A program made the position numbers and the translations under genes. The notes under the pieces are model-generated. The model ran no database searches, had not been told where the DNA came from, and saw only the letters and a program-made list of their open reading frames with translations. Of a DNA stretch of 64,000 nucleotides, positions 1 to 64,000 are shown piece by piece (the stretch's first letter is position 1; the number at the start of each line of letters is the position of its first letter). This DNA comes from Saprospiraceae bacterium (GTDB taxonomy: Bacteria; Bacteroidota; Bacteroidia; Chitinophagales; Saprospiraceae), in contig JABAQQ010000026.1 of the NCBI GenBank assembly GCA_019187225.1, positions 1-64,000 on the forward strand, in the 5' to 3' direction.

Positions 1-129
1 GGTCAGTTTGCGAAAGGCTACAACGCCATCGCGGTGGATCGCGCGCTGCTGAACACCACGGGTGTGATGTACTACAAACTCGAAACGGCGACCGACGCGG
101 CGACGAAGAAGATGATCCAGACGAAGTAA
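1..129 (+). CDS. C-terminal fragment of a T9SS type A cargo protein
   Basis: Only the last 42 codons and the TAA stop are inside the window, and the gene begins before base 1. The fragment has the end-of-domain pattern of a T9SS type A sorting domain: a GVMYYKLET strand followed by a closing ATKKMIQTK strand. In this family the C-terminal domain guides a protein with a Sec signal peptide through the outer membrane and is then removed or exchanged for a lipopolysaccharide anchor. The rest of the protein, and so its function, cannot be seen. A strong terminator follows at 231-273. Confidence 0.7.
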   Translation, partial: GQFAKGYNAIAVDRALLNTTGVMYYKLETATDAATKKMIQTK

Positions 130-136
130 ATGAATA

Positions 137-203
137 GTCACTAAGGGTCATGGAGGGTCATTTTTAGGAGGGCTAAACCTTTTTAAAAATGACCCTTAAT
201 GAC
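137..203. repeat. Nested inverted repeats with two alternative pairings
   Basis: The heptamer gggtcat occurs twice on the left (145-151 and 155-161). Either copy can pair with atgaccc at 189-195. The outer pairing joins 137-151 to 189-203 with one mismatch; the inner one joins 155-166 to 184-195 perfectly. The two hairpins exclude each other. There is no T tract directly after, so this is not a simple terminator. Confidence 0.55.
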
Positions 204-230
204 TTCTGATATTGCAATTGAAGGAATAGA

Positions 231-273
231 CCATGCGCCCTGTCCGGATTCCCGGACGGGGCGCATGGTTTTT
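231..273 (+). terminator. Rho-independent terminator after the first gene
   Basis: The left arm ccatgcgccctgtccgg (231-247) pairs with ccggacggggcgcatgg (252-268), with one G-T wobble and a 4-nt loop. It is followed by a run of T. It would end transcription of the partial T9SS gene at the left edge. Confidence 0.85.
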
Positions 274-337
274 GGGAAGGCTATATTGAAAAGAGGCATC
301 TTACTTTCTAAAAAATCTAAAATTGATCAATAAACGT

Positions 338-345
338 TATTTTTG
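338..345 (+). promoter_or_regulatory. Bacteroidota -7 box (TAnnTTTG)
   Basis: TATTTTTG matches the Bacteroidota sigma-A -7 consensus TAnnTTTG. No good TTG box lies about 20 nt upstream. It lies 43 bases upstream of the ATG at 389 and downstream of an in-frame ATG at 323, which supports the later start. Confidence 0.45.
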
Positions 346-388
346 CTACGAAAAACTGAAAAAAGCATATAAATCGAGTGTAAATATC

Positions 389-2242
389 ATGAAAAGTATT
401 TCCCTGCCTTCTTTGTTTGTTCTCACTGCCACCGGAATTTCCGGTCAAAGTATCGGATCGTTTACTTCGATACAACCCATGGCGCCAACAGAAGTTTTTC
501 AATTCCCGTCGTCGCACGCGATTCAAAAACTCATCCAGGTCGGCGATCCGGCAGGTAACATCGGGCCCCTGCCCGACCTTCCTGATTACACCGCTTTTGT
601 GCCGAACAACGGCAGTAGTATGGAAGGGCAACTTTTGCTCAACCACGAAATTGATGAAGGGGAAGGGAAAGTTACCATGTTCGATCTTTTGCTCGATGCC
701 GGCACGCAGCTCTGGGCGCTCAGCAATTCCCATTCTATTGACTTCACAGGAGTAGGCGGCACTTCCAGGAATTGCTCCGGCATACTAACACCCTGGGGTA
801 CGGCCATTGTTGGCGAAGAAGAAATTTCTGAGGACGACGATAACGACGATGGATACTGGGATTGGGGATGGCTGGTCGAGATAGACCCCAATACCCGAAC
901 AGTGGTTGACAAATTATGGGCCGCGGGCAATTGTTTGCACGAAACCGCAGCCATCGCCAGCGATCAGCGAACCTTTTATGCCGGTTCTGATCACTTCGGC
1001 ACCGGCTATCTGTATAAGTTTGTTGCCAATACGCCCGGCGATATGAGTTCGGGGCTGTTGTACGCCCTCGAGCGCGACGGCCCTAACGCGTCGACAGGCC
1101 AGTGGATACCGATACCCAATACGACACAAGACGAGCGAAACACGACTACCGCTGCGGCTATTGCAGCAGGGGCAACCAACTTCATCGGGATCGAAGGTGT
1201 GAAGATCGGACCCAATGGCCAGGTGTATTTTGCGTGCCAGGGCCCGGGCGCTATTTACAAGTTCACGGATAACGGCTCCACCATCTCAAATCTGCAGCTA
1301 TGGGTTGGGCCGTCTAATGTAAGCTATAATATCAATTATGGATTCGGCAATCAATCTGTTCAATGGGGATCTGGCTGCGACAATATTGAATTTGACAACG
1401 AAGGTAACCTTTGGGTGCTCCAGGATGGCGGCAACAATCACATATGGATGGTGAAACCGAATCATACTCCCGGCAATCCGAAAGTGGAGCTTTTCGGGAT
1501 TTCCCCCATCGGAGCCGAGCCGACGGGTATTTCGTTTACACCCGATGGCAAATATCTCTTTATGTCGTTTCTGGAAGCATCCAGCAGCAATAACGAAACC
1601 GTGGTTGATGCGGCGGGCAATCAATTTACGTATAACCGGGGTACAGTCTTCGTCGTAGCGCGGGCCGAACATCTGGGAGCGCCGCTTCCGCTCGAACTGA
1701 CATGGTTCAACGTTGAAACCGACCGCTCGGAGATAACGTTGCATTGGAAAGCCTCCAATGCAACCGGCTTCGATAACTTTGACATCGAGCGCAGTGCCGA
1801 CGGAATAAAATTCCAGAAAATTGGCCAGGTAAAAGCCCCTGCGGCTGCTTTTGCGGCGCATCAATTTTTATTTCCGGATAAAGACGCAACTGCAGGGTGT
1901 TATTATTATCGCCTGAAAATGAACGATTTGAATGGCAAATATTCTTACTCGGCCATAAAGAATGCATGCCTGAATGGAGTGGAGCCGGGTATGGATGTTT
2001 CGGAAAGTCTCCTGAGCGCGGGTCAGTCCGTCAGCCTGCAACTATTTGACTGGCCTGCCAGCCAGCAAATAGAAATTACAGTGTCCGATGCTGGCGGGAA
2101 AGTGCTCGACCGGCAGACCCGCGAATCCTGTTCAACCCGCTGTACCGCGGACCTACCTTTTCAATTTCAACAGCCGGGGGTTTATTTGGTGCAATGCACC
2201 AACGGTTTTTCGACAGTTACGAAAAAGGTAGTGGTGCGCTGA
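389..2242 (+). CDS. Secreted PhoX-like (DUF839) protein with T9SS type A sorting domain
   Basis: This 617-residue protein begins with a Sec signal peptide (MKSISLPSLFVLTATGISG). Residues about 60-430 resemble the PhoX/DUF839 beta-propeller family: a LLLNHEIDEG segment, the TPWGTAIVGEEE segment that matches the TPWGT..(C/E)E signature around the metal site, and a later NHIWMVKP strand. PhoX enzymes are Ca/Fe-dependent alkaline phosphatases, but many DUF839 proteins have no tested activity, so phosphatase activity is an inference. Residues about 435-530 form a fibronectin-like linker common in T9SS cargo, and the last 75 residues are a type A sorting domain. An in-frame ATG at 323 lies upstream of the likely promoter box, so the start at 389 is preferred. 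It is transcribed alone and converges on the DUF4397 giant gene. Confidence 0.75.
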   Translation: MKSISLPSLFVLTATGISGQSIGSFTSIQPMAPTEVFQFPSSHAIQKLIQVGDPAGNIGPLPDLPDYTAFVPNNGSSMEGQLLLNHEIDEGEGKVTMFDLLLDAGTQLWALSNSHSIDFTGVGGTSRNCSGILTPWGTAIVGEEEISEDDDNDDGYWDWGWLVEIDPNTRTVVDKLWAAGNCLHETAAIASDQRTFYAGSDHFGTGYLYKFVANTPGDMSSGLLYALERDGPNASTGQWIPIPNTTQDERNTTTAAAIAAGATNFIGIEGVKIGPNGQVYFACQGPGAIYKFTDNGSTISNLQLWVGPSNVSYNINYGFGNQSVQWGSGCDNIEFDNEGNLWVLQDGGNNHIWMVKPNHTPGNPKVELFGISPIGAEPTGISFTPDGKYLFMSFLEASSSNNETVVDAAGNQFTYNRGTVFVVARAEHLGAPLPLELTWFNVETDRSEITLHWKASNATGFDNFDIERSADGIKFQKIGQVKAPAAAFAAHQFLFPDKDATAGCYYYRLKMNDLNGKYSYSAIKNACLNGVEPGMDVSESLLSAGQSVSLQLFDWPASQQIEITVSDAGGKVLDRQTRESCSTRCTADLPFQFQQPGVYLVQCTNGFSTVTKKVVVR

Positions 2243-2273
2243 CTGGGAGAGGAGAGAAAGCATTGGCCACCGT

Positions 2274-2310
2274 GTCATTCTTAGCGCAGCAAAGAACCTG
2301 GTTACGTAAT
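2274..2310. repeat. Remnant of a dispersed gtcattcttagcgcag repeat
   Basis: The intergenic sequence gtcattcttagcgcagcaaa and its continuation resemble an intergenic repeat I know from many Bacteroidota genomes (gtcattctgagcgcagcgaa type). Its antisense translation gives the familiar spurious FFAALRMT peptide. It lies between two convergent genes. Only one copy is in this window, so recognition rests on memory. Confidence 0.4.
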
Positions 2311-2314
2311 GGTC

Positions 2315-2352
2315 AAAAAAAATGCACCGGGACAAACCCGGCGCATTTTTTT
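2315..2352. terminator. Bidirectional terminator between convergent genes
   Basis: The arms aaaaaatgcaccggg and cccggcgcatttttt pair with a single mismatch around a 5-nt acaaa loop. An A run on the left and a T run on the right make it work in both directions. It serves the PhoX-like gene (plus) and the DUF4397 giant (minus). Confidence 0.85.
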
Positions 2353-2376
2353 CCAAACATTCAACATTCTCAAAAA

Positions 2377-5300
2377 TCATTCCTGTACCACAAACTTCAT
2401 GGCTCTTACCCCGCCGTCGGACACGATTTCCAACGAATACATACCGGAAGGCAAAGAACCCACGTCGAGCTTTTGAGCGAACTGACCGGCATTCACGGTG
2501 CCGAAGTCGCCTTCGAGTACCAGGCGCCCCGTTAGATCGCGGATGCCATAGCGCAGGTTTTCTGCCTCGGTCAAATCGAAGCGGACGAACAGGTCAGCCA
2601 CTGTCGGATTCGGCGCGAGTTGCAGATCGTTGAGTTTGCCGTCCAACTCATTGGTGCGCACAAGTTCTTCCAAAGGATACGTATCGCCGTCCGTTTCGGC
2701 CACCCAGACCTGGAATTCCGGCTGACCGCCGGTTAAAAAGCCGGAAGCGAATACCGTGATCGCCTGACCGTCCAGGTTGCTCAGGTCGGCTTTGTACGTT
2801 TTCACGATGGCAGTATTGTCGTTCGACGGAGTGATCTGGATCGTATAGTTCGACGGCGGCACGCTGATGTAATCGGCGTATTCACCAAAATCCACATTGT
2901 CGAAAAGCACGGGGCCACCCGGCAGTTGCACATCTACTTCCGGCGCGTCGGGCGAGCCGTGGAAAAGCGCGGCTTCCACATTGGCGCTGTTGAAGGCGCG
3001 GGAGCGGCCATTTTCATTGACAAACAAGCCGAAACCCGGGTTGCCGCCCAATACGCCGGCTGCCATGATGATGTAGGTTTTGCCGGTCTCCAACTCGACG
3101 GGCAGATTGTAAATCGCATCGCCCGACGAGGTGCTGTTGCCCGGCGCGACGTTCAGGGTGAAGGGCACCCGCGCAGGCAGAAATCCGATGCCTGTGGCCT
3201 GATGGAACTGGAAATTATCGAGCACCCGGGTGGTATCCAGATAAACATCCACCGTCGGGCTGGGGGAGTTGTGGATCACCTGCGCACGGGCGAATGCCGG
3301 CAGCGGCAGCGTGAAGCCGTTGGGCAAGGCCAGCCACAAATCAAATTCCGGGTCACCTCCAAGGATACCCGAAGCGAACACGACGCCAACCACACCGCCG
3401 AGCGTAGAAAAGTCGCCGCCCCAGGTGCCTGCCAGGATATTCGGATCGGCAGCAGCAGAAACATCGAACAGGTAAACATCGGGATCGAGACCCAGGTAGT
3501 CGGTAAATTCGCCATAAGCCAGGTCACCAACTGCCGTCGCGCCGCCGGTCAGCGGCAAAGTCACATCCACATTGGGTGCGCCCGGTGCGCCGTGGTGGAT
3601 CGCCAGTTCCAGTTTGGTGTCGTCCAATGCGCGTTCGCGGCCCATATCATGGACGATCAGATCGAAACCTGGCGACCCGCCTAAGATACCGCTGGCTACC
3701 ACAATGTATGTTTTGCGGTTTTCCAATGTCACCGGGAAGGTCGCAAGTACGTCTGCGGACGATTGGCTGCTACCGGGGGCGATGCCAATTGGTATCTGCA
3801 CCTCCGCATTGGCATAGAAGAATGGCGTCGCTTCGCGGAAGTCAAAGTCGTCCAGTATTTTGTCGGCGCCGGCATAGATGTCTACCGTCGGTTCGGGCGA
3901 ATTGTGGATGATCTGTACCCGCGCGACAGGCGTATTCGGCAATTCCACCACCGTACCGTCGGGGAAAACGGCAAACAATCCGTAGTTCAGCGTGTCGTTG
4001 CCCAAAATTCCGCTCGTAAAAATACGGGCCGGTTTGTTGGAAAACAGTGCCGGATCGAGGTAATGCGTGCCAAATAAGTCCGTAAAGTTTGCCAGCGTCA
4101 CATCGAGGTAATAATCGCCGTTTGCCAGATCCTGATAAGGCGTAAACGCGCCGAAATCCACGTTGTCGAACAGCGTTCCGATCAGGCGCTCATTCACATC
4201 GAGGCTTTGCACCAGGGGGGTAAACAGGCCCTGGAAGACGCTGATCGAAGTGAATCCCGGCGCTGCCGTCTCGCGGGCATTGGCGTCCGCGAACAGGTTG
4301 AACGGCTTGTCCGTGCTGCCCACCACGCCGGCGGCCATGACAGTGTAGCGTTTGCCGGTCTCAAAACTCACCGGGAACGTTGCGAAGGCGTCCGCTGCCG
4401 AGGTACTGTTGGGCAGGGCAATGCCTACCGCGATGTCGCGGTCAGCCGGAACGTCCACGAAAGGCGTAGCCGTACGGAATTTGAAGTCGTCGAGCAAAAG
4501 CGTATTGCCCGCGTACACGTCCACGGTCGGATCGGGGGAGTTGTGCACGATTTGCACCCGCGATGTCGGCGTCTGTTGCAGTTCGAGTACTGTGCCGTTG
4601 GGCAGCGCTGCGAACAGTCCGAATGCGGGCGTTCCGCCCAAAATACCGCTGGCAAAAACATAAGCGGCATTTCCGGCCAAAGCGATCAAATCGGCGCGAT
4701 AGGAGGCCACCACGTTGGGGCTCCCGCTTGCTCGTACCGCTAAATCGTATTTTTCGGCATTCAGATTCAAATACGGCGTGAATTCGCCGTAAGCCAGGTT
4801 TTGAACCACATTGTTTGCTGCGAACACGGCGTCTACATCTACGGCGGGCGCGCCGGGCGAGCCGTGCAGCACCGCTACGTCCACCTGACCGGAATTAGAA
4901 GCCGTTTCGCGTGCTTCTGCGTTGAGGATCAGGGTGAAAGGATTCACCGGATCGAGCAAGATGCCTGAAGCAGTTGCGATGTAAGTTTTGCCGTCTTCAA
5001 ATTGAACGGGGAAGGCCGCGAGCGCATCCGCTACGGAAGTGCTGTTGCCGGGCGCTATCGCAATGGAAAGCGGCACATCGGCCTGGACATCCAGAAACGG
5101 CGTGGCCTGCCGGAAGGAGAAATCATCGAGCAGCAAACCGCCATTCACATACACATCCACCGTCGGCGAAGGACTGTTGTGGATGATCTGCAGGCGTGCT
5201 TGCGGCGGCGCGCCCACTTCAGTGAACTCCACCACCGTGCCATCAGCCAGTGCCGCGAATAAACCGAAACCGGGAGCGCCGTTCAGGATACCGCTCGCAA

Positions 5301-8300
5301 ATACGCGGGCCGAGTTGCCTGCCAGCACACCCAGGTCAGCCTGGTAATATCCAACGGTCGTATTGGTGCCGGAGGCTTTCACCTGCAGGGTGTAAACGCC
5401 CGGATCAAGGGCGAGATAAGGGGTAAATGCTCCGTAAGCGAGGTTGGTAGCAATACTCCCGCCGCCTACCACTACAATATCCACTGCCGGCGCGCCGGGC
5501 GAACCGTGCAACGCGGCAAATTCCACTTTTGTCGGGTCGAGCGCTGCTTCGCGGGCTTCATCGGCAAAGAGCGTGAAGGGCGTATCCATGTCCGAAGGAA
5601 TACCGGAAGCAAAAACGGCGTAGGTTTTACCCGTTTCAAAAGAAACCGGGAAGGGAAACTGTACATCCGCCGACGAAGTGCTGCCGTTGCCCGCCACACC
5701 GATGGTATAAGTCCGGTCTGCCGGAAGCGTCACATAAGCGGTGGCGGTGCGGAAGGCGAAGTCGTCGAGCAGCAGGGTGCTGCCTGCGTAAACGTCCACG
5801 TTCGGGTCGGGAGCGTTGTGGATGACCTGCACCCGCGCTGTGGGCGTCACCGGCAGCGGCAGTACCGTGCCATCGGCCAAAGCGGCAAAAAGACCAAATT
5901 CAGGAATGCCGCCGATCAATCCGCTGGCAAATACCGTCGCCGCTTGTCCGCTCAGACTGCTCAGGTCGGCGCGGTACGACACCAACACGTCCGGAGCACC
6001 GCTTCCGCGAATGGCGAAGTCGTACTTGTTCGCCCCGAGGCCGAGATAAGGCGAATATTGGCCATAAGCCAGGTTTTGAACCACGTTACTGGCGTCAAAC
6101 ACCGCATCCACGTCCACGGCCGGGGCATTGGTAGCGCCGTGGAAAATGGCTATATCCACGCCGAAGGGGAGTTGGGCTGCTTCCCTGCCGCTCTCGTTGA
6201 CAAACAGGTTGAGGGGTGTTGTCGGGTCGTTCAGGATTCCGGCAGCCGTCACAACGTAAATTTTACCCACTTCAAACATTGCCGGGAAGGATGCAAAAGC
6301 ATCGGCAGCCGAAGTGCTGTTCGCGGGTGCGATACCGATGTTGACGGGCACGTCGCCCGGCACATCGAGGAACGCAGTGGCGTTGCGGAATTCCAGGTCG
6401 TCGGCCAGCAAAATATTGTCGGCGTATATGTCTACCGTCGCCGAAGGACTGTTGTGGATGATCTGGATCCGGCCGTTCGCCGAGGCTGGCAGAAATTCAA
6501 TCACCGTGCCATCTGGGAATGCTGCGAATAAGCCGAATGCCGGTGTTCCGTTCACAATACCGCTGGCAAAAACGCGGGCTGCCCGGCCATCCAATCCGTT
6601 CAAATCGGCGCGAAAGGTACCCACCACATCACTTGTGCCGGCCACTTTCACCTGCAACAGATAAACACCGGGATCAACGCCGAGGTAGGGCGCAAATTCG
6701 CCATAGGCGAGATCGCTGATGAGCGTGGGGCCATTGTACAAAGCCACATCAACCGCCGGCGCGCCGGGCGAACCGTGCAGGGTAGCGAATTCGATTTTGG
6801 CCGGATCGAGCGCCGCCTCGCGGGCTTCGTCCGCCAGGAGCGTAAACGGCGTGCCGCCGTTGAAAACGATGCCGTTGGCAAAAACCGCATAGGTTTTACC
6901 TGTTTCAAAATTAACCGTTGTATTAAAAATGGCGTTCGCGGGCGAGGTACTGTTGGCCGGCGCGACACCGACGTTGAAATCAATATCAGCGGGAACATCA
7001 ATAAAAGGCGTGGCAGTACGGAAAGCGAAATCTTCGAGTAATTTCGTATTGCCGGCATACACGTCCACCGTCGGGTCGGGCGAGTTGTGGATGATCTGAA
7101 CGCGGGCTGTCGGCGTGGCGGTAAATTCCAGCACTGTGCCGTCGTCGAGCACGGCGAACAAACCGAACGCGGGCGAGCCGTTCAGAATGCCGCTTGCGAA
7201 CACATAAGCCGACTTACCGTCGAGGCCGCTCAGGTCGGCGCGGAAAGAGGCCACCACGTCCGGCGAGCCGTTGACGCGAATGGCCAGGTCGTATTTTTGA
7301 GGTGCGAGGTTCTGGTACGGCGTGAATTCGCCATATGCCAGGTTTTCTATCAGATTGTCTGCGATGAATACGGCATCCACGTCCACTGCGGGTGCGCCGG
7401 GCGAACCGTGCAGCACGGCTGCGCTGACAAAACCGGCTGTGCCGCTTTCCTGCGCGTTCGGATCAACCACAAGGGTAAACGGAGTGGCGCCATTGCCGAC
7501 AATACCGGAGGCAAATACGGCGTAGGTTTTACCCGTATCGAAGCTGACCGGGAAAGTCGCGATGGCGTCGGCAGCCGAGTTGCTGTTGTCGGGCGCCACG
7601 CCGACGGAGAAAGTCCGGTCGGCAGGAACGTCGAGGAAGGGCGTTGCTGTGCGGAAAGCGAAGTTGTCGAGCAAACGCACCTGGCCTGCGTACACATCTA
7701 CCGTCGGGTTGGGCGCGTTGTGTACGACCTGCCAGCGGGTAAAGGGTGTGAGCGTCAGCTCGGCCACTGTGCCGTCGGGATAAACGGCAAAAAGCGCGAA
7801 ATCGGGTGCGCTGCTGACAAAGCCGCTGGCAAAAATCGTTGCGGCTTTGCCTTTCACCGGCGTGAGGTCAACGCGGAAGGTTTCCACTTCGTTTTGTGTC
7901 CCCGCTAACCGGAGTTTCAGGTCGTTTTTTCCCGGCAAAACGCTCAGATATTCGTTTGCGAAACTGCCATAAGCGAGGTCGCCTGCAAAAGCATTTTTTT
8001 CAAAAATCACATCAATATCCACATCGGGTGCGTCGGGGCTGCCGTGATAAAAAGTCAGGTCCGTTTTGGCCGTGTCGCCCGCTTGTTCGCGGGCATTGGC
8101 ATTGATGACCAGTCGCAAAGGTGTGTTTGGGTCGCCGGGAATGCCCTCTGCGACCGCCACATAAGTGCCGCCGTTGACCAGCGTCAACGGGAAATTGGCC
8201 AAAGTATCGCCTACTTCGAGGCTGTTGTCCAAAGCCACGCCGATATTGCTCAAACCGACGGGCATGTAAACGAACGGCGATGCGGTGCGGTAGGCAAAAT

Positions 8301-9075
8301 CGTCGAGCAGCAGGTCGCCGTTGGCATAAACGTCTACTGCCTGATCGGGCGAGTTGTGGATGACCTGAACCCGCGCAACGGGCGAAAGCGGCAGTTCCAG
8401 AACTTGTCCGCCGGGCAAGGCCGCCCAAAGTCCGAAGCCGGGCGTCCCATTCAACAGGCCGCTGGCAAAAACGCGCACGGCGCCGCCTGCCAGAGCGCTC
8501 AGGTCGGCTTTGTAGGTGCCGACGATGGCGGTTTGACCTGCCGGTTTTACATCCAGATAGTACAAGCCGGGATCGAGTTCCAAATATGGCGTGAATTGTC
8601 CGTATGCGAGATTCGACACGATCTTGTCGCCAGCCCGTACCACCACATCCACCGCGGGGGCGTCGGGAGCACCATGAAGGACGTTGACGGCTACTTTAGC
8701 TGGATCGGCTGCACCTTCGCGGGCGTTCTCGTCAACCGACAGGGTGAAGGGTGTTGCCGGGTTGCCCTCGATACCCGAAGCCGTGACGGCGTAGGTTTTG
8801 CCGTTTTCGAGGGTAAGATTGGCAGTGAAAAATGCCTGCGCTGCCGAACTGCTGTTTCCAGGGGCTACTGCAACCGCCAGCGGGATGCCTGCCGGGAGAC
8901 TGGTGAACGACCTTGCCGTGCGGAAGGCGAAGTTGTCGTACGTCAGAATGCCGTTCACATACACGTCTACCGTTGGGTCGGGTGCGTTGTGGATGACTTG
9001 CAGACGCGCGAATTGTGCCTGGGCTGCAATAGCCGAAAGCAGCAGCGCGAAAAGTGTAGTGATTAAATGTTTCAT
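2377..9075 (-). CDS. Giant DUF4397 repeat protein, T9SS type A cargo
   Basis: This 2,232-residue secreted protein starts with a clean signal peptide (MKHLITTLFALLLSAIAAQA); an upstream in-frame start at 9222 would add an unlikely leader. Nearly all of it is ten tandem pairs of DUF4397-like modules of about 105 residues each. The A module begins with a VQVIHNSPDPTVDVY-type strand and contains FAFRTATPF and GKTYAVFASGI. The B module begins LHGSPGAPAVDV and contains NLAYGEFTPYL and VFASGILNG. The eighth B module (about 3950-4265) is degenerate and has lost the HGSPGAP signature. The final ~80 residues are a T9SS type A sorting domain (LAPNPTVADLFVRF to MKFVVQE). DUF4397 has no known activity; a fibrous surface or adhesive role is an inference. 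No clear own promoter is visible, so it may be read from the gene upstream. Confidence 0.88.
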   Translation of the reverse strand: MKHLITTLFALLLSAIAAQAQFARLQVIHNAPDPTVDVYVNGILTYDNFAFRTARSFTSLPAGIPLAVAVAPGNSSSAAQAFFTANLTLENGKTYAVTASGIEGNPATPFTLSVDENAREGAADPAKVAVNVLHGAPDAPAVDVVVRAGDKIVSNLAYGQFTPYLELDPGLYYLDVKPAGQTAIVGTYKADLSALAGGAVRVFASGLLNGTPGFGLWAALPGGQVLELPLSPVARVQVIHNSPDQAVDVYANGDLLLDDFAYRTASPFVYMPVGLSNIGVALDNSLEVGDTLANFPLTLVNGGTYVAVAEGIPGDPNTPLRLVINANAREQAGDTAKTDLTFYHGSPDAPDVDIDVIFEKNAFAGDLAYGSFANEYLSVLPGKNDLKLRLAGTQNEVETFRVDLTPVKGKAATIFASGFVSSAPDFALFAVYPDGTVAELTLTPFTRWQVVHNAPNPTVDVYAGQVRLLDNFAFRTATPFLDVPADRTFSVGVAPDNSNSAADAIATFPVSFDTGKTYAVFASGIVGNGATPFTLVVDPNAQESGTAGFVSAAVLHGSPGAPAVDVDAVFIADNLIENLAYGEFTPYQNLAPQKYDLAIRVNGSPDVVASFRADLSGLDGKSAYVFASGILNGSPAFGLFAVLDDGTVLEFTATPTARVQIIHNSPDPTVDVYAGNTKLLEDFAFRTATPFIDVPADIDFNVGVAPANSTSPANAIFNTTVNFETGKTYAVFANGIVFNGGTPFTLLADEAREAALDPAKIEFATLHGSPGAPAVDVALYNGPTLISDLAYGEFAPYLGVDPGVYLLQVKVAGTSDVVGTFRADLNGLDGRAARVFASGIVNGTPAFGLFAAFPDGTVIEFLPASANGRIQIIHNSPSATVDIYADNILLADDLEFRNATAFLDVPGDVPVNIGIAPANSTSAADAFASFPAMFEVGKIYVVTAAGILNDPTTPLNLFVNESGREAAQLPFGVDIAIFHGATNAPAVDVDAVFDASNVVQNLAYGQYSPYLGLGANKYDFAIRGSGAPDVLVSYRADLSSLSGQAATVFASGLIGGIPEFGLFAALADGTVLPLPVTPTARVQVIHNAPDPNVDVYAGSTLLLDDFAFRTATAYVTLPADRTYTIGVAGNGSTSSADVQFPFPVSFETGKTYAVFASGIPSDMDTPFTLFADEAREAALDPTKVEFAALHGSPGAPAVDIVVVGGGSIATNLAYGAFTPYLALDPGVYTLQVKASGTNTTVGYYQADLGVLAGNSARVFASGILNGAPGFGLFAALADGTVVEFTEVGAPPQARLQIIHNSPSPTVDVYVNGGLLLDDFSFRQATPFLDVQADVPLSIAIAPGNSTSVADALAAFPVQFEDGKTYIATASGILLDPVNPFTLILNAEARETASNSGQVDVAVLHGSPGAPAVDVDAVFAANNVVQNLAYGEFTPYLNLNAEKYDLAVRASGSPNVVASYRADLIALAGNAAYVFASGILGGTPAFGLFAALPNGTVLELQQTPTSRVQIVHNSPDPTVDVYAGNTLLLDDFKFRTATPFVDVPADRDIAVGIALPNSTSAADAFATFPVSFETGKRYTVMAAGVVGSTDKPFNLFADANARETAAPGFTSISVFQGLFTPLVQSLDVNERLIGTLFDNVDFGAFTPYQDLANGDYYLDVTLANFTDLFGTHYLDPALFSNKPARIFTSGILGNDTLNYGLFAVFPDGTVVELPNTPVARVQIIHNSPEPTVDIYAGADKILDDFDFREATPFFYANAEVQIPIGIAPGSSQSSADVLATFPVTLENRKTYIVVASGILGGSPGFDLIVHDMGRERALDDTKLELAIHHGAPGAPNVDVTLPLTGGATAVGDLAYGEFTDYLGLDPDVYLFDVSAAADPNILAGTWGGDFSTLGGVVGVVFASGILGGDPEFDLWLALPNGFTLPLPAFARAQVIHNSPSPTVDVYLDTTRVLDNFQFHQATGIGFLPARVPFTLNVAPGNSTSSGDAIYNLPVELETGKTYIIMAAGVLGGNPGFGLFVNENGRSRAFNSANVEAALFHGSPDAPEVDVQLPGGPVLFDNVDFGEYADYISVPPSNYTIQITPSNDNTAIVKTYKADLSNLDGQAITVFASGFLTGGQPEFQVWVAETDGDTYPLEELVRTNELDGKLNDLQLAPNPTVADLFVRFDLTEAENLRYGIRDLTGRLVLEGDFGTVNAGQFAQKLDVGSLPSGMYSLEIVSDGGVRAMKFVVQE

Positions 9076-9194
9076 GCTGTAAGTGGAGATTGGTTTGTAA
9101 AATAGTTTTGGTTTGTAATTGGGGGAGTTAACAGAAGGAGGTGGGGTGTGTTTAAGTTTTAATAAGCGAAAGTTAAACAAAAGCGGGGGTGTGC

Positions 9195-10622
9195 CTAAAA
9201 CTGGCATTTCGACAGGAGCCATGCCTTCTCGGCGGTTCGTTCGGTCGCCTCGATCTCTTCCCTCAGTTTTTTCATCGCTTTGTTGTCGCCCTGCCGGATT
9301 TCCAGCAGGCGGCGGGTAAAACGCACTAAATTCAGGTTCAGGTCCTGGTGGTAACCCAGGTCTTTCTGGCGACGAAGGTAAGCGGCGAAGCTGGTGAGCA
9401 GCGAGTCGAGCGCCTTGTATTCACCCAATTCGAAGTAGCTGCGCAGCAGCATCCGGCGTGCGTCGAGCAGGTTGAGGCGGTCTTCCAGTTCGATTTGCTG
9501 GAGCAGAGGCATCGCGTTGGCAAAGTCTTGTTGCTGAAAGTAAAGAAAAGCGAGGTTGTAGCGGTAGAGCGCCTCGCGTTCGCTCGGATGGAGAGCGGTC
9601 TTGTATTGTTCGAAGAAATGGCGTACCCAGTCGTGTTCGCCCAGCGCCGTGCCGATCCGGATGATGTTTTTATAGGTAAAACCCGACAACCAGCCATTTT
9701 CCGTCAACAGGTTTTTGGCCAGCCCCGAACGGTACAACTCGAAGGCTTCGCGGATAAAAGTCTTTTGGCCGCTGTTCATCCGCCGGATGCAGTAATTGAT
9801 GCCCAGCAGAAAAATGCCCCGCAATTCAGGTGCTGAAAACTGCGCATCGCCGGAGGTCAGTACTCGTTTCCAGGCGTCGAAGTGGGCGATATTTTCCGGC
9901 TCGTGGAAAGCGCGACAGAGGTGGTAATACACCGAAACCGGAGGATGCTCCGCGAGCCGGTTCCCGTTTTCGGCGAGTTGCAATACCGCTTCCAGCAGGG
10001 CGGCATCGTAAGGTTGTGCCCCTATGGCCGTATGGGTGAGGGCGGAACAGGCGTGTCGCAGCATTTCCGACAAATAAAAAACCGTCAGGTGCTTGTGCAG
10101 GGGCTGAAGGTCGAGGTCGGCGGAGCGTTCGCGGGGGGCGAGCGCTTCGAGCCGCTCCTGGTGGAGGTCGTATAGGTCGAAATGCCAGCGCGCGTCGGGT
10201 ACCTGAACGCTGTTCAACTGGCTATCGGCACGGCTCCATTCGTAGGCGAACATTTCATCCAGGTTCCGACGCCGCAGCGCGCGACAGAGGTAGTAGTTCC
10301 GGTCGGCGGGTACAGATTCCATTTCGACGAGCGCGAGATAGCGGCGTGCGATATCGAGCAGGTACGACATGGCATGCCGCAGGGCGCGGTTGTCGTACGC
10401 TTTGCCGGGGAAGGCGGCAGCGAAGAGGCGTTCCTGGCTGAGGGCTTTGGAAAGGGATTCGCGCGACTCCATTCCCATCAACAACCTCCCCGCTGCGTAC
10501 TCGCACAAGCGCGCTACTTCTTCGCGCCGGTTGAAGGCATCACAGCGGACGAGTTGGCAAAGTGCTCTGAGGTCTTTGGCGCTGAGGCGGCGCAGCGTGT
10601 AGAGCAGGAAAGATTCGGTCAT
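9195..10622 (-). CDS. Conserved hypothetical, mostly helical protein
   Basis: This 475-residue protein is not recognised. It has no signal peptide or membrane segment and is rich in Leu, Arg, Glu and Ala in helical patterns. The C-terminal half looks like irregular TPR-type helix pairs (for example LAFLYFQQQDFANAMPLLQQIE followed by a MLLRSYFELGEYKALDSLL helix pair). The N-terminus (TESFLLYTLRRLSAKDLRAL) resembles nothing I can name. The ATG at 10622 is preferred over an in-frame TTG nine bases upstream. A good sigma-A promoter lies at 10685-10715 on the minus strand. The DUF4397 giant lies 119 bases downstream on the same strand and may be cotranscribed. A cytoplasmic scaffold role is possible but not shown. 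Confidence 0.65.
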   Translation of the reverse strand: MTESFLLYTLRRLSAKDLRALCQLVRCDAFNRREEVARLCEYAAGRLLMGMESRESLSKALSQERLFAAAFPGKAYDNRALRHAMSYLLDIARRYLALVEMESVPADRNYYLCRALRRRNLDEMFAYEWSRADSQLNSVQVPDARWHFDLYDLHQERLEALAPRERSADLDLQPLHKHLTVFYLSEMLRHACSALTHTAIGAQPYDAALLEAVLQLAENGNRLAEHPPVSVYYHLCRAFHEPENIAHFDAWKRVLTSGDAQFSAPELRGIFLLGINYCIRRMNSGQKTFIREAFELYRSGLAKNLLTENGWLSGFTYKNIIRIGTALGEHDWVRHFFEQYKTALHPSEREALYRYNLAFLYFQQQDFANAMPLLQQIELEDRLNLLDARRMLLRSYFELGEYKALDSLLTSFAAYLRRQKDLGYHQDLNLNLVRFTRRLLEIRQGDNKAMKKLREEIEATERTAEKAWLLSKCQF

Positions 10623-10684
10623 AATTGGCAATTATTCGGCGAAGCCAGACGCTTGCGGCACTATAAAAAAGAAATTGTGTTCGG

Positions 10685-10715
10685 CAAAAATATTTATTTA
10701 AACATTGTAAATCAA
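10685..10715 (-). promoter_or_regulatory. Sigma-A promoter TTG-N20-TATTTTTG
   Basis: On the minus strand TTG (10715-10713) is followed after exactly 20 nt by TATTTTTG (10692-10685). This matches the Bacteroidota TTG/TAnnTTTG consensus. It faces the helical hypothetical gene and is back to back with the promoter at 10760-10790. Confidence 0.65.
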
Positions 10716-10759
10716 GTATTTAATATAATTTTTTTTCGGCAAACATCAAAAAATGTGCA

Positions 10760-10790
10760 TTGTGCAAGCGAAAAGCCGCCTCTACTTTTG
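10760..10790 (+). promoter_or_regulatory. Sigma-A promoter TTG-N20-TACTTTTG
   Basis: TTG (10760-10762), 20 nt, then TACTTTTG (10783-10790) gives a full match to the Bacteroidota consensus, 22 nt before the ATG at 10813. It has the same spacing as the divergent promoter on the other strand. Confidence 0.7.
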
Positions 10791-10812
10791 AGCCAATTAA
10801 AACAGTAATCTT

Positions 10813-13800
10813 ATGAAACATTTGCTCCTGCTTTGCCTGCTTATCTCCTCTCTTTCGGCTTTCGGCCAATCTTATTGGCAAGAATTGAAAGCGCCTGATG
10901 GCGGCGCGCCCGTCAAAATCACGCAGACGACCAACGGCTGGGTGTATGCCGAATTTTACGACCACGCTTTGTTTTGCTCGCAGGACAATGGCTTGCACTG
11001 GCAGCAGATATTCTGGCCACCGGGCAGCGATCCGGACACGACGCTTTTAAGGATTACGGTGGGGCAGGCCGGGACCTTGTTCAAAAATTTGCTGGTCTGG
11101 CCTTATGAGCACCATATTTACAAATCAACCGACAACGGGAATAGCTGGCAACTTCTTTCAGTGTCATTGCTGTTGCGTGGAATTTGCGAAAATTCAGAAG
11201 GTGTGTTGTTTGCTATAGAAGATTCTATTCCGGTTGGCGGAAATAATTCGAAGGTTGTTCGCTCTTTCGATGGTGGCGTCACATGGGAACAAGTGTACAC
11301 GATTCCGGAATATGTTTCTTTCCTCGAGGATTTCGTAGAAATAGATGAATATGACAATTTGACGGTTACAACTTTGAGCGGGAGTCCCAACAACACATTT
11401 TATTCAACAGACGACGGTCAGACATGGCATGAACAGGTAACTGATTATTTTGAGCCTTTTCTCATCACATCCACCGGTGCAACTCTTTTTATCGGCTACA
11501 ATACGTATGACTTTTACAGAAAAGCATCCGACATTTCACCAGAACAATTAATCATGCTCGATTCGGTGCCCCAGTTCATTTCCGACCTGATGCTTTTCCC
11601 TGACGGTACCATTTATGCAACCACCTCACAATATTATTACAGATCCACTGACGACGGGATCTCCTGGGAAAAGATGGGTTCTCACAACGGCTTTTCATCG
11701 TACCCCCTGAAAAGTCCGTTGCAGAATGGGACGGTACTGGCTGCTAACTCGAATTTTATTGGCCGTTCGGGCGATTTGGGCGCGACATGGACGTTTTCGA
11801 CCTTCGATATTCAGCGGGGAGTAACGCATGATTTTTACACTCATAGCGACCAGGAATGGTTGGCCTGGACTGCCGGCGGGCTTTGGCATACTGCTGATGG
11901 CGGGCAAAACTGGACATTGAGGAAAGGCGCCACTAAAAAGAATAACGATAATCGCGATGACACCGTGGTGGCAGATTCGGCTGGCAATGTGTGGTTTGTG
12001 ATGGATGAGTCGCTCTTTTTCACCCCCGACCGTGGACAAACTTTGCTCGATATAACACCACCCGATAGTCTTTTCAAGGTGCAAAAGGCTTTAGGATTGA
12101 ACAAACAAACGAACACGCTTTTTGCCAGAACGCGCAGCGGGACGGCGCGTTCGACAGACAATGGCGCAACGTGGCAGACCGTTGCAAACAGTTTTTATCT
12201 GCGAAAAATGGAGGCACACCCCTCAGGCGTATTGTTCGCCATTCTCGACAGCGTTGTCTGGCATGCGTTGGGTGGTAATTATAGTGTTTTCCCTTTTCTT
12301 CACCGCTCTTACGATGACGGACAAACCTGGGAAAAGTTGAGCGGACAATATTGTAAAGATTTTACTTTCATGCCTCAAGGTGATATTTTCGCTATTGTGG
12401 ATTCGGAAATCAGCCGCTCTTCCAATCTCGGCATTTCCTGGACTGGACTCAATCGCACGGCGGAGTTCCTGTTTGCTAACTTCGGCGGTCAATTGTTCGC
12501 ACAGACGACCAGCAGCCTCAGCATGTCAGTGGACAATGGCATCAATTGGCAAACGCTCCCCCTGCCAGCACCTTTGGCTGATGCGGGCACTGGAAATTCC
12601 TTGATCCTGTATAGTACTTTGGACGAGCAAAGCCGAATGTACCTTTCCGGATGGGAATATGGCGACCCAGGTGGTACCGGTCATCTCTTTCGCTCCGCCA
12701 ACTCCACCCTTTCCGGCACTTCCCTAACCGGCACGGTTTTTAAAGACGCTGACGGCGACTGCGCCACCAACGATCCTGAAAGCCTGCTCGGCGGCTGGAT
12801 TGTGCGCGCCGACGGCGACGATACCTGGTATGCCAATACCGACTCGACCGGGCGTTATACTATGTTCCTCGACACGGGCGCTTATTTTCTAAGCGTAAAA
12901 CCCTCGCTCGACTTGTTGTGGGAAAGCTGCGCCGACAGCCTGCCCGTGCAACTGCCTGATCTGCTGGATACCACGGAGCAGGACGTGCCGGTGCGCGCCA
13001 TTGCCGACTGCCCTTATATGACGGTGCAGGTGGCCGCCCCCTGGCTCGAACGCTGCTTTGAAAATTATGTCTTCGTATATTACTGCAACGAGGGTACCGA
13101 CCCGGCCGATTCTGTCTGGGTGGACGTCACGCTCGATCCGTACCTGATCTTTACCGATACCCTTATGAATTACGAGGCGTTGGGCAACAACACGTTTCGC
13201 TTCCAACTCGGCGGGGTAGGAGAGGGCCATTGTGGTAATTTTCAATTCTCCGTCTATGTGAATTGCGACAGCACCATCCTGGGACAAACGTTGTGCATAT
13301 CGGCGCACATCTACCCGGATTCGCTGTGCGTGGTGCCTCCCGGCTGGTCCGGTGCGGAAATACAGGTAGCGGTGCGCTGCGAGCAGGATACTGCCGTTGT
13401 GTTCGATGTGACCAACACCGGCCCCTTACCAACGCAGGGTTTGCACTATTTTGTGATCGAGGACGATGTGGTGCTGATGCAGGGCGATGAAGTGTACCAA
13501 CCGGACGAAACACGCACATTCACTTTACCCGCCAACGGCAGTTTCCGGCGCTTCGAGTCGGAGCAGGAGCCGGGCCATCCCTTCTCGATGCAGGTGGCGG
13601 CCTGGACCGAAGGTTGCGGCGGTTTCAACATGCCCGGATTCCCGAACTTGTATTTTCTCAACAACGGCATCCCTTCTCAGGATGTTTATTGCGGGGAAAT
13701 CGTCGGCGCTTTCGACCCCAACGACAAACAGGGTTTCCCCCTGGGCTACGGCGCCGAACGCCTGGTGCCGCCGAATACCGACATCGAATACCTCGTGCGT

Positions 13801-14418
13801 TTTCAAAACACCGGAACGGCGCCCGCGCACAACGTCATCGTTCGCGACACGCTTTCCACTTTTCTCGATCCCGCTTCGCTGCGCATGGGTACGGCTTCGC
13901 ACCCATTCACATGGTCGCTCGGCGGTCAAGGCATCCTGATCGTGACTTTCCCGGACATTAACCTGCCCGACAGCAACGCTAACGAAGCGGCCTCACACGG
14001 TTTTTTCAGTTTCAAAATATCTCAGAAACCCGATTTGCCCGACGGTACGGACATCCGGAACACAGCCTCGATCTACTTCGATTTCAACAGCCCGATCCAT
14101 ACGAACGAAACATTGCACCGCATCGGACGGGATTTTATCACGGTGGACATAGAGAAAATACCCGACCCGCCCGCCCTGCAGATCCGCGTTTTTCCGAATC
14201 CCCTCACCGAAACAGCCGTGCTTCAATTCCAGGGGCTTTCTGACGGTGAATATCGCTTTCTTTTGACGGATATTGCGGGTCGTGTCGTCCGCGACACGGG
14301 ATTCGACGGCAAGGCGCTCACCTTCCGGCGCGAAGGGCTGGAAAGCGGCGTTTATTTTTTCCAGGTTATTGATGCTGAAGGGAAACAGGTGGGGAATGGC
14401 AAGTTATTGCTGCGATGA
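10813..14418 (+). CDS. Secreted Asp-box propeller and DUF7619 protein, T9SS type A cargo
   Basis: This 1,201-residue protein has a signal peptide (MKHLLLLCLLISSLSAFG). Residues about 20-620 carry repeated Asp-box motifs (SFDGGVTW, STDDGQTW, STDDGISW, STDNGATW, SYDDGQTW), the S-x-D-x-G-x-T-W turn of BNR/sialidase and Ycf48-like propellers. Around residue 635 a carboxypeptidase-regulatory or SdrD-like beta domain begins (GTVFKDADGDC). Residues about 965-1110 match the DUF7619/DUF11-type domain (AFDPNDKQ, EYLVRFQNTGTAPAHNV, ASIYFDFNSPI). Residues about 1124-1201 are a type A sorting domain (RVFPNPLTETAVLQF). Sialidase activity is not implied, because Asp boxes are structural. The 11.1-11.7 kb part is visibly more AT-rich than the rest. 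Confidence 0.82.
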   Translation: MKHLLLLCLLISSLSAFGQSYWQELKAPDGGAPVKITQTTNGWVYAEFYDHALFCSQDNGLHWQQIFWPPGSDPDTTLLRITVGQAGTLFKNLLVWPYEHHIYKSTDNGNSWQLLSVSLLLRGICENSEGVLFAIEDSIPVGGNNSKVVRSFDGGVTWEQVYTIPEYVSFLEDFVEIDEYDNLTVTTLSGSPNNTFYSTDDGQTWHEQVTDYFEPFLITSTGATLFIGYNTYDFYRKASDISPEQLIMLDSVPQFISDLMLFPDGTIYATTSQYYYRSTDDGISWEKMGSHNGFSSYPLKSPLQNGTVLAANSNFIGRSGDLGATWTFSTFDIQRGVTHDFYTHSDQEWLAWTAGGLWHTADGGQNWTLRKGATKKNNDNRDDTVVADSAGNVWFVMDESLFFTPDRGQTLLDITPPDSLFKVQKALGLNKQTNTLFARTRSGTARSTDNGATWQTVANSFYLRKMEAHPSGVLFAILDSVVWHALGGNYSVFPFLHRSYDDGQTWEKLSGQYCKDFTFMPQGDIFAIVDSEISRSSNLGISWTGLNRTAEFLFANFGGQLFAQTTSSLSMSVDNGINWQTLPLPAPLADAGTGNSLILYSTLDEQSRMYLSGWEYGDPGGTGHLFRSANSTLSGTSLTGTVFKDADGDCATNDPESLLGGWIVRADGDDTWYANTDSTGRYTMFLDTGAYFLSVKPSLDLLWESCADSLPVQLPDLLDTTEQDVPVRAIADCPYMTVQVAAPWLERCFENYVFVYYCNEGTDPADSVWVDVTLDPYLIFTDTLMNYEALGNNTFRFQLGGVGEGHCGNFQFSVYVNCDSTILGQTLCISAHIYPDSLCVVPPGWSGAEIQVAVRCEQDTAVVFDVTNTGPLPTQGLHYFVIEDDVVLMQGDEVYQPDETRTFTLPANGSFRRFESEQEPGHPFSMQVAAWTEGCGGFNMPGFPNLYFLNNGIPSQDVYCGEIVGAFDPNDKQGFPLGYGAERLVPPNTDIEYLVRFQNTGTAPAHNVIVRDTLSTFLDPASLRMGTASHPFTWSLGGQGILIVTFPDINLPDSNANEAASHGFFSFKISQKPDLPDGTDIRNTASIYFDFNSPIHTNETLHRIGRDFITVDIEKIPDPPALQIRVFPNPLTETAVLQFQGLSDGEYRFLLTDIAGRVVRDTGFDGKALTFRREGLESGVYFFQVIDAEGKQVGNGKLLLR

Positions 14419-14461
14419 TTCATGTGCTTTTTTTGCTTCCTTTCGGGGCGCAGTCAGCAGG

Positions 14462-14705
14462 TCAGGAGCCCATTAACTTATGCAGAGCCTCCAGATTAGC
14501 ATCCTCTTCAAAAATTGCTTTTTTTTACGGGAGAGTGAATTATGATTTGACCATTAATAAATTCGGCTTTCACATCTTCGGTAATCCACTCGTGAAATTC
14601 TTGTCTCCGTCACTTTTCATCTGCGAGGGCGTTCTGAATTTTTTCCAGTTGCAACACTGCATCGGGACGCTCCAGAATTTGTTCAGCCAGGTCGCGAATT
14701 ACCAT
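14462..14705 (-). pseudogene. Degraded Uma2-family (DUF820) nuclease gene
   Basis: Reading from ATG at 14705 gives MVIRDLAEQILERPDAVLQL, continuing to ALADEK, then an in-frame TGA where an Arg (CGA) is expected. It resumes with RRQEFHEWITEDVKAEFING and QIIIHSPVKK, the typical start of an Uma2 (DUF820, PD-(D/E)XK) protein. An 8-A run then shifts frame into AIFEEDANLEALHKLMGS and a stop at 14462, which resembles an Uma2 C-terminus. Intact Uma2 proteins are about 190 residues, so the nuclease core is missing and the ends have been joined. A TAAATTTG -7 box lies at 14730-14723. Uma2 genes occur as many copies in Bacteroidota and cyanobacteria. The family call rests on memory of its N- and C-terminal patterns. 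Confidence 0.6.
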
Positions 14706-14764
14706 GTTATATGTGTTTTGGGCAAATTTACTAAAATTTAACGGCAATAATAGCGAAAATAAAC

Positions 14765-14902
14765 AAAGAGACACTGCCGAATAAGTCAGATTTCGACAGG
14801 ATTAACAGAGTTAACAGGGCTTATTTTATTGAAAATCAAAAATTTAATCCTGTTCATCCTGCTAACCCTGTCGAAAATCAACTTAAGAACAGCGTCTCTT
14901 TT
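14765..14902. repeat. Long imperfect inverted repeat, about 60-bp arms
   Basis: aaagagacactg (14765-14776) pairs with cagcgtctcttt (14890-14901), and tttcgacagg (14791-14800) with cctgtcgaaa (14867-14876). The sequence between pairs imperfectly through ataagtcaga/tcaacttaag and the cctgttaatcctgt-like tracts. It sits between the Uma2 pseudogene and the stop of the Cys-rich repeat gene. It could be a non-autonomous mobile element or a large terminator; no protein is encoded. Confidence 0.6.
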
Positions 14903-14923
14903 TTATTATTCCGAATTACAAAT

Positions 14924-17900
14924 TTATTGCTTCGCAAACGTCCCTTCCACGCGACCGGCAGCCGCTGTCAGCGCCAGGCGGAAAATGCCGGCGGGCAAGT
15001 CCGCCACGTCGAGCAGGAAGTTGCTGCCGTCCGCTACGGTGTTCGTGCGCACCAAGCGACCGTCGGCGTGATAAATTTGAACCGTCGCTTCGCCGATGGC
15101 ACTGCCGCTTTGCAGTTGAGCGGTCACGTTCAGCCAGTTGGATGCCGGATTGGGCGAAAGAACCAGTTTGGCGTCGCTGTTGGGATCCACTACCGGCGTC
15201 ATGCAATCCACGGTGCCGAGATGGAAGTCATCGGCACAATCCGGGTGCAGGTGGTCTTTCACCGCAAATTCATAATCCGTCGTGCCGTCGCCGTTGAAGG
15301 GGCCGAGGATGATCGGTTGCGGGTAGTTGTACGGGAAGTTGCCGTAGTTGTTGCCGTTGCCCACGATGTCGAAGCCTTCGTTGCCGCCGTTGTTGTGTTG
15401 GAAACTGACTAAGGCGAAGAACTGGCCGCACAGGCAAGGCGTCTTCACAACGTGCAGGTCATAAATGTGACAGGGATCCTGGTCGAGGCAGTCGGGCACT
15501 TCGAATTCTTTCGTTTTGCAGCAGGTGACCGAACCACCGGACGTCGGGAAGCACACTTTCACCACGTCGTTGGCGCCGCCGTTCCAGGGGAAGTCGGCGA
15601 TGTAGAGCGGCAGCGAATCCAGGTTGAAGAGACCGAGGAAATCGCCGTTGGCCCACACGCCGAACTGGTCGCCGGGAGGGTTGTCCACGTCGAAGTTGAT
15701 CCAGACTTCGTAGGTGTCGTTGCCGGTGCAGTCGCCCGTTTCCACCGTCAGGTTGGTGACCTCGCAATCGCCGCCGCCCTGGTCGAGGCAATCCGGTACC
15801 GCGAATTCTTCTATGGCGCAGCAAAGGATCGGGCACGAAGGATTGTTATTGCCGTTGAAGCAAACCTTCACCACATCATTGGCGCCGCCGTTCCAGGGGA
15901 AATCGGCGATGTAGAGCGGCAGCGAGTCCGCGCTGAAGAAGCCGAGGAAATCGCCGTTGGCCCATACGCCAAACTCGTCGGTGGGCGGGTTGACCACATC
16001 GAAATTGATCCATACTTCGTACGTATCATCGCTGGTGCAGTCGCCCGTTTCTACGGTCAGGTTGGTGATCTCGCAATCGCCGCCGCCCTGGTCGAGGCAG
16101 TCGGGTACCTGGAACGGCTGCAGTTTGCAGCAGAACGGCTGTCCCGGAGGGTTGTCGTTGTCGAAAATGCACACTTTCACGTGATCCACGGGGCCTCCAT
16201 CCCAGGGGAAATCCTGGATCGTGAGGGGCAGGTCGCCGAGGTTGAATGTGTCGAGAATTTCATTGTTGGCCCACAGGACGAATTCATCGGACGGCGGATT
16301 GTCCACGTCAAAGTTGATCGTCACCGTGTAGGTGCTGTCGCCGGTGCAATCGCCCGTTTCGATCGTCAGATCGGAGATGTGGCATGGGTAGCCGCCCTGG
16401 TCGAGGCAATCCGGTACTGCGAATTCTTTGGTATTGCAGCAAGCGACGGCGCCCTGGTTGGTGAAGCATACTTTTACCACGTCGTTGTAGCCGCCGTTCC
16501 AGGGGAAATCGTTGATCTGCAGCGGCAGTGAGTCGAGGCTAAACGTGTCATAGAATACACCGTTGATCCACAGGCCATACGTATTGCCGGGCGGATTGTC
16601 CACGTCGAAATTGATCCACACCTGGTAGGTGCTGTCGCCGGTGCAGTCGCCCGTTTCCACCGTTAGGTGGTAAATTTCGCAAGGCCCGCCCTGATCGAGG
16701 CAGTCGGGCACTTCAAATTCCTTCGTACGGCAGCAGGTGCCCGGCGCATTGGGATCGTTGGCATTGACAAAACAGACTTTAACCAAATCGTTCTGGCCGC
16801 CGTTCCAGGGAAAATCCTCGATCTGCAGCGGCAGCGAGTCGAGATGGAAGGTGCCGAGGAACTGGCCGTTGGCCCACACGCCGAAAATGTCGCCGGGAGG
16901 ATTGTCCACCGAGAAATTGACCCACACCTGGTAGGTGCTGTCGCCGGTGCAGTCGCCCGTTTCCACCGTCAGGTTGTAAATTTCGCAAGGTCCGCCCTGA
17001 TCGAGGCAGTCGGGCACTTCAAACTCCTTCGTGCGGCAGCAGGTGCCCGGCGCATTGGGATCGTTGGCATTGACAAAACAGACCTTGACGAAGTCGTTGT
17101 AGCCGCCGTTCCAGGGGAAATCCTCGATCTGTAGCGGCAGCGAGTCGAGATGGAAGGTGCCGAGGAACTGGCCGTTGGCCCACACGCCGAAGGTATCGCC
17201 GGGCGGGTTGGCGACGGAGAAATTGACCCATACCAGGTAGGTGCTGTCGCCGGTGCAGTCGCCCGTTTCCACCGTCAGGTTGTAAATTTCGCAGGGTTGA
17301 GGCAGGCAGTCGGGCACTTCGAATTCAAGCGTTTTGCAGCAAGCGATGGCGCCGTTGGGCGTGATAAAGCACACTTTGACCAAGTCGTTCTGGCCGCCGT
17401 TCCAGGGGAATTCGGGGATGTACAACGGCAGCGAATCGAGGTTGAAGGTGCCGAGGAATTCGCCGTTGGCCCACACGCCGAAGTGGTCGGCGAGCGGGTT
17501 GTTGACGCTGAAATTGAGCCATACTTCGTAGCTGTCGTCGCCATGGCAATCGCCCGTTTGCACCGCAAGGTTGGTGATCTCGCAGGGGTCGTTGCTGCCG
17601 CAGCAGGTCGGCGCCTGAAATTCGACGATGCTGCAACAGTTCGGGTTATCGTTGATGCAGATTTTCAGAACGCCAACGCCGTTGTTGGTGCAGGGGAAGG
17701 CCGGAATCTGGAGCGGCAATTCATTGAGCGGGAAATGGCCCAGGTAAACGCCATTGCCGGTCCACAGATCGAAGAAGTCGTTGCCCGGATTGTTTACCTC
17801 AAAATTGAGGGTCAGGCTGTACGATTGTCCGCCGGGATTGCAATCGCCCGGGTCTACCACCACATTCGAAATGGCGCAGGTGTCGCCCGTCAGGCAACCC

Positions 17901-19417
17901 GGCACATGAAATGCTTTGTCGAGACAGCAGGGCGACATCGCTGTCGAATCGAGTATGCAGACAGTTACCGTATCCGTATTGCCGCCGTTCCACGGAAAGC
18001 TGTCTATGGTCAGCGGGAAGAGCGTGTCGAGCGGGAACACGCCGAGCGACACGCCGTTGGCCCAAACGGTGAACTTGCCGTCGCCGGGATTGCTGGCCTG
18101 GAAGTTCAGTTTTACCTTGTAGGTGCTGTCCGAAGTGCAGGCGCCGGTTTGCACCGTGATGTCCGTCACTTCACAGGGGCCGTACGGCAGGCAAGCGGGC
18201 GAGAGGAATTGCAATTCTTTGCAACAGGGGATGGCTGTGCCGGTGCAGATCTTGATGTAACTGAAAATGCCATCGTTCCAGGGAAAATCAGGGATATAAA
18301 GGGGTAAAGAATCGAAGCCGAACGTGCCGAGGTCGTGTCCGTTGGCCCAGACCTGGAAGGAATCCACCGCTGAGGTATCGTTCACCGTGAATTTCACCCA
18401 CACGCCAAAGGTGCTGTCGGAAGAACAGGAGTCCGTTTCTACCACCAGGTCTTTGATGCCGCAGGGGTGGACCGGCAGGCAATCGGGCACCTCGAACTCT
18501 GCAATTTTACAACAAAGTATCTGCGGAGGCAGCGTATCCACGTTGATATCGAGGGCGCAGACCTTTACGAAGTCCGTCGCTCCGCCGTTCCAGGGAAAGC
18601 TGTCGATAGTAACCGGCAGGGAATCGAGCGAGTAGAAACCCAGGAAATCGTCGTTGGCCCACAAGCCGAATTCGTCAACCGGCGAGGTTCCGGCAACGCC
18701 AAAATCAACCTCGACTCTGTACGTGCTGTCAGAGGTACACTCGCCCCTGGTCACGGTAAGATTGGAAATGATACAAGGCGTCTGGTTGCAGTCGGGAGCG
18801 TCGAAGGTGATGATTTCGCAGCAGTCGGGGTTGTCGTTGATACAAACTTTCAGTTGATCGGTCGGGTCGCCACTCCAGGGGAAAACAGGAATTTTGAGCG
18901 GCAACTGATTGAGGGGATAGATACCGAGGTAGGTTCCGTTGCCGGCCCATACTTCGAAGAAGTCGTTGCCCGGGTTGATGACCTGGAAATTCAATTTCAG
19001 CGAGTAGGTCAGGCTGCCGGGATTGCAGTCTCCTACGTCTACTGTCAGGTCATAAATGTCGCAGACAGCGCTTTGCGGACAAGCCGGGATCTGCACTGTT
19101 ACGTCGTCCTGGCAATCCTGGTAAACGGCATCCGTGACGACGAATTCTTTGATCGTCGGTATGGCGCCTGCCGTGAAGGGGCCAAGCGTGAGGGGCACCG
19201 AATCATAGGGGAAAGTGCCGTAGTTGACGCCATTGCCTTTGACAGTGAACTGGTTGGTGGTGCCGTTGTGCTCGAAGTCGAGTATCACGTAATACTGGCA
19301 GGTATTCGTCGGGGTAGCACCGGCCGTGGCGGTAAGGTCGAAGATGCTACACTGATTCTGCGCCCCCAGCGAACCGGCGAGCAACAGCAGCATCGGTAAA
19401 AAGGATAAAAAACGCAT
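14924..19417 (-). CDS. Secreted protein of 14 Cys-rich modules, T9SS type A cargo
   Basis: This 1,497-residue protein starts at the ATG at 19417 with a signal peptide (MRFLSFLPMLLLLAGSLGAQ); the in-frame ATG at 19495 would add a poor leader. It has fourteen tandem modules of about 95 residues. The typical module reads CEIYNLTVETGDCTGDSTY, then VWVNFSV.NPP, then FGVWANGQFLG, then LPL.I.DFPWNGG, then VKVCF, then CC.TKEFEVPDC, with four to six cysteines that probably form disulfides. Modules 1 and 14 differ from the rest and resemble each other (GNGVNYGTFPY and GNGNNYGNFPY), so they may be end caps. The last ~75 residues are a type A sorting domain. I do not know a named family for the module. 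A stiff surface fibre is a plausible inference. No binding target is visible. Confidence 0.8.
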   Translation of the reverse strand: MRFLSFLPMLLLLAGSLGAQNQCSIFDLTATAGATPTNTCQYYVILDFEHNGTTNQFTVKGNGVNYGTFPYDSVPLTLGPFTAGAIPTIKEFVVTDAVYQDCQDDVTVQIPACPQSAVCDIYDLTVDVGDCNPGSLTYSLKLNFQVINPGNDFFEVWAGNGTYLGIYPLNQLPLKIPVFPWSGDPTDQLKVCINDNPDCCEIITFDAPDCNQTPCIISNLTVTRGECTSDSTYRVEVDFGVAGTSPVDEFGLWANDDFLGFYSLDSLPVTIDSFPWNGGATDFVKVCALDINVDTLPPQILCCKIAEFEVPDCLPVHPCGIKDLVVETDSCSSDSTFGVWVKFTVNDTSAVDSFQVWANGHDLGTFGFDSLPLYIPDFPWNDGIFSYIKICTGTAIPCCKELQFLSPACLPYGPCEVTDITVQTGACTSDSTYKVKLNFQASNPGDGKFTVWANGVSLGVFPLDTLFPLTIDSFPWNGGNTDTVTVCILDSTAMSPCCLDKAFHVPGCLTGDTCAISNVVVDPGDCNPGGQSYSLTLNFEVNNPGNDFFDLWTGNGVYLGHFPLNELPLQIPAFPCTNNGVGVLKICINDNPNCCSIVEFQAPTCCGSNDPCEITNLAVQTGDCHGDDSYEVWLNFSVNNPLADHFGVWANGEFLGTFNLDSLPLYIPEFPWNGGQNDLVKVCFITPNGAIACCKTLEFEVPDCLPQPCEIYNLTVETGDCTGDSTYLVWVNFSVANPPGDTFGVWANGQFLGTFHLDSLPLQIEDFPWNGGYNDFVKVCFVNANDPNAPGTCCRTKEFEVPDCLDQGGPCEIYNLTVETGDCTGDSTYQVWVNFSVDNPPGDIFGVWANGQFLGTFHLDSLPLQIEDFPWNGGQNDLVKVCFVNANDPNAPGTCCRTKEFEVPDCLDQGGPCEIYHLTVETGDCTGDSTYQVWINFDVDNPPGNTYGLWINGVFYDTFSLDSLPLQINDFPWNGGYNDVVKVCFTNQGAVACCNTKEFAVPDCLDQGGYPCHISDLTIETGDCTGDSTYTVTINFDVDNPPSDEFVLWANNEILDTFNLGDLPLTIQDFPWDGGPVDHVKVCIFDNDNPPGQPFCCKLQPFQVPDCLDQGGGDCEITNLTVETGDCTSDDTYEVWINFDVVNPPTDEFGVWANGDFLGFFSADSLPLYIADFPWNGGANDVVKVCFNGNNNPSCPILCCAIEEFAVPDCLDQGGGDCEVTNLTVETGDCTGNDTYEVWINFDVDNPPGDQFGVWANGDFLGLFNLDSLPLYIADFPWNGGANDVVKVCFPTSGGSVTCCKTKEFEVPDCLDQDPCHIYDLHVVKTPCLCGQFFALVSFQHNNGGNEGFDIVGNGNNYGNFPYNYPQPIILGPFNGDGTTDYEFAVKDHLHPDCADDFHLGTVDCMTPVVDPNSDAKLVLSPNPASNWLNVTAQLQSGSAIGEATVQIYHADGRLVRTNTVADGSNFLLDVADLPAGIFRLALTAAAGRVEGTFAKQ

Positions 19418-19651
19418 GGGATGAAAGAGTTTGGTGAGAAAATGGATGAAAACCGATTTCAGAGGGATTAGCGAAAGATACGGGCTAAACGTCATTTGCT
19501 TCTCAATATTCCTTCGTTTTTGACGATTTTTTATGGAGAAAATTGCAAAAATGGCGACATATCAGTATTTTGATGTCTATCTATGAAAAACGTTGTCAGT
19601 TGGTAGGGAGGGCATGAACGCTCCCGGGTGTTCTGGAAATGACTGCAAAGA

Positions 19652-20017
19652 TTAACCAAAAAGGTCTAAAATTTTGGGTAAAAAAATGATCAGCCCCACT
19701 GCGCATGCTCCTGCCGCGATCATCAGAACCGCCGCTGCCGCCACGTCTTTCGCCTTGCCTGCCAAGGGGTGAAAGTCCGGCGAGACCAGGTCGGTCAGGT
19801 ATTCCAGCGCCGTGTTGATCGCTTCGAGGGCAAAAACCAGCGCAATGCAGATCACCACCGCCACCCATTCCATGCGGGATATCCGGAAATAAAATCCTGC
19901 CAGTGTCACAGCCACCGCCACGACCAGATGTATCCGGGCGTTCGGCTGGCTTCGCAGCAGATCGGCCAGGCCCTGAAACGCGAAGCGAAAACTATTGGCG
20001 CGTCTTCGAAGACTCAT
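19652..20017 (-). CDS. dgkA: Diacylglycerol kinase family protein (DgkA/undecaprenol kinase type)
   Basis: This is a small integral membrane kinase of 121 residues, the usual size for the family. It has three membrane segments, and the family signature is present: EAINTALEYLTDLV followed by GKAKDVAAAAVL. These contain the conserved Glu, Asn and the KD.AAAAV stretch that form the active site and metal site. Gram-negative DgkA phosphorylates diacylglycerol to recycle lipid, while relatives phosphorylate undecaprenol for cell-wall lipid carrier supply; the sequence does not decide between them. The start overlaps the end of the upstream membrane-protein gene by 26 nt on the same strand, which suggests an operon with translational coupling. 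Confidence 0.9.
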   Translation of the reverse strand: MSLRRRANSFRFAFQGLADLLRSQPNARIHLVVAVAVTLAGFYFRISRMEWVAVVICIALVFALEAINTALEYLTDLVSPDFHPLAGKAKDVAAAAVLMIAAGACAVGLIIFLPKILDLFG

Positions 20018-20375
20018 CGGGTGAAACGGGTTTGAACAAAGTTGGATCCTGTTGTTTCCGGTTTTGAGCGGGAGAATCCACCGGGTAAGAAAGGGGAGGG
20101 GAGAGGTTGTTCAGATGTGCTTTTTCGCCCATTTCATTTTTAAAAAAACAAATGGCGGCACTGCAACCGAGGCACACGAACATCAACCGCGATTTATTGA
20201 TGACCAGGAAAAAAAGTCCCAATAACAAAAAGCCCATCGCTACGAATACGGCGTGTTCAGCCCACCATTGAAAAGCCGGCAGCTTCGGAGGAAAAATGCA
20301 GGCCAGCGACCCGGCCAACAACACTACGGTCAGCCCTTGTCGTACCCGCCGGTTGTCGAAAATGCTAACATCCAT
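19992..20375 (-). CDS. Small membrane protein, hypothetical
   Basis: This 127-residue protein starts at the ATG at 20375; an in-frame TTG at 20393 is less likely. It has two or three hydrophobic segments (QGLTVVLLAGSLACIF, HAVFVAMGFLLLGLFFLVI and LMFVCLGCSAAICFF). A hydrophilic, Pro- and Ser-rich tail of about 45 residues overlaps the start of dgkA. I do not recognise a family. A TACCTTTG box on the minus strand at 20390-20383 is only 8 bases from the start codon, so the transcript may have almost no leader. Coupling to dgkA hints at a membrane or envelope role, but nothing in the sequence shows a specific function. Confidence 0.55.
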   Translation of the reverse strand: MDVSIFDNRRVRQGLTVVLLAGSLACIFPPKLPAFQWWAEHAVFVAMGFLLLGLFFLVINKSRLMFVCLGCSAAICFFKNEMGEKAHLNNLSPPLSYPVDSPAQNRKQQDPTLFKPVSPDESSKTRQ

Positions 20376-20428
20376 GGACGGGCAAAGGTACAACCAAACA
20401 TGTTGAAAATTTCTGCATTGCTTTCGGC

Positions 20429-20459
20429 TTGCTTTTTGTGAAGAGGCGTTTTACCTTTG
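20429..20459 (+). promoter_or_regulatory. Sigma-A promoter of tRNA-Ser(GGA)
   Basis: TTG (20429-20431), exactly 20 nt, then TACCTTTG (20452-20459) gives a full Bacteroidota sigma-A match, 13 nt before the tRNA 5' end. The spacing equals that of the two promoters near 10.7 kb. Confidence 0.7.
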
Positions 20460-20472
20460 CGTCCGCTTAAAA

Positions 20473-20560
20473 GGAGAGATGTCCGAGTGGTTTAAGGAGC
20501 GCGCCTGGAAAGTGCGTATACGTCACAAGCGTATCCGGGGTTCGAATCCCCGTCTCTCCG
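20473..20560 (+). tRNA. tRNA-Ser (anticodon GGA)
   Basis: The acceptor stem GGAGAGA/TCTCTCC is followed by discriminator G. The anticodon stem CGCGC/GTGCG encloses loop CTGGAAA, giving anticodon GGA. The long variable arm (tatacgtcacaagcgtat) is typical of class II tRNA-Ser, and the T arm CCGGGGTTCGAATCCCCG is intact. CCA is not encoded. Confidence 0.97.
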
Positions 20561-20581
20561 CTTCACCCGCCGAAGCCCTTT

Positions 20582-20760
20582 AGGGCGAAGGCGGGTAATC
20601 CACCCGTTTCACCATCTGAATCTGCCGCAAGCACAGAGTTCGGCGGTGTTTCAGGGCGAAGGCGGGTAATCCACCCGTTTCACCATCTGAATCTGCCGCA
20701 AGCACAGAGTTCGGCGGTGTTTCAGGGGCGAAGGCGGGATAATCACACGCTTTAACCATA
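20582..20760. repeat. Tandem 71-bp direct repeat, two full copies and a decayed third
   Basis: The unit begins agggcgaaggcgggtaatcc. Copies at 20582-20652 and 20653-20723 appear identical. A third copy starts at 20724 with an extra G and diverges after about 20 nt. The unit contains the arms gcgggt/acccg. It lies just after tRNA-Ser(GGA) and runs up to the GIY-YIG gene, and related gcgggtaa text recurs just before tRNA-Ser(CGA). Confidence 0.85.
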
Positions 20761-20765
20761 TTGCC

Positions 20766-21059
20766 ATGCATGAAAACAATGCCTCCGATGCCCCCGGAGA
20801 AAACCCTAAGTTCTTTTATGTTTACATCCTTCTTTGCGGTGACGGCGACCATTACACCGGTTGCACGTGCAATTTGAAGGAACGAATCAACCGGCATCAG
20901 AAAGGTTGGGTGGAAGTCACGAAAGAACGCAGGCCGGTCAAATTGATCTGGTGTTGCGCATTTCCTGAGAGAGAAAGAGCTTTTGAGTTTGAGCAGTATT
21001 TGAAATCGGGTTCCGGAAGGGCGTTTGCGAGGAAACATCTGTGTCCGGCGACGGTTTGA
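20766..21059 (+). CDS. Small GIY-YIG nuclease family protein
   Basis: This 97-residue protein consists almost entirely of a GIY-YIG domain. FYVYILLCGDGDHYTGCT carries YVY and YTG in place of GIY and YIG. It is followed by LKERINRHQKGW with the conserved Arg and His, and then FEFEQYLKSGSGRAFARKH with the metal-binding Glu. These are features of the short stand-alone GIY-YIG proteins (UPF0213/YhbQ-like) common in Bacteroidota, whose cellular role is poorly known. It is sandwiched between a tandem repeat and a tRNA-Ser gene, with no other gene on its strand. This context resembles a small mobile or hitchhiking unit, but no element ends were identified. Confidence 0.8.
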   Translation: MHENNASDAPGENPKFFYVYILLCGDGDHYTGCTCNLKERINRHQKGWVEVTKERRPVKLIWCCAFPERERAFEFEQYLKSGSGRAFARKHLCPATV

Positions 21060-21148
21060 ATTGATATAAAAGAGATGCCCGCTTTCGCTGTGAAACGGGA
21101 GAATAATAAAACGACCCGCCTTCGCCGTAAACGGCTACGGCGGGTAAA

Positions 21149-21235
21149 GGAGAGGTGGCAGAGCGGTTGAATGCACCTGATTCGAAATCAGACGTACCTG
21201 CGAGGGTACCGGGGGTTCGAATCCCTCCCTCTCCG
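21149..21235 (+). tRNA. tRNA-Ser (anticodon CGA)
   Basis: Acceptor GGAGAGG/CCTCTCC with discriminator G. The anticodon loop TTCGAAA gives anticodon CGA, and the long variable arm cgtacctgcgagggtacc marks a class II tRNA-Ser. The T arm has GGGGGTTCGAATCCCTC. The first pair of the anticodon stem is a C-A mismatch. CCA is not encoded. Confidence 0.95.
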
Positions 21236-21238
21236 CAC

Positions 21239-21269
21239 AAAGCCCGGCTACACCAGCCGGGCTTTTTTT
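21239..21269 (+). terminator. Terminator after tRNA-Ser(CGA)
   Basis: Perfect 11-bp stem aaagcccggct/agccgggcttt with a 5-nt loop and a seven-T tract. The A-rich left side may also help the minus-strand adhesin gene that ends at 21285. Confidence 0.9.
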
Positions 21270-21284
21270 GCCTTATTCAGAACA

Positions 21285-24200
21285 TCACTCCCGCAACAAA
21301 TTCACCGCCCCCTTCACCACCACCTCGCCGTCCGCGGCATCCACCCGGAGGATGTAGTAGTAAGTACCGGCCAGAAGTGTTTTTCCCGAAGCGGTTCCGC
21401 CGTCCCATTTTTCGTAGCCGCCGGGCCGGAACACGACCTCTCCCCAGCGGTTCAGTATGACGAGGCTCGATTTGCTGCCAATCTGCACACAGTTTGCCGT
21501 ATCGAAAACCTCCAGCGGGTCGAATTCGTCGTTGAGCCCGTCGCCGTTGGGGGTGATGACAGTGGGTATCTCCGCCTGCGCTTTTGTCAGGCAGGAAGGC
21601 AGGATACGGATAAAAACAGGCGCCGTGTCGCAGTAGGCCGGACATTCGTTGTGGCACAAAATATACTGCATGGAGTCGTATCCCACCGCGTGGATATCCG
21701 GGACGGCGATTTCGATGCCGGTCGCTCCGCTGAGGGTGGCAAGCGCCTGGCTTGGTTGCGTCAATACCTGGATAGAAACGCCTCCGCCCGGCGGAGTATC
21801 GTCATTGTCCATCACCGGTACCGTAACGGATTCGCCGGCGGTGACCACCGCGCTGTCGGCTTCGGCAGCAAAAGGCGGAATGGTTTTGAACGAGAGTTTC
21901 AGCGCAATATACATGCTGTCGCAACCGGCGTCATGGAATAAAGTATCCCGGTACAGACCGGCCTGAGATAGTATCTGTCCATTAAAATCATACATTTCAT
22001 TGGGACACAGCACAACATCCAGCGACTGGCTGGCAGCATCCGGGTAGAAAGACAATGATACATTGACCACCGTATCGCAATCTCCCCCGACGCCGGGTAT
22101 CGTTACTTCTCCATCCAGGTTGTTTTTATCGAACACCTCACCGCCAATCTGGATAGAGCCACCGGGGCACAGTTTTTCCACCCGGCTCAGCGTCACCACC
22201 GCGGAAGGATTGACGGTTTGCACTGCGGTACCCGTGCATCCGTTGGCGCCGGTCACGGTGACGTTATAAGTGCCGGCTGCACTGACCGTTATACCGGGTG
22301 TGTTCTGACCGCCCGACCATTGATATGCCTGGGATAAACCATTGACAGTCAATGTGACAGTGCCACTGCCGCAATCCAGTCCACCGGGAGGATCCATGCT
22401 AATCACGGGCACAGGCGGGGTTATATCCTGTATGACGGCAATGGATTCCGCATTGGAGCAGCCGTTGGGCAGGGTGACGGTGACCGTGTAATTGCCGGGC
22501 GCTCCGACGATTGCCGTTGCTCCGGTTCCTAAGCCGTTCGACCAAAGGTAAGTTCCGCCGCCGGTCGCCGACAGGGTGATGGTCGGATGGTTGCAGTCGA
22601 GGGTGTTGGAAGGCGCTGCTGTCAGGGTCACGACCGGCACCTGGGCGTTCTGGGTGATGGCGACGCTTGTCTGGGCCGTGCAGCCGTTGACCGGATCGGT
22701 GACCGTGACCGTATAGACACCGGGAGAATTTACGATTACGGTATTGGATGTTCCCAGATTCCCGGACCACTGGTAGGCGCCGCCTCCGCCCGCCGTCAGG
22801 GTGATGGAAACGACGGTGCAGGTCAGTTCGGTTGCCGTCGGCGTGATATCCGCGACAGGCAGATTGATGTTCTGCGTGACAATTTGGGTGGCCACGGACG
22901 TGCAGCCGTTACCGCCTGTGACCGTGACCTGGTAGGTTCCGGGAGTGCTCACATTCACTGTCGCCGTGTTACCGGGGCCGTTCGACCATTGGTAGGTGCC
23001 GCCGCCGATGGCGGTGAGTTGTACCGAGGTGTTGATGCAGGTCAAATGGGCGGCAGCCGGTATGGCGCTGATATTGGCGGTAGGCGTCGAGTTGTCTGTC
23101 CCAACGGTCACCGTACTTGCCGCCGAGCAACCATTGGCGTCGGTGATGGTGACGAGATACTGACCTGGGGGCAGGTTGTTGCGGTCTTCGGGTTCGTTGG
23201 GGCCGGGGAGGTCGGCCCAGTTGAAAGTGAATGGTGCTGCGCCGGCAGGGTGTAGGTTGATACTGCCATTGGATTGATTGCAGGTGGAGAGTGTGGTGGT
23301 TGCAGTAAGAGCAGGCAATTGGTTAACAGTGATTTGTACAGAATCTGTGGCGGTGCAACCGTTGTTATCCGTCACCGTGACGGAATACCAACCGGGAGCA
23401 TTTACCGATATGGTTGAATTGGTTTCGCTGTTATTCCAATGGAATATATCGCCCGGTCCTGCATCCAGCAACAAAGAAGAACCGGCACAGGCAACAATAT
23501 CAGGACCGAGGTTTACGGTGAAGTTGCAGGGCAGGATTACAGGCATGCAATCGGCAAATACTGAAGTATTGTTGAAAGCATCGGTTGCGGTTGCCGTTAC
23601 CATATCTCCCGGATTTAAAGCGGCAAGATATGGCGCTGCCAACTTCCATTGCCCGGTCGGATCGGCTATGGCAGAGCCCAGAAATACCCTGCCCTGACAT
23701 ACCATCGGCCCACAGTTGGAGGTGTCGTTGATGAATACTTCAATATAGTCGCCGGGAGAGGAAGTACCCGTTATTTGTGCAGCGCCGGCAACGTTGATCT
23801 GGGGAGAAGGATTGTAATTATTAGCATTTTCAAAATGGATAACAGGCCAATATCCTTCGTTGCAATAAATTTTGTTTTGCGAATATTTATTTTGGAAACT
23901 GGCGATACCCTGGATCGCCCATAGACTATAATTTGAAATTGTGTTGTGCTCAATTATATTGTTATTGCTCCCCCATTGAAGGTCTACTCCGCTCGCAATA
24001 CCCACCTGGGTCTTATCATAACTTTCGCCAAAAGTATTGTAACGTATCCGGTTGTTTTTGTTTCCCGCTTTAAATCCGATACCGACGTTTGTGCCCACAA
24101 AATAATTTCCTTTGTTTTCTGCTCCTATGATATAATTGCTGGTGTTGTCCCAAAAAAACAAAAAAGTGTTATAAAAGCCAGGCGTCATGTTCGTCTTTCT

Positions 24201-25808
24201 GAATTCTATTCCATAAATTTCGCATGAATCGGCTCCGTTGATGATGCCTGCGCTGCCGTCAGGGCAATCAACTATAATTTTTCCCGCCATCGGATAATTG
24301 CCGGGTTGGGTGGTGCCATCCAATACTGTTTTCGGGTCGGAAAACCCCGGCAGCGATGATGTTAAAGCAATTAAATGCGGCCCGGCTCCCGGAATATTAA
24401 AGCGGATCGTATCCGGCCCCGGGCGTGTATTGGCGCATTGGATGGCCGCGCGCAAAGAACCGGGACCGTCGTCGTTCACGTTCGTGACAGTTGTTGTGCA
24501 TGGCTCCCCCGCCGTCACAAACCAATACTCCTGACACCCGGCCGCACTGCCCAACTCATTATATGCCGTAACGTACACATAGACGGTATCGTTTATTGGT
24601 AAAGGTTGCACAGGTTGGTAGGTCGTCGTATTACCTACATCCACGTTGTTCAGCAGGTCGGAGCCGCCGGGAGTGGTAGAAAGGGTGAGGCGGTAGCCAT
24701 CGGGACAGCCATTGGCAGGGTTCCATGAAATGGAGGTGTCGATAGGTACATTCACACTGCCTTGCACAGGATGAGTTTGAAGTACACAATCCGGGATATC
24801 CAAGAAAAGATGTTTAATAGAGCCGTAAAAATCTACATACCAGCCTTCATTTTCGCTTACAAAAACAAAACGACCTGGTTGAAATGTTGTATTGTATGAA
24901 ATGGATGTGAAACTATTCCCCCCATCAGTAGTTTTTAATAAACCAGTAATTCCGCTTATCCATCCTACCTGGTTGTTCAGAAAAAACAAATAATCGTAAC
25001 AGGAATTGCCGTTATAGTTTGTCCAACTGTCTCCGCCGTCCGTTGTTTTGAAGTAATCGTCGCAACCAGCGGTCACGAATCCATTTAAGCTATCGGTGAA
25101 AAAAATACCTTCGATCCTTTCGCTCGAATTGATATTTTGTTGGTTCCATAACGCACCACCATCAATTGTTTTGAAAATCCGTGCCTCTGTTGTGTTCGAA
25201 TTGCTGCCTACTGCCCATCCTGTTTCAGAATTTAGAAAGAAAAGCCCCCATAAAACTGAATCTGTATCGAATACCTTAAACCAAGTTACGCCCCCATCGA
25301 TTGTCTTAAAAATTCCTTTTGTATATGTAACAAGCCATCCTAGGGTCGAGTCAATAAAAAAGATATCCATAACAGGCGTAAGTGTTCCGATACTGCTAAT
25401 TTGCCAGCTTTCACCGCCATCCGTTGTCCGAAATACGTTTCCCCGAGTGTTACCAATCCATCCATTGTTTGTTCCTCGAAAATGTATTGATACAAGCCGA
25501 TGGACGGTATTGGGGGCAGTAGGTAATAGATAAGTTTCATTATTCCACGACTCCCCTCCGTCTGTGGTTTTTAACAAAAGGCCATTGTAAATACCAATCG
25601 GTATTGTATCTCCTACTACAAACCCTGTCAGAGAATCAATAAAGTGAATATCAGAATACCTGTAGGTTGACTTTGGAGACTGTTCTTCCCAACACTGTGC
25701 TCCTACTTCCCCACAAAAAAACAAAAAAATAAGTGATAAAATGACCTTCCAACGGTTTAAATAGTCGTGCGGTCCAAAAGTTAAGTGAGGTTGATCCCTG
25801 TAGTTCAT
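21285..25808 (-). CDS. Giant T9SS type B mosaic protein (Ycf48-like propeller, beta-helix, SprB-like repeats)
   Basis: This 1,507-residue secreted protein has a long-leader signal peptide ending near residue 38 (FLFFCGEVGAQ). Residues about 40-340 hold repeats with KTTDGGESWNN-type turns, as in Ycf48/BNR propellers. Residues about 345-435 form a fibronectin-like domain (GYRLTLSTTPGGSDLLNN). Residues about 436-710 look like a right-handed beta-helix that begins GPGSLRAAIQCAN (CSLREA-like). Residues about 763-1340 are SprB-like modules of the WSNG..TVNVSTPGTYQVTV type. The final ~100 residues are a gliding-motility-type (T9SS type B) domain with TPNGDGLNDEF and NRWGEVVF. Type B cargo generally depends on a PorP/SprF partner. 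The 3' end is nearly identical to that of the next gene, and the N-terminal 2 kb is more AT-rich. A surface adhesin role is an inference. Confidence 0.82.
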   Translation of the reverse strand: MNYRDQPHLTFGPHDYLNRWKVILSLIFLFFCGEVGAQCWEEQSPKSTYRYSDIHFIDSLTGFVVGDTIPIGIYNGLLLKTTDGGESWNNETYLLPTAPNTVHRLVSIHFRGTNNGWIGNTRGNVFRTTDGGESWQISSIGTLTPVMDIFFIDSTLGWLVTYTKGIFKTIDGGVTWFKVFDTDSVLWGLFFLNSETGWAVGSNSNTTEARIFKTIDGGALWNQQNINSSERIEGIFFTDSLNGFVTAGCDDYFKTTDGGDSWTNYNGNSCYDYLFFLNNQVGWISGITGLLKTTDGGNSFTSISYNTTFQPGRFVFVSENEGWYVDFYGSIKHLFLDIPDCVLQTHPVQGSVNVPIDTSISWNPANGCPDGYRLTLSTTPGGSDLLNNVDVGNTTTYQPVQPLPINDTVYVYVTAYNELGSAAGCQEYWFVTAGEPCTTTVTNVNDDGPGSLRAAIQCANTRPGPDTIRFNIPGAGPHLIALTSSLPGFSDPKTVLDGTTQPGNYPMAGKIIVDCPDGSAGIINGADSCEIYGIEFRKTNMTPGFYNTFLFFWDNTSNYIIGAENKGNYFVGTNVGIGFKAGNKNNRIRYNTFGESYDKTQVGIASGVDLQWGSNNNIIEHNTISNYSLWAIQGIASFQNKYSQNKIYCNEGYWPVIHFENANNYNPSPQINVAGAAQITGTSSPGDYIEVFINDTSNCGPMVCQGRVFLGSAIADPTGQWKLAAPYLAALNPGDMVTATATDAFNNTSVFADCMPVILPCNFTVNLGPDIVACAGSSLLLDAGPGDIFHWNNSETNSTISVNAPGWYSVTVTDNNGCTATDSVQITVNQLPALTATTTLSTCNQSNGSINLHPAGAAPFTFNWADLPGPNEPEDRNNLPPGQYLVTITDANGCSAASTVTVGTDNSTPTANISAIPAAAHLTCINTSVQLTAIGGGTYQWSNGPGNTATVNVSTPGTYQVTVTGGNGCTSVATQIVTQNINLPVADITPTATELTCTVVSITLTAGGGGAYQWSGNLGTSNTVIVNSPGVYTVTVTDPVNGCTAQTSVAITQNAQVPVVTLTAAPSNTLDCNHPTITLSATGGGTYLWSNGLGTGATAIVGAPGNYTVTVTLPNGCSNAESIAVIQDITPPVPVISMDPPGGLDCGSGTVTLTVNGLSQAYQWSGGQNTPGITVSAAGTYNVTVTGANGCTGTAVQTVNPSAVVTLSRVEKLCPGGSIQIGGEVFDKNNLDGEVTIPGVGGDCDTVVNVSLSFYPDAASQSLDVVLCPNEMYDFNGQILSQAGLYRDTLFHDAGCDSMYIALKLSFKTIPPFAAEADSAVVTAGESVTVPVMDNDDTPPGGGVSIQVLTQPSQALATLSGATGIEIAVPDIHAVGYDSMQYILCHNECPAYCDTAPVFIRILPSCLTKAQAEIPTVITPNGDGLNDEFDPLEVFDTANCVQIGSKSSLVILNRWGEVVFRPGGYEKWDGGTASGKTLLAGTYYYILRVDAADGEVVVKGAVNLLRE

Positions 25809-25945
25809 TAGACAAAGTTCTTTTTTGCTTCCCCCTTGCTTTTGACGGCCGGGACTGAATAACTGAAAGAATAAGTATCGTTAAGATTAATATTCTTTTA
25901 GCGTAAGAGTCTTCAAATATCAGGCTTTTTTATGATCTCAGAATT

Positions 25946-28900
25946 TCACTCCCGCAACAAATTCACCGCCCCCTTCACCACCACCTCGCCGTCCGCGGCA
26001 TCCACCCGGAGGATGTAGTAGTAAGTACCGGCCAGAAGTGTTTTTCCCGAAGCGGTTCCGCCGTCCCATTTTTCGTAGCCGCCGGGCCGGAACACGACCT
26101 CTCCCCAGCGGTTCAGTATGACGAGGCTCGATTTGCTGCCAATCTGCACACAGTTTGCAGTGTCGAAAACCTCCAGCGGGTCGAATTCGTCGTTGAGCCC
26201 GTCCCCGTTGGGTGTGATGACAGTGGGTATCTCCGCCTGCGCTTTTGTCAGGCAGGAGGGTAAGATCCGGATGAATAGCGGCGCCGTGTCGCAAAAAGCC
26301 GGGCATTCAGTGTGGCACAAAATATAGTGCATGGAGTCGTATCCCACCGCGTGGATATCCGGCACGGAGATTTCGATGTCCGTTGTCCCGCTCAGGGAAG
26401 CAACTGCCTGGTCCGGTTGCGTCAGTATCTGGAGGGCGACTCCTCCGCCTGGCGGGAGGTCGTCGTTGTCCATGACCGGCACGGTAAGCGATTCGCCGGC
26501 GGTGACCACCGCGCTATCGGCTTCGGCAGCGAAAGGCGGCACGTTTTTGAAAGCGAGTTTCAGGGTGAAATAAATACTGTCGCAACCGGCTTGGTTGAAA
26601 AAGGTATCCCTGTAAAGACCTGGTTGGGACAGCAATTGTCCGTCGAAATCGTACATCTCCCCGGGGCATAGTGTGACATCCAGCGATTGGCCGGCAGCGG
26701 AGTAGTAGAAGGATACGGTTACATTGAACACCGTATCGCAGTCGCCGCCAACGCCCGGCACGATCACCTCTCCCGACGGGTTGTTTTTATCGAATACTTC
26801 GCCGCCGATCTGGATGGAGCCGCCGGGGCAGAGTTTTTCCGTCAGTTGTACCGTCACAACGGCAGAAGCGTTGACGGTTTGCGATGTGATTCCGGTGCAG
26901 CCGTTGGCGCTGGTCACGGTGACGCTGTAAGTGCCTGCCGTGCCGACGGTTATGCCGGGCGTATTTTGGCCGTCCGACCATTGATAGGAATTGTAGAAAC
27001 CATTGACTGTCAGCGTGACAGTACTGCCGCCGCAATCCAGCCCGCCGGGAGGATCCATGCTGATCGCGGGCGTGGGCGGGGTAATATCCTGCATGACTTC
27101 AATGGATTCCGCATTGGAGCAGCCGTTGGGCAGGGTGACGGTGACCGTGTAATTGCCGGGCGCTCCGACGATTGCCGTTGCTCCGGTTCCCAAGCCGTTC
27201 GACCAAAGGTAAGTTCCGCCGCCGGTCGCCGTCAGGGTGATGGTCGGATGGTTGCAGTCGAGGGTGTTGGAAGGCGCTGCTGTCAGGGTCACGACCGGAA
27301 CCTGGGCGTTCTGGGTGATGGCAACGCTTGTCTGGGCCGTGCAGCCGTTGACCGGATCAGTGACCGTGACCGTATAGACGGCGGGAGAATTTACGATTAC
27401 AGTATTGGATGTCCCCAGATTCCCGGACCACTGGTAGGCGCCGCCTCCGCCCGCCGTCAGGGTGATGGAAACGACGGTGCAGGTCAGTTCGGTTGCCGTC
27501 GGTGAGATATCCGCGACAGGCAGATTGATGTTCTGCGTGACAATTTTGGTGGCCACTGCGGTGCAGCCATTGCCGCCGGTGACGGTGACGGTGTAGGTTC
27601 CGGGGGCAGTCACATTTACGGTGGCAGCGGTACCGAGGCCGTTCGACCATTGGTAGGAGAGGCCGCCGGTAGCGGTGAGTTGGATGGAGGTGAGGGTGCA
27701 GGTGAGTTGGGCCGTTGCCGGCGGCAGGATATTAGCGGCCGGCGGGGTAATGTCCTGCGTCACGTTTTGGGTGGCGGTGGCGGTGCAGCCATTGCCGCCG
27801 GTAACGGTGACGGTGTAGGTTTCGGGGGTTGTCACGTTCACGGTGGCAGCGGTACCGAGGCCGTTCGACCATTGGTAGGAGGGGCCGCCGGTGGCAGTGA
27901 GTTGGATGGAGGTGAAGGTGCAGGTGAGTTGGGCCGCTGCCGGTGAAGCGCTAACGTTGGCGGGGGGAGTTGTGACGTTGGAGCCTATGGTCGCTGTGCT
28001 GGTGGCAGCGCAGCCGTTGGCGTCGGTGACCGTGACGGAATACTGACCTGCGGAGAGGTTGTTGCGGTCTTCGGGGTCGTTGGTGCCGGGCAGGTCGGCC
28101 CAGTCGAAGGTGAAGGGTGCGGCGCCGGTGGGCATAAGGTTGATGCTGCCGAGGGATGGGTTGCAGCCGGCGGGGGTGGTATTGACCATGATCATTGGCG
28201 GTCCCTGGTTAGAGACGGTCTGGCTATCGGTACCCGTACAGCCGTTGGCATCCGTCACCGTCACGGAATAGGCTCCCGGAAGATTAACGGTAATGGAATA
28301 CCCGGTTTGGCCGTTCGACCATTGGGGATTTTGCGGGTAAGTGCCGGAAACGCTCAGGGTTGGGGAGCCTCCGCACAAAGCGGTAGGACCGTTAATATCT
28401 GGCTGCGGTGATGGAGTGTTCGGCCCGACATTCCATGTGGCCGTGCCGGTGCATCCGATAGCGTCGGTTACAGTGACCGTGTAAATACCAGGTGTATTGA
28501 CCGTAGTGCTTTGCCCGCTTGTATTATTGGACCACTGCGGCAGCTGCGGATAGGTGCCGGATACCGTCAAGGTAGCCGATCCATCGCAGAGCGTCAGCGG
28601 GCCGGTGATAACCGGCGCCGGAATGTTCGTACAATTCACCTGAAGCCGGATGGCGCGACTGTATAACGTCAAATCCAGCAGGGCCATGTTGGTCACCTGT
28701 ACCCGCCATTCGCCCGCATGAAATGCCTGTAAGTTATTTATTGTCAGGTTATTATTTCCGATTATGTCAAATTGAAACACCCCGTCTTTATACCAATAAT
28801 AAACGTTCGTGCCGATATTTTCATCAAAATCGAGGCTGATATCAAGGTCTTGACCCGTATCGAGCATGATCAGCGTGTCGTGAAAAACGGAATCCTGGGG

Positions 28901-31900
28901 AGCATACGGAAAATTCAGGCTGCCTGAGAAATAGGGTGGATCGAGGGGCAGCAGATCGTCAAATGTCAGTGCATTGTTTTGAAGAAGCAATCCCTTGGGA
29001 AGTCCGAATGTAAATATATATCCGGAAGAAGTGTAAAAAAGAGTGTCGTGAGGACTATTGTCAGCCGTACCCAGCGGGATAGCGCCAAGTGGTATGGCAT
29101 CTATTTTATTGTTTTGAAGCCATAGCAACTGCAAGTGGGACATTTGGGAAAGGTCTGGAAGGGGGCCGTTAAATTGACTGTTATTGAGGGTCATTACTAC
29201 CATTTCTTTAAGCGAACCCAATGCATTGGGCAAAGGGCCGCTCATCTTTGTTTCATCCAGCAACAGGTAATTCATTCTCACTAATTTGTCAATATCCGGG
29301 GGGATATTTCCTTCAACCCCCGTTGCAGCCAACGACAATACTTTTAAACTGGTGCAATTTGTCAAACCCGTTGGAATGGTACCTGAAATATTCGGATTGT
29401 TCCGGATATAAAACATTTCCAGATTCTTCAGATTACCAACAGTGGAAGGCAGCGGGCCGCCCAGATTATTGTTCTGTAAATCAACCGATTCCAAGGTGCT
29501 GAGCGCGCCAAATGAATCGGGGATGAGGCCGTTGAGGTTATTATCTTGCAGGAAAAGACCACTCACACATCCATGAGTAAGTCCTACCCCAAACCAGGTG
29601 TTCATCGGCTGGTTCAGGTCCCATTTGTTTATCCAGGAGGTAGGGCCGCCTGTGGAATTGTAAAACTTCACCAGTTCGAGGGAGTCGCTCAGCCGGTTGC
29701 AGGGGCTGCTTCCCGTCGTCACAAACCAAAATTCCTGACACCCGCTTGCATTTCCCGCGCCGTTGTAGGGCACAACGCGCGCAAAGACCGTATCGCCCGC
29801 CGGCAGCGGTTGCGCAGGCTGGTAAAAAGTATCCTGTACTGCGATATGGTCTAGTATATCCGATCCGCCCGGTGCTGTGCCGAGCGAGAGGTGGTAGCCT
29901 TCCACACATACGCCTGTTCCCGGCCAACGGATGAGGGTAGTGGTATCGATGTTCACCGAGGCGTGTGCGGGTTCTGTCAAGTTAGGGGTACAGCCCGGGG
30001 CGATTTTACCCCGCGCGAGCCGGAAACCATAGTCTTTGACGCGGGTAGTGGCATTGGGGCCGCTCCGGTACGCGACCCGCGCTCCCTGTGTGATAAACCA
30101 CGATCCTCCGCGGTATACCCTGTTCGGGCCCATGTCGGGGCCGGTCGGCACACAGGTTGGGCTGACGGCGTAGTAGCCGGGATCGTACACGTCCCAGGTC
30201 CATTCCCATACGTTGCCGCTCATGTCGAACAGATCCAGTTCATTGCCCAATTTTGTGCCGACGGGATGCGTTTTATCATCTGAATTGAAATCAACCCATG
30301 CCACATTCCCCATGAAATCGCTGCCTGCATAAAGATAGCCCTGGCTTTGCGTTCCGCCGCGTGCCGTGTATTCCCATTCGGCCTCGGTGGGCAACCGGTA
30401 GCCGTTTGCAGCGGTGTTCCAGTGGACTGAGCCGCCGTTGGGCAGGCTCCATATGCCGCCGTTTTTACCGTACACCAGGGTAAAATTGCTGTCGGAGTAA
30501 TAGCACGGCGAGAGCCCTTCCTGCTCGCTCAGGCGATTACAATACACAACGGCGTCGTACCAACTCACCTTCTCGATGGGGCAGGCGCCGCCGCAGGCAG
30601 GGAATTCGGGTGTGCCTGTTGGATTGATATCGCTCATCAGGGCCTGCCACTCCATTTGCGTCACCTCGTATTTGCCTATTTCAAAGCCGGGCAGCGTGAC
30701 CGGATGGGCCGGATCTTCATCTTGTTCGCAATAGAGTATTTGCTCCGGCGTACAGCCCATCGTGAACGTGCCGCCCGCGACGGGCACCATTTCAGGGGTG
30801 AAAGGAGAATTCCCCGCCGTCACAAACCAGTACTCCTGACACCCGATCGCATCCCCCAGCCCATTGTACGGCACAATGCGCACATAGATGGTATCGCCTG
30901 CCGGGAGCGGCTGCGCTGGCTGGTAAAAAGTGTCCTGCACCGTTTGGTTGTTCAAAAGGTCGGCGCCGCCGGGGGTGGTGGAGAGGGTGAGGCGGTAGCC
31001 ATCGAGGCAGCCGGGGGTAGGGGGCCAAGAGATTGTAGGAGTTGTAACGATATTTATACTATTAGGTAAAGGAGAATGGAGTGGTACGCACGATACAAGG
31101 CCATTTTTTAGTTTAATTATCCAAATATCCCAATAGTCTCCTCCATGGTGGCCATAAACATTACCATCGTTTGACTGTGTATAACCAATTGTAATAAATC
31201 CATAGTCATTAGTAATGTCGATGTCCCGTGATAAATCAAAATCACTTCCACCGAGTGTTTTCTGCCATTGCATTAAGCCAGAAGAGTCGAGCATAACTAA
31301 CCAGTAATCATGTTGCCCATAGTTATATGACACATCTCCATCATTAGAGCCTGATACGCCAATTATCACATATTTATTGTCTATGGTTTGTTCTACAGCT
31401 GTAGCATAGTCAGCAGAGGAACCGCCTAACATATTTTGCCATTCTATTTCTCCAACATTATTTAACTTCACTACCCAAAGATCATTCATACCATGATTAT
31501 TTGACGCATCTCCGTCATTGGACGATGCAGTTCCTACAACAATAAATCCATCATCTTCTGTTTGTTTAATATCATAGGCTGAGTCGGTTTGACTTCCTCC
31601 CAATGCTTTTTGCCATTGAATATTTCCATTGGAATCAATTTTGACTACCCAAAAATCAAACATGCCGTGATTTCCTGATACATCACCATCATTGGAAGTA
31701 GTTCCGCCAGTAACTACATAGCCACCATCTGTGGTTTGTAAGATTGCTTCACATCTATCAGTACCGCTTCCTCCTAATGCTTTTTGCCATATTGTGTTGC
31801 CAATAGAATCAAGTCTAACTACCCAAAAATCTTCTCCTCCATGATTCCCAGATATGTTCCCATCTATTGACTCAGTAGTGCCTGCTACTATAAACCCGCC

Positions 31901-33634
31901 ATCATTTGCTTGTTTTATATCACTTACAGATTCGGAGTCACTTCCTCCTAATGTTTTTTTCCATTGAATATCTCCATTAGAATCAAGTTTGATTATCCAA
32001 AAATCAGAAATGCCATGGTTGCCTGATACATCACCATCGTTAGATTGGGTTGTACCTGCTATTACATAACCATCATCCATTGTTTGTTGAATAGAATATG
32101 GTTGATCAGCAGAACTACCTCCAAATGCTTTTTGCCATTGTATTGCTCCATCAACACTTAGTTTTACTATCCAAAAATCAAAACCCCCATGATAATTTGA
32201 TACTGATATGTCGCCACCAACACCTAACATTTCCCCTGCAACGATAAATCCACCATCAATAGTTTGTTGAATATCACGGGCTGTTTCATAATCTGATGAA
32301 CCTAAACACTTCTGCCACTCAATACACGGCGGCACCGTATCCATCCCCCCACCGCCGCCGCTGCCCATCACCGCTACCGTCGCGCTCCCGCTACACCCAC
32401 CCCCATCTGTCACCACCACAGCATACATCCCTGCCTGCGGCGCCGTAAAACTCACCGAGGAGCCTTGCGCAAACGGCCCGCCCGTCACGGTCGCCGTAAC
32501 GCCCGGATTGCCCTGCAGCGTCATCATCACACCCGCATAATTACTCCCATTCACCTGTGGCAAGCCGCCCGACACCTGAAAAGTGCCTGATAATCCGTTG
32601 GTTGTAATATTCGTTACCTGTATCGGCGGCTGGATATTGACCGCAACCGTATCGGCGGCGGAGCAGCCGTTTTGGGTCACGGTGACGCTGTAGGAACCAC
32701 TGGTGCCGGCTTGTATGGTTTGAGTAGTCGCGCCGGTACTCCAGGCGTAGGTACTGCCGGGGTTGCCGGCGTCGAGGGTGACAGCAGGGCTACCACATAT
32801 CACCGGGCCATTGGTGAGGTTGACGAGCGGGGCGGGTGTGACCGTGACGTTTTTGCAGGTTGGCGCGCTTGCGCCGCAAGCGTTTTGGGCGGTGACACAA
32901 ACGGGACCGGAGGTATTGCCCCATTGGACCGTAATATTTTTGGTGCCTTGTCCGCTGACGACGGTCGCGTCTGCGGGGACGGTCCATTGATAGGAGGTGG
33001 CGCCGGTGACGTTTCCGGTGCTGTATGCCTGGGTGGCGCCGCCGCAAGTCGTTACAGGACCGGTGACGGACGCGGGTGCATTGGGGCCGGGTTGGGCCGG
33101 AATTGTGAGGTTGTATTCGCAAAAGGGAAACCATATTACGTCCGGCAAGCTAAGGGCCAAGGTAACCGATACGAAAAGTGTGACCGGTTGACCCAACGGG
33201 ACTCCGGATAAAAGGTATTGCACCGGATACGTCCCGTCACAAGGCCCATTCTGCACAATCGCCAAACCGGTGCAGTCCGAAAAATCGGGATAGCCGTTGA
33301 TTTCGTAAGTCCTTCCGTCGCAGGCGCAGATCCACTGAAAATTTGGCGGATCCATGTAATTACAATTCGGGTTGCCCGGATTGTAAATAAACTCACACGA
33401 CGACGTAAGCGAACCCGCATCAGGCGTCACGGTGCTCCAATACCAGGGATCGGAGGTCAACGGTTCTGCCGAGCGAATGGTGAATGCGACATCGTAAGTC
33501 TGGTTGGCGGTATTGCAAAAGTAATTCTGAACGGTCAGGATCAGGTCGGAAGGGCAGGGCTGTGCGTGGGCATTCCGGAAGCCAAATGACCAGAAAAACA
33601 AAGAAAATATCGAAGTACGGTAGAGAAAGCGCAT
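25946..33634 (-). CDS. Giant T9SS type B mosaic adhesin with propeller, FGE-like and LRR domains
   Basis: This 2,562-residue protein has a signal peptide ending NAHAQ. The domain order is: PKD/Ig-like modules to ~430; seven ~58-residue blades (IQWQKALGGS...GGYVV.G...SNDGDVSGNHG...WVVKLD) at ~431-848; a fibronectin-like linker; an FGE-sulfatase/SUMF1 domain at ~948-1210 (GGTFTMGC, GYRLPTEAEWEYTARGG, DMSGNVWEWTWD, YRGGSW); a second linker; plant-type leucine-rich repeats at ~1311-1548; an Ig-like domain; SprB-like modules at ~1668-2445; and a type B sorting domain (TPNGDGLNDEF). The FGE-like domain lacks the two catalytic cysteines after GGSW, so it is probably a binding fold. The blade-coding DNA (31.08-32.33 kb) is clearly AT-rich. 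The likely role is surface attachment or gliding. Confidence 0.85.
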   Translation of the reverse strand: MRFLYRTSIFSLFFWSFGFRNAHAQPCPSDLILTVQNYFCNTANQTYDVAFTIRSAEPLTSDPWYWSTVTPDAGSLTSSCEFIYNPGNPNCNYMDPPNFQWICACDGRTYEINGYPDFSDCTGLAIVQNGPCDGTYPVQYLLSGVPLGQPVTLFVSVTLALSLPDVIWFPFCEYNLTIPAQPGPNAPASVTGPVTTCGGATQAYSTGNVTGATSYQWTVPADATVVSGQGTKNITVQWGNTSGPVCVTAQNACGASAPTCKNVTVTPAPLVNLTNGPVICGSPAVTLDAGNPGSTYAWSTGATTQTIQAGTSGSYSVTVTQNGCSAADTVAVNIQPPIQVTNITTNGLSGTFQVSGGLPQVNGSNYAGVMMTLQGNPGVTATVTGGPFAQGSSVSFTAPQAGMYAVVVTDGGGCSGSATVAVMGSGGGGGMDTVPPCIEWQKCLGSSDYETARDIQQTIDGGFIVAGEMLGVGGDISVSNYHGGFDFWIVKLSVDGAIQWQKAFGGSSADQPYSIQQTMDDGYVIAGTTQSNDGDVSGNHGISDFWIIKLDSNGDIQWKKTLGGSDSESVSDIKQANDGGFIVAGTTESIDGNISGNHGGEDFWVVRLDSIGNTIWQKALGGSGTDRCEAILQTTDGGYVVTGGTTSNDGDVSGNHGMFDFWVVKIDSNGNIQWQKALGGSQTDSAYDIKQTEDDGFIVVGTASSNDGDASNNHGMNDLWVVKLNNVGEIEWQNMLGGSSADYATAVEQTIDNKYVIIGVSGSNDGDVSYNYGQHDYWLVMLDSSGLMQWQKTLGGSDFDLSRDIDITNDYGFITIGYTQSNDGNVYGHHGGDYWDIWIIKLKNGLVSCVPLHSPLPNSINIVTTPTISWPPTPGCLDGYRLTLSTTPGGADLLNNQTVQDTFYQPAQPLPAGDTIYVRIVPYNGLGDAIGCQEYWFVTAGNSPFTPEMVPVAGGTFTMGCTPEQILYCEQDEDPAHPVTLPGFEIGKYEVTQMEWQALMSDINPTGTPEFPACGGACPIEKVSWYDAVVYCNRLSEQEGLSPCYYSDSNFTLVYGKNGGIWSLPNGGSVHWNTAANGYRLPTEAEWEYTARGGTQSQGYLYAGSDFMGNVAWVDFNSDDKTHPVGTKLGNELDLFDMSGNVWEWTWDVYDPGYYAVSPTCVPTGPDMGPNRVYRGGSWFITQGARVAYRSGPNATTRVKDYGFRLARGKIAPGCTPNLTEPAHASVNIDTTTLIRWPGTGVCVEGYHLSLGTAPGGSDILDHIAVQDTFYQPAQPLPAGDTVFARVVPYNGAGNASGCQEFWFVTTGSSPCNRLSDSLELVKFYNSTGGPTSWINKWDLNQPMNTWFGVGLTHGCVSGLFLQDNNLNGLIPDSFGALSTLESVDLQNNNLGGPLPSTVGNLKNLEMFYIRNNPNISGTIPTGLTNCTSLKVLSLAATGVEGNIPPDIDKLVRMNYLLLDETKMSGPLPNALGSLKEMVVMTLNNSQFNGPLPDLSQMSHLQLLWLQNNKIDAIPLGAIPLGTADNSPHDTLFYTSSGYIFTFGLPKGLLLQNNALTFDDLLPLDPPYFSGSLNFPYAPQDSVFHDTLIMLDTGQDLDISLDFDENIGTNVYYWYKDGVFQFDIIGNNNLTINNLQAFHAGEWRVQVTNMALLDLTLYSRAIRLQVNCTNIPAPVITGPLTLCDGSATLTVSGTYPQLPQWSNNTSGQSTTVNTPGIYTVTVTDAIGCTGTATWNVGPNTPSPQPDINGPTALCGGSPTLSVSGTYPQNPQWSNGQTGYSITVNLPGAYSVTVTDANGCTGTDSQTVSNQGPPMIMVNTTPAGCNPSLGSINLMPTGAAPFTFDWADLPGTNDPEDRNNLSAGQYSVTVTDANGCAATSTATIGSNVTTPPANVSASPAAAQLTCTFTSIQLTATGGPSYQWSNGLGTAATVNVTTPETYTVTVTGGNGCTATATQNVTQDITPPAANILPPATAQLTCTLTSIQLTATGGLSYQWSNGLGTAATVNVTAPGTYTVTVTGGNGCTAVATKIVTQNINLPVADISPTATELTCTVVSITLTAGGGGAYQWSGNLGTSNTVIVNSPAVYTVTVTDPVNGCTAQTSVAITQNAQVPVVTLTAAPSNTLDCNHPTITLTATGGGTYLWSNGLGTGATAIVGAPGNYTVTVTLPNGCSNAESIEVMQDITPPTPAISMDPPGGLDCGGSTVTLTVNGFYNSYQWSDGQNTPGITVGTAGTYSVTVTSANGCTGITSQTVNASAVVTVQLTEKLCPGGSIQIGGEVFDKNNPSGEVIVPGVGGDCDTVFNVTVSFYYSAAGQSLDVTLCPGEMYDFDGQLLSQPGLYRDTFFNQAGCDSIYFTLKLAFKNVPPFAAEADSAVVTAGESLTVPVMDNDDLPPGGGVALQILTQPDQAVASLSGTTDIEISVPDIHAVGYDSMHYILCHTECPAFCDTAPLFIRILPSCLTKAQAEIPTVITPNGDGLNDEFDPLEVFDTANCVQIGSKSSLVILNRWGEVVFRPGGYEKWDGGTASGKTLLAGTYYYILRVDAADGEVVVKGAVNLLRE

Positions 33635-33680
33635 GATTATTCACTGGTTTTGAATGTGATCCTTTCCATTTGATCGGTGA

Positions 33681-33688
33681 CAAAAGTA
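33681..33688 (-). promoter_or_regulatory. Bacteroidota -7 box for the giant adhesin gene
   Basis: On the minus strand TACTTTTG (33688-33681) fits TAnnTTTG, 46 nt upstream of the ATG at 33634. No TTG lies at the usual 20-nt distance, so this is a partial match. Confidence 0.45.
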
Positions 33689-33708
33689 TCTTTTTTAACA
33701 AAAGTGTA

Positions 33709-34194
33709 CTACGGCGTCCGGAAAAGGTTTTCCACCTCCACTCCTTTAACGGCCGCTTTTGGCCCGGCATTCACGAGGGGGTTAGATTGAAAGCGCGACT
33801 CTTCTTTGTCTCTCAAATCCATCTCCATCGAAACCAATGCCTGTACAAACCCCATCATCTCCCCTCCCACCGTCTGTACTGCTTCCAACTCCACTGCCAG
33901 GGAAAGCGTCGTATCCGTCTGCCGGATAGCGCGTATCCAGCCTTTGGCGCGGGCGCCCGCAGCGATCAGCAGGCTGTCGTTCCGGAACACGTCTTCCTGC
34001 ACTGTGAAAAAAATGCGCTGGCCGGGTGTGGCCCCCGGGCGGGGAAGTCCGGCGAGGCGAAGCGAAACGAGCGGTGCGCAAGCGGTGTCGAAAGTCGCAA
34101 GCGGCGCTTCGACCTGGGGCTGCGCGTCGAGCGCAATACCCCAGGCGAAGGCAATCATGAAAAGAAAAAGGCGGGAGCAGGGAAAATGCTTCAT
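33709..34194 (-). CDS. Small secreted beta-rich protein, divergent member of the GAxAxGxV family
   Basis: This 161-residue protein has an N-terminal signal segment (LFLFMIAFAWGIALDAQ). Its core GQRIFFTVQEDVFRNDSLL followed by IAAGARAKGWIRAI lines up with GKTLLFRVRMNVVVDGKTVI and ATGALAVGRVKSI of the next gene upstream. That makes it a divergent paralogue of a family with seven members in this window, and I know no family name or function. The start lies 7 nt after the stop of the gene at 34202-34657, so the two form an operon controlled by the motif at 34712-34740. The C-terminal ~45 residues (LRDKEESRFQSNP and on) have no counterpart in the paralogues. Confidence 0.65.
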   Translation of the reverse strand: MKHFPCSRLFLFMIAFAWGIALDAQPQVEAPLATFDTACAPLVSLRLAGLPRPGATPGQRIFFTVQEDVFRNDSLLIAAGARAKGWIRAIRQTDTTLSLAVELEAVQTVGGEMMGFVQALVSMEMDLRDKEESRFQSNPLVNAGPKAAVKGVEVENLFRTP

Positions 34195-34201
34195 AGTGTG
34201 A

Positions 34202-34657
34202 TCAGAGGTTGATTTGGATGTTGTTCATGACGGTAGCGGTGATGGTCTGACCGGGCTCTACGGCAGTGCTTTCGTTGGGAAACGTGCCGCGATACGTTTG
34301 TTCGGCGCCGTTGAGGGCCACCTGCTGGCCGTCTACAGCCTGGGCGTAGAGCACTTCGAGGGTGATCTCTTCGGGGTTGTTGTAGGTGGCGCGGGCGATG
34401 GATTTTACGCGGCCCACAGCCAGCGCGCCGGTAGCGATGACGGTTTTTCCGTCCACTACTACGTTCATCCGAACGCGAAAGAGCAAGGTTTTGCCCACAG
34501 TCACCTGGTCGGAGGCGATTTTTTCGGTCGTTTCGAGGATGACCAAAGTTCCGGCGGGCAGGGTTTTATTGCCTTTGGATGAGGGCAGCGGTGCGCTGGC
34601 GAAAGCGGAGGCAGCGAAAGCGAGCAGGAAGAGGCAGGAGATGACGGAAGTTTTCAT
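34202..34657 (-). CDS. Small secreted beta-rich protein, GAxAxGxV family
   Basis: This 151-residue protein starts at the ATG at 34657 with a signal peptide (MKTSVISCLFLLAFAASAFA); longer in-frame readings run through the promoter and are not credible. The core reads LPAGTLVILETTEKIASDQV, then GKTLLFRVRMNVVVDGKTVI, ATGALAVGRVKSI, and a strand AQAVDGQQVAL. It ends in TITATVMNNIQINL. It is closest to the proteins at 51414 and 61221. The pattern resembles an all-beta domain of unknown function that I have seen in secreted Bacteroidota and Acidobacteriota proteins. No catalytic residues or membrane segment beyond the signal are visible. It is first in an operon with 33709-34194, and motif copy 34712-34740 lies 54 nt before the start. 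Confidence 0.75.
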   Translation of the reverse strand: MKTSVISCLFLLAFAASAFASAPLPSSKGNKTLPAGTLVILETTEKIASDQVTVGKTLLFRVRMNVVVDGKTVIATGALAVGRVKSIARATYNNPEEITLEVLYAQAVDGQQVALNGAEQTYRGTFPNESTAVEPGQTITATVMNNIQINL

Positions 34658-34711
34658 AAAAATCTCTTTTGATGTGAGCGGATGTTTCAAAATTTGCTTT
34701 TGTTTTGTCCC

Positions 34712-34740
34712 TGAGTGGAAGCGACCGCCCGCAGGTACCC
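34712..34740 (-). promoter_or_regulatory. Bipartite motif GGGTACC-N13-TTCCACTCA, copy 1
   Basis: On the minus strand GGGTACC (34740-34734) is followed after 13 nt by TTCCACTCA (34720-34712), ending 54 nt before the ATG at 34657. It is back to back with copy 2. Read as GGGTACC-N16-CACTCA it has ECF sigma promoter geometry. No TAnnTTTG box is present between it and the gene. Confidence 0.7.
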
Positions 34741-34789
34741 ATCCCCGAACAGAAAAATTTTTGAAAGAGGGGATGGGTTTGAAACCGGC

Positions 34790-34818
34790 GGGTACTCCGG
34801 CGCTCCGGTTTCCACTTA
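34790..34818 (+). promoter_or_regulatory. Bipartite motif GGGTACT-N13-TTCCACTTA, copy 2
   Basis: GGGTACT (34790-34796), 13 nt, TTCCACTTA (34810-34818), ending 40 nt before the ATG at 34859. It drives the operon of a small secreted protein, a caspase-like protease and PorP/SprF, divergently from copy 1. Confidence 0.7.
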
Positions 34819-34858
34819 TGACAAACCGCCAAAAGGCATTTATATACGACCTTTCACC

Positions 34859-35467
34859 ATGAAAATGAATTATTCCGTCGCGTTGGTTTTTACCTTGTTT
34901 CTTGCAGGCTTGCCAGCGGGCAACCGGGCGGCCATGTTGCGCATGAGCGCGTCTGCGCAAAGGGGAGAAGGAGAAGTATTGTTGAAAAAAGGCGCCGAAG
35001 TGACCCTGATTCTGGAGGAGCCGGTTTCCTCCACCATGCCGCAGTCGGGCGGGGTGATCGGGTTGGGGGTGTATCTCGACGTGAAAGTGGACGATTACGT
35101 GGTGATCAATGCGGGGCGATATGCAGCGGGTAAAGCGTCGGCGCGCCGTTCCGGTTTTTTTGGCCGGCCCGGCAAAGTCTCTTTGCAGGCGCTCAATGTG
35201 CAGACGGTGGATGGCCAGACCATTCCCCTGGAAAGTCTGCCCCTTGCCGCGACCGGAAGCGACCGCTATGCGCTGGCCATCGTGGGCAGTATCGTTTTGC
35301 CGGCCGTCGGCGTGATCCTGGGTCCGGCCAATCCCTGGGCCTGGTGGCTGACAGCCGGTATCGGTTTCGGTTTCCTCGTAAAGGGGAAAGAGGTGGAAAT
35401 ACCGGTGCACACCAAATTCAGGGCTTTCGTAAAACGCGATGTATGGATAAAAGTAAGCAATAATTAA
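34859..35467 (+). CDS. Secreted/membrane beta-rich protein, long member of the GAxAxGxV family
   Basis: This 202-residue protein starts at the ATG at 34859 (MKMNYSVALVFTLFLAGLPA signal); an upstream ATG at 34715 would read through the promoter motif. The core LLKKGAEVTLILEEPVSS, then YLDVKVDDYVVINAGRYAAG, then VQTVDGQTIPLES is homologous to the short paralogues nearby. It also has a hydrophobic stretch (YALAIVGSIVLPAVGVILG, then WAWWLTAGIGFGFL) that may sit in the membrane, and a C-terminal strand VPVH-like segment FRAFVKRDVWIKV. It is the first gene of an apparent operon: the caspase-domain gene starts 3 nt after its stop and PorP/SprF follows. Function unknown. Confidence 0.7.
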   Translation: MKMNYSVALVFTLFLAGLPAGNRAAMLRMSASAQRGEGEVLLKKGAEVTLILEEPVSSTMPQSGGVIGLGVYLDVKVDDYVVINAGRYAAGKASARRSGFFGRPGKVSLQALNVQTVDGQTIPLESLPLAATGSDRYALAIVGSIVLPAVGVILGPANPWAWWLTAGIGFGFLVKGKEVEIPVHTKFRAFVKRDVWIKVSNN

Positions 35468-35470
35468 ATC

Positions 35471-38170
35471 ATGCGTAAGATTCTGTTTATCATAATTTTA
35501 TTGGGGTTTTTGCTGCCCATTGGCATTTTGCGGGCACAGGTCGTGCAGGTGGAATGGGACAGCCTTTATGCCGGCAAGTATTCCGAAAGCATCCATAGCG
35601 TTATCCGGCTGAAAGATGGCCGTCTGGCTGCCGTAGGGGAAGCCTACGTTCGGGGGCAGGGCAGCCAGGGGTTGTTCATGCTTTTCGACCCCTTCACCGG
35701 CAAGCGCCTGGCGCCGCCCAAATTGTTCGGCGGTTTTCTCGAAGACGTATTTCTGGATGTGGCGGAAGCGAAAGACGGCAATATTTACCTCGTGGGTGAG
35801 ACCAATTTCACTAAAAAACAGGCGGGGAAAGGCTGGCTCGTCCGGCTCGACGAAAACGGCGAAGAGTTGTCGAATGTTCCTTTTGACAAATACGGCGTAA
35901 CCCGCATCGAAAAAATCGTGTGGACTAAAAGCGGCAAAGGCCTGCTGGCGGCCAAAAGCGGCAGCCCGGATTACGAAGGGAGTTTGCTGGTGTTCCCGGT
36001 CGAAGGGAAGCGCATAGAAACGCCGGTGGCAGTAGGAGAGGGGGTCGTGCAGGATCTGGTGGCAATGGTACGGGACATGAAAAGGGGCGTTTGGCTGTGC
36101 GGCAATGCCCGCAAGTCCGACATTGGCCGCGAAGGCGATATCTGGGCGGTTCAACTCGACGACAAGGGCGGTCGCTTAGGATGTTGCGCCCCCGTTAAAG
36201 GGCACGATTTTAAACAGTTGCACGGCGCTTCGTCCACTTACGACGGCGGTTTGTTGCTGGCAGGGGAGATATGGAAAACTTCCGCAGGCGACAACGACGT
36301 GTGGATGATGGAAATCGGCGCCGGCGACATCGGGAAAGATACGGTGGTGTTTGGCAACGTCGGAGTGGAAGAATATGCATCGGTGCCTGTGGCTACGCCC
36401 GGCGGGCGCAAGTGGCTGATCGTGCACCGCAAATCGGGCGCTTCCGTACAGGTATACGACGGCGATCTGGGTAAAAAAAGCGTGTTCCCGCTGCCGAAGG
36501 AATCCAATTTCCGCGTGGCGCGCCTCTTTCAACTCCGGCCTAATTTGTACGTGCTGGCCGGTACCAGTTATGACCCCCTGCGCAAGGGCGACGCTGTGCG
36601 GCTTATCTGCCTGAGAGACGACGAGGTTCTGCCCGGCAAGGGCAAACCTGCCATGGCGTATGGTGATGTCGGTTTTTCCGAAACGGACGGCGACGGCGAC
36701 AACCGCCTCGGCGCCGGAGAACACGGTTACGTTTCATTTTTGCTCAAAAACACCGGCAATGCTCCCATTACCTCCGGAATTGTCAACGTGACGGTGGAAA
36801 ATCCGGTCAATGGCCTTGTGCTCAAACACAATCGCCAGGAGTTCAATTATATCGCCGCATTGGGCAGCGAATCTATCTCCATCGGGGTCCGGGGCGACAA
36901 GAATATCGCTGCCGGCGTGGCGACGCTGCGCATCCGGGTGGAAGTGAGCGGATTGGCGCCGCTCGATTTTACGGCGCCCGTTCCCTGCGGGAAAGTTGCG
37001 GGCAGCAAAACCACGGTGATCTACAACAAGCCCAACGCCAACCGGCAGGGCAATTCCAAATCGAACGAATACGAAACGGGCGATCCCAATTTTCCGGTCG
37101 AATTGCGCGTCATCTCGCCCAACGGCGATTTGAAAACCCTCGACGGAAAAACACTCCGGAATGGCGCCGTCGTGCGCGACCTGCCCAAAAACCGCCAGGA
37201 ACTGAGCGCGCCGAGCCGGGAAGTGGACCTCTTCGTATATACCTATACCTGTATGGTGCCCCTGGAAGATGGTCGCAATGTCATCTATTTCGAATTCGAC
37301 GATGGCCGCAGCGACTCCATCGTTGTGTTGTTCAACAAGGAAAAAAGGCCCAATCTCCACCTGCTGACCATCGGCGTACCGGACTCTGTCCTGCGTTTCC
37401 CTTCCAAGGACGCGCAGGATTTTGCCCGACTGATGCAGGAACAAGCCGGGAACGGCTTGTTTGAACGCATCTACGTGGATGCGCTGTACACCCCCGAAAA
37501 AACGACCCGCGACGCCATCGAAGGCGCGTTCAACGACCTGGTGAACCGCTACCTTTTTGAACAAAAGATCAAAAGCTACGACTACCTCGTCATTTTTATT
37601 TCCAGCCACGGCATGCGGCGCGACGACGGGCGTTTCTGCCTGCTGCCGACCGGATATGATGCCAACCGAAAGATCGCCACTACGGTGGATTACCGCGACC
37701 TGATCGAAAAATACCTGAACCTGATCCGCTGCAAAAAGATACTGTTTCTGGATGCCTGCCAAAGCGGCTCCGCCAAAACGCCGCCCGACCCCTACCTGAG
37801 CGAAGCCGTCCAACTGGCCAATTCTGTCGCGGAAGCGACGGTGACTTTTACTTCCTGCTCGCCCAACGAGCTGTCCTACGAATTGCCGAAAGAAGAGAAC
37901 GGCGCCTTTACCGAGGGCATCATTGAAGCCTTCGGCGGATCACCGGTAGAGATGCCGGAAGGGCAGTTACTAAAAGCCGATACCAAATCGTACGACAAAT
38001 TCGGCGCTCCCAAAGACGGCCCCGATGGCCTCATCTCGCTCGAAGAACTGGAGGATTTCCTGGCGGAGCGCGTACCGTATGTGGTAAAAAGCAAACAGGG
38101 ATATTCCCAGCATCCGGTTGTGAACGGCATTCAATCGGTTGAATATTTGCCCATTTTCAAACTAAAATGA
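35471..38170 (+). CDS. Secreted caspase-domain (peptidase C14) protein
   Basis: This 899-residue protein has a signal peptide (ILFIIILLGFLLPIGILRAQ). Residues ~25-390 form beta-propeller-like repeats with KDGNIYLVGETN-type strands. Residues ~395-510 resemble a CARDB-type beta domain (GEHGYVSFLLKNTGNAPI). Residues ~626-870 form a caspase-fold protease: LHLLTIGVPDS first strand, IFISSHGMRRDDG with catalytic His713, and ILFLDACQSGS with catalytic Cys763. Both catalytic residues are present, so activity is expected; metacaspase-like members of this clan cut after basic residues. It has no T9SS sorting domain, so it probably stays in the periplasm or is lipid-bilayer associated. It lies between a small secreted protein gene (3-nt gap) and PorP/SprF (7-nt gap), which suggests a role in maturing surface proteins or in an envelope response. 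That role is an inference. Confidence 0.85.
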   Translation: MRKILFIIILLGFLLPIGILRAQVVQVEWDSLYAGKYSESIHSVIRLKDGRLAAVGEAYVRGQGSQGLFMLFDPFTGKRLAPPKLFGGFLEDVFLDVAEAKDGNIYLVGETNFTKKQAGKGWLVRLDENGEELSNVPFDKYGVTRIEKIVWTKSGKGLLAAKSGSPDYEGSLLVFPVEGKRIETPVAVGEGVVQDLVAMVRDMKRGVWLCGNARKSDIGREGDIWAVQLDDKGGRLGCCAPVKGHDFKQLHGASSTYDGGLLLAGEIWKTSAGDNDVWMMEIGAGDIGKDTVVFGNVGVEEYASVPVATPGGRKWLIVHRKSGASVQVYDGDLGKKSVFPLPKESNFRVARLFQLRPNLYVLAGTSYDPLRKGDAVRLICLRDDEVLPGKGKPAMAYGDVGFSETDGDGDNRLGAGEHGYVSFLLKNTGNAPITSGIVNVTVENPVNGLVLKHNRQEFNYIAALGSESISIGVRGDKNIAAGVATLRIRVEVSGLAPLDFTAPVPCGKVAGSKTTVIYNKPNANRQGNSKSNEYETGDPNFPVELRVISPNGDLKTLDGKTLRNGAVVRDLPKNRQELSAPSREVDLFVYTYTCMVPLEDGRNVIYFEFDDGRSDSIVVLFNKEKRPNLHLLTIGVPDSVLRFPSKDAQDFARLMQEQAGNGLFERIYVDALYTPEKTTRDAIEGAFNDLVNRYLFEQKIKSYDYLVIFISSHGMRRDDGRFCLLPTGYDANRKIATTVDYRDLIEKYLNLIRCKKILFLDACQSGSAKTPPDPYLSEAVQLANSVAEATVTFTSCSPNELSYELPKEENGAFTEGIIEAFGGSPVEMPEGQLLKADTKSYDKFGAPKDGPDGLISLEELEDFLAERVPYVVKSKQGYSQHPVVNGIQSVEYLPIFKLK

Positions 38171-38177
38171 AAAAACA

Positions 38178-39179
38178 ATGCGAAAGATCACTTATTGCCA
38201 TTTCCTCGCCGGTTTCCTGTTGTGTGCGCTGGGCACGTCGGCCCAGCAAACGCCGCTGAGCATTTTCTACCGCTCCAACTGGCAGATGATCAATCCCGCC
38301 GCCATTGACCGCGGGCTTTACCTGAGCCGGCACCACAATACCTGGATGGTCAATTCCGCTTTCCGGCAACAGTGGATCGGCCTGGAAGGCGCTCCCCGGA
38401 CTTATTTCGTATCCTTCGAATATTGCCCGGAAACGGGTTCCACCCGCGCCGGCCATCGCATTGGCGGGACGGTGCTGCGCGACCAGACCGACGCGCTGTC
38501 GAACACCTCCCTGCACGCCAACTATTCCTTTTTCTTTCCCTTGCCCTACAAAAGAGGGCATATCATTCACTTAGGATTCACTCCCGGCATCGTCAGTTCC
38601 AATCTGGACCTGGAAAAACTGCGGCTGCGGGATCAAAACGACCCGGTGCCGTATTTGTACGAGAACCGGTTGTTTTTCGATTTCGCTTTCGGCGCCATGT
38701 ACCGGGTGCGGCAGGAGTTTTATCTGGGCTTGTCCGTGCCGCAATTTGTCAACATCAAACTGAATCAATTCGACCTCGATTCCGCTCGTGTTTTTCGCAA
38801 GCCGCACGTTTACCTGCACATCGGCGGTTTTATTCAGGCCGGCGAATGGGACTATGGCGACAAACTGCCCGACCAGCGCGAGTGGGTGATAGAACCCTCT
38901 GCCTGGGTCAGGTACGCGCCACGAGGCATATACAGTACTCTGATCTCCGGCTTTCCGCTTAGTCTGGACGCCAGCGTGCGCGTTTACCGCAAAAGGGCTT
39001 TGTGGGCGGGCATCGGCTACGGCACCAACGGAATGGCCAGCGTCGAGTTCGGCCTCAGCCATATGATGAGTAAGGAAAACAAAATCCAGGCCGGTATCGC
39101 CTACAGCGTACCGGCAGCCAAAAAGTATCTGAACCTGGGGCACAGCATCGAATTGACAGCCTCTTACTGGTGGTGGTAA
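38178..39179 (+). CDS. PorP/SprF-family T9SS outer membrane protein
   Basis: This 333-residue protein has a signal peptide (FLAGFLLCALGTSAQ) and the family's N-terminal signature: QQTPLSIFYRSNWQMINPAA, then NSAFRQQWIGLEGAPRTYF. It is followed by amphipathic beta strands and ends in an aromatic strand (TASYWWW-like, ending YWWW). SprF in Flavobacterium is needed to secrete the type B cargo SprB, and related proteins serve individual cargo. It is the only PorP/SprF in this window, while four type B cargo genes lie within 22 kb, so it may serve one or more of them. It is the third gene of the operon that starts at 34859 and is thus probably under the bipartite motif at 34790-34818. It ends 10 nt before the convergent CHAT gene ends. 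Confidence 0.88.
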   Translation: MRKITYCHFLAGFLLCALGTSAQQTPLSIFYRSNWQMINPAAIDRGLYLSRHHNTWMVNSAFRQQWIGLEGAPRTYFVSFEYCPETGSTRAGHRIGGTVLRDQTDALSNTSLHANYSFFFPLPYKRGHIIHLGFTPGIVSSNLDLEKLRLRDQNDPVPYLYENRLFFDFAFGAMYRVRQEFYLGLSVPQFVNIKLNQFDLDSARVFRKPHVYLHIGGFIQAGEWDYGDKLPDQREWVIEPSAWVRYAPRGIYSTLISGFPLSLDASVRVYRKRALWAGIGYGTNGMASVEFGLSHMMSKENKIQAGIAYSVPAAKKYLNLGHSIELTASYWWW

Positions 39180-39189
39180 AGGTGGCGTC

Positions 39190-42100
39190 TCAAACCTTCC
39201 TCCTTCGGCGGGCGAAGTAAATCATTGTGCAACAAAGTATTATGGCGATTCCGCCCGATACCAGCCATGTTTTTATCCCCTCTTCGAAAATGGCCCGGTT
39301 GTCGCCGACAGAGACGAAACCGGCCCAGTAATAGGGGTGCGCCTCCAGTCCGGCGGCGCGATCGAGATAGGCACGTTGGGCATGCGCCAAGGCGCTTGAT
39401 TTGGAATTTCCTGCCTTTAAATGCTGCAAAAATGTTTTTATGATGAACGGACTTTTGGAGTCGGTCACATCCCACAAAGAGGCCGTCAGTGCCCTTGCGC
39501 CTGCGATTTGAAAGGCGCGCGATATGCTCATCAACCCCTCCCCCCGGTACAATTTGCCCGCTGCTGTCTGGCAGGCGCTGAGGATAACGAGGTCGGCGGA
39601 CAACGCGAGGTTGTAAATTTCGGCGACATACAAAGCGTTCTCCACGCTGTCGGGATATTGGGTGAACGCCACACAGGAGCGGTCAGGCGTCCGGTCGTTC
39701 AACAGGCCGTGCGTGGATAGCAACAGAATGCGGTATTGCCCTGCAACTTTTGTAAAACGCTCTTCCGTAGCCTCATCACCGCTCCAATTCGCTCCCTCGA
39801 GCAATTTGGCGGCGGCAACCGCTTCTTCAACATTGTATTTCAAAGGTCTTAAACCCAGGCTATTGCGTTTAAAATCCGGCGCGACCGCCAGCAGGTCGGA
39901 TTCCGGTGGGCGCGGGGCGTGCTGTTGCAGGGTATTCCACATACCGGCCGATTGCAGGTATTGAATGTCGTATTCCCGGCACAGATACGGATGTTGTTTG
40001 AAGCGGTGCGCCGGAGCTGTAGCAGGCCGGGTCAACAAAGCATCGAAAGGAACGTACCACAACAAGCCGTCAGGAACCACCAGCAGTTCCTGGCTCAGCC
40101 AGGGTTTCGCCGGGCCTGCAAGGGTTCGGAACAAGTCCGCGCCAATGCTGACGAAATCTTCATAATCAGACGCTTGTTGCCCAAGATCGGGCTCCGAACG
40201 GCACAGCTGGAAAAACCGCTTGATCTGATCGTTCAAAGTATCGGAAAGCGGGATACGGAGCGTCCGGAACAAATCGCGCCGCAACACGAACAATACCAAG
40301 CACGTGTCGCCCCAGTGATAGACCAGCATGGTTTGTCCGGGCGACAGCGTTTGTTGAAGTCTTTCAAGGGAAAACGTGTCCGAAACCCGCCCCGAACCGG
40401 CCCCGGTGCCCAGTTGAATGCGAAGCAATTGCCTTTCCGATTCCGCGCGGCGAATGGAGTCGTCCAGCGCTGCGATCGAAGGCGTGTCGTACTGGCCGGG
40501 TAAAAGTCCGTTGGTCAGGTCGAAACGGCGTTTTTGAAAATACTCGAGGCGGTAACTGCTCTGCCGTTCGGCGGCAAACAATCCGGGCTCATGCATCATT
40601 AAGTTTTGCAACTCCCAACTTCCGGTCAATTGTTGCAAAAAATGGCTTTTCGACGCTTCCGATGTCGCGAATGCCTGCCGTTCGTCGCCCAAAGCGAGCT
40701 GCGCTTCTACGGCCAGGTCGTATGCCGCGAAAAATTCCTGCTTCAATTCGGTCCCGGCGTCCTGTCCCCGTAATCTTGATTGCAGGGACTCGAACAAGCG
40801 GATGGCAATTTGCGCGTACTGCAAGGAGCGGCGCCAGTCGTCCTGCCTGCCCGAAGCCTGCGCCATGACATTCCACGTTTCGCTCATCGCGGTGTTGACG
40901 CTGACGGCTTCCCGGGGGTAGGGCGTCCATCCTGTTTCATCGGCTTTCAAACCGAGCGTTTCGGCGGCTTTTTGGTAAAAATAAAGCGCTTTTTCTGTGT
41001 TTTTTTGCTGAAAATGCCATTCCCCCCATTGAAAATACAGCGCGAAGGCGAAGGGCGGAGCGACGTGATGCACAGATTGCTGGGCCTGTTGCAGGCAAAT
41101 AGCCGCCGAATCCGCCTGCTCCCCTTTCATATAACATTCGCTCAGTTTGATCCGGCATGCCAAACGGCCTGTATGCCCGCCGGGTATCGCTTTGAAAATC
41201 GCGAGCGCCGTTCGCAGAAAAAAATTCGCCGGATACAACTCTCCCTGGTCGAGGTAGCATGTCCCGAGGTTTTGATACACCCCAGCCAGTGCCGGCCAGG
41301 GAATATTGTCGTACCCTGCCTGCGGATAGGAATTCTGCGCTTCCCTGAACCAGCGCAGCGCGGTCGGCAGATCGTTCCGGTAGCGCGCCGCCAACCCCAG
41401 GCCGTTAAAAATACTTCCCCGCGCCAAAGGGTCGCCGGGGAAACAACTCAGGGCAGCGTTCAGATACATTTCCGCCAGGGCATAATCTCCCAGATCCAGC
41501 AGGCCCAGACCCAGATTGTGCAGGCAATCGCCTTTTACCCGAAGTGGCGTGGAGAAGTCCTGGTCGCACAGGGCCGCCGCCTTGCGCCAGGTAGCGACTG
41601 CCAGGTCAGTCCGTCCTTGCCGGGAGTAAGTGGAAGCCAGTACATTGAGCACAGGGGCCCGGTCGCCGGGCGATACGGAGGTGGAAAGCGCCTGCGCGCC
41701 ACCGGCGCGTTGGAGGAGTGCGATGGCCGTGTCGTAACGCTGTTGTTCGCTGTAAAAAGATGCCAGGTTGAACAAACCCTCCACGACTTGCGGCGCTTCC
41801 GGAGGATAATATTGCGCGGCAACGGACAACGCGGACTGCAGGTATTGCTCTGCCTGCGGCAAGCGCCCTTCCGACCAATAACACTGCGCCAGGCTGTTGT
41901 ACACGGTTCCGATGTCGGCGTGCCCTTGCGGGTGCAGTTTTTTCAAGATGCGCAAACTGTTTCGGAACATGGATGCCGCCTCGGTAATACGCCCCGACTC
42001 CAGCAGGCAATTGCCGAGATGCAGGTAACTGCTGGCCGTTTCTTCATGCAGCCGGCCGCGGACTTGCAGTCGCAGCGTCAATGCTTTCCGGTGGGCGGCG

Positions 42101-42360
42101 ATGGCTTCGTCCGTGCGGCCCAGTTGCCGCAACGCGCGGCCATGGATGGACCAGGCCCGCGCCTGCAAAACCGGGCGGATGTGCAGCGGGCGTTCCGACA
42201 GAAGGCGCCCGCAACTGTCCGCAACGGCCGTCCATTGTTTCGCTTCCAGCATGCGCTGCCAGGCGTCGAGCCGCTGTTCGGCAGCGACATCACCGCGATG
42301 TTGCGCAGGCAGCAATGCGACGACCATACAGCCCAGCATGACTCCAAAAAGTGATTTCAT
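39190..42360 (-). CDS. CHAT-domain protease with TPR array and C-terminal membrane anchor
   Basis: This 1,056-residue protein starts at the ATG at 42360 with a signal segment (MKSLFGVMLGCMVVALLPAQ); an in-frame ATG at 42393 adds eleven residues and is less likely. Residues ~60-600 are TPR helix pairs (EMYLNAALSCFPGDP, LAGVYQNLGTCYLDQGELYP). Residues ~700-1000 are a CHAT domain, a caspase-clan protease fold: LLLSTHGLLN with His884 and ILSACQTAAG with Cys930, both intact. Near the C-terminus WLVSGGIAIILCCTMIYFA followed by RRRRKV is a single membrane anchor with a basic cytoplasmic tail. CHAT-TPR proteins act as proteases switched on by partner binding, for example in stress and defence systems. 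This one faces the periplasm if the signal is used. It is divergent from the sigma-factor gene 184 nt away, which suggests a functional link but does not prove one. Confidence 0.87.
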   Translation of the reverse strand: MKSLFGVMLGCMVVALLPAQHRGDVAAEQRLDAWQRMLEAKQWTAVADSCGRLLSERPLHIRPVLQARAWSIHGRALRQLGRTDEAIAAHRKALTLRLQVRGRLHEETASSYLHLGNCLLESGRITEAASMFRNSLRILKKLHPQGHADIGTVYNSLAQCYWSEGRLPQAEQYLQSALSVAAQYYPPEAPQVVEGLFNLASFYSEQQRYDTAIALLQRAGGAQALSTSVSPGDRAPVLNVLASTYSRQGRTDLAVATWRKAAALCDQDFSTPLRVKGDCLHNLGLGLLDLGDYALAEMYLNAALSCFPGDPLARGSIFNGLGLAARYRNDLPTALRWFREAQNSYPQAGYDNIPWPALAGVYQNLGTCYLDQGELYPANFFLRTALAIFKAIPGGHTGRLACRIKLSECYMKGEQADSAAICLQQAQQSVHHVAPPFAFALYFQWGEWHFQQKNTEKALYFYQKAAETLGLKADETGWTPYPREAVSVNTAMSETWNVMAQASGRQDDWRRSLQYAQIAIRLFESLQSRLRGQDAGTELKQEFFAAYDLAVEAQLALGDERQAFATSEASKSHFLQQLTGSWELQNLMMHEPGLFAAERQSSYRLEYFQKRRFDLTNGLLPGQYDTPSIAALDDSIRRAESERQLLRIQLGTGAGSGRVSDTFSLERLQQTLSPGQTMLVYHWGDTCLVLFVLRRDLFRTLRIPLSDTLNDQIKRFFQLCRSEPDLGQQASDYEDFVSIGADLFRTLAGPAKPWLSQELLVVPDGLLWYVPFDALLTRPATAPAHRFKQHPYLCREYDIQYLQSAGMWNTLQQHAPRPPESDLLAVAPDFKRNSLGLRPLKYNVEEAVAAAKLLEGANWSGDEATEERFTKVAGQYRILLLSTHGLLNDRTPDRSCVAFTQYPDSVENALYVAEIYNLALSADLVILSACQTAAGKLYRGEGLMSISRAFQIAGARALTASLWDVTDSKSPFIIKTFLQHLKAGNSKSSALAHAQRAYLDRAAGLEAHPYYWAGFVSVGDNRAIFEEGIKTWLVSGGIAIILCCTMIYFARRRRKV

Positions 42361-42512
42361 AAAGCCGGCATGAAAATAAAGGAGTTCATACATTTATACC
42401 GCATTAATAAGCGAAATGAAAATATAACTTACTGAAAATGAGATTAATAGTTGAACGAAACCTTAATATCCCTAATAATCTTTACCTTCCTGATTTATTT
42501 TCTGCACAAAAC

Positions 42513-42541
42513 GGGTACCCTTTCCACTCAATTTCCACTCA
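42513..42541 (+). promoter_or_regulatory. Bipartite motif GGGTACC-N13-TTCCACTCA, copy 3, at the sigma gene
   Basis: GGGTACC (42513-42519), 13 nt, TTCCACTCA (42533-42541). An extra TTCCACTCA at 42522-42530 makes an 11-bp tandem duplication. The motif ends only 3 nt before the ATG at 42545, so transcription from it would give a leaderless mRNA or use a later start. Confidence 0.65.
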
Positions 42542-42544
42542 CTA

Positions 42545-43171
42545 ATGAAAGTCGTCCAACTCAATCCGACTGAATCCGCCGGTTCCATTCTCAGTACCGA
42601 TCCCCGGCAGCGCAATCAAGCCTTCAAAGCGCTCTACATGAGTCCCATTGTGGCTGGAAAGGTGCGCGAATGGGCAAAAATCTATAATCTGAGCGGCAAA
42701 ACGCCGGACGATGTGGTGCAGGAGGGCGTCATTTTGCTGGACGAACTCGCGCGCAATGGCCGTTTTCGCGGAGAGAGCAAAGCGGAAACCTTTCTGCTGG
42801 GCATCTGCAAAAACCTGATCCGCGACAGCGCCAAAAAAGTGCGTCGCGTGGTGTTCAAAGAATCGCTCAGCGACGCCGACCTGAGTTCGGAGGACAGCAT
42901 CGCCGACCACATGGTCCTGGAGGAACTGGAAGACGCCGGCCAACGGCGCGACCGGGCCCTGCAGGAAGCCCTCGGCCAACTCACGGACAAATGCCGCGAC
43001 GCCCTGAAACTATACTATTTCGAAAACAAAAGCATGGCCGATGTGGCCGCTTCGCGCGGACTGGCCAACCCCGATCAGGCCAAAAAAGCGGTGTTCCGCT
43101 GCCGCGAATCGCTGCGCGAACTCATCCACCACAATCCCTATCTGCACAACATCTTAAATCCGAAGTCATGA
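42545..43171 (+). CDS. ECF-type sigma-70 family RNA polymerase sigma factor
   Basis: This 208-residue protein has the two-domain layout of ECF sigma factors. Region 2 covers about residues 25-105 (NQAFKALYMSPIV, DDVVQEGVILLDEL with the core-binding 2.2 helix, and ETFLLGICKNLIRD). Region 4 covers about 140-195 (LTDKCRDALKLYYFENKSMA, then a helix-turn-helix ending VFRCRESL). The stop overlaps the start of the next gene by ATGA, a classical sigma/anti-sigma arrangement. The bipartite motif 3 nt upstream also lies in front of other operons here, which suggests self-activation. Because the motif is so close, the true start may be later (for example the ATG at 42638), although residues before it look like genuine region 2. 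Its target promoters are inferred, not shown. Confidence 0.88.
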   Translation: MKVVQLNPTESAGSILSTDPRQRNQAFKALYMSPIVAGKVREWAKIYNLSGKTPDDVVQEGVILLDELARNGRFRGESKAETFLLGICKNLIRDSAKKVRRVVFKESLSDADLSSEDSIADHMVLEELEDAGQRRDRALQEALGQLTDKCRDALKLYYFENKSMADVAASRGLANPDQAKKAVFRCRESLRELIHHNPYLHNILNPKS

Positions 43172-43947
43172 ACATCTCCGATACGAATTTTGAACGCATA
43201 GAAGCATATCTCTTCGACCGGCTCTCACCGGAAGATAAACAGGCCTTCGAACGCGAAATGCGGGAAAACCCCGAACTGGCCCGTGCCGTGGAAGTGCACC
43301 AAATGGAGCACGAAGCGATGGAACTGCTGCTCCGGCAGGAGATGCAGGACAACCTCGCCTCCTGGAAGCAGGAAAAAGAAACCCTGGCCGCCGATACGGG
43401 AACGGGCGCCAAAAAGATCTCCATGGGCTTCAACCGCCGCCTCTTGTTCCGCTTGGCAGCGGCAGCCAGCGTCTTGCTGGTCATCGGTTTCTTTTCCCGG
43501 CAGTTTTTTTCCGGCACGGACAACGCCGGACTGGCCTCAGCCTATTTTGAAGACAGTGCTGCCGGTGTGCGCGCCGGCGACAGCGGCGACATGCCGGCGG
43601 AACTGGCGCCTATGCTCGAACGTATGGCGGAAAAAGACTACCGCGGGGCGCTGGCTGCAGCGCCTGCCTCGCCGGATGTCAATATCCGGGAAAAAACGGC
43701 CCTGCTCGAGGGAGAATGCTACTTTTATCTTCAGGATTTCCCGAATGCCATCGCTGCTTTTACTGCCTTGCTCGACACCGCTCCCTCACCTGCCGTTCAG
43801 GAAAAGGCCCAATGGCTGCTCCTGCTGACTTACGTAGCCGGAGGAAAACACCCGCAGGAAAGGGACGGTTTGTTCGACCGGATATTAAAGGATGAAGGGC
43901 ATGGGTACTGGAAGCAGGTGAAGGAGTTGAAGGGGAAGGTGAAATAA
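43168..43947 (+). CDS. Putative anti-sigma factor with one membrane segment and periplasmic TPR-like domain
   Basis: This 259-residue protein starts at the ATG at 43168, overlapping the sigma stop by four bases. The N-terminal ~90 residues are helical and acidic, with a motif typical of anti-sigma N-termini (FERIEAYLFDRLSPEDKQAF, then ENPELA). Residues ~92-112 form one membrane segment (LAAAASVLLVIGFFS). The C-terminal periplasmic part has TPR-like helices (LLEGECYFYLQDFPNAIAAF). The layout fits a membrane anti-sigma factor that holds the upstream sigma and senses an envelope signal through its TPR part. No zinc-binding ZAS motif is obvious. Direct binding to the sigma is an inference from order and overlap. 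Confidence 0.75.
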   Translation: MNISDTNFERIEAYLFDRLSPEDKQAFEREMRENPELARAVEVHQMEHEAMELLLRQEMQDNLASWKQEKETLAADTGTGAKKISMGFNRRLLFRLAAAASVLLVIGFFSRQFFSGTDNAGLASAYFEDSAAGVRAGDSGDMPAELAPMLERMAEKDYRGALAAAPASPDVNIREKTALLEGECYFYLQDFPNAIAAFTALLDTAPSPAVQEKAQWLLLLTYVAGGKHPQERDGLFDRILKDEGHGYWKQVKELKGKVK

Positions 43948-43975
43948 TAGTTGGTGTATGATTTTTACCCGGCTT

Positions 43976-44139
43976 GCGCGAGTCTCCGACTCGTGTAAAC
44001 TATTATCGCGTTTCCAACGCGACCTTTTCACGAAACTAAATTTTCACCCTGCTGGCGCGAGTCTCCGACTCGTGCAGGTTATTATCGCGTTTCCAACGCG
44101 ACCTTTCTGAGGTAGTGAATAGCGAGACTCGCGCCAGCC
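43976..44139. repeat. Two direct copies of a double-hairpin repeat plus a partial inverted copy
   Basis: Copies at 43976-44027 and 44055-44106 share gcgcgagtctccgactcgtg, a short spacer, and ttatcgcgtttccaacgcga followed by ccttt. Each contains two hairpins (cgagt-ctccg-actcg and tcgcgtt-tcc-aacgcga). A third, partial and inverted copy (gcgagactcgcgccagc) lies near 44122-44139. This explains most of the 308-base gap between the anti-sigma and tail-fibre genes. The remainder, 44140-44255, shows no feature I can name. Confidence 0.75.
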
Positions 44140-44255
44140 GGATGACGTCTCGCCTTGTTTTTGAAATGCCATCCGCTCCTGCGTCGAGGATGAAACCTCA
44201 AAAACCGGCTTCTCAAATCCGAAATTGCTGATTGTTCGACCTTAAATCTCAACAT

Positions 44256-47200
44256 ATGAAATCAATTGCTACCATCTTCGGCTCATGCTACCGGATATTT
44301 TTCCCGCAGATTTTACGCAGATTAGTTCTCGCGGATTTCACACAGAAAATTCTGCGTAAAATCTGCGCAATTTTCTGTGTAAAATCTGTGCGAAATGAAA
44401 ATGTCAGGCAGTATGCTTTCGGCTTGCTTTTTCTCCTGATTTCCAGCCCTTTGTTCGCCCAGGCGCCCCAGGCCATCAACTACCAGGCCGTTGCCCGCGA
44501 CAACCAGGGCAACCCCATTCCTTCCAAGCCGGTCGCTATCCAGATCAGCATCCTCGACGGCTCCGTCAACGGCAATACCGTGTACGCCGAGACGCACCAG
44601 AAAACGACCAACCAGTTCGGTCTGTTTACACTGGCCATCGGGCAAGGCTCGGTGCAAAGCGGCTCCTTCGGCGCGATCGACTGGGCCGGCGGGGACAAAT
44701 TCCTGAAAGTGAACATCGACAATACCCTGCAAGGCACGACGCAACTGCTCAGCGTGCCCTATGCTTTGTATGCTGCCAAAGCCAAAGAAGGCCAGACTCT
44801 CTCCGTCAACGGCAACCAACTGAGTATCAGCGAGGGGAATACGGTGGCTTTGCCTGCTTCGGGTGGGGGCGACAACTGGGGCAACCAGACGGTGCAAACC
44901 AGCGGAAATGCACTGAGCGGTAACGGCACAGTTGGCAACCCGCTGACATTGGCGCAACAAGGTGCGACGAATGGACAAGTATTAAAATGGAATGGAACGG
45001 CCTGGGTACCGGCGCCTGACCTGAGTACTTCGGTCGCAGCCGGAACAGGTATTTCCGTCAGCCAGAATGGGGCAACTTTTACAGTAACCAATACGGCGCC
45101 CGACCAGCCGGTTTCCCTTACCGGTATGGGTGCGACTACAGTTACGGGCGCCCACCCCAATTTCACCGTGACAACACCGGTCCCGGCAGACAATTCTCCG
45201 ACCAATGAAATCCAGACACTCAGCCTGAGCAACAACACACTCAGTCTATCCAACGGCGGCGGCTCGGTGGATTTGCCCGCGGCGCCCCCGGATTACACCG
45301 CTGGAACCGGAATAAACATCACGGGTACTACCGTCACGAATACCGGCGATACCAACTCTTCTGACGACATCACAACGACCTCGCAGGCAGGCGGAGACCT
45401 CAGTGGGACTTTCTCCAACTTGCAAATTGGGCCGAACACGATCGGCACCAACGAAATAAGCAACGGTTCTATCCAGGCAGCCGATCTGGCTGCCGGCGTG
45501 ATACCGGTCACACTGCCGCCGAGCGGGACGGCCGGAGGCGACTTGAGCGGTGCCTATCCGAATCCGACGGTAGCTAAGATACAGGGAAAACCTGTGGCGG
45601 CTACCGCGCCGGTGGATGGGCAGGTGTTGCGGTATAATGGAACGACACAACAATGGGAGCCGGTAACGCAAAGTAATGGTGGATCGGGGTGGAGTTTGAC
45701 GGGGAATAGCGGGACGGATACAGCAGTGAATTTTATTGGGACTACAGATGATATGCCGATTTCGTTTCGGGTGAATGGAGAGGAACGAATGAAACTGTGG
45801 GGGGATGGAAGGTTGGAGTTATTCGGTAAGGATGCCTTTAATACTATTGTTGGGAACAGTGCAGGCAATGAAAATATGACTGGAGTTTCAAATTGTTTTT
45901 TTGGGGCAAATTCAGGGTTCTCAAATATCGATGGTTATCAAAACAATTTTTTTGGAGCTTATTCGGGATACTCAATTACGACAGGGCTAGCCAATAATTT
46001 TTTTGGAGCAGGAGCTGGTTATTCTAATACAACAGCATCACATAATTGTTTTTTTGGAAATAGTGCAGGTTCTTCAAACACAACGGGGGAAAGAAATAAC
46101 TTTTTTGGAGGCAGTGCTGGATTGTCTAATAATACAGGTAATCGAAATAATTTTTTTGGTAATAGTTCTGGGCAGAATAGTACAGTAGGGTCAGATAATA
46201 ATTTTTTTGGAACCAGTGCTGGATTGGCTAATATTTCGGGTGATGATAATAATTACTTTGGGACTGGCGCAGGACTTGCAAACACAGTTGGAAATGGAAA
46301 TTGTTTTTTTGGGAGAGACGCTGGCAGAGGAAACAAGGCAAGCTATAATTGTTTCTTTGGGTATAAATCGGGCCATGTCAATTCTACAGGTAGTTATAAT
46401 TGTTTTTTGGGTGCTAACGCAGGTGATTCTAATACCTCGGGGAGTCGGAATGTGGCCATAGGTACTCAAGCACTTTATTCTAATGCTACAGTTTATAGTT
46501 TAGTTGCCATAGGGGATAGCGCACTTTTTGAAAACGTAATTGGGACAGGTAATACTGCGCTTGGCTCAAATACTCTTCATGCTAATAATTTTGGTTATGG
46601 AAATACTGCAACTGGTTATTATGCCTTATATTCCAATACAGCAGGTTTCGATAACAGCGCGAATGGAGCGCTTGCTTTATATTTAAACACTACCGGTCAA
46701 GATAATTCTGCTTTTGGAAATAAATCCTTGTACGCCAACACTTCAGGGAATGACAACTGTGCTTTTGGAAGCGACGCATTAAGTAAAAATAACACGGGGC
46801 GCGACAATTCTGCTTACGGAAGTAATTCTTTAAACCAAAATACCACAGGGAACTGGAATAGTGCTGTAGGAGCAAATGCACTTTACTCAAATGAAATTGG
46901 GAGCCACAATACTGCAATAGGCAATGGAACACTTTATTCCAATACGACAGGAACAAGCAATGTAGCCATTGGTACTCAAGCGCTCTATGATAATACTACA
47001 GCCAGTAATTTGGTAGCCATAGGCGATAGCGCGCTCTATCAAAACACAAACGGTCAATTTAATACAGCCGTGGGTTCAAAAGCGCTTTATTCTAATAATG
47101 GCTGGCAAAACACTGCTATTGGTTTTAACGCATTGCAAGCCAATACAACGGGAGGATTGAATACAGCTACAGGTAGTGCAGCTCTTGGGAAAAATACTAT

Positions 47201-48107
47201 TGGGATGGCCAATACAGCAGTTGGAAACTTCGCGCTATATGAAAATTTTTCTGGAGGTTTAAATACGGCATTAGGATTGCAATCATTGAACAAGAATAAA
47301 GGAAGTTATAATACTGCAGCAGGAGCCACAGCTTTGGAAGAAAATATTACTGGAGAAAAAAACACTGGAGTTGGTCATCGAGCAATTATTAGCAATACTA
47401 CCGGGAGTGAAAACACTGCTATCGGAAATGAAGTTCTTTTTTATAATACCTTGGGCAATAAGAATACAGCAATTGGAGCCAATGCATTGGTATATAATTC
47501 AACAGGTGAAATTAACACGGCTGTAGGATACAACTCTGGTCATATTTCTGCTTTTTCAAACCTTTCTAATTTTACTGTGCTTGGAAGCAATGCAGTGGTT
47601 ACGGCCTCCAATACTATTGCCATTGGCAACACCTCTATCACCAGCATCAAGGGTCAAGTAGGCTTCACCACTTTTTCCGATGCCCGCATTAAAACCGATA
47701 TTTCGGAAAATGTGGCCGGTTGGGCATTTATACAAAGACTCCGCCCAGTTTCCTACCGCTACGATATACATCATCAAAACGAACTCATGGGGATTGTGGA
47801 CACTACCGTATGGGATGGAAAATACGACATCGAAAAAATGACTTTCACCGGCTTCATCGCCCAGGAAGTCGAACAAGCCGCCCGCGAACTCGGCTTCGAT
47901 TTCTCCGGGGTGGATGCGCCTGATAATGAGAAAGACTTGTATGGGCTGCGTTATGCGGAGTTCACCGTGCCGTTGGTGAAAGCGATGCAGGAGCAGCAAA
48001 CGATCATCGAAGCGCAGCAGGAGCAATTGAAGGCTTTGCAGGAGCAGTTGGCGAGCCTGGCGGCGGAGGTGAAGGCGTTGAAAGGGGAGAAGAAAAAGGT
48101 TGATTAG
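44256..48107 (+). CDS. Tail-fibre-like surface protein with head repeats and S74 chaperone domain
   Basis: This 1,283-residue protein has a signal segment ending LLFLLISSPLFAQ. Residues ~70-180 form an N-terminal domain common in Bacteroidota (QAINYQAVARDNQGNPI, LLSVPYALYAAKA). A glycine/threonine-rich stalk follows. Residues ~529-1129 contain about 30 short repeats, first NNFFG..AG.SN.TG and then NTA.G..ALYSNTTG, like trimeric YadA-type heads. Residues ~1139-1245 are an S74 intramolecular chaperone (SDARIKTDI with the catalytic Ser and Lys; GFIAQEVEQ), which usually trimerises the fibre and cuts itself. A coiled coil ends the protein. The start is uncertain: the ATG at 44256 gives a 69-residue leader encoded partly by a palindromic repeat, whereas GTG at 44388 gives a normal signal peptide. 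The repeat region is AT-rich. The type B gene follows. Confidence 0.83.
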   Translation: MKSIATIFGSCYRIFFPQILRRLVLADFTQKILRKICAIFCVKSVRNENVRQYAFGLLFLLISSPLFAQAPQAINYQAVARDNQGNPIPSKPVAIQISILDGSVNGNTVYAETHQKTTNQFGLFTLAIGQGSVQSGSFGAIDWAGGDKFLKVNIDNTLQGTTQLLSVPYALYAAKAKEGQTLSVNGNQLSISEGNTVALPASGGGDNWGNQTVQTSGNALSGNGTVGNPLTLAQQGATNGQVLKWNGTAWVPAPDLSTSVAAGTGISVSQNGATFTVTNTAPDQPVSLTGMGATTVTGAHPNFTVTTPVPADNSPTNEIQTLSLSNNTLSLSNGGGSVDLPAAPPDYTAGTGINITGTTVTNTGDTNSSDDITTTSQAGGDLSGTFSNLQIGPNTIGTNEISNGSIQAADLAAGVIPVTLPPSGTAGGDLSGAYPNPTVAKIQGKPVAATAPVDGQVLRYNGTTQQWEPVTQSNGGSGWSLTGNSGTDTAVNFIGTTDDMPISFRVNGEERMKLWGDGRLELFGKDAFNTIVGNSAGNENMTGVSNCFFGANSGFSNIDGYQNNFFGAYSGYSITTGLANNFFGAGAGYSNTTASHNCFFGNSAGSSNTTGERNNFFGGSAGLSNNTGNRNNFFGNSSGQNSTVGSDNNFFGTSAGLANISGDDNNYFGTGAGLANTVGNGNCFFGRDAGRGNKASYNCFFGYKSGHVNSTGSYNCFLGANAGDSNTSGSRNVAIGTQALYSNATVYSLVAIGDSALFENVIGTGNTALGSNTLHANNFGYGNTATGYYALYSNTAGFDNSANGALALYLNTTGQDNSAFGNKSLYANTSGNDNCAFGSDALSKNNTGRDNSAYGSNSLNQNTTGNWNSAVGANALYSNEIGSHNTAIGNGTLYSNTTGTSNVAIGTQALYDNTTASNLVAIGDSALYQNTNGQFNTAVGSKALYSNNGWQNTAIGFNALQANTTGGLNTATGSAALGKNTIGMANTAVGNFALYENFSGGLNTALGLQSLNKNKGSYNTAAGATALEENITGEKNTGVGHRAIISNTTGSENTAIGNEVLFYNTLGNKNTAIGANALVYNSTGEINTAVGYNSGHISAFSNLSNFTVLGSNAVVTASNTIAIGNTSITSIKGQVGFTTFSDARIKTDISENVAGWAFIQRLRPVSYRYDIHHQNELMGIVDTTVWDGKYDIEKMTFTGFIAQEVEQAARELGFDFSGVDAPDNEKDLYGLRYAEFTVPLVKAMQEQQTIIEAQQEQLKALQEQLASLAAEVKALKGEKKKVD
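44305..44393. repeat. Palindromic cgcagattttacgcaga repeat inside a signal-peptide region
   Basis: cgcagattttacgcaga (44305-44321) and tctgcgtaaaatctgcg (44351-44367) form a perfect 17-bp inverted repeat. A second interleaved pair is cacacagaaaatt (44339-44351) and aattttctgtgt (44369-44380). The sequence type is familiar from Bacteroidota intergenic repeats. Here it lies in frame between ATG 44256 and the hydrophobic signal segment. Confidence 0.7.
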
Positions 48108-48215
48108 GGTTGATAATGGTTTATAAGAGTTGATTGTCCGCTCAAAAATCGCGAAACAATGCGACTGATTGCCACCGGTACGAGCGGATGGATTTTTACA
48201 GCATGACAAAAAACG

Positions 48216-49181
48216 ATGACTCCTATGCGATGTTTTACCTTTTTTCTTTGGCTATTCTCTACGGCTGCCCACGCCCAGCAAATCGTCAACCCCGCCGGGC
48301 AATTCCTGTCGTCGGCAACGATGAGCGTGGAATACTCCGTCGGAGAGCCAGCCATCGAGACCTTGTCCGGCGGGCAGGAGGCGGTCACACAGGGGTTTAT
48401 TCAACCTGACTACGACCTCGTGTGCATAGCGATCAGCCATGATCTGGAGCAAACCATCTGTAAGGGCGACACCTTTTATTTCAACGGCTTGCCACTTCCA
48501 ATTTCGGGTATATACCAGGACACATTCGCAAGTCAGTTCGGCTGCGACAGCATTGTGATACTCTTCTTGTCGGTACAGGAGACACAGGGATTTGCGGCAG
48601 TGGACGACGCGGCGGAACTCATCCTGCCGGGCAACGCGCAAATAGTGGCCCCCTTGGGCAACGATGCGCTGCCGGGCGGTTTGTCGCCTGCCATCATCTC
48701 TTTTTCGCCTGCTTCGCAGGGGCAAGTCAGCCCCATCGATTCTGTGACCTTTACCTATACCCTGCAAAACGGGGCCTTCACGGGGCTGGACTCTTTCACC
48801 TACATCGTCTGCCTGAAAGAATGTCTGCAAACGCTCTGCGACGAAGCGACTGTCTATATCGCTGTGCGCCGCGACCTGACCGACGACATCCTGAAACTCA
48901 TCCCCAATGCCATCACGCCCAATGGCGATGGTCTGAACGATGACTTCGATCCCTTGTCAATTCTTTGGGACAACGGCCTTTTTTATCCGGAAGACCAGGT
49001 CGAACTTATTATCCTGAACCGCTGGGGCGAGGTGGTATTTCATGCGCAGCCGTATCAACCCTGGGAGGGTGAGGGAAAAAACGGCCAGTCACTTCCTGTG
49101 GCTACTTATTACTACAATCTTCGACTGCACGGTTTTTCCGGTACAGAGGAGTTAAAAGGGCCGGTACAATTGCTAAAGTAA
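48216..49181 (+). CDS. Short T9SS type B (gliding-motility CTD) secreted protein
   Basis: This 321-residue protein has a signal peptide (MRCFTFFLWLFSTAAHAQ). ATG 48216 and ATG 48225 are both plausible starts. Residues ~20-60 match the short domain often found at the N-terminus of such proteins (SVEYSVGEPAIETLSGGQ, TQGFIQP). Residues ~65-220 hold two beta modules (ICKGDTFYFNG and GLDSFTYIVC). The last ~95 residues are a type B domain (ITPNGDGLNDDF, ILNRWGEVVF, YYYNLRLHG). The domain pair matches the C-terminal part of the giant adhesins, so this may be a minimal version of them. It lies 108 nt after the tail-fibre gene on the same strand and is probably cotranscribed with it. Confidence 0.82.
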   Translation: MTPMRCFTFFLWLFSTAAHAQQIVNPAGQFLSSATMSVEYSVGEPAIETLSGGQEAVTQGFIQPDYDLVCIAISHDLEQTICKGDTFYFNGLPLPISGIYQDTFASQFGCDSIVILFLSVQETQGFAAVDDAAELILPGNAQIVAPLGNDALPGGLSPAIISFSPASQGQVSPIDSVTFTYTLQNGAFTGLDSFTYIVCLKECLQTLCDEATVYIAVRRDLTDDILKLIPNAITPNGDGLNDDFDPLSILWDNGLFYPEDQVELIILNRWGEVVFHAQPYQPWEGEGKNGQSLPVATYYYNLRLHGFSGTEELKGPVQLLK

Positions 49182-49185
49182 ATTT

Positions 49186-49214
49186 GGGTACCAACGATAA
49201 CAGATGTCCACTAA
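49186..49214 (+). promoter_or_regulatory. Bipartite motif GGGTACC-N13-GTCCACTAA, copy 4
   Basis: GGGTACC (49186-49192), 13 nt, GTCCACTAA (49206-49214), ending 37 nt before the ATG at 49252. The second half differs from the best copies at two positions. It begins 4 nt after the stop of the type B gene. Confidence 0.55.
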
Positions 49215-49251
49215 TAGCAACATTCACACTTTACTTTAAACATCTGTTATC

Positions 49252-50466
49252 ATGAAAAAACTAAGCGTTTATTTATTGCTTTCCGGATTGCTTTGGGTTG
49301 GATGCCGCAAAGATGAACCGGAACCCGAGCTCGAGTTTCTCACTCCTGAAGAAGACGAATTTCTTGCCAGCCAACCCGATGCGACAGGGTTTAACGATTT
49401 CACGGTCATTTTGCCGAACGGCCTCACTGTTGCAGAGTTTCTGGCACAAACGGACTCGCTCAACATGGCAAGTGAGGACAGGGGAGACCCTTATGACAAT
49501 CTGGGACCCCAGGATGCGCGGAATCGCCTGATCCTCCATTTTGCACAATTGGCTTGCCGCCTGGTGGACAGAGATCAGTTCAAATACCCTGATAATGATC
49601 CCCCCCTGTATGGACTCGCGTATTCTTCTGGAAGCAGAGACCATACGGTCCGTCAAAAGCCACCGGCCGACAATTGCACGGAACAGATTTACGGTCTGGA
49701 TTGCTCGGGTCTGATCTATCAACTGTTCCAGAATGCCGGGATAGATATCGGTTTGCCAACCTGGGCAGACCAACAACGCGATCCTTCCTTCCTGGAACCC
49801 CGTATCAAGTCGCAGATCCCGTCACTTGACAAAGTGAAAGTCGAGGAACTGGGCCAGATCGGTCAGGACAAATTTGAAACCGGCGATATCATTTACTGGA
49901 TACGGGAAGGAGAAAAGGCCGCTTTTCACATCGGTATGGTGCTTCGTTGCCAGGATGGCAGACTGGCAATTTACCAATCCAATGGCGTACCCAATGAATG
50001 TGAGAAAAACCGGGGAATCAAACGCGGGCCCAGGATCATGGAACTGGGCTCCATTCAAACATTCTTTCATCCGCAAAAGACAAGCTACGGGATCGTCAGG
50101 ATCAACGCGGAGATTTCCGGGAAATGGGACTTTCACTTTCGGTGTTCCGGCCAATCCAACGACTTCATCGTTCATCCGCTGGATTTTCCGACGGACAATA
50201 AAAATACTTTCACCCTCGAACGCGACTTTGAGGACAACGACGGTTCGCCCAACCACGCGATCTTTGGCTTTGAATACGACAATACGACCAACGTTCTTTC
50301 CTGTTCCATGACCATTACCGACGGCTGGATACCGGGTTGCGAGCGGAAAGATCGCTTTTCGGTGAAGCTCGAACGCGACGATACCGGTTATATCGCCTGC
50401 GAAAACGAATACTTCCAAGGCTGCTGGGGGTGTATCGAGGAAGTTAAACTGGTCAATAAGGAGTGA
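49252..50466 (+). CDS. Lipoprotein with NlpC/P60-like cysteine peptidase/amidase domain
   Basis: This 404-residue protein has a signal peptide with a lipobox-like LLWVGC ending at Cys18, so it is probably an outer-membrane or periplasmic lipoprotein. The N-terminal ~140 residues are acidic and unassigned. YGLDCSGLIYQLFQNAGI carries Cys151, and AAFHIGMVL carries His226. This is the C...H.G order of the NlpC/P60 superfamily, whose members cut peptide bonds in cell-wall stem peptides. Residues ~270-404 form a beta domain with six cysteines (CSGQSND, GCERKD, CENEYFQGCWGC), possibly a sensor or inhibitor module. It is a single gene with its own bipartite motif upstream and a strong terminator downstream. 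Wall hydrolysis is an inference from the catalytic pattern. Confidence 0.75.
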   Translation: MKKLSVYLLLSGLLWVGCRKDEPEPELEFLTPEEDEFLASQPDATGFNDFTVILPNGLTVAEFLAQTDSLNMASEDRGDPYDNLGPQDARNRLILHFAQLACRLVDRDQFKYPDNDPPLYGLAYSSGSRDHTVRQKPPADNCTEQIYGLDCSGLIYQLFQNAGIDIGLPTWADQQRDPSFLEPRIKSQIPSLDKVKVEELGQIGQDKFETGDIIYWIREGEKAAFHIGMVLRCQDGRLAIYQSNGVPNECEKNRGIKRGPRIMELGSIQTFFHPQKTSYGIVRINAEISGKWDFHFRCSGQSNDFIVHPLDFPTDNKNTFTLERDFEDNDGSPNHAIFGFEYDNTTNVLSCSMTITDGWIPGCERKDRFSVKLERDDTGYIACENEYFQGCWGCIEEVKLVNKE

Positions 50467-50548
50467 TGCCACTCTTTTTTATCTGTAGAATCGTCTATCC
50501 GATCAAGGCTGTTCCATATTCAAGTCCGGAATCCGGACGCTCATTTTT

Positions 50549-50595
50549 CCCGGACCTTTCATGTTTTGATAACATGTGAGGTCCGGGCATTTTTT
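50549..50595 (+). terminator. Terminator after the NlpC/P60 lipoprotein
   Basis: Long stem cccggacctttcatgtt/aacatgtgaggtccggg with a two-base mismatch and a short loop, then gcatttttt. It isolates the lipoprotein gene from the small-secreted cassette. The rest of the 50467-50833 gap holds the motif copy at 50732-50760. Confidence 0.85.
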
Positions 50596-50731
50596 AAGCA
50601 CTTTCCCGAATCCTGAAACACGGAACTTAAACTTTCTTTTCCGGAGTTGATTCATCGACGCTTTACATGAAATTGGTTATCAGTCAATTGAAACCCTTTT
50701 CAAAAATTTTTTCACTTTTTTTCTTTTACAT

Positions 50732-50760
50732 GGGTACCCGGTGAACCCTCTTTCCACTCA
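50732..50760 (+). promoter_or_regulatory. Bipartite motif GGGTACC-N13-TTCCACTCA, copy 5
   Basis: GGGTACC (50732-50738), 13 nt, TTCCACTCA (50752-50760), 73 nt before the ATG at 50834. An AT-rich block (tttcaaaaattttt, 50698-50711) lies just upstream; a similar block lies upstream of copy 1. Confidence 0.7.
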
Positions 50761-50833
50761 TGGACAAATGCGCATCCAAACAGCGCATCCATCGAAAGGA
50801 AAAAAATCATTCACCGTAAAAAAAGTACCCATC

Positions 50834-51316
50834 ATGTTCAAACAACTTTTCTTCCGCTCCTGCTTCGCTGCCGCTTCCATTTTCGCCGGCTCCAATCTTT
50901 TCGCCACTGCTTCCATCCAACCGCCCGTGGCTTTCGCGATGGACCAACTCGTCACCCTGACTGCCGGCACGGTCGTCAACGTAACGCTCAACGAGCCCAT
51001 CATCGCCGAAGAAATATCAGTCGGCAACGCGCTCGACTTCATGGTGCGCTCCAACGTGACCGTCAACGGTAAGGTCGTCATCGCAGCCGGCGCCCACGCA
51101 ACCGGCTGGGTTAAAAGCGTGAAAAAAGCCTGCGACGGCAAGTGCTCCGAAATCACGATTACCGTCGAAAACGCCATGGCCGTAGACGGCCAGATGGTTA
51201 ACCTGCGCAGCATCCCCCACATCGTGAAAGCCCCCTGCTGCGACGGCACCGCCAAAGCCGACATCGGCTCCAACCTCAGCGCCCGTGTACTCAACGACAT
51301 CAAGATCAACGCATGA
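50834..51316 (+). CDS. Small secreted GAxAxGxV-family protein, cassette 1 gene A
   Basis: This 160-residue protein starts at the ATG at 50834 (MFKQLFFRSCFAAASIFAGS signal); an in-frame GTG at 50741 lies inside the promoter motif. The mature part reads LTAGTVVNVTLNEPIIAEEI, then GNALDFMVRSNVTVNGKVVI, AAGAHATGWVKSV, then CDGKCSE and APCCDGTA, and ends SARVLNDIKINA. The four cysteines (CDGKC and PCC) are shared with the copy at 60632 but not with the gene B type. It is the first gene of a two-gene operon with 51414-51893. The all-beta pattern suggests a secreted binding or structural module. Function unknown. Confidence 0.72.
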   Translation: MFKQLFFRSCFAAASIFAGSNLFATASIQPPVAFAMDQLVTLTAGTVVNVTLNEPIIAEEISVGNALDFMVRSNVTVNGKVVIAAGAHATGWVKSVKKACDGKCSEITITVENAMAVDGQMVNLRSIPHIVKAPCCDGTAKADIGSNLSARVLNDIKINA

Positions 51317-51357
51317 ATGATTGCGGATTTCGGATTGCGGATTGAGGCGAACTTCCA

Positions 51358-51392
51358 CCCTCTACCCTCCACCGTCTACCCTCCACCATCCA
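51358..51392. repeat. Pyrimidine-rich ctctacc/ctccacc short repeat, copy 1
   Basis: The spacer between cassette genes A and B consists of degenerate 7-nt units (ccctctaccctccaccgtct and on). The same kind of tract occupies the matching spacer of the second cassette (61160-61202) with a different unit number. Confidence 0.6.
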
Positions 51393-51413
51393 CCTTTTCA
51401 ACAATAAAACATC

Positions 51414-51893
51414 ATGAAAAATATCCTTTTTGCTTTCGCCATGCTGCTTGCAGCCATCTCCAGCGCCCAAGACAACACCGAAGATCCCGAGCCCTTCACC
51501 AACAAAGGTTTGTTCAACGGCAAATGCACGCTTCCTTCCGGCACCCTGGTCATTCTGGAAACCACTGAAAAGATCTTCTCAGACCAGGTGACCGTAGGCA
51601 AAACCATCCAGTTCCGCGTCCGCACCAACGTCATCGCCGAAAAAGAAGTGGTGATCCGCACGGGCGCCCTCGCCCTCGGTCGTGTGAAATCCATCGAACC
51701 CTCGACCTACAACAATCCCGAAGAGATCCGCATCGAACTTCAGTACGTGCAAGCCGTGGACGGCCAGATGGTGCCGCTGAGCGGTCAGGAAGAAAGCCTG
51801 CGCGGACAGTTTACCGGTCTGGGCACGGCAGTGGAATCAGGGACAAGCCTGACGGCGTATGTGATGAATGAAATTAAAATAAAGGCCGATTGA
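51414..51893 (+). CDS. Small secreted GAxAxGxV-family protein, cassette 1 gene B
   Basis: This 159-residue protein has a signal peptide (MKNILFAFAMLLAAISSAQ). The core LPSGTLVILETTEKIFSDQV, then GKTIQFRVRTNVIAEKEVVI, RTGALALGRVKSIEPSTYNN, AVDGQMVPLSG and the end LTAYVMNEIKIKAD is close to the gene at 34202. It differs from the second-cassette copy at 61221 by only about seven residues. It follows gene A by 97 nt without a visible promoter and is followed by a terminator, so A and B form an operon. Function unknown. Confidence 0.75.
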   Translation: MKNILFAFAMLLAAISSAQDNTEDPEPFTNKGLFNGKCTLPSGTLVILETTEKIFSDQVTVGKTIQFRVRTNVIAEKEVVIRTGALALGRVKSIEPSTYNNPEEIRIELQYVQAVDGQMVPLSGQEESLRGQFTGLGTAVESGTSLTAYVMNEIKIKAD

Positions 51894-51917
51894 AAACGAA
51901 ATTTGGGTTTGACGTGA

Positions 51918-51951
51918 CCCCGGAGCGTTTGACGGCGCTTCGGGGTTTTTT
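51918..51951 (+). terminator. Terminator of cassette 1
   Basis: Stem ccccggagcg/cgcttcgggg (one G-T wobble) with an 8-nt loop, followed by six T. It is nearly the same sequence as the terminator of cassette 2 at 61725. Confidence 0.85.
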
Positions 51952-51966
51952 GGCATGGAGAACATG

Positions 51967-53106
51967 TTAACCCGGCTCCAATAAAAAATCGAGGTAGTTT
52001 TCCCGGTTGATACAGGTGAATGCGGCTTCGGGGTAATGTTCGGACCATGATTTGGGGGCAGCAGTCGTTTTAGAGGAGAACTTGAATTCGAAGCCGGCCA
52101 ATTGGCCCATGCCTTCTTCCACATAATCCAGTTCAGCGCCGGTGTAGGTGCGCCAGAAATATGGTTTCAATAAAGCGCCTGTGTAGGCGTTGCGCTTGCG
52201 GCGTTCTGCTACCAGAAAATTTTCCCAAAGCGCGCCGGTGTCAATGCGGCGGTCGAGCGGGTTGAAGTTGTCGATCAGGGCATTGCGGATACCGAGGTCG
52301 TAGAAAAAGATTTTATCCTTTTTTACGATCTCTTTCCGCAAATTTCGGCTGTACCCAGTAAGCCTGAACACGACAAATGCCTTTTCGAGCAAGTCGATGT
52401 AAGTGGATACCGTGTCCTTGCTCATTTGCAGGTTGTTGCCCAATTCGTTGAGCGAGACCTCGGAGCCGGCTTGAAAGGCCAGTAAACGCAGGAGTCGCTG
52501 TAGTTTGTCGGAATGTTTGATAGAAGCCACCTCCAAAATATCCTTGTACAAGTATGCGGACGTCAACTCCGTCAGGTGCCGGATTTTGTCGGCTTGATTG
52601 GTCATCGTCAGCACTTCCGGGTAAGCGCCATACAAGAGCAACGATTCCAGCCGGTCGTTTAACTCGAAGCGGTTGTAAAGTTGATGCAGTTCTGAAAGGG
52701 AAATAGGGAATAAAGTGTAAGTCCAGGTACGCCCGGTAAGCGGTTCCCGGGTGCGGTTGGCAAGTTCGAACGACGACGAGCCCGTAGCCACGATTTTTAA
52801 TCCCGGCAACTCATCGTGAAGGATTTTAAGGTTGATTCCGATCTCCGGTATACGTTGGGCTTCGTCGATAAAAAGCAGGTCGTATCCCTCAACGAGGCCG
52901 CGCATTTTGAGCAGATCGCGGCTCGACAGGATGTCGATATACTTGGACTGATCGGCATTGATTTCAAGGTGCCGGGCAGGTAAATCGGCCAGGATACTGC
53001 GGATCAGCGTGGTTTTTCCTACCTGACGCGGGCCGAAGAGCAGGATGATCTTGTTGGAGTGCAACAGTTTTTCGCGGATGTCGGTAGCCTGGATACGTGG
53101 AATCAT
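51967..53106 (-). CDS. AAA ATPase with DUF4143 domain
   Basis: This 379-residue protein starts at the ATG at 53106; an in-frame TTG at 53124 lies inside an operator-like repeat. Residues ~15-150 form an AAA_14-type ATPase: Walker A GPRQVGKT (25-32), Walker B LLFIDE (77-82), and sensor-like IVATGSSSFEL. Residues ~190-350 match DUF4143, with a winged-helix part (VSLNELGNNLQMSKDTVSTY) and the DLGIRNALIDNF and YFWRTYTGAELDYV segments of the PD-(D/E)XK-like fold. Such proteins are widespread, mobile and often laterally acquired. Their role is unclear, although a nuclease or toxin-like function has been proposed. It is monocistronic and unrelated in theme to its secreted neighbours. Confidence 0.88.
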   Translation of the reverse strand: MIPRIQATDIREKLLHSNKIILLFGPRQVGKTTLIRSILADLPARHLEINADQSKYIDILSSRDLLKMRGLVEGYDLLFIDEAQRIPEIGINLKILHDELPGLKIVATGSSSFELANRTREPLTGRTWTYTLFPISLSELHQLYNRFELNDRLESLLLYGAYPEVLTMTNQADKIRHLTELTSAYLYKDILEVASIKHSDKLQRLLRLLAFQAGSEVSLNELGNNLQMSKDTVSTYIDLLEKAFVVFRLTGYSRNLRKEIVKKDKIFFYDLGIRNALIDNFNPLDRRIDTGALWENFLVAERRKRNAYTGALLKPYFWRTYTGAELDYVEEGMGQLAGFEFKFSSKTTAAPKSWSEHYPEAAFTCINRENYLDFLLEPG

Positions 53107-53115
53107 ATTTGAGTC

Positions 53116-53174
53116 ATTAGCCAAATTTGCGCAAAATTAGCAGGTATATTAGCCAGATTTGCGTAAATTTAGCA
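53116..53174. promoter_or_regulatory. Two direct 27-bp operator-like repeats upstream of the ATPase
   Basis: attagccaaatttgcgcaaa (continuing attagca, 53116-53142) and its copy at 53148-53174 differ at three of 27 positions, with a 32-bp period (about three helical turns). Each centre is palindromic (tttgcgcaaa). Being 10-68 nt upstream of the ATG, they could be operators through which the gene's own winged helix, or another regulator, acts. Confidence 0.6.
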
Positions 53175-53197
53175 AATTAACGATCAATTAACCGTTT

Positions 53198-53228
53198 ACC
53201 CGAAGTATATATTTCGCTTCGGGTTTTT
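53198..53228 (+). terminator. Orphan terminator-like hairpin
   Basis: Stem acccgaag/cttcgggt with an 11-nt loop and a T tract on the plus strand. No plus-strand gene lies directly upstream. The remaining 53236-53422 contains only a weak inverted repeat (ggctcatgttcc with ggaatatgagcc) and no convincing gene. Confidence 0.5.
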
Positions 53229-53422
53229 ATTTTTGCCATAGAATCAACATTTTTAGAACTATTTTTTGGCTCATGTTCCTAAAATGCTGAACATCGTATC
53301 TAACTTTCTGAAAGTTCTCAGCGCGTTGGGAATATGAGCCTATTTTTTCAATAACCATTACTTGTGTACTTTTTCCCGTGCTCATCAACCCGTATAATTT
53401 TATCTGAAGCCAATATCCAGCC

Positions 53423-56400
53423 ATGCCCGCTTTTACCTATTCCCGCACATCGTTCCTGAAAATCTGTGTGTTTGTTTCCCTGTTCAACGCTACCAGTCTT
53501 TGGGGAAATATCCATCCAGAACCGGCACTACGATCCTTTAAATGTAAAATCATAAACCCTGCATCTTTTAACTTGAAGGATAAGCTCAGCGCGTATACGA
53601 TTTTCCAACTGGATATCCAGGCGCTGAACGACAGTATCCGGGCGGCGCAGGAAGAGGCTCTGATAGAACTTTCAGTAGGGCGTCATCATTGGATACTGGC
53701 GCTGCGGCCTAATGATATCCTGGCTCCGGGTTACAACCTTGTCATAGAAGAAAATGGCATTTTTAATACGATAAACCGGCCCAGGCCGAATGCCTATTTG
53801 GGTTACGAAATACAGGACGGTGGCAAAGCGGGCTTAGTAGTCAATGCCAATTTCATGGAAGGATTTGTGATTCAACAAAATAGCATGTATTACATCGAGC
53901 CGCTGACTCATTTTTACAAGGATGCGCCTGTCTATTATTTTGTTGTTCATACAGGGCACTATGAGTTGAACGAAGATTTAGAGAATTCAACAAAGAACGA
54001 TATAGTCTCAGGCCACGTCGCGTCGGGCGCAGCCTGCGGGTCGCTCGACCTGGAAATAGCGATCGCATCCGACAAGTCGATGTTTACCAAATACGGATCG
54101 GTGCTTGCGGTGGAGAACCACAACATTGCTGTCCTGAACAATGCACAGGCTCTATTCTCCGGCGTATTTACACAGGATATTAACTTTGAGATAGTCACTC
54201 AATATGTGGTGGTTGGCAGCGATCCATGGGGTGTTCCCAACGATATGAACGATTATTTATCGAAGTTCAAAACTTGGGCGAACAGCGGCAATTTGGGCGT
54301 ACCCTACGACTTGGCCGGTCTCTGGACGAATATGAACGCCCTTGCGCCGGCCGGTACCGGTAGTCTGGGTTACCTCGGTTCGTTATGTACCACCAATAAG
54401 TACCACCTCGTGAAAGACAACAGCAACGACCCATCGATGCTGCGGTACAATTTGACTCAGGCAATCGGTTACAATCTGGGTGCTTTCTACGACGCGAATT
54501 GTCCGCCCGACAACTACCTCATGTGCCCCTCGGTCAGTTCGCCTCCAAACACCTGGTCGCCAGGCTCCATCAGTGCTATAAATGCCTTCGTAGCCGGAAA
54601 GATCGGCGTTGGTTGCTTGAGCGGAATGCCTGCTGTCGGGATAAACAATCTATCGGCCAACGGATTAAGTGGAACATTCACCCTTGCAGGCGGCCAGCCC
54701 CAAATCGACGGCTCCAATTATACTTCCGTCAGCATGACCCTGCAGAGCAATCCCGGCGTGACATCTGCGCTGATGACTGCGCCATTTACGCACGGAGAGA
54801 CGGTGAGTTTTACTTGCCCGCAGGCGGGGGACTACGACCTTGTGGTCACAGATAACAATGGGTGCGGCGAAACTAAGATTGTGGCAGTATTTACGCCCCC
54901 TTGCCTCACATGGCAAAAAGCCTTAGGCGGCTCCTCCAACGACGGCGCCGAATCCGTGCTGCCCACCCCCGACGGCGGCTATATCATGGCCGGCAGCACC
55001 TTCTCCACCAATGGCGATGTTTCGGGAAATCACGGCAATGAAGACGTATGGATTGTCAAACTGAATGTGGCAGGTAAGATGCAATGGCAAAAAACGCTCG
55101 GCGGAACGCTCGCGGAACGCGCGCATAACATTCAATTGACAGGCGACGGAGGGTATATCATTGCGGGTTATAGCGACTCCAATGACGGTGATGTGTCCGG
55201 CAACCAAGGCGGCCGGGACGTTTGGGTGGTCAAACTCAGCGCAACAGGCGACCTCCAATGGCAAAAAACTTATGGCGGAAGCAGTTATGATGCGGCCAGT
55301 ACGATTCAAGCCACTGCGGACGGCGGGTTCATCGTAGCCGGCGCGAGCTCGTCTTCGGATGGAGATTTGACCGAAAATCAAGGCAATCTCGACGGCTGGG
55401 TCTTCAAAATCAACGCATCGGGCCAACTCCAGTGGCAGGAAGCATTGGGGGGAAGCAGCCAGGATTATCTGCATTCTCCAAAACCTACTGCGGACGGCGG
55501 ATATATTTTGGCCGGTTTTACCAATTCCAACGGCGGCGATGTTTTCGGAAATCACGGCGGCGGCGACATTTGGGTGGTCAAACTGACGTCGAACGGCGCG
55601 CTGGAATGGCAAAAATGTTTGGGCGGCAGTGCTTTCGACGATTCTCAATCGTTGGTAGTTGCCGCTGACGGTGGGTATATTATAGCCGGATCATCCGCCT
55701 CCAACAATGGAGACGTTTCAGGAAATCACGGCGGTGAAGACGCCTGGATCGTCAAATTAGATGCAACAGGCGCCTTACAATGGCAAAAATGCTTAGGTGG
55801 TACCCAGGAAGAACGGGTGCGACAGATCACTGCTACGCCGGATGGCGGCTATATCGTGGCCGGTCATTCTTTTTCCGATGACGGCGATGTGTCGGGGAAC
55901 CATGGATTGAAAGACGCCTGGATTTTTAAAATCGATCAGAACGGCGCACTGCAATGGCAAAAATCGTTAGGCGGCGACGCGGCGGATTACGCCACCGCCG
56001 TTCAACCCACGGCTGATAACGGATACATCGTGGCCGGCGTAACGGCCTCGGTCAACGGCGACGTTTCCGGAAATCACGGCATGGAAGACGCCTGGGTGGT
56101 AAAATTGGGCGACCTGCCGGCCTGCGTAACGCTTACGACGCCTCTCCCAACCAGTACCGATGTACCGGTCAATACCAGCATTCAATGGCAAAAAGGTTCC
56201 GCTTGCACCGACGGTTACCGCCTCAACCTCGGCACTACCCCCGGCGGCTCCGAGTTGCTGAACGATCAAGTCGTTTTGGATACGTTTTTTCAACCCGCGC
56301 AGTCGCTACCGGCGGGTACTCTCATCTATGTTCGCATTATCCCGTACAATGATATGGGGGTGGCGGGTGGATGCCAGGAGTTCACGTTTGTAACGGCAGG

Positions 56401-59400
56401 AGGGAGTGGGGTGGATATTGCACCGCCTTGTATTCAATGGCAGAATACGATTGGGGGGGATTATTATGATTGGCTTTCTTCTATCCAGCAAACCACTGAC
56501 GGGGGTTATATCCTTGGCGGGACTTCTTATTCTGGCTTGAGCGGGGATAAGACGGAAAGTTACGCAGGATATTGGGTAATAAAATTGAATTCAACAGGTG
56601 ATATCCAATGGCAAAACACTGTAGGCGGAAGTGGAATTGATCAACTTTATTCCATCCAACAAACCACTGATGGAGGATATATTCTTGGTGGGTTTTCTAA
56701 TTCCAATATCAGCGGCGATAAAACGGAAAATAGCCAGGGAGGTGACGACTGCTGGGTTGTAAAATTGGATCCAGCAGGTATTATTCAGTGGCAAAATACG
56801 ATTGGTGGGAGCTCTGATGATAGACTTCTTCTTCATTCTTTTCAACAAACTGCCGACAACGGGTATATTATCGGCAGCACTTCTGATTCCCACATTAGTG
56901 GTGACAAGTCGGAAAACAGCGAAGGAGATTGGGATTACTGGGTCGTAAAATTGAATTCAGCAGGCACAATTCAATGGCAAAACACAATTGGGGGAAGTGA
57001 CGGGGACGAGGTTTCAGCTATTCAACAAACCGCCGATGGCGGCTATATTCTTGGAGGACGTTCCGGTTCCAACATTAGCGGTGACAAGACGGAAAACAGC
57101 GAAGGAAGTTGGGATTACTGGGTCGTAAAATTGGATTCAGCAGGCACAATTCAATGGCAAAACACCATAGGGGGAAGCTTTGAGGACGGCATTACTTCCA
57201 TCCAACTAACTCCAGATGGCGGCTACCTCCTCGGTGGTTATTCCCATTCCAACTTGAGTGGCGACAAAACAGAAAACAGCGAAGGAGAGAGGGATTATTG
57301 GGTCGTAAAATTGAACCCTGTCGGTAACGTCCTGTGGCAAAAAACTATTGGAGGGAACAGTGATGATTTTCTTATTGATATTCAACTAACTAACGATGGT
57401 GGCTACCTCCTCGGTGGGTGGTCTAGATCCAATATCAGTGGCGACAAAACAGAAAACAGCCAAGGAGGTTACGACTACTGGATTGTAAAATTAGACGCTG
57501 TCGGCAACATCCGATGGCAAAAAACTATTGGGGGAAATGGAAATGATTATATTTATTCCATACAACAAACAGCTGATTCCGGCTTTTTCTTTGGTGGTTA
57601 TTCCTATTCCAACTTGAGTGGCGACAAAACAGAAAACGGCAAAGGATGGACCGACTACTGGGTCATCAAACTCTCCCCCGAAAACCCGCAAATACCCACA
57701 CCATCCATTATGCCGGCCATGCCTGTCTTCTGTGTTGGCGACAGTGTCAGCCTCGATGCGGGGGGCGGGTTTACGACTTATCAGTGGTCGAACAACGCCA
57801 CTACCCCCGGCATTACAGTCAATATGCCAGGGCTGTATGCCGTCACTGTTACAAGCGCAGATGGCTGTACAGCAACAGACACAGTCGAGGTATTACAAAA
57901 CAACACCTTACCGGTGGTATCCATCACCACACCCAACGGCGCCCAGATTACCTGTGCGCAATCATCCGTATTGTTGCAGGCTTTCGCTTCGGGGACGAAT
58001 ACTTACACCTGGACCGGCCCAAATGGTTTCACTTTTTCTGGCCCGCAACCTGCCGTGAGCAACCCGGGTACTTACACCGTCACCGTCGCCAACAGCAGCA
58101 CCGGGTGCAGCGACACGGCTTCAGTAGTCATTTCCCTAAACAACGACCCGCCCGGCGCAAACGCCACGGGCGGCGTGATCACTTGCACCAACCCGGTCAT
58201 CCTGGTGCAAGGTAATTCTTTAACATCCGGCGTAACCTACTCCTGGTCGGGGCCGAACGGGTTTATGTTCAACGGCCAAAACTCGCCCGTCAATACGGCA
58301 GGCAATTACACACTGACCGTTACCGACCCTGCTACGGGCTGTACTTCAAGCGCTACGGCGAACGTAATGAACGATAATGTTCCGCCTTCGGCAACAGTGT
58401 CCGCGCCCTCGGGCAGTCAAATTACCTGCACGAATGCATTCGTAGCGCTTCAAGTCCCCGCCGTTGGCGGATACAACTATTCCTGGTCGGGAGGCTTGGG
58501 CAACAACCCCGCCGCAGTGGCCGTTCTGCCGGGAACTTACACCATCACGGTCACGAACCCGGCTACCGGTTGTTCTGCCACCGGCTCCGCTACCGTGACG
58601 GAGGACAAAACGATCCCCAATATCGCTGCGACAGGCGGCGAACTGACCTGTGCGCAAAACTTTGTGATCCTGCAAGGGTCGTCGTCCACACCCGGCGTCA
58701 CCTACCTCTGGACAGGTCCGAACGGATTTGCCGTGGCGCAATCCAATCCGCCGGTCAACGTGCCGGGTACCTACACTTTCACTGTCAGCAATCCTGAAAA
58801 CGGTTGCACCGCCACTGCCACTGCGACCGTGGGCGAGGATAAAACGCCGCCCGGCATCAGCGCAACAGGCGGGCAATTGAGTTGTCAAACGTTGACGGTA
58901 GAGTTGTCGGGCGACTCCGGTACGCCGGGCGCTACCATGAGTTGGACTGGCCCCGGAGGTTTTGTGTTCAATGGCCCCAATCCCGTTGTTAACCTGCCCG
59001 GCGCTTACACGCTCACGGTCACCAACCCACTCAATGGTTGTACGGCTGTTCAGCAAGTCACGGTTGATCCGCCTTTAGTGCTGACGCCGGTAGTGAGCGG
59101 CTCCACCAAACTCTGCCCCGGCAGCACACTGACGCTAACGGCCGAAAGCGGTTATACCGTTTATGAGTGGTCAACCGGCGATACCGCTGCGCAAATCACA
59201 GTAAACCAGCCGGGCGCCTATACCGTGACCGTGACCGACGCCAATCAATGCACCGGCACGAAGACTGTTTCAGTAACTCCCGCGCAGCCGCCCAACCCCG
59301 TCATCACGGGGCCGCCGTCGCTCTGTATCGGCAGCAGTATTATGCTCGACGCCGGGGCCGGTTATACGGGCTACAACTGGTCGACGGGACAAAACACACA

Positions 59401-60508
59401 AAGCATCTCCGTGAATGAAGCCGGCACGTATACCGTGACCGTCACCGATACGAACGGCTGCACCGGCGTCGCTTCGAAAACCATTACCAGCATGGCTGCA
59501 CCCAACCCCGGCGCAGGCAGTAACAGCCCTGTTTGCGCTGGAGAGCAGTTAAAATTGTTTGCGGGCAGCAGCGCCGGTTGGGTCTACAACTGGACTGGCC
59601 CCGGCGGATTCGTTTCCACCGCACAGAACCCGGTACGCAATTCTATGTCCGCTGATATGGCCGGTCTGTATATCGTGACGGTTACAGACGGGAACAACTG
59701 CACCGGCACCGCTTCCGTCGCAGTACACGTGGCGCCGAACTACTTTTTGGAAAACGACACGGTGGTCTGTACCGGCAATACCCTGCTGAACGGCAAGCCC
59801 GTAACCGTTGACACTACGATCCAGCAAATCTTTACCACATCGCTCGGGTGCGATAGCATCAGTATTTTGGCTGTTGATGTGGTCGAGGCGCAAGCATATA
59901 TCGCCGTGACAGACACCTTCTTCTGCCCGCCGGGACAAGGTTCAATCATACATGAGTTCGAACCCGTCACCAACGACAATACCGGCGGGAATTCCTGGAA
60001 AATCGGCATTGAAAAAGACCCGGTTGCCGGTATCGCAAGCGTCACGGACGACAGCCTGCGACTTCTGTATCAGCTGCAAGACCTGTCGTTCCGCGGGCTG
60101 GATACTATCGTGTACCGGCTGTGCGATGCCAATTGCGACGGCCCCTGCTCCATTGCCCGCATTTACATTGTGGTGCAGGACGACATAAAAAAAGTGGCCG
60201 ACGACCTCCCCAATGGGTTCACACCGAATGGCGACGGCATCAACGATTTTTTCAATCCTTTACAGAATTATCTGGATCAAAATTATATCGTCCCGACCGG
60301 CCGGGCCTCGCTCACCATTATCAATCGCTGGGGCGAGATCGTTTACCAGGCCAATCCCTACCAGTACTTCAACGAACTGGAAGGCGGCTGGGACGGGCGC
60401 AACGGCAACGGCAGTGCTGTGATTCCGGGAACCTACTATTATATGCTTCGGCTGGACGTGGGCGAGACCGTTGTGGTCAAAGGAGCGGTGCAGGTTTTGA
60501 CAGACTGA
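53423..60508 (+). CDS. Giant T9SS type B protein with degenerate metalloprotease and two seven-blade arrays
   Basis: This 2,361-residue protein has a signal peptide ending near TSLWG. Residues ~200-400 align with the reprolysin-like metalloproteases of Bacteroidota, but where those have HEIGH..(6)..HD this one has QAIGYNLGAFYD (346-357): all three His and the catalytic Glu are lost. Residues ~492-895 are seven LQWQK.LGGS...GDVSGNHG blades. After a fibronectin-like linker, ~1003-1416 are seven IQWQNTIGGS...SGDKTENS blades. Residues ~1426-2106 are SprB-like/PKD modules (W.GPNGF, PGTYTVTV). The end is a type B domain (TPNGDGINDFF, IINRWGEIVY). It probably acts as a non-catalytic surface adhesin. 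The second array (about 56.4-57.7 kb) is more AT-rich than its flanks. It lies between the two small-secreted cassettes. Confidence 0.85.
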   Translation: MPAFTYSRTSFLKICVFVSLFNATSLWGNIHPEPALRSFKCKIINPASFNLKDKLSAYTIFQLDIQALNDSIRAAQEEALIELSVGRHHWILALRPNDILAPGYNLVIEENGIFNTINRPRPNAYLGYEIQDGGKAGLVVNANFMEGFVIQQNSMYYIEPLTHFYKDAPVYYFVVHTGHYELNEDLENSTKNDIVSGHVASGAACGSLDLEIAIASDKSMFTKYGSVLAVENHNIAVLNNAQALFSGVFTQDINFEIVTQYVVVGSDPWGVPNDMNDYLSKFKTWANSGNLGVPYDLAGLWTNMNALAPAGTGSLGYLGSLCTTNKYHLVKDNSNDPSMLRYNLTQAIGYNLGAFYDANCPPDNYLMCPSVSSPPNTWSPGSISAINAFVAGKIGVGCLSGMPAVGINNLSANGLSGTFTLAGGQPQIDGSNYTSVSMTLQSNPGVTSALMTAPFTHGETVSFTCPQAGDYDLVVTDNNGCGETKIVAVFTPPCLTWQKALGGSSNDGAESVLPTPDGGYIMAGSTFSTNGDVSGNHGNEDVWIVKLNVAGKMQWQKTLGGTLAERAHNIQLTGDGGYIIAGYSDSNDGDVSGNQGGRDVWVVKLSATGDLQWQKTYGGSSYDAASTIQATADGGFIVAGASSSSDGDLTENQGNLDGWVFKINASGQLQWQEALGGSSQDYLHSPKPTADGGYILAGFTNSNGGDVFGNHGGGDIWVVKLTSNGALEWQKCLGGSAFDDSQSLVVAADGGYIIAGSSASNNGDVSGNHGGEDAWIVKLDATGALQWQKCLGGTQEERVRQITATPDGGYIVAGHSFSDDGDVSGNHGLKDAWIFKIDQNGALQWQKSLGGDAADYATAVQPTADNGYIVAGVTASVNGDVSGNHGMEDAWVVKLGDLPACVTLTTPLPTSTDVPVNTSIQWQKGSACTDGYRLNLGTTPGGSELLNDQVVLDTFFQPAQSLPAGTLIYVRIIPYNDMGVAGGCQEFTFVTAGGSGVDIAPPCIQWQNTIGGDYYDWLSSIQQTTDGGYILGGTSYSGLSGDKTESYAGYWVIKLNSTGDIQWQNTVGGSGIDQLYSIQQTTDGGYILGGFSNSNISGDKTENSQGGDDCWVVKLDPAGIIQWQNTIGGSSDDRLLLHSFQQTADNGYIIGSTSDSHISGDKSENSEGDWDYWVVKLNSAGTIQWQNTIGGSDGDEVSAIQQTADGGYILGGRSGSNISGDKTENSEGSWDYWVVKLDSAGTIQWQNTIGGSFEDGITSIQLTPDGGYLLGGYSHSNLSGDKTENSEGERDYWVVKLNPVGNVLWQKTIGGNSDDFLIDIQLTNDGGYLLGGWSRSNISGDKTENSQGGYDYWIVKLDAVGNIRWQKTIGGNGNDYIYSIQQTADSGFFFGGYSYSNLSGDKTENGKGWTDYWVIKLSPENPQIPTPSIMPAMPVFCVGDSVSLDAGGGFTTYQWSNNATTPGITVNMPGLYAVTVTSADGCTATDTVEVLQNNTLPVVSITTPNGAQITCAQSSVLLQAFASGTNTYTWTGPNGFTFSGPQPAVSNPGTYTVTVANSSTGCSDTASVVISLNNDPPGANATGGVITCTNPVILVQGNSLTSGVTYSWSGPNGFMFNGQNSPVNTAGNYTLTVTDPATGCTSSATANVMNDNVPPSATVSAPSGSQITCTNAFVALQVPAVGGYNYSWSGGLGNNPAAVAVLPGTYTITVTNPATGCSATGSATVTEDKTIPNIAATGGELTCAQNFVILQGSSSTPGVTYLWTGPNGFAVAQSNPPVNVPGTYTFTVSNPENGCTATATATVGEDKTPPGISATGGQLSCQTLTVELSGDSGTPGATMSWTGPGGFVFNGPNPVVNLPGAYTLTVTNPLNGCTAVQQVTVDPPLVLTPVVSGSTKLCPGSTLTLTAESGYTVYEWSTGDTAAQITVNQPGAYTVTVTDANQCTGTKTVSVTPAQPPNPVITGPPSLCIGSSIMLDAGAGYTGYNWSTGQNTQSISVNEAGTYTVTVTDTNGCTGVASKTITSMAAPNPGAGSNSPVCAGEQLKLFAGSSAGWVYNWTGPGGFVSTAQNPVRNSMSADMAGLYIVTVTDGNNCTGTASVAVHVAPNYFLENDTVVCTGNTLLNGKPVTVDTTIQQIFTTSLGCDSISILAVDVVEAQAYIAVTDTFFCPPGQGSIIHEFEPVTNDNTGGNSWKIGIEKDPVAGIASVTDDSLRLLYQLQDLSFRGLDTIVYRLCDANCDGPCSIARIYIVVQDDIKKVADDLPNGFTPNGDGINDFFNPLQNYLDQNYIVPTGRASLTIINRWGEIVYQANPYQYFNELEGGWDGRNGNGSAVIPGTYYYMLRLDVGETVVVKGAVQVLTD

Positions 60509-60537
60509 ATATTTTGAAAAAATAATTTGCAAAGAGC

Positions 60538-60566
60538 GGGTACCTCCGGCAAGGCTTTTCCACTTA
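60538..60566 (+). promoter_or_regulatory. Bipartite motif GGGTACC-N13-TTCCACTTA, copy 6
   Basis: GGGTACC (60538-60544), 13 nt, TTCCACTTA (60558-60566), 65 nt before the ATG at 60632 and 30 nt after the giant gene's stop. Confidence 0.7.
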
Positions 60567-60631
60567 CAGGTGTAAGCGACAAAAAAATCGCTTGTTGACA
60601 AAAAAACTCTTCACCTGTAAAGTAAAACGTC

Positions 60632-61096
60632 ATGTTCAAACCATCTTTCTTCCGCTCTCTCATCGCTGTTGCTTTCACCCTTGCAAGCACTGCTGTCTTT
60701 GCGCTGCCTTCTCCGGCGCTGTACCAACTTGTCAATCTGACTGCCGGCACGGTCGTCAATGTCACGCTGAATGAGTCCATCGACGCTGAATCCGTTTCGG
60801 TGGGCAATTCGCTCGATCTGATGGTGCGCGCCAATGTGACCGTCAACGGAAAAGTGCTCATCGCCGCCGGCGCTACCGCTACCGGCTGGGTGAAGAGTGT
60901 GAAAAAAGGCTGTGACGGCAAGTGCTCAGAGATTACCATCACCGTCGAGAATGCCATGGCCGTGGACGGCCAGATGGTCAACCTGCGCAGCATCCCCCAT
61001 GTCGTAAAAGCCCCCTGCTGCAAAGGCACCGCCAAAGCCGATATCGGCGCCAACCTCAGCGCCCGCGTGCTCAACGACATCAAGATCAATGCGTAA
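60632..61096 (+). CDS. Small secreted GAxAxGxV-family protein, cassette 2 gene A
   Basis: This 154-residue protein has a signal peptide (MFKPSFFRSLIAVAFTLAST). The mature part reads LTAGTVVNVTLNESIDAESV, then GNSLDLMVRANVTVNGKVLI, AAGATATGWVKSV, CDGKCSE, APCCKGTA and SARVLNDIKINA. It is a close paralogue of the protein at 50834: the signal region has diverged, while the core is mostly conserved with all four cysteines. The second half of the gene is also very similar at the DNA level. It is followed by gene B of the same cassette. Function unknown. Confidence 0.74.
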   Translation: MFKPSFFRSLIAVAFTLASTAVFALPSPALYQLVNLTAGTVVNVTLNESIDAESVSVGNSLDLMVRANVTVNGKVLIAAGATATGWVKSVKKGCDGKCSEITITVENAMAVDGQMVNLRSIPHVVKAPCCKGTAKADIGANLSARVLNDIKINA

Positions 61097-61159
61097 GGAG
61101 TTATGAGTTATGAACGATGAGAGATGAGTTGCTCGCTCGCATCGGCTCTTTTTCCAACC

Positions 61160-61202
61160 CTCTACCCTCTACCGTCTACCTTCTATCCTCTACCCTCTAC
61201 CT
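61160..61202. repeat. Pyrimidine-rich ctctacc short repeat, copy 2
   Basis: Degenerate 7-nt ctctacc units (ccctctaccctctaccgtct and on) in the A-B spacer, longer than the tract in cassette 1. Slippage here could vary the spacer length. Confidence 0.6.
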
Positions 61203-61220
61203 TTTCAACATTAAAACATC

Positions 61221-61700
61221 ATGAAAAATATCCTTTTTGCTTTCGCCATGCTGCTCGCAGCCACCTCCAGCGCCCAAGACAACACCGAAGATTCCGAGCC
61301 CTTCACCAACAAAGGTTTGTTCAACGGCAAATGCACGCTTCCTTCCGGCACCCTGATCATCCTGGAAACCACTGAAAAGATCTTCTCCGACCAGGTGACC
61401 GTAGGCAAAACGATCCAGTTCCGCGTCCGTACCAACGTCATCGCCGAGAAAGAAGTCGTGATCCGCACGGGCGCCCTCGCCCTCGGTCGCGTAAAATCCA
61501 TCGAACCCTCCACCTACAACAATCCGGAAGATATCCGCATCGAACTCCAGTACGTGCAAGCCGTGGACGGCCAGATGGTGCCGCTGAGCGGTCAGGAAGA
61601 AAGCCTGCGCGGACAGTTTACCGGTCAGGGCACGGCAGTGGAGACGGGGACGAGCCTGACGGCATATGTGATGAACGAAGTAAAAATAAAGGCCGACTGA
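61221..61700 (+). CDS. Small secreted GAxAxGxV-family protein, cassette 2 gene B
   Basis: This 159-residue protein has a signal peptide (MKNILFAFAMLLAATSSAQ). It is almost identical to the protein at 51414 (about seven substitutions, including SSA context, P/S, V/I, E/D, L/Q, S/T and I/V changes). This implies a recent duplication, or gene conversion that keeps the copies alike. It has the same core motifs (GKTIQFRVRTNV, RTGALALGRVKSI, AVDGQMVPLSG) and lacks the four cysteines of gene A. It is followed by a terminator of the same sequence type as in cassette 1. Function unknown. Confidence 0.75.
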   Translation: MKNILFAFAMLLAATSSAQDNTEDSEPFTNKGLFNGKCTLPSGTLIILETTEKIFSDQVTVGKTIQFRVRTNVIAEKEVVIRTGALALGRVKSIEPSTYNNPEDIRIELQYVQAVDGQMVPLSGQEESLRGQFTGQGTAVETGTSLTAYVMNEVKIKAD

Positions 61701-61724
61701 AGACTACATTTGGGTTTGACGTGG

Positions 61725-61756
61725 CCCCGGAGCGCTTGACGGCGCTTCGGGGTTTT
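61725..61756 (+). terminator. Terminator of cassette 2
   Basis: Stem ccccggagcgc/gcgcttcgggg with one G-T wobble and a 6-nt loop, then four T. It matches the cassette 1 terminator almost base for base. Confidence 0.85.
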
Positions 61757-61796
61757 CTCTTTTTCAGCAGGCAGACGCCGGGCAAGGGACTACAAT

Positions 61797-62888
61797 TTAT
61801 CCATTCTCTCCGTAAAGCGCCCAATGCGTCAACTTTCCGCCCGGGTCCAACACCAGAATGATGGAAGGATATACCCGGAGCTGCCCGGCAGATGTTTCTA
61901 CAGTGCGGACAGGTGTCCCATAAGCGGTATCAATTTCGGCTTGACCGGCTCCGATACCGAGATTTTTTACAGTCCGGCCTGTATACGCGGGGCCGGTTAG
62001 TAAAAAATAAGTTTGTTGCCCGGTGGCAGTGTTGTCGCTGAAATAAAATCGGGAATTGGGGCCCGGATGCAGATTGTGGTACAATCTGATTTGCGGATTC
62101 AAAGCGATTTCACTTTTCGGATCGGGCTCCGGAATGTTGAATGGATCCATCAACGAAATGTTGTCTATGGTTTCGATTCCTCCTGACAGGTCGAAATTGC
62201 CTGCGGGCGCAGGAATTTCCTGATCCAGCAATATCTTCAGATTGTGTTCAGCCAGCGCGCTGCCTTGCCCGGCTGCCGTTTTGAATGCCTTCTCTGCCTG
62301 GGTTGTATCGCCTTGCAGGGCGTGAAGAATGCCGAGTAACACCTGCACATCCACAAGCGTTTTGTTATATCCGGATTGATCGGCTGCCCGATTCGCATCC
62401 GATTGCGCTTTTTGGACTTCGCCCAACAATACATAAGCGCAGGCTCTGTTGAGGTAAGCCGGCGCATATGCGGCATCCAATTGAATGGCCGAGTCAAAAT
62501 GGGCGATGGCTTCCCGGAGCAGGCGCGTGCGGATTTCCTTAAAGTCATTGCCACCGCGCGCGCTTACGGTTTTCAGGTCGAGTTCCACCGGGTAGTGGAA
62601 TTTTACCTCCGGCTCTTTGGGGCGGAAATAGTTGCGCGCAGCAAGTATAGCCACTACGCCGGCATTATTGAAAACCTGTTTATTGGAAGTATCCCGCAAT
62701 GCAAAAGCAAAATAAGCGTGCGCATCTTCGTACTTGCCGATGGCTGTGAGCAGGTAGGCCGTTTCAAGCACTTCATTGAGGATGGAAGTGCCTGTTTCCC
62801 CTGCGGCACGTCCTTCCCCTTTTTCGCCTTGGGTGAAAGCAGCGTTGATAAGAAGGAGGGTTACAAGCAGACAGGTCGTATTTTTCAT
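61797..62888 (-). CDS. Secreted TPR-repeat protein
   Basis: This 363-residue protein starts at the ATG at 62888 (MKNTTCLLVTLLLINAAFTQ signal); an ATG at 62921 adds a poor hydrophilic leader. Residues ~45-230 hold TPR-like helix pairs (LETAYLLTAIGKYEDAHAYF, AIAHFDSAIQLDAAYAPAYL, NRACAYVLLGEVQKAQSDAN, QVLLGILHALQGDTTQAEKAF). Residues ~250-363 form a beta-rich C-terminal part (FYFSDNTATGQQTYFLLTGP) of unknown type. It is on the same strand as, and 128 nt downstream of, the caspase-domain gene at the window's right edge, which suggests a joint operon. A scaffold or sensor for that protease is possible but not shown. Confidence 0.7.
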   Translation of the reverse strand: MKNTTCLLVTLLLINAAFTQGEKGEGRAAGETGTSILNEVLETAYLLTAIGKYEDAHAYFAFALRDTSNKQVFNNAGVVAILAARNYFRPKEPEVKFHYPVELDLKTVSARGGNDFKEIRTRLLREAIAHFDSAIQLDAAYAPAYLNRACAYVLLGEVQKAQSDANRAADQSGYNKTLVDVQVLLGILHALQGDTTQAEKAFKTAAGQGSALAEHNLKILLDQEIPAPAGNFDLSGGIETIDNISLMDPFNIPEPDPKSEIALNPQIRLYHNLHPGPNSRFYFSDNTATGQQTYFLLTGPAYTGRTVKNLGIGAGQAEIDTAYGTPVRTVETSAGQLRVYPSIILVLDPGGKLTHWALYGENG

Positions 62889-62950
62889 CTTGCGGGGTGA
62901 TTGTTCGAAAAAGTGCGTCAAAGTACGTTCAATATTTCAATCGGCTTTCT

Positions 62951-63018
62951 GTGGGGATCATCCCCACCGCCTGGTTGTCAAACGAGGTGTCACCTCTCCT
63001 TCGTCGAGATGTCACCTC
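62951..63018. repeat. Palindromes between the TPR and caspase genes
   Basis: gtggggat-c-atccccac (62951-62967) is a perfect hairpin. gaggtgtcacctc (62984-62996) and gagatgtcacctc (63006-63018) are near-identical copies, the first itself a palindrome; the second overlaps the end of the caspase-domain gene. They look like a dispersed intergenic repeat rather than a terminator, as no T tract follows. Confidence 0.5.
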
Positions 63019-64000
63019 ATTTTGCAACCATGCCCGACACCTTCCCCACAATCGCTGCCACTAACCCCGGTACGTCGCTCTTTTTCCCGGCCACCAGAAA
63101 CTCGCCTTTCGATTCTTTGCCTTTGTACAAGCGCCCACGCACTTCCACGTCGTCGCCTGTGATGGTGTAGCGGCCTTTCATGGAGTAGGCGTTTTCGTAT
63201 TCATTCACATCCACATAGAGCATTTCGGCTTGCGCGCCTTTGGCGGTGATGCGGCGGAAGTAGTCGGCCAGCGCGGAGGTCAGTCCCAAGCCGTCGTCGA
63301 AGGTAGCCTCGTCCTGAAAATTGTTGCGGATAAATACCGGTTTCACCTGCGCCACCGGGATTTTCACGCTGGCATCCACGATGCCGATGTCGAAACTCGC
63401 GCCGGTGGCGGGGAAGGCAAGTACCGGCGTTTGGATGCCGCCGATGCCTTTGGCGAGTTCGGGTACTTTGTCGCGGGAATACTGGAACAGGGTCATCACG
63501 TCCACACGCTTGTCTTCGGTGAGCGCCAGACCGCTCATGCCTTGCAGCACGGTATAGGTGAGCAAACCCTGGCCGAATTCACTGGCTTCGTAACTTACTT
63601 TGTCTGCCGCGCTGCCGGTGAGAATGAACATGCCGGTGCGGTCTTTCATGCGATCGAGTGCGCGCACTTGCGACGAACTGAGGTCTTTGCGACCGGCAGC
63701 CACGTCCTCGACGAGTTTTCCCGAATTGCAGGCGTCGAGTATCAGCACCTGTTTGAGGGCGGCGATGGACTTGACCCATTCGGTAAATTCGGTGGAGGAA
63801 ATCGCGTAATTCTGTCGTATTTCGGGGTCGCCGAGGTTTTCGCTGGCGATGTCTTTGGTCAAATAATAGAACTGGGAATTTTCCGCTGTGCCGTAGTTGA
63901 CGCCGTGTCCGGAACCGTAAATGATCAGTACATCCTGCGATTGGGCTTTGGCCGCAATGTCGGCAAATGCCTGCCGGATGTTGGTTTTGCTGGAAATATC
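63017..64000 (-). CDS. Caspase-domain (peptidase C14) protein, 3' part
   Basis: The reading frame is open to the right edge, so the N-terminus lies outside the window; 327 codons are visible. The visible part begins inside the caspase fold: VLIIYGSGHGVNYG holds the catalytic His, and VLILDACNSGKL holds the catalytic Cys. Later FILTGSAADKVSYE and GQGLLTYTVLQGM are typical of the family. The C-terminal ~150 residues are an extra beta domain (VKPVFIRNNFQDEATF, MLYVDVNEYENAYSM, DDVEVRGRLYKG). It is a second caspase-like protease, separate from the one at 35471 and with a different flanking architecture. It is probably cotranscribed with the TPR gene downstream. An apparent start at 63862 is only an internal TTG. 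Confidence 0.85.
   Translation of the reverse strand, partial: DISSKTNIRQAFADIAAKAQSQDVLIIYGSGHGVNYGTAENSQFYYLTKDIASENLGDPEIRQNYAISSTEFTEWVKSIAALKQVLILDACNSGKLVEDVAAGRKDLSSSQVRALDRMKDRTGMFILTGSAADKVSYEASEFGQGLLTYTVLQGMSGLALTEDKRVDVMTLFQYSRDKVPELAKGIGGIQTPVLAFPATGASFDIGIVDASVKIPVAQVKPVFIRNNFQDEATFDDGLGLTSALADYFRRITAKGAQAEMLYVDVNEYENAYSMKGRYTITGDDVEVRGRLYKGKESKGEFLVAGKKSDVPGLVAAIVGKVSGMVAK

Follow-up and report, generated by a model that had tools for sequence, protein, structure and literature searches.

An ECF sigma factor predicted to read its own promoter and those of a neighbouring surface-secretion gene cluster in a Saprospiraceae bacterium

The DNA analysed here, a 64,000-nucleotide stretch of a Saprospiraceae contig that we call the window, carries the same bipartite sequence ahead of several genes, one of them for a sigma factor of the ECF type. 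What reads this element, and how far does its reach extend? A first-pass annotation had described six copies of GGGTACC-N13-TTCCACTYA and proposed that they were ECF promoters. We found all six copies with zero to two mismatches, and the refined form GGGTACY-N13-KTCCACTHA covers each of them exactly. A seventh match, at 24670, has three mismatches and is at chance level (shuffle mean 0.51, largest 3). The six sites are as follows, where SSP stands for small secreted protein and the promoter roles are those predicted below.

Site A, 34712..34740, minus strand: GGGTACC-N13-TTCCACTCA; putative promoter of the leftward secreted-protein operon
Site B, 34790..34818, plus strand: GGGTACT-N13-TTCCACTTA; putative promoter of the SSP–caspase–PorP operon
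Site C, 42513..42541, plus strand: GGGTACC-N13-TTCCACTCA; putative sigma autopromoter, with the end of its CAC 6 nt from the ATG
Site D, 49186..49214, plus strand: GGGTACC-N13-GTCCACTAA
Site E, 50732..50760, plus strand: GGGTACC-N13-TTCCACTCA
Site F, 60538..60566, plus strand: GGGTACC-N13-TTCCACTTA

Judged by the gene list and by translation starts at 34657 (minus strand), 34859, 42545, 49252, 50834 and 60632, every site lies between genes and points at the next start, as had been claimed. The region 33709-62921 is 93% coding by the gene list, and six of six sites nonetheless fall between genes, although longer alternative ORFs that start with GTG overlap some of them. No relation is seen among the 13-nt spacers, which share on average 3.5 of 13 letters, so the six sites did not arise recently by copying from one another. 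The large genes at 44232, 48216 and 53423 and the CHAT gene have no motif site. It had also been claimed that the downstream genes have no convincing housekeeping box (TAnnTTTG); indeed, the 150 nt ahead of each of the six sites contain no exact box, although B, C and D are preceded by forms with one mismatch.

Profile searches agreed with the gene types first proposed (sigma factor, caspase-like, PorP/SprF and NlpC/P60), and the SSP genes have no Pfam match. The genes of the module are listed here.

25946..33634, minus strand: giant protein of 2562 aa whose C-terminal end, recognised by eye, is of the TPNGDGLND type
33709..34194, minus strand: second SSP-like gene of operon A
34202..34657, minus strand: SSP A, starting 54 nt after site A; no Pfam match
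34859..35467, plus strand: SSP B, 202 aa
35471..38170, plus strand: caspase-like protein, 899 aa (NF047832 caspase, E 6e-15, below cut-off)
38178..39179, plus strand: PorP/SprF-family membrane protein of the type IX secretion system (T9SS) (PF11751, 8.6e-35; TIGR03519, above cut-off)
39190..42393, minus strand: TPR-CHAT protein (CHAT, 1e-52), divergent from the sigma gene
42545..43171, plus strand: ECF sigma factor, 208 aa (TIGR02937, 57.3 bits; cut-off 42.9)
43168..43947, plus strand: anti-sigma-like protein, overlapping the sigma gene by 4 nt
49252..50466, plus strand: NlpC/P60 lipoprotein (PF00877, 3.1e-6, above cut-off)
50834..51316, plus strand: SSP E, 160 aa
51414..51893, plus strand: second SSP of operon E
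60632..61096, plus strand: SSP F, 81% identical to SSP E
61221..61700, plus strand: second SSP of operon F

The giant-protein gene begins 74 nt beyond the second SSP of operon A and is probably the last gene of that operon. SSP A is 83% identical over 125 aa to the product of the gene behind the equivalent site in a relative, G466. The sigma factor also matches the Pfam models for regions 2 and 4, just below their cut-offs, and its nearest solved structures are SigH, SigW and others, with a best E value of 3e-6 (limit 0.1) and none at 1e-6. In the protein encoded next to it, an N-terminal part is followed by one transmembrane segment predicted from hydropathy (residues 92-110) and by a C-terminal part with weak TPR matches; the anti-sigma model NF052375 matches at 7.9e-7, below its cut-off. 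This adjacent, overlapping gene appears to have the layout of a class I membrane anti-sigma factor (an N-terminal domain plus one transmembrane helix), and we take its product as the predicted partner of the sigma factor. In SSP mRNA leaders, a hairpin can be picked out by eye, GCGC-loop-GCGC in most of six and GCGA-loop-TCGC in that of the window's F.

The annotation had envisaged a single envelope and secretion regulon, and we asked how many copies the genome holds. The 7.18-Mb genome contains six exact matches to GGGTACY-N13-KTCCACTHA, and all six are those of the window, within 26 kb around the sigma gene; 99 other family genomes contain none, with two matches for the reversed-pattern control. 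With up to two mismatches, nine places lie outside the window compared with 24 for the reversed pattern. A looser form matched 14 places, eight of them outside the window, compared with 12 for the reversed pattern; those on contigs C2, C23 and C59 fall inside ORFs, and four on C12 and C13 are near-identical to one another. In the proposed comparison of intergenic with coding hits, all six exact copies are intergenic, and 14 of 16 outside matches lie within ORFs of 100 aa or more (the check covered 13 in this genome and three in other genomes, with loci L048-L050 left out). The two exceptions are L047, in repeated sequence, and C24:14445-14473 on the minus strand, where an intergenic GGGTACC-N16-CACCAA lies 50 nt ahead of a 443-aa lipoprotein-like gene and is a candidate distal member of the regulon. 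As the near-copies outside the window show no excess over the reversed pattern, we rejected a genome-wide regulon. The set of putative ECF promoters is well supported, but in the source genome it is a local cluster.

Across our samples of genus, order and family genomes, the sigma factor is present in three of 42 genus genomes, and in five of 396 order genomes at E ≤ 1e-25; a profile search at E ≤ 1e-35 detected it in 29 of 398 family genomes, the majority being more distant (each count includes the source genome). Comparing eleven window proteins with eleven relatives' loci by tblastn, we found the order SSP, caspase, PorP, CHAT (reverse), sigma and anti-sigma kept in G466 and G020. On a short contig, UBA7688 has the stretch from caspase through anti-sigma; in G383 the module genes form two divergent blocks; and G276 has SSP (reverse) and caspase, then a long gene, then PorP, CHAT (reverse), sigma and anti-sigma.

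We then scanned relatives' loci totalling about 295 kb, of which some 10 kb is counted twice, with a weight matrix made from the six window sites and containing no relatives' sites, some of which had been found earlier by pattern. With the 13-nt spacing, 23 matches scored 13 bits or more and 11 scored 16 bits or more, whereas each of sixteen other spacings from 5 to 21 nt gave one to ten and none to two, respectively. Fourteen of the 23 directly precede orthologues of module genes (sigma, SSP, SSP-like and caspase); the other nine are close to the background number. Among the 11 strong matches, nine precede module orthologues: the sigma genes of G466, UBA7688 and G383, SSP genes in G466 (four) and G020, and the caspase gene of G276. 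The remaining two, L091:11216 and L092:1872 (minus strand), have no recognised gene after them. Individual sites have counterparts as well: L087:2468, L093:13369 and L040:4325 (all minus strand) before SSP genes correspond to site A; L087:2516 and L033:78 before SSP B orthologues, and L093:13396 before a caspase orthologue, to site B; and L087:18526 and L089:8543 to site E. Two genomes, G466 and G276, retain a divergent pair like A and B; in G383 one side of such a pair is clearly kept.

By matrix and by eye we listed 20 relatives' sites in seven genomes, of which those of the G020 sigma gene, G045b (14-nt spacing) and G067 (GGGAAC) are weak. The G383 module sites score lower too (13.5-17.4 bits), and the strict pattern GGGTAC-N16-CCACTHA does not match them; its sole match in that genome is inside an ORF elsewhere, on C11. 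Because one G466 site precedes SSP genes on a separate contig, the restriction to a single cluster does not hold in every genome. The pattern GGGTAC-N16-CCACTHA has 12 matches in the 42 genus genomes compared with ten when reversed: six in the window, one in the G466 sigma cluster, one on the G466 SSP contig and four inside ORFs (own C2, G383 C11, G340 and G458). With 15 nt before CCACT as a spacing control, no window site was matched and the 42 genomes gave eight matches compared with 12 for the reversed form. G462 and G456, which have SSP-like genes without such a sigma factor, contain no GGGTAC-N16-CCACTHA match. At the level of sequence, then, the motif, its spacing, its placement and its conservation with the sigma gene and the module are apparent.

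The element before the sigma genes themselves redefined the downstream box. The first reading, with CACTYA as the -10 half, is well supported in its two-box ECF geometry, but the conserved core is CAC, with GGGTAC-N17-CAC before sigma homologues. Among 32 homologues (own included), this element is exact in 15, one letter off in five, two off in six, of which four are nearly the same, and off by at least three letters in the last six, which therefore show no such element, G045a among them despite 47% identity. In the part of these loci that was scanned (without the sigma loci L040 and L045), the exact element sits 4-14 nt upstream of 15 among 13,940 ATGs, a result that shows its place and not its frequency, as most of these loci had been chosen for their sigma homologues. 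Of the 15, twelve begin sigma genes; the others are an out-of-frame ATG next to a sigma start, an ATG in the leader of the window's SSP E and one that looks like chance. Spacers of 14, 15, 16, 18, 19 and 20 nt gave 0, 1, 0, 1, 0 and 0 such ATGs.

Known ECF -35 elements commonly carry AAC, although this is not a strict rule. The window's -35 sequence, GGGTAC, lacks that core, and among the homologues GGGAAC was noted only in G067 and G520 (L115). Locus L115 reads GGGAAC-N17-CAC with 13 nt to the ATG, and L116 has the exact GGGTAC-N17-CAC with 6 nt to the ATG. All four G276 sites read TAC for CAC, as do one G466 site and one G383 site; a within-genome change of the -10 box in G276 is at most suggestive because these two other genomes each have a TAC site too.

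The position of CAC bears on where the sigma mRNA begins. In 12 of the 15 exact cases the distance from CAC to the sigma ATG is exactly 6 nt, and in the other three it is 10 nt. The nearer sigma proteins begin alike (MKVVQL, MKTVQM, MKIVTM and MKVVTL), which makes it very likely that the ATG 6 nt past CAC is the true start. The annotation had placed transcription starts 5-10 nt after CACTYA. This does not fit the sigma gene: CACTYA ends 3 nt before the ATG, so such a start would fall inside the gene, and we therefore take CAC, and not CACTYA, as the -10 core. Given a SigW-like geometry with CAC 6 nt before the ATG, transcription is expected to start at or beside the AUG, and the sigma mRNA from its own promoter is probably leaderless. 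Housekeeping promoters further upstream may supply basal expression of the sigma gene. The UBA7688 and G276 sigma homologues have exact TAnnTTTG boxes, 41 and 49 nt ahead of the motif, and two such boxes precede the plus-strand site of the divergent pair in G466; the window's sigma gene has no exact box within 150 nt upstream.

The promoter pairs with the stretch before the ATG beyond what shuffles give at four of 16 sites: the window's D, where 12 bp pair perfectly, its E and two E-related SSP sites of G466. The other 12 showed nothing unusual, and read-through masking as a general feature was rejected. We give an even chance to the joint reading in which the 6 nt between CAC and the AUG are a fixed feature of the sigma family, the activated sigma mRNA is leaderless, basal transcripts from housekeeping promoters carry the motif in their leaders, and read-through at D and E is masked. 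If it is correct, the switch would alter the mode of translation besides transcription, and at D and E read-through transcripts would hide the start codon, leaving sigma-driven transcripts as the only ones translated.

Could something other than this sigma factor account for the motif? Another DNA-binding regulator, encoded in the module or close to it, might use the motif as an operator, with the true promoters elsewhere. The 3 nt between CACTYA and the sigma ATG would be unusual for a promoter, and exact TAnnTTTG boxes do lie upstream of the motif in UBA7688 and G276 and before the G466 site; yet the six window sites have no exact box of this kind upstream, show an ECF-like two-box geometry and all point at the next gene, and the motif recurs before sigma homologues in many genera. 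We regard an operator as unlikely. Somewhat less probable still is that the sites are ECF promoters read by a different sigma factor of the source genome. Ten further homologues of the 42545 sigma factor are encoded there (E ≤ 1e-5), but none of the outside matches with up to two mismatches or to the looser form lies near any of their genes, and it is homologues of the 42545 sigma factor that the element precedes in many genera. Genus genomes without this sigma factor have two strict matches, both inside ORFs, a weak test because the G383 sites too escape this pattern.

The copies might also belong to a mobile or duplicated repeat, carried along with the SSP genes and without regulatory function; the clear duplication of these genes, of which E and F are an example, would fit this. 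Such an origin is largely refuted by the divergence of the spacers; the sites also stand ahead of the sigma gene and the lipoprotein gene, and relatives keep the strict spacing, so that we find a repeat very improbable, the least credible of these explanations.

Our preferred reading, which we hold with considerable confidence, is that the ECF sigma factor encoded at 42545-43171 reads the six sites as promoters; it would be autoregulated and would act with an anti-sigma-like partner and on five further local units. The ECF reading first suggested and the autoregulation of the sigma gene both gain strong support from the fixed spacing and place of the element in relatives and from the sigma/anti-sigma-like gene pair. 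The same two-box element is common to the sigma gene and its predicted targets. SigW of Bacillus subtilis is likewise autoregulated. GGGTAC would be the -35 element, and the CAC 17 nt on would be the core of the -10. The binding of the sigma factor, the direction of control, the signal and the leaderless start are what we infer: RNA polymerase with this sigma factor would transcribe the sigma gene itself, in positive autoregulation, while the membrane protein, to judge by its type, would hold the sigma factor until a signal from the cell envelope frees it. Once free, the sigma factor would turn on the five further transcription units, whose products are SSPs, the caspase-like protein with its PorP/SprF partner, the NlpC/P60 lipoprotein and possibly the giant type-B-like surface protein. 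The module is most likely a local switch for a cell-surface secretion cluster that co-occurs with the sigma factor in related bacteria.

In kind this would be ordinary ECF/anti-sigma autoregulation; what seems new is the promoter, together with the constant position of the sigma AUG. In the literature searched, mostly papers outside subscription, we found no description of the motif. The element gives a family of ECF sigma factors in Bacteroidota a promoter code that can be tested, marks a sigma/anti-sigma/surface-secretion module, predicts a leaderless autoregulated sigma mRNA in this phylum and provides a candidate orthogonal sigma/promoter pair.

The SigW promoter of Bacillus subtilis, TGAAAC-N16,17-CGTA, likewise has two short boxes at an equal spacing read by an ECF sigma factor; by contrast, the window's boxes are GGGTAC and (C/A)CAC, its set lies in one cluster and its sigma ATG is 6 nt from the -10 core (PMC2375139). 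In Bacteroidota, a 2020 paper states that no ECF motif was known for B. thetaiotaomicron and one was known for EcfO of Bacteroides fragilis, likewise an ECF sigma factor of this phylum with an identified motif (PMC7366714). SigP of Porphyromonas gingivalis, an ECF sigma factor that acts with PorX, controls T9SS genes (PMC4800418), and PorA has been proposed to relay a surface signal to it (PMC7712824). The tie between an ECF sigma factor and T9SS genes is shared with PorXY–SigP, but the motif suggested for SigP, C(T)AAA(G/C/T)A(T)A(C)T(A/G)A, differs by inspection from that of the window (PMC4800418); the window's sigma factor also has an adjoining anti-sigma-like gene, and its predicted targets form an accessory PorP/caspase cluster. 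ECF control of T9SS genes was also inferred for Flavobacterium psychrophilum, where the SM6 promoters, likewise of ECF type, lie before T9SS genes and a sigma/anti-sigma pair; unlike the window, with its CAC and local accessory cluster, SM6 has a CGT -10 box and T9SS components as targets (PMC9723704). Leaderless mRNAs are few in the phylum, at 5.5% in F. psychrophilum (PMC9723704). Finally, type B CTD proteins are bound by PorP/SprF-like proteins, and in the window too a PorP/SprF-like gene is clustered with type-B-like giant proteins, to which the module adds a caspase-like gene, SSPs and a predicted ECF switch (PMC9143113).

At two of the six candidate ECF promoters in the window, the promoter sequence can pair with the nucleotides that immediately precede the start codon. 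At site D, 5' of the NlpC/P60 lipoprotein gene, 49196-49207 pairs with 49240-49251 over 12 perfect base pairs; at site E, 5' of a small secreted protein (SSP) gene, 50732-50745 pairs with 50810-50830 over 6+7 bp. This complementarity could mask read-through transcripts. Site C (42513-42541), 5' of the sigma gene, carries an extra CCACTCA a few nucleotides 3' of GGGTACC, at the wrong spacing.

The SSP leaders have a small putative hairpin shortly 3' of the predicted transcription start, both in the window (50769-50787 and 60574-60593) and in loci L087, L089, L090 and L093. Its form is mostly GCGC-loop-GCGC, replaced in the window's operon F by GCGA-loop-TCGC. An ATPase-like gene in reverse orientation (51967-53124, minus strand) sits between the two SSP pairs.

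Elsewhere in the same genome, an intergenic GGGTACC-N16-CACCAA (G000:C24:14445-14473, minus strand; L052), 50 nt 5' of a 443-aa lipoprotein-like gene, is a possible distal target. Four near-identical matches on contigs C12 and C13 (L047-L050), GGGTACGT...ACACCAA, are probably a repeated element, perhaps mobile, rather than promoter copies. In the relative G466, a site 5' of an SSP pair (G466:C295:8515-8543, minus strand; L089) lies on a contig other than that of the sigma gene; the site set of this genome spans more than one contig.

Among the sigma homologues, two related ones (L106 in G619 and L111 in G489) have a different upstream sequence in common, the conserved CGGTT.C ... GGTAC.TACTA adjoining the ATG. 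A more distant sigma (L127, G645) has additional GGGTAC-N17-CAC sites 5' of neighbouring genes (9799+, 9369- and 6424-), so that control of a local gene set may be a general feature of the sigma family.
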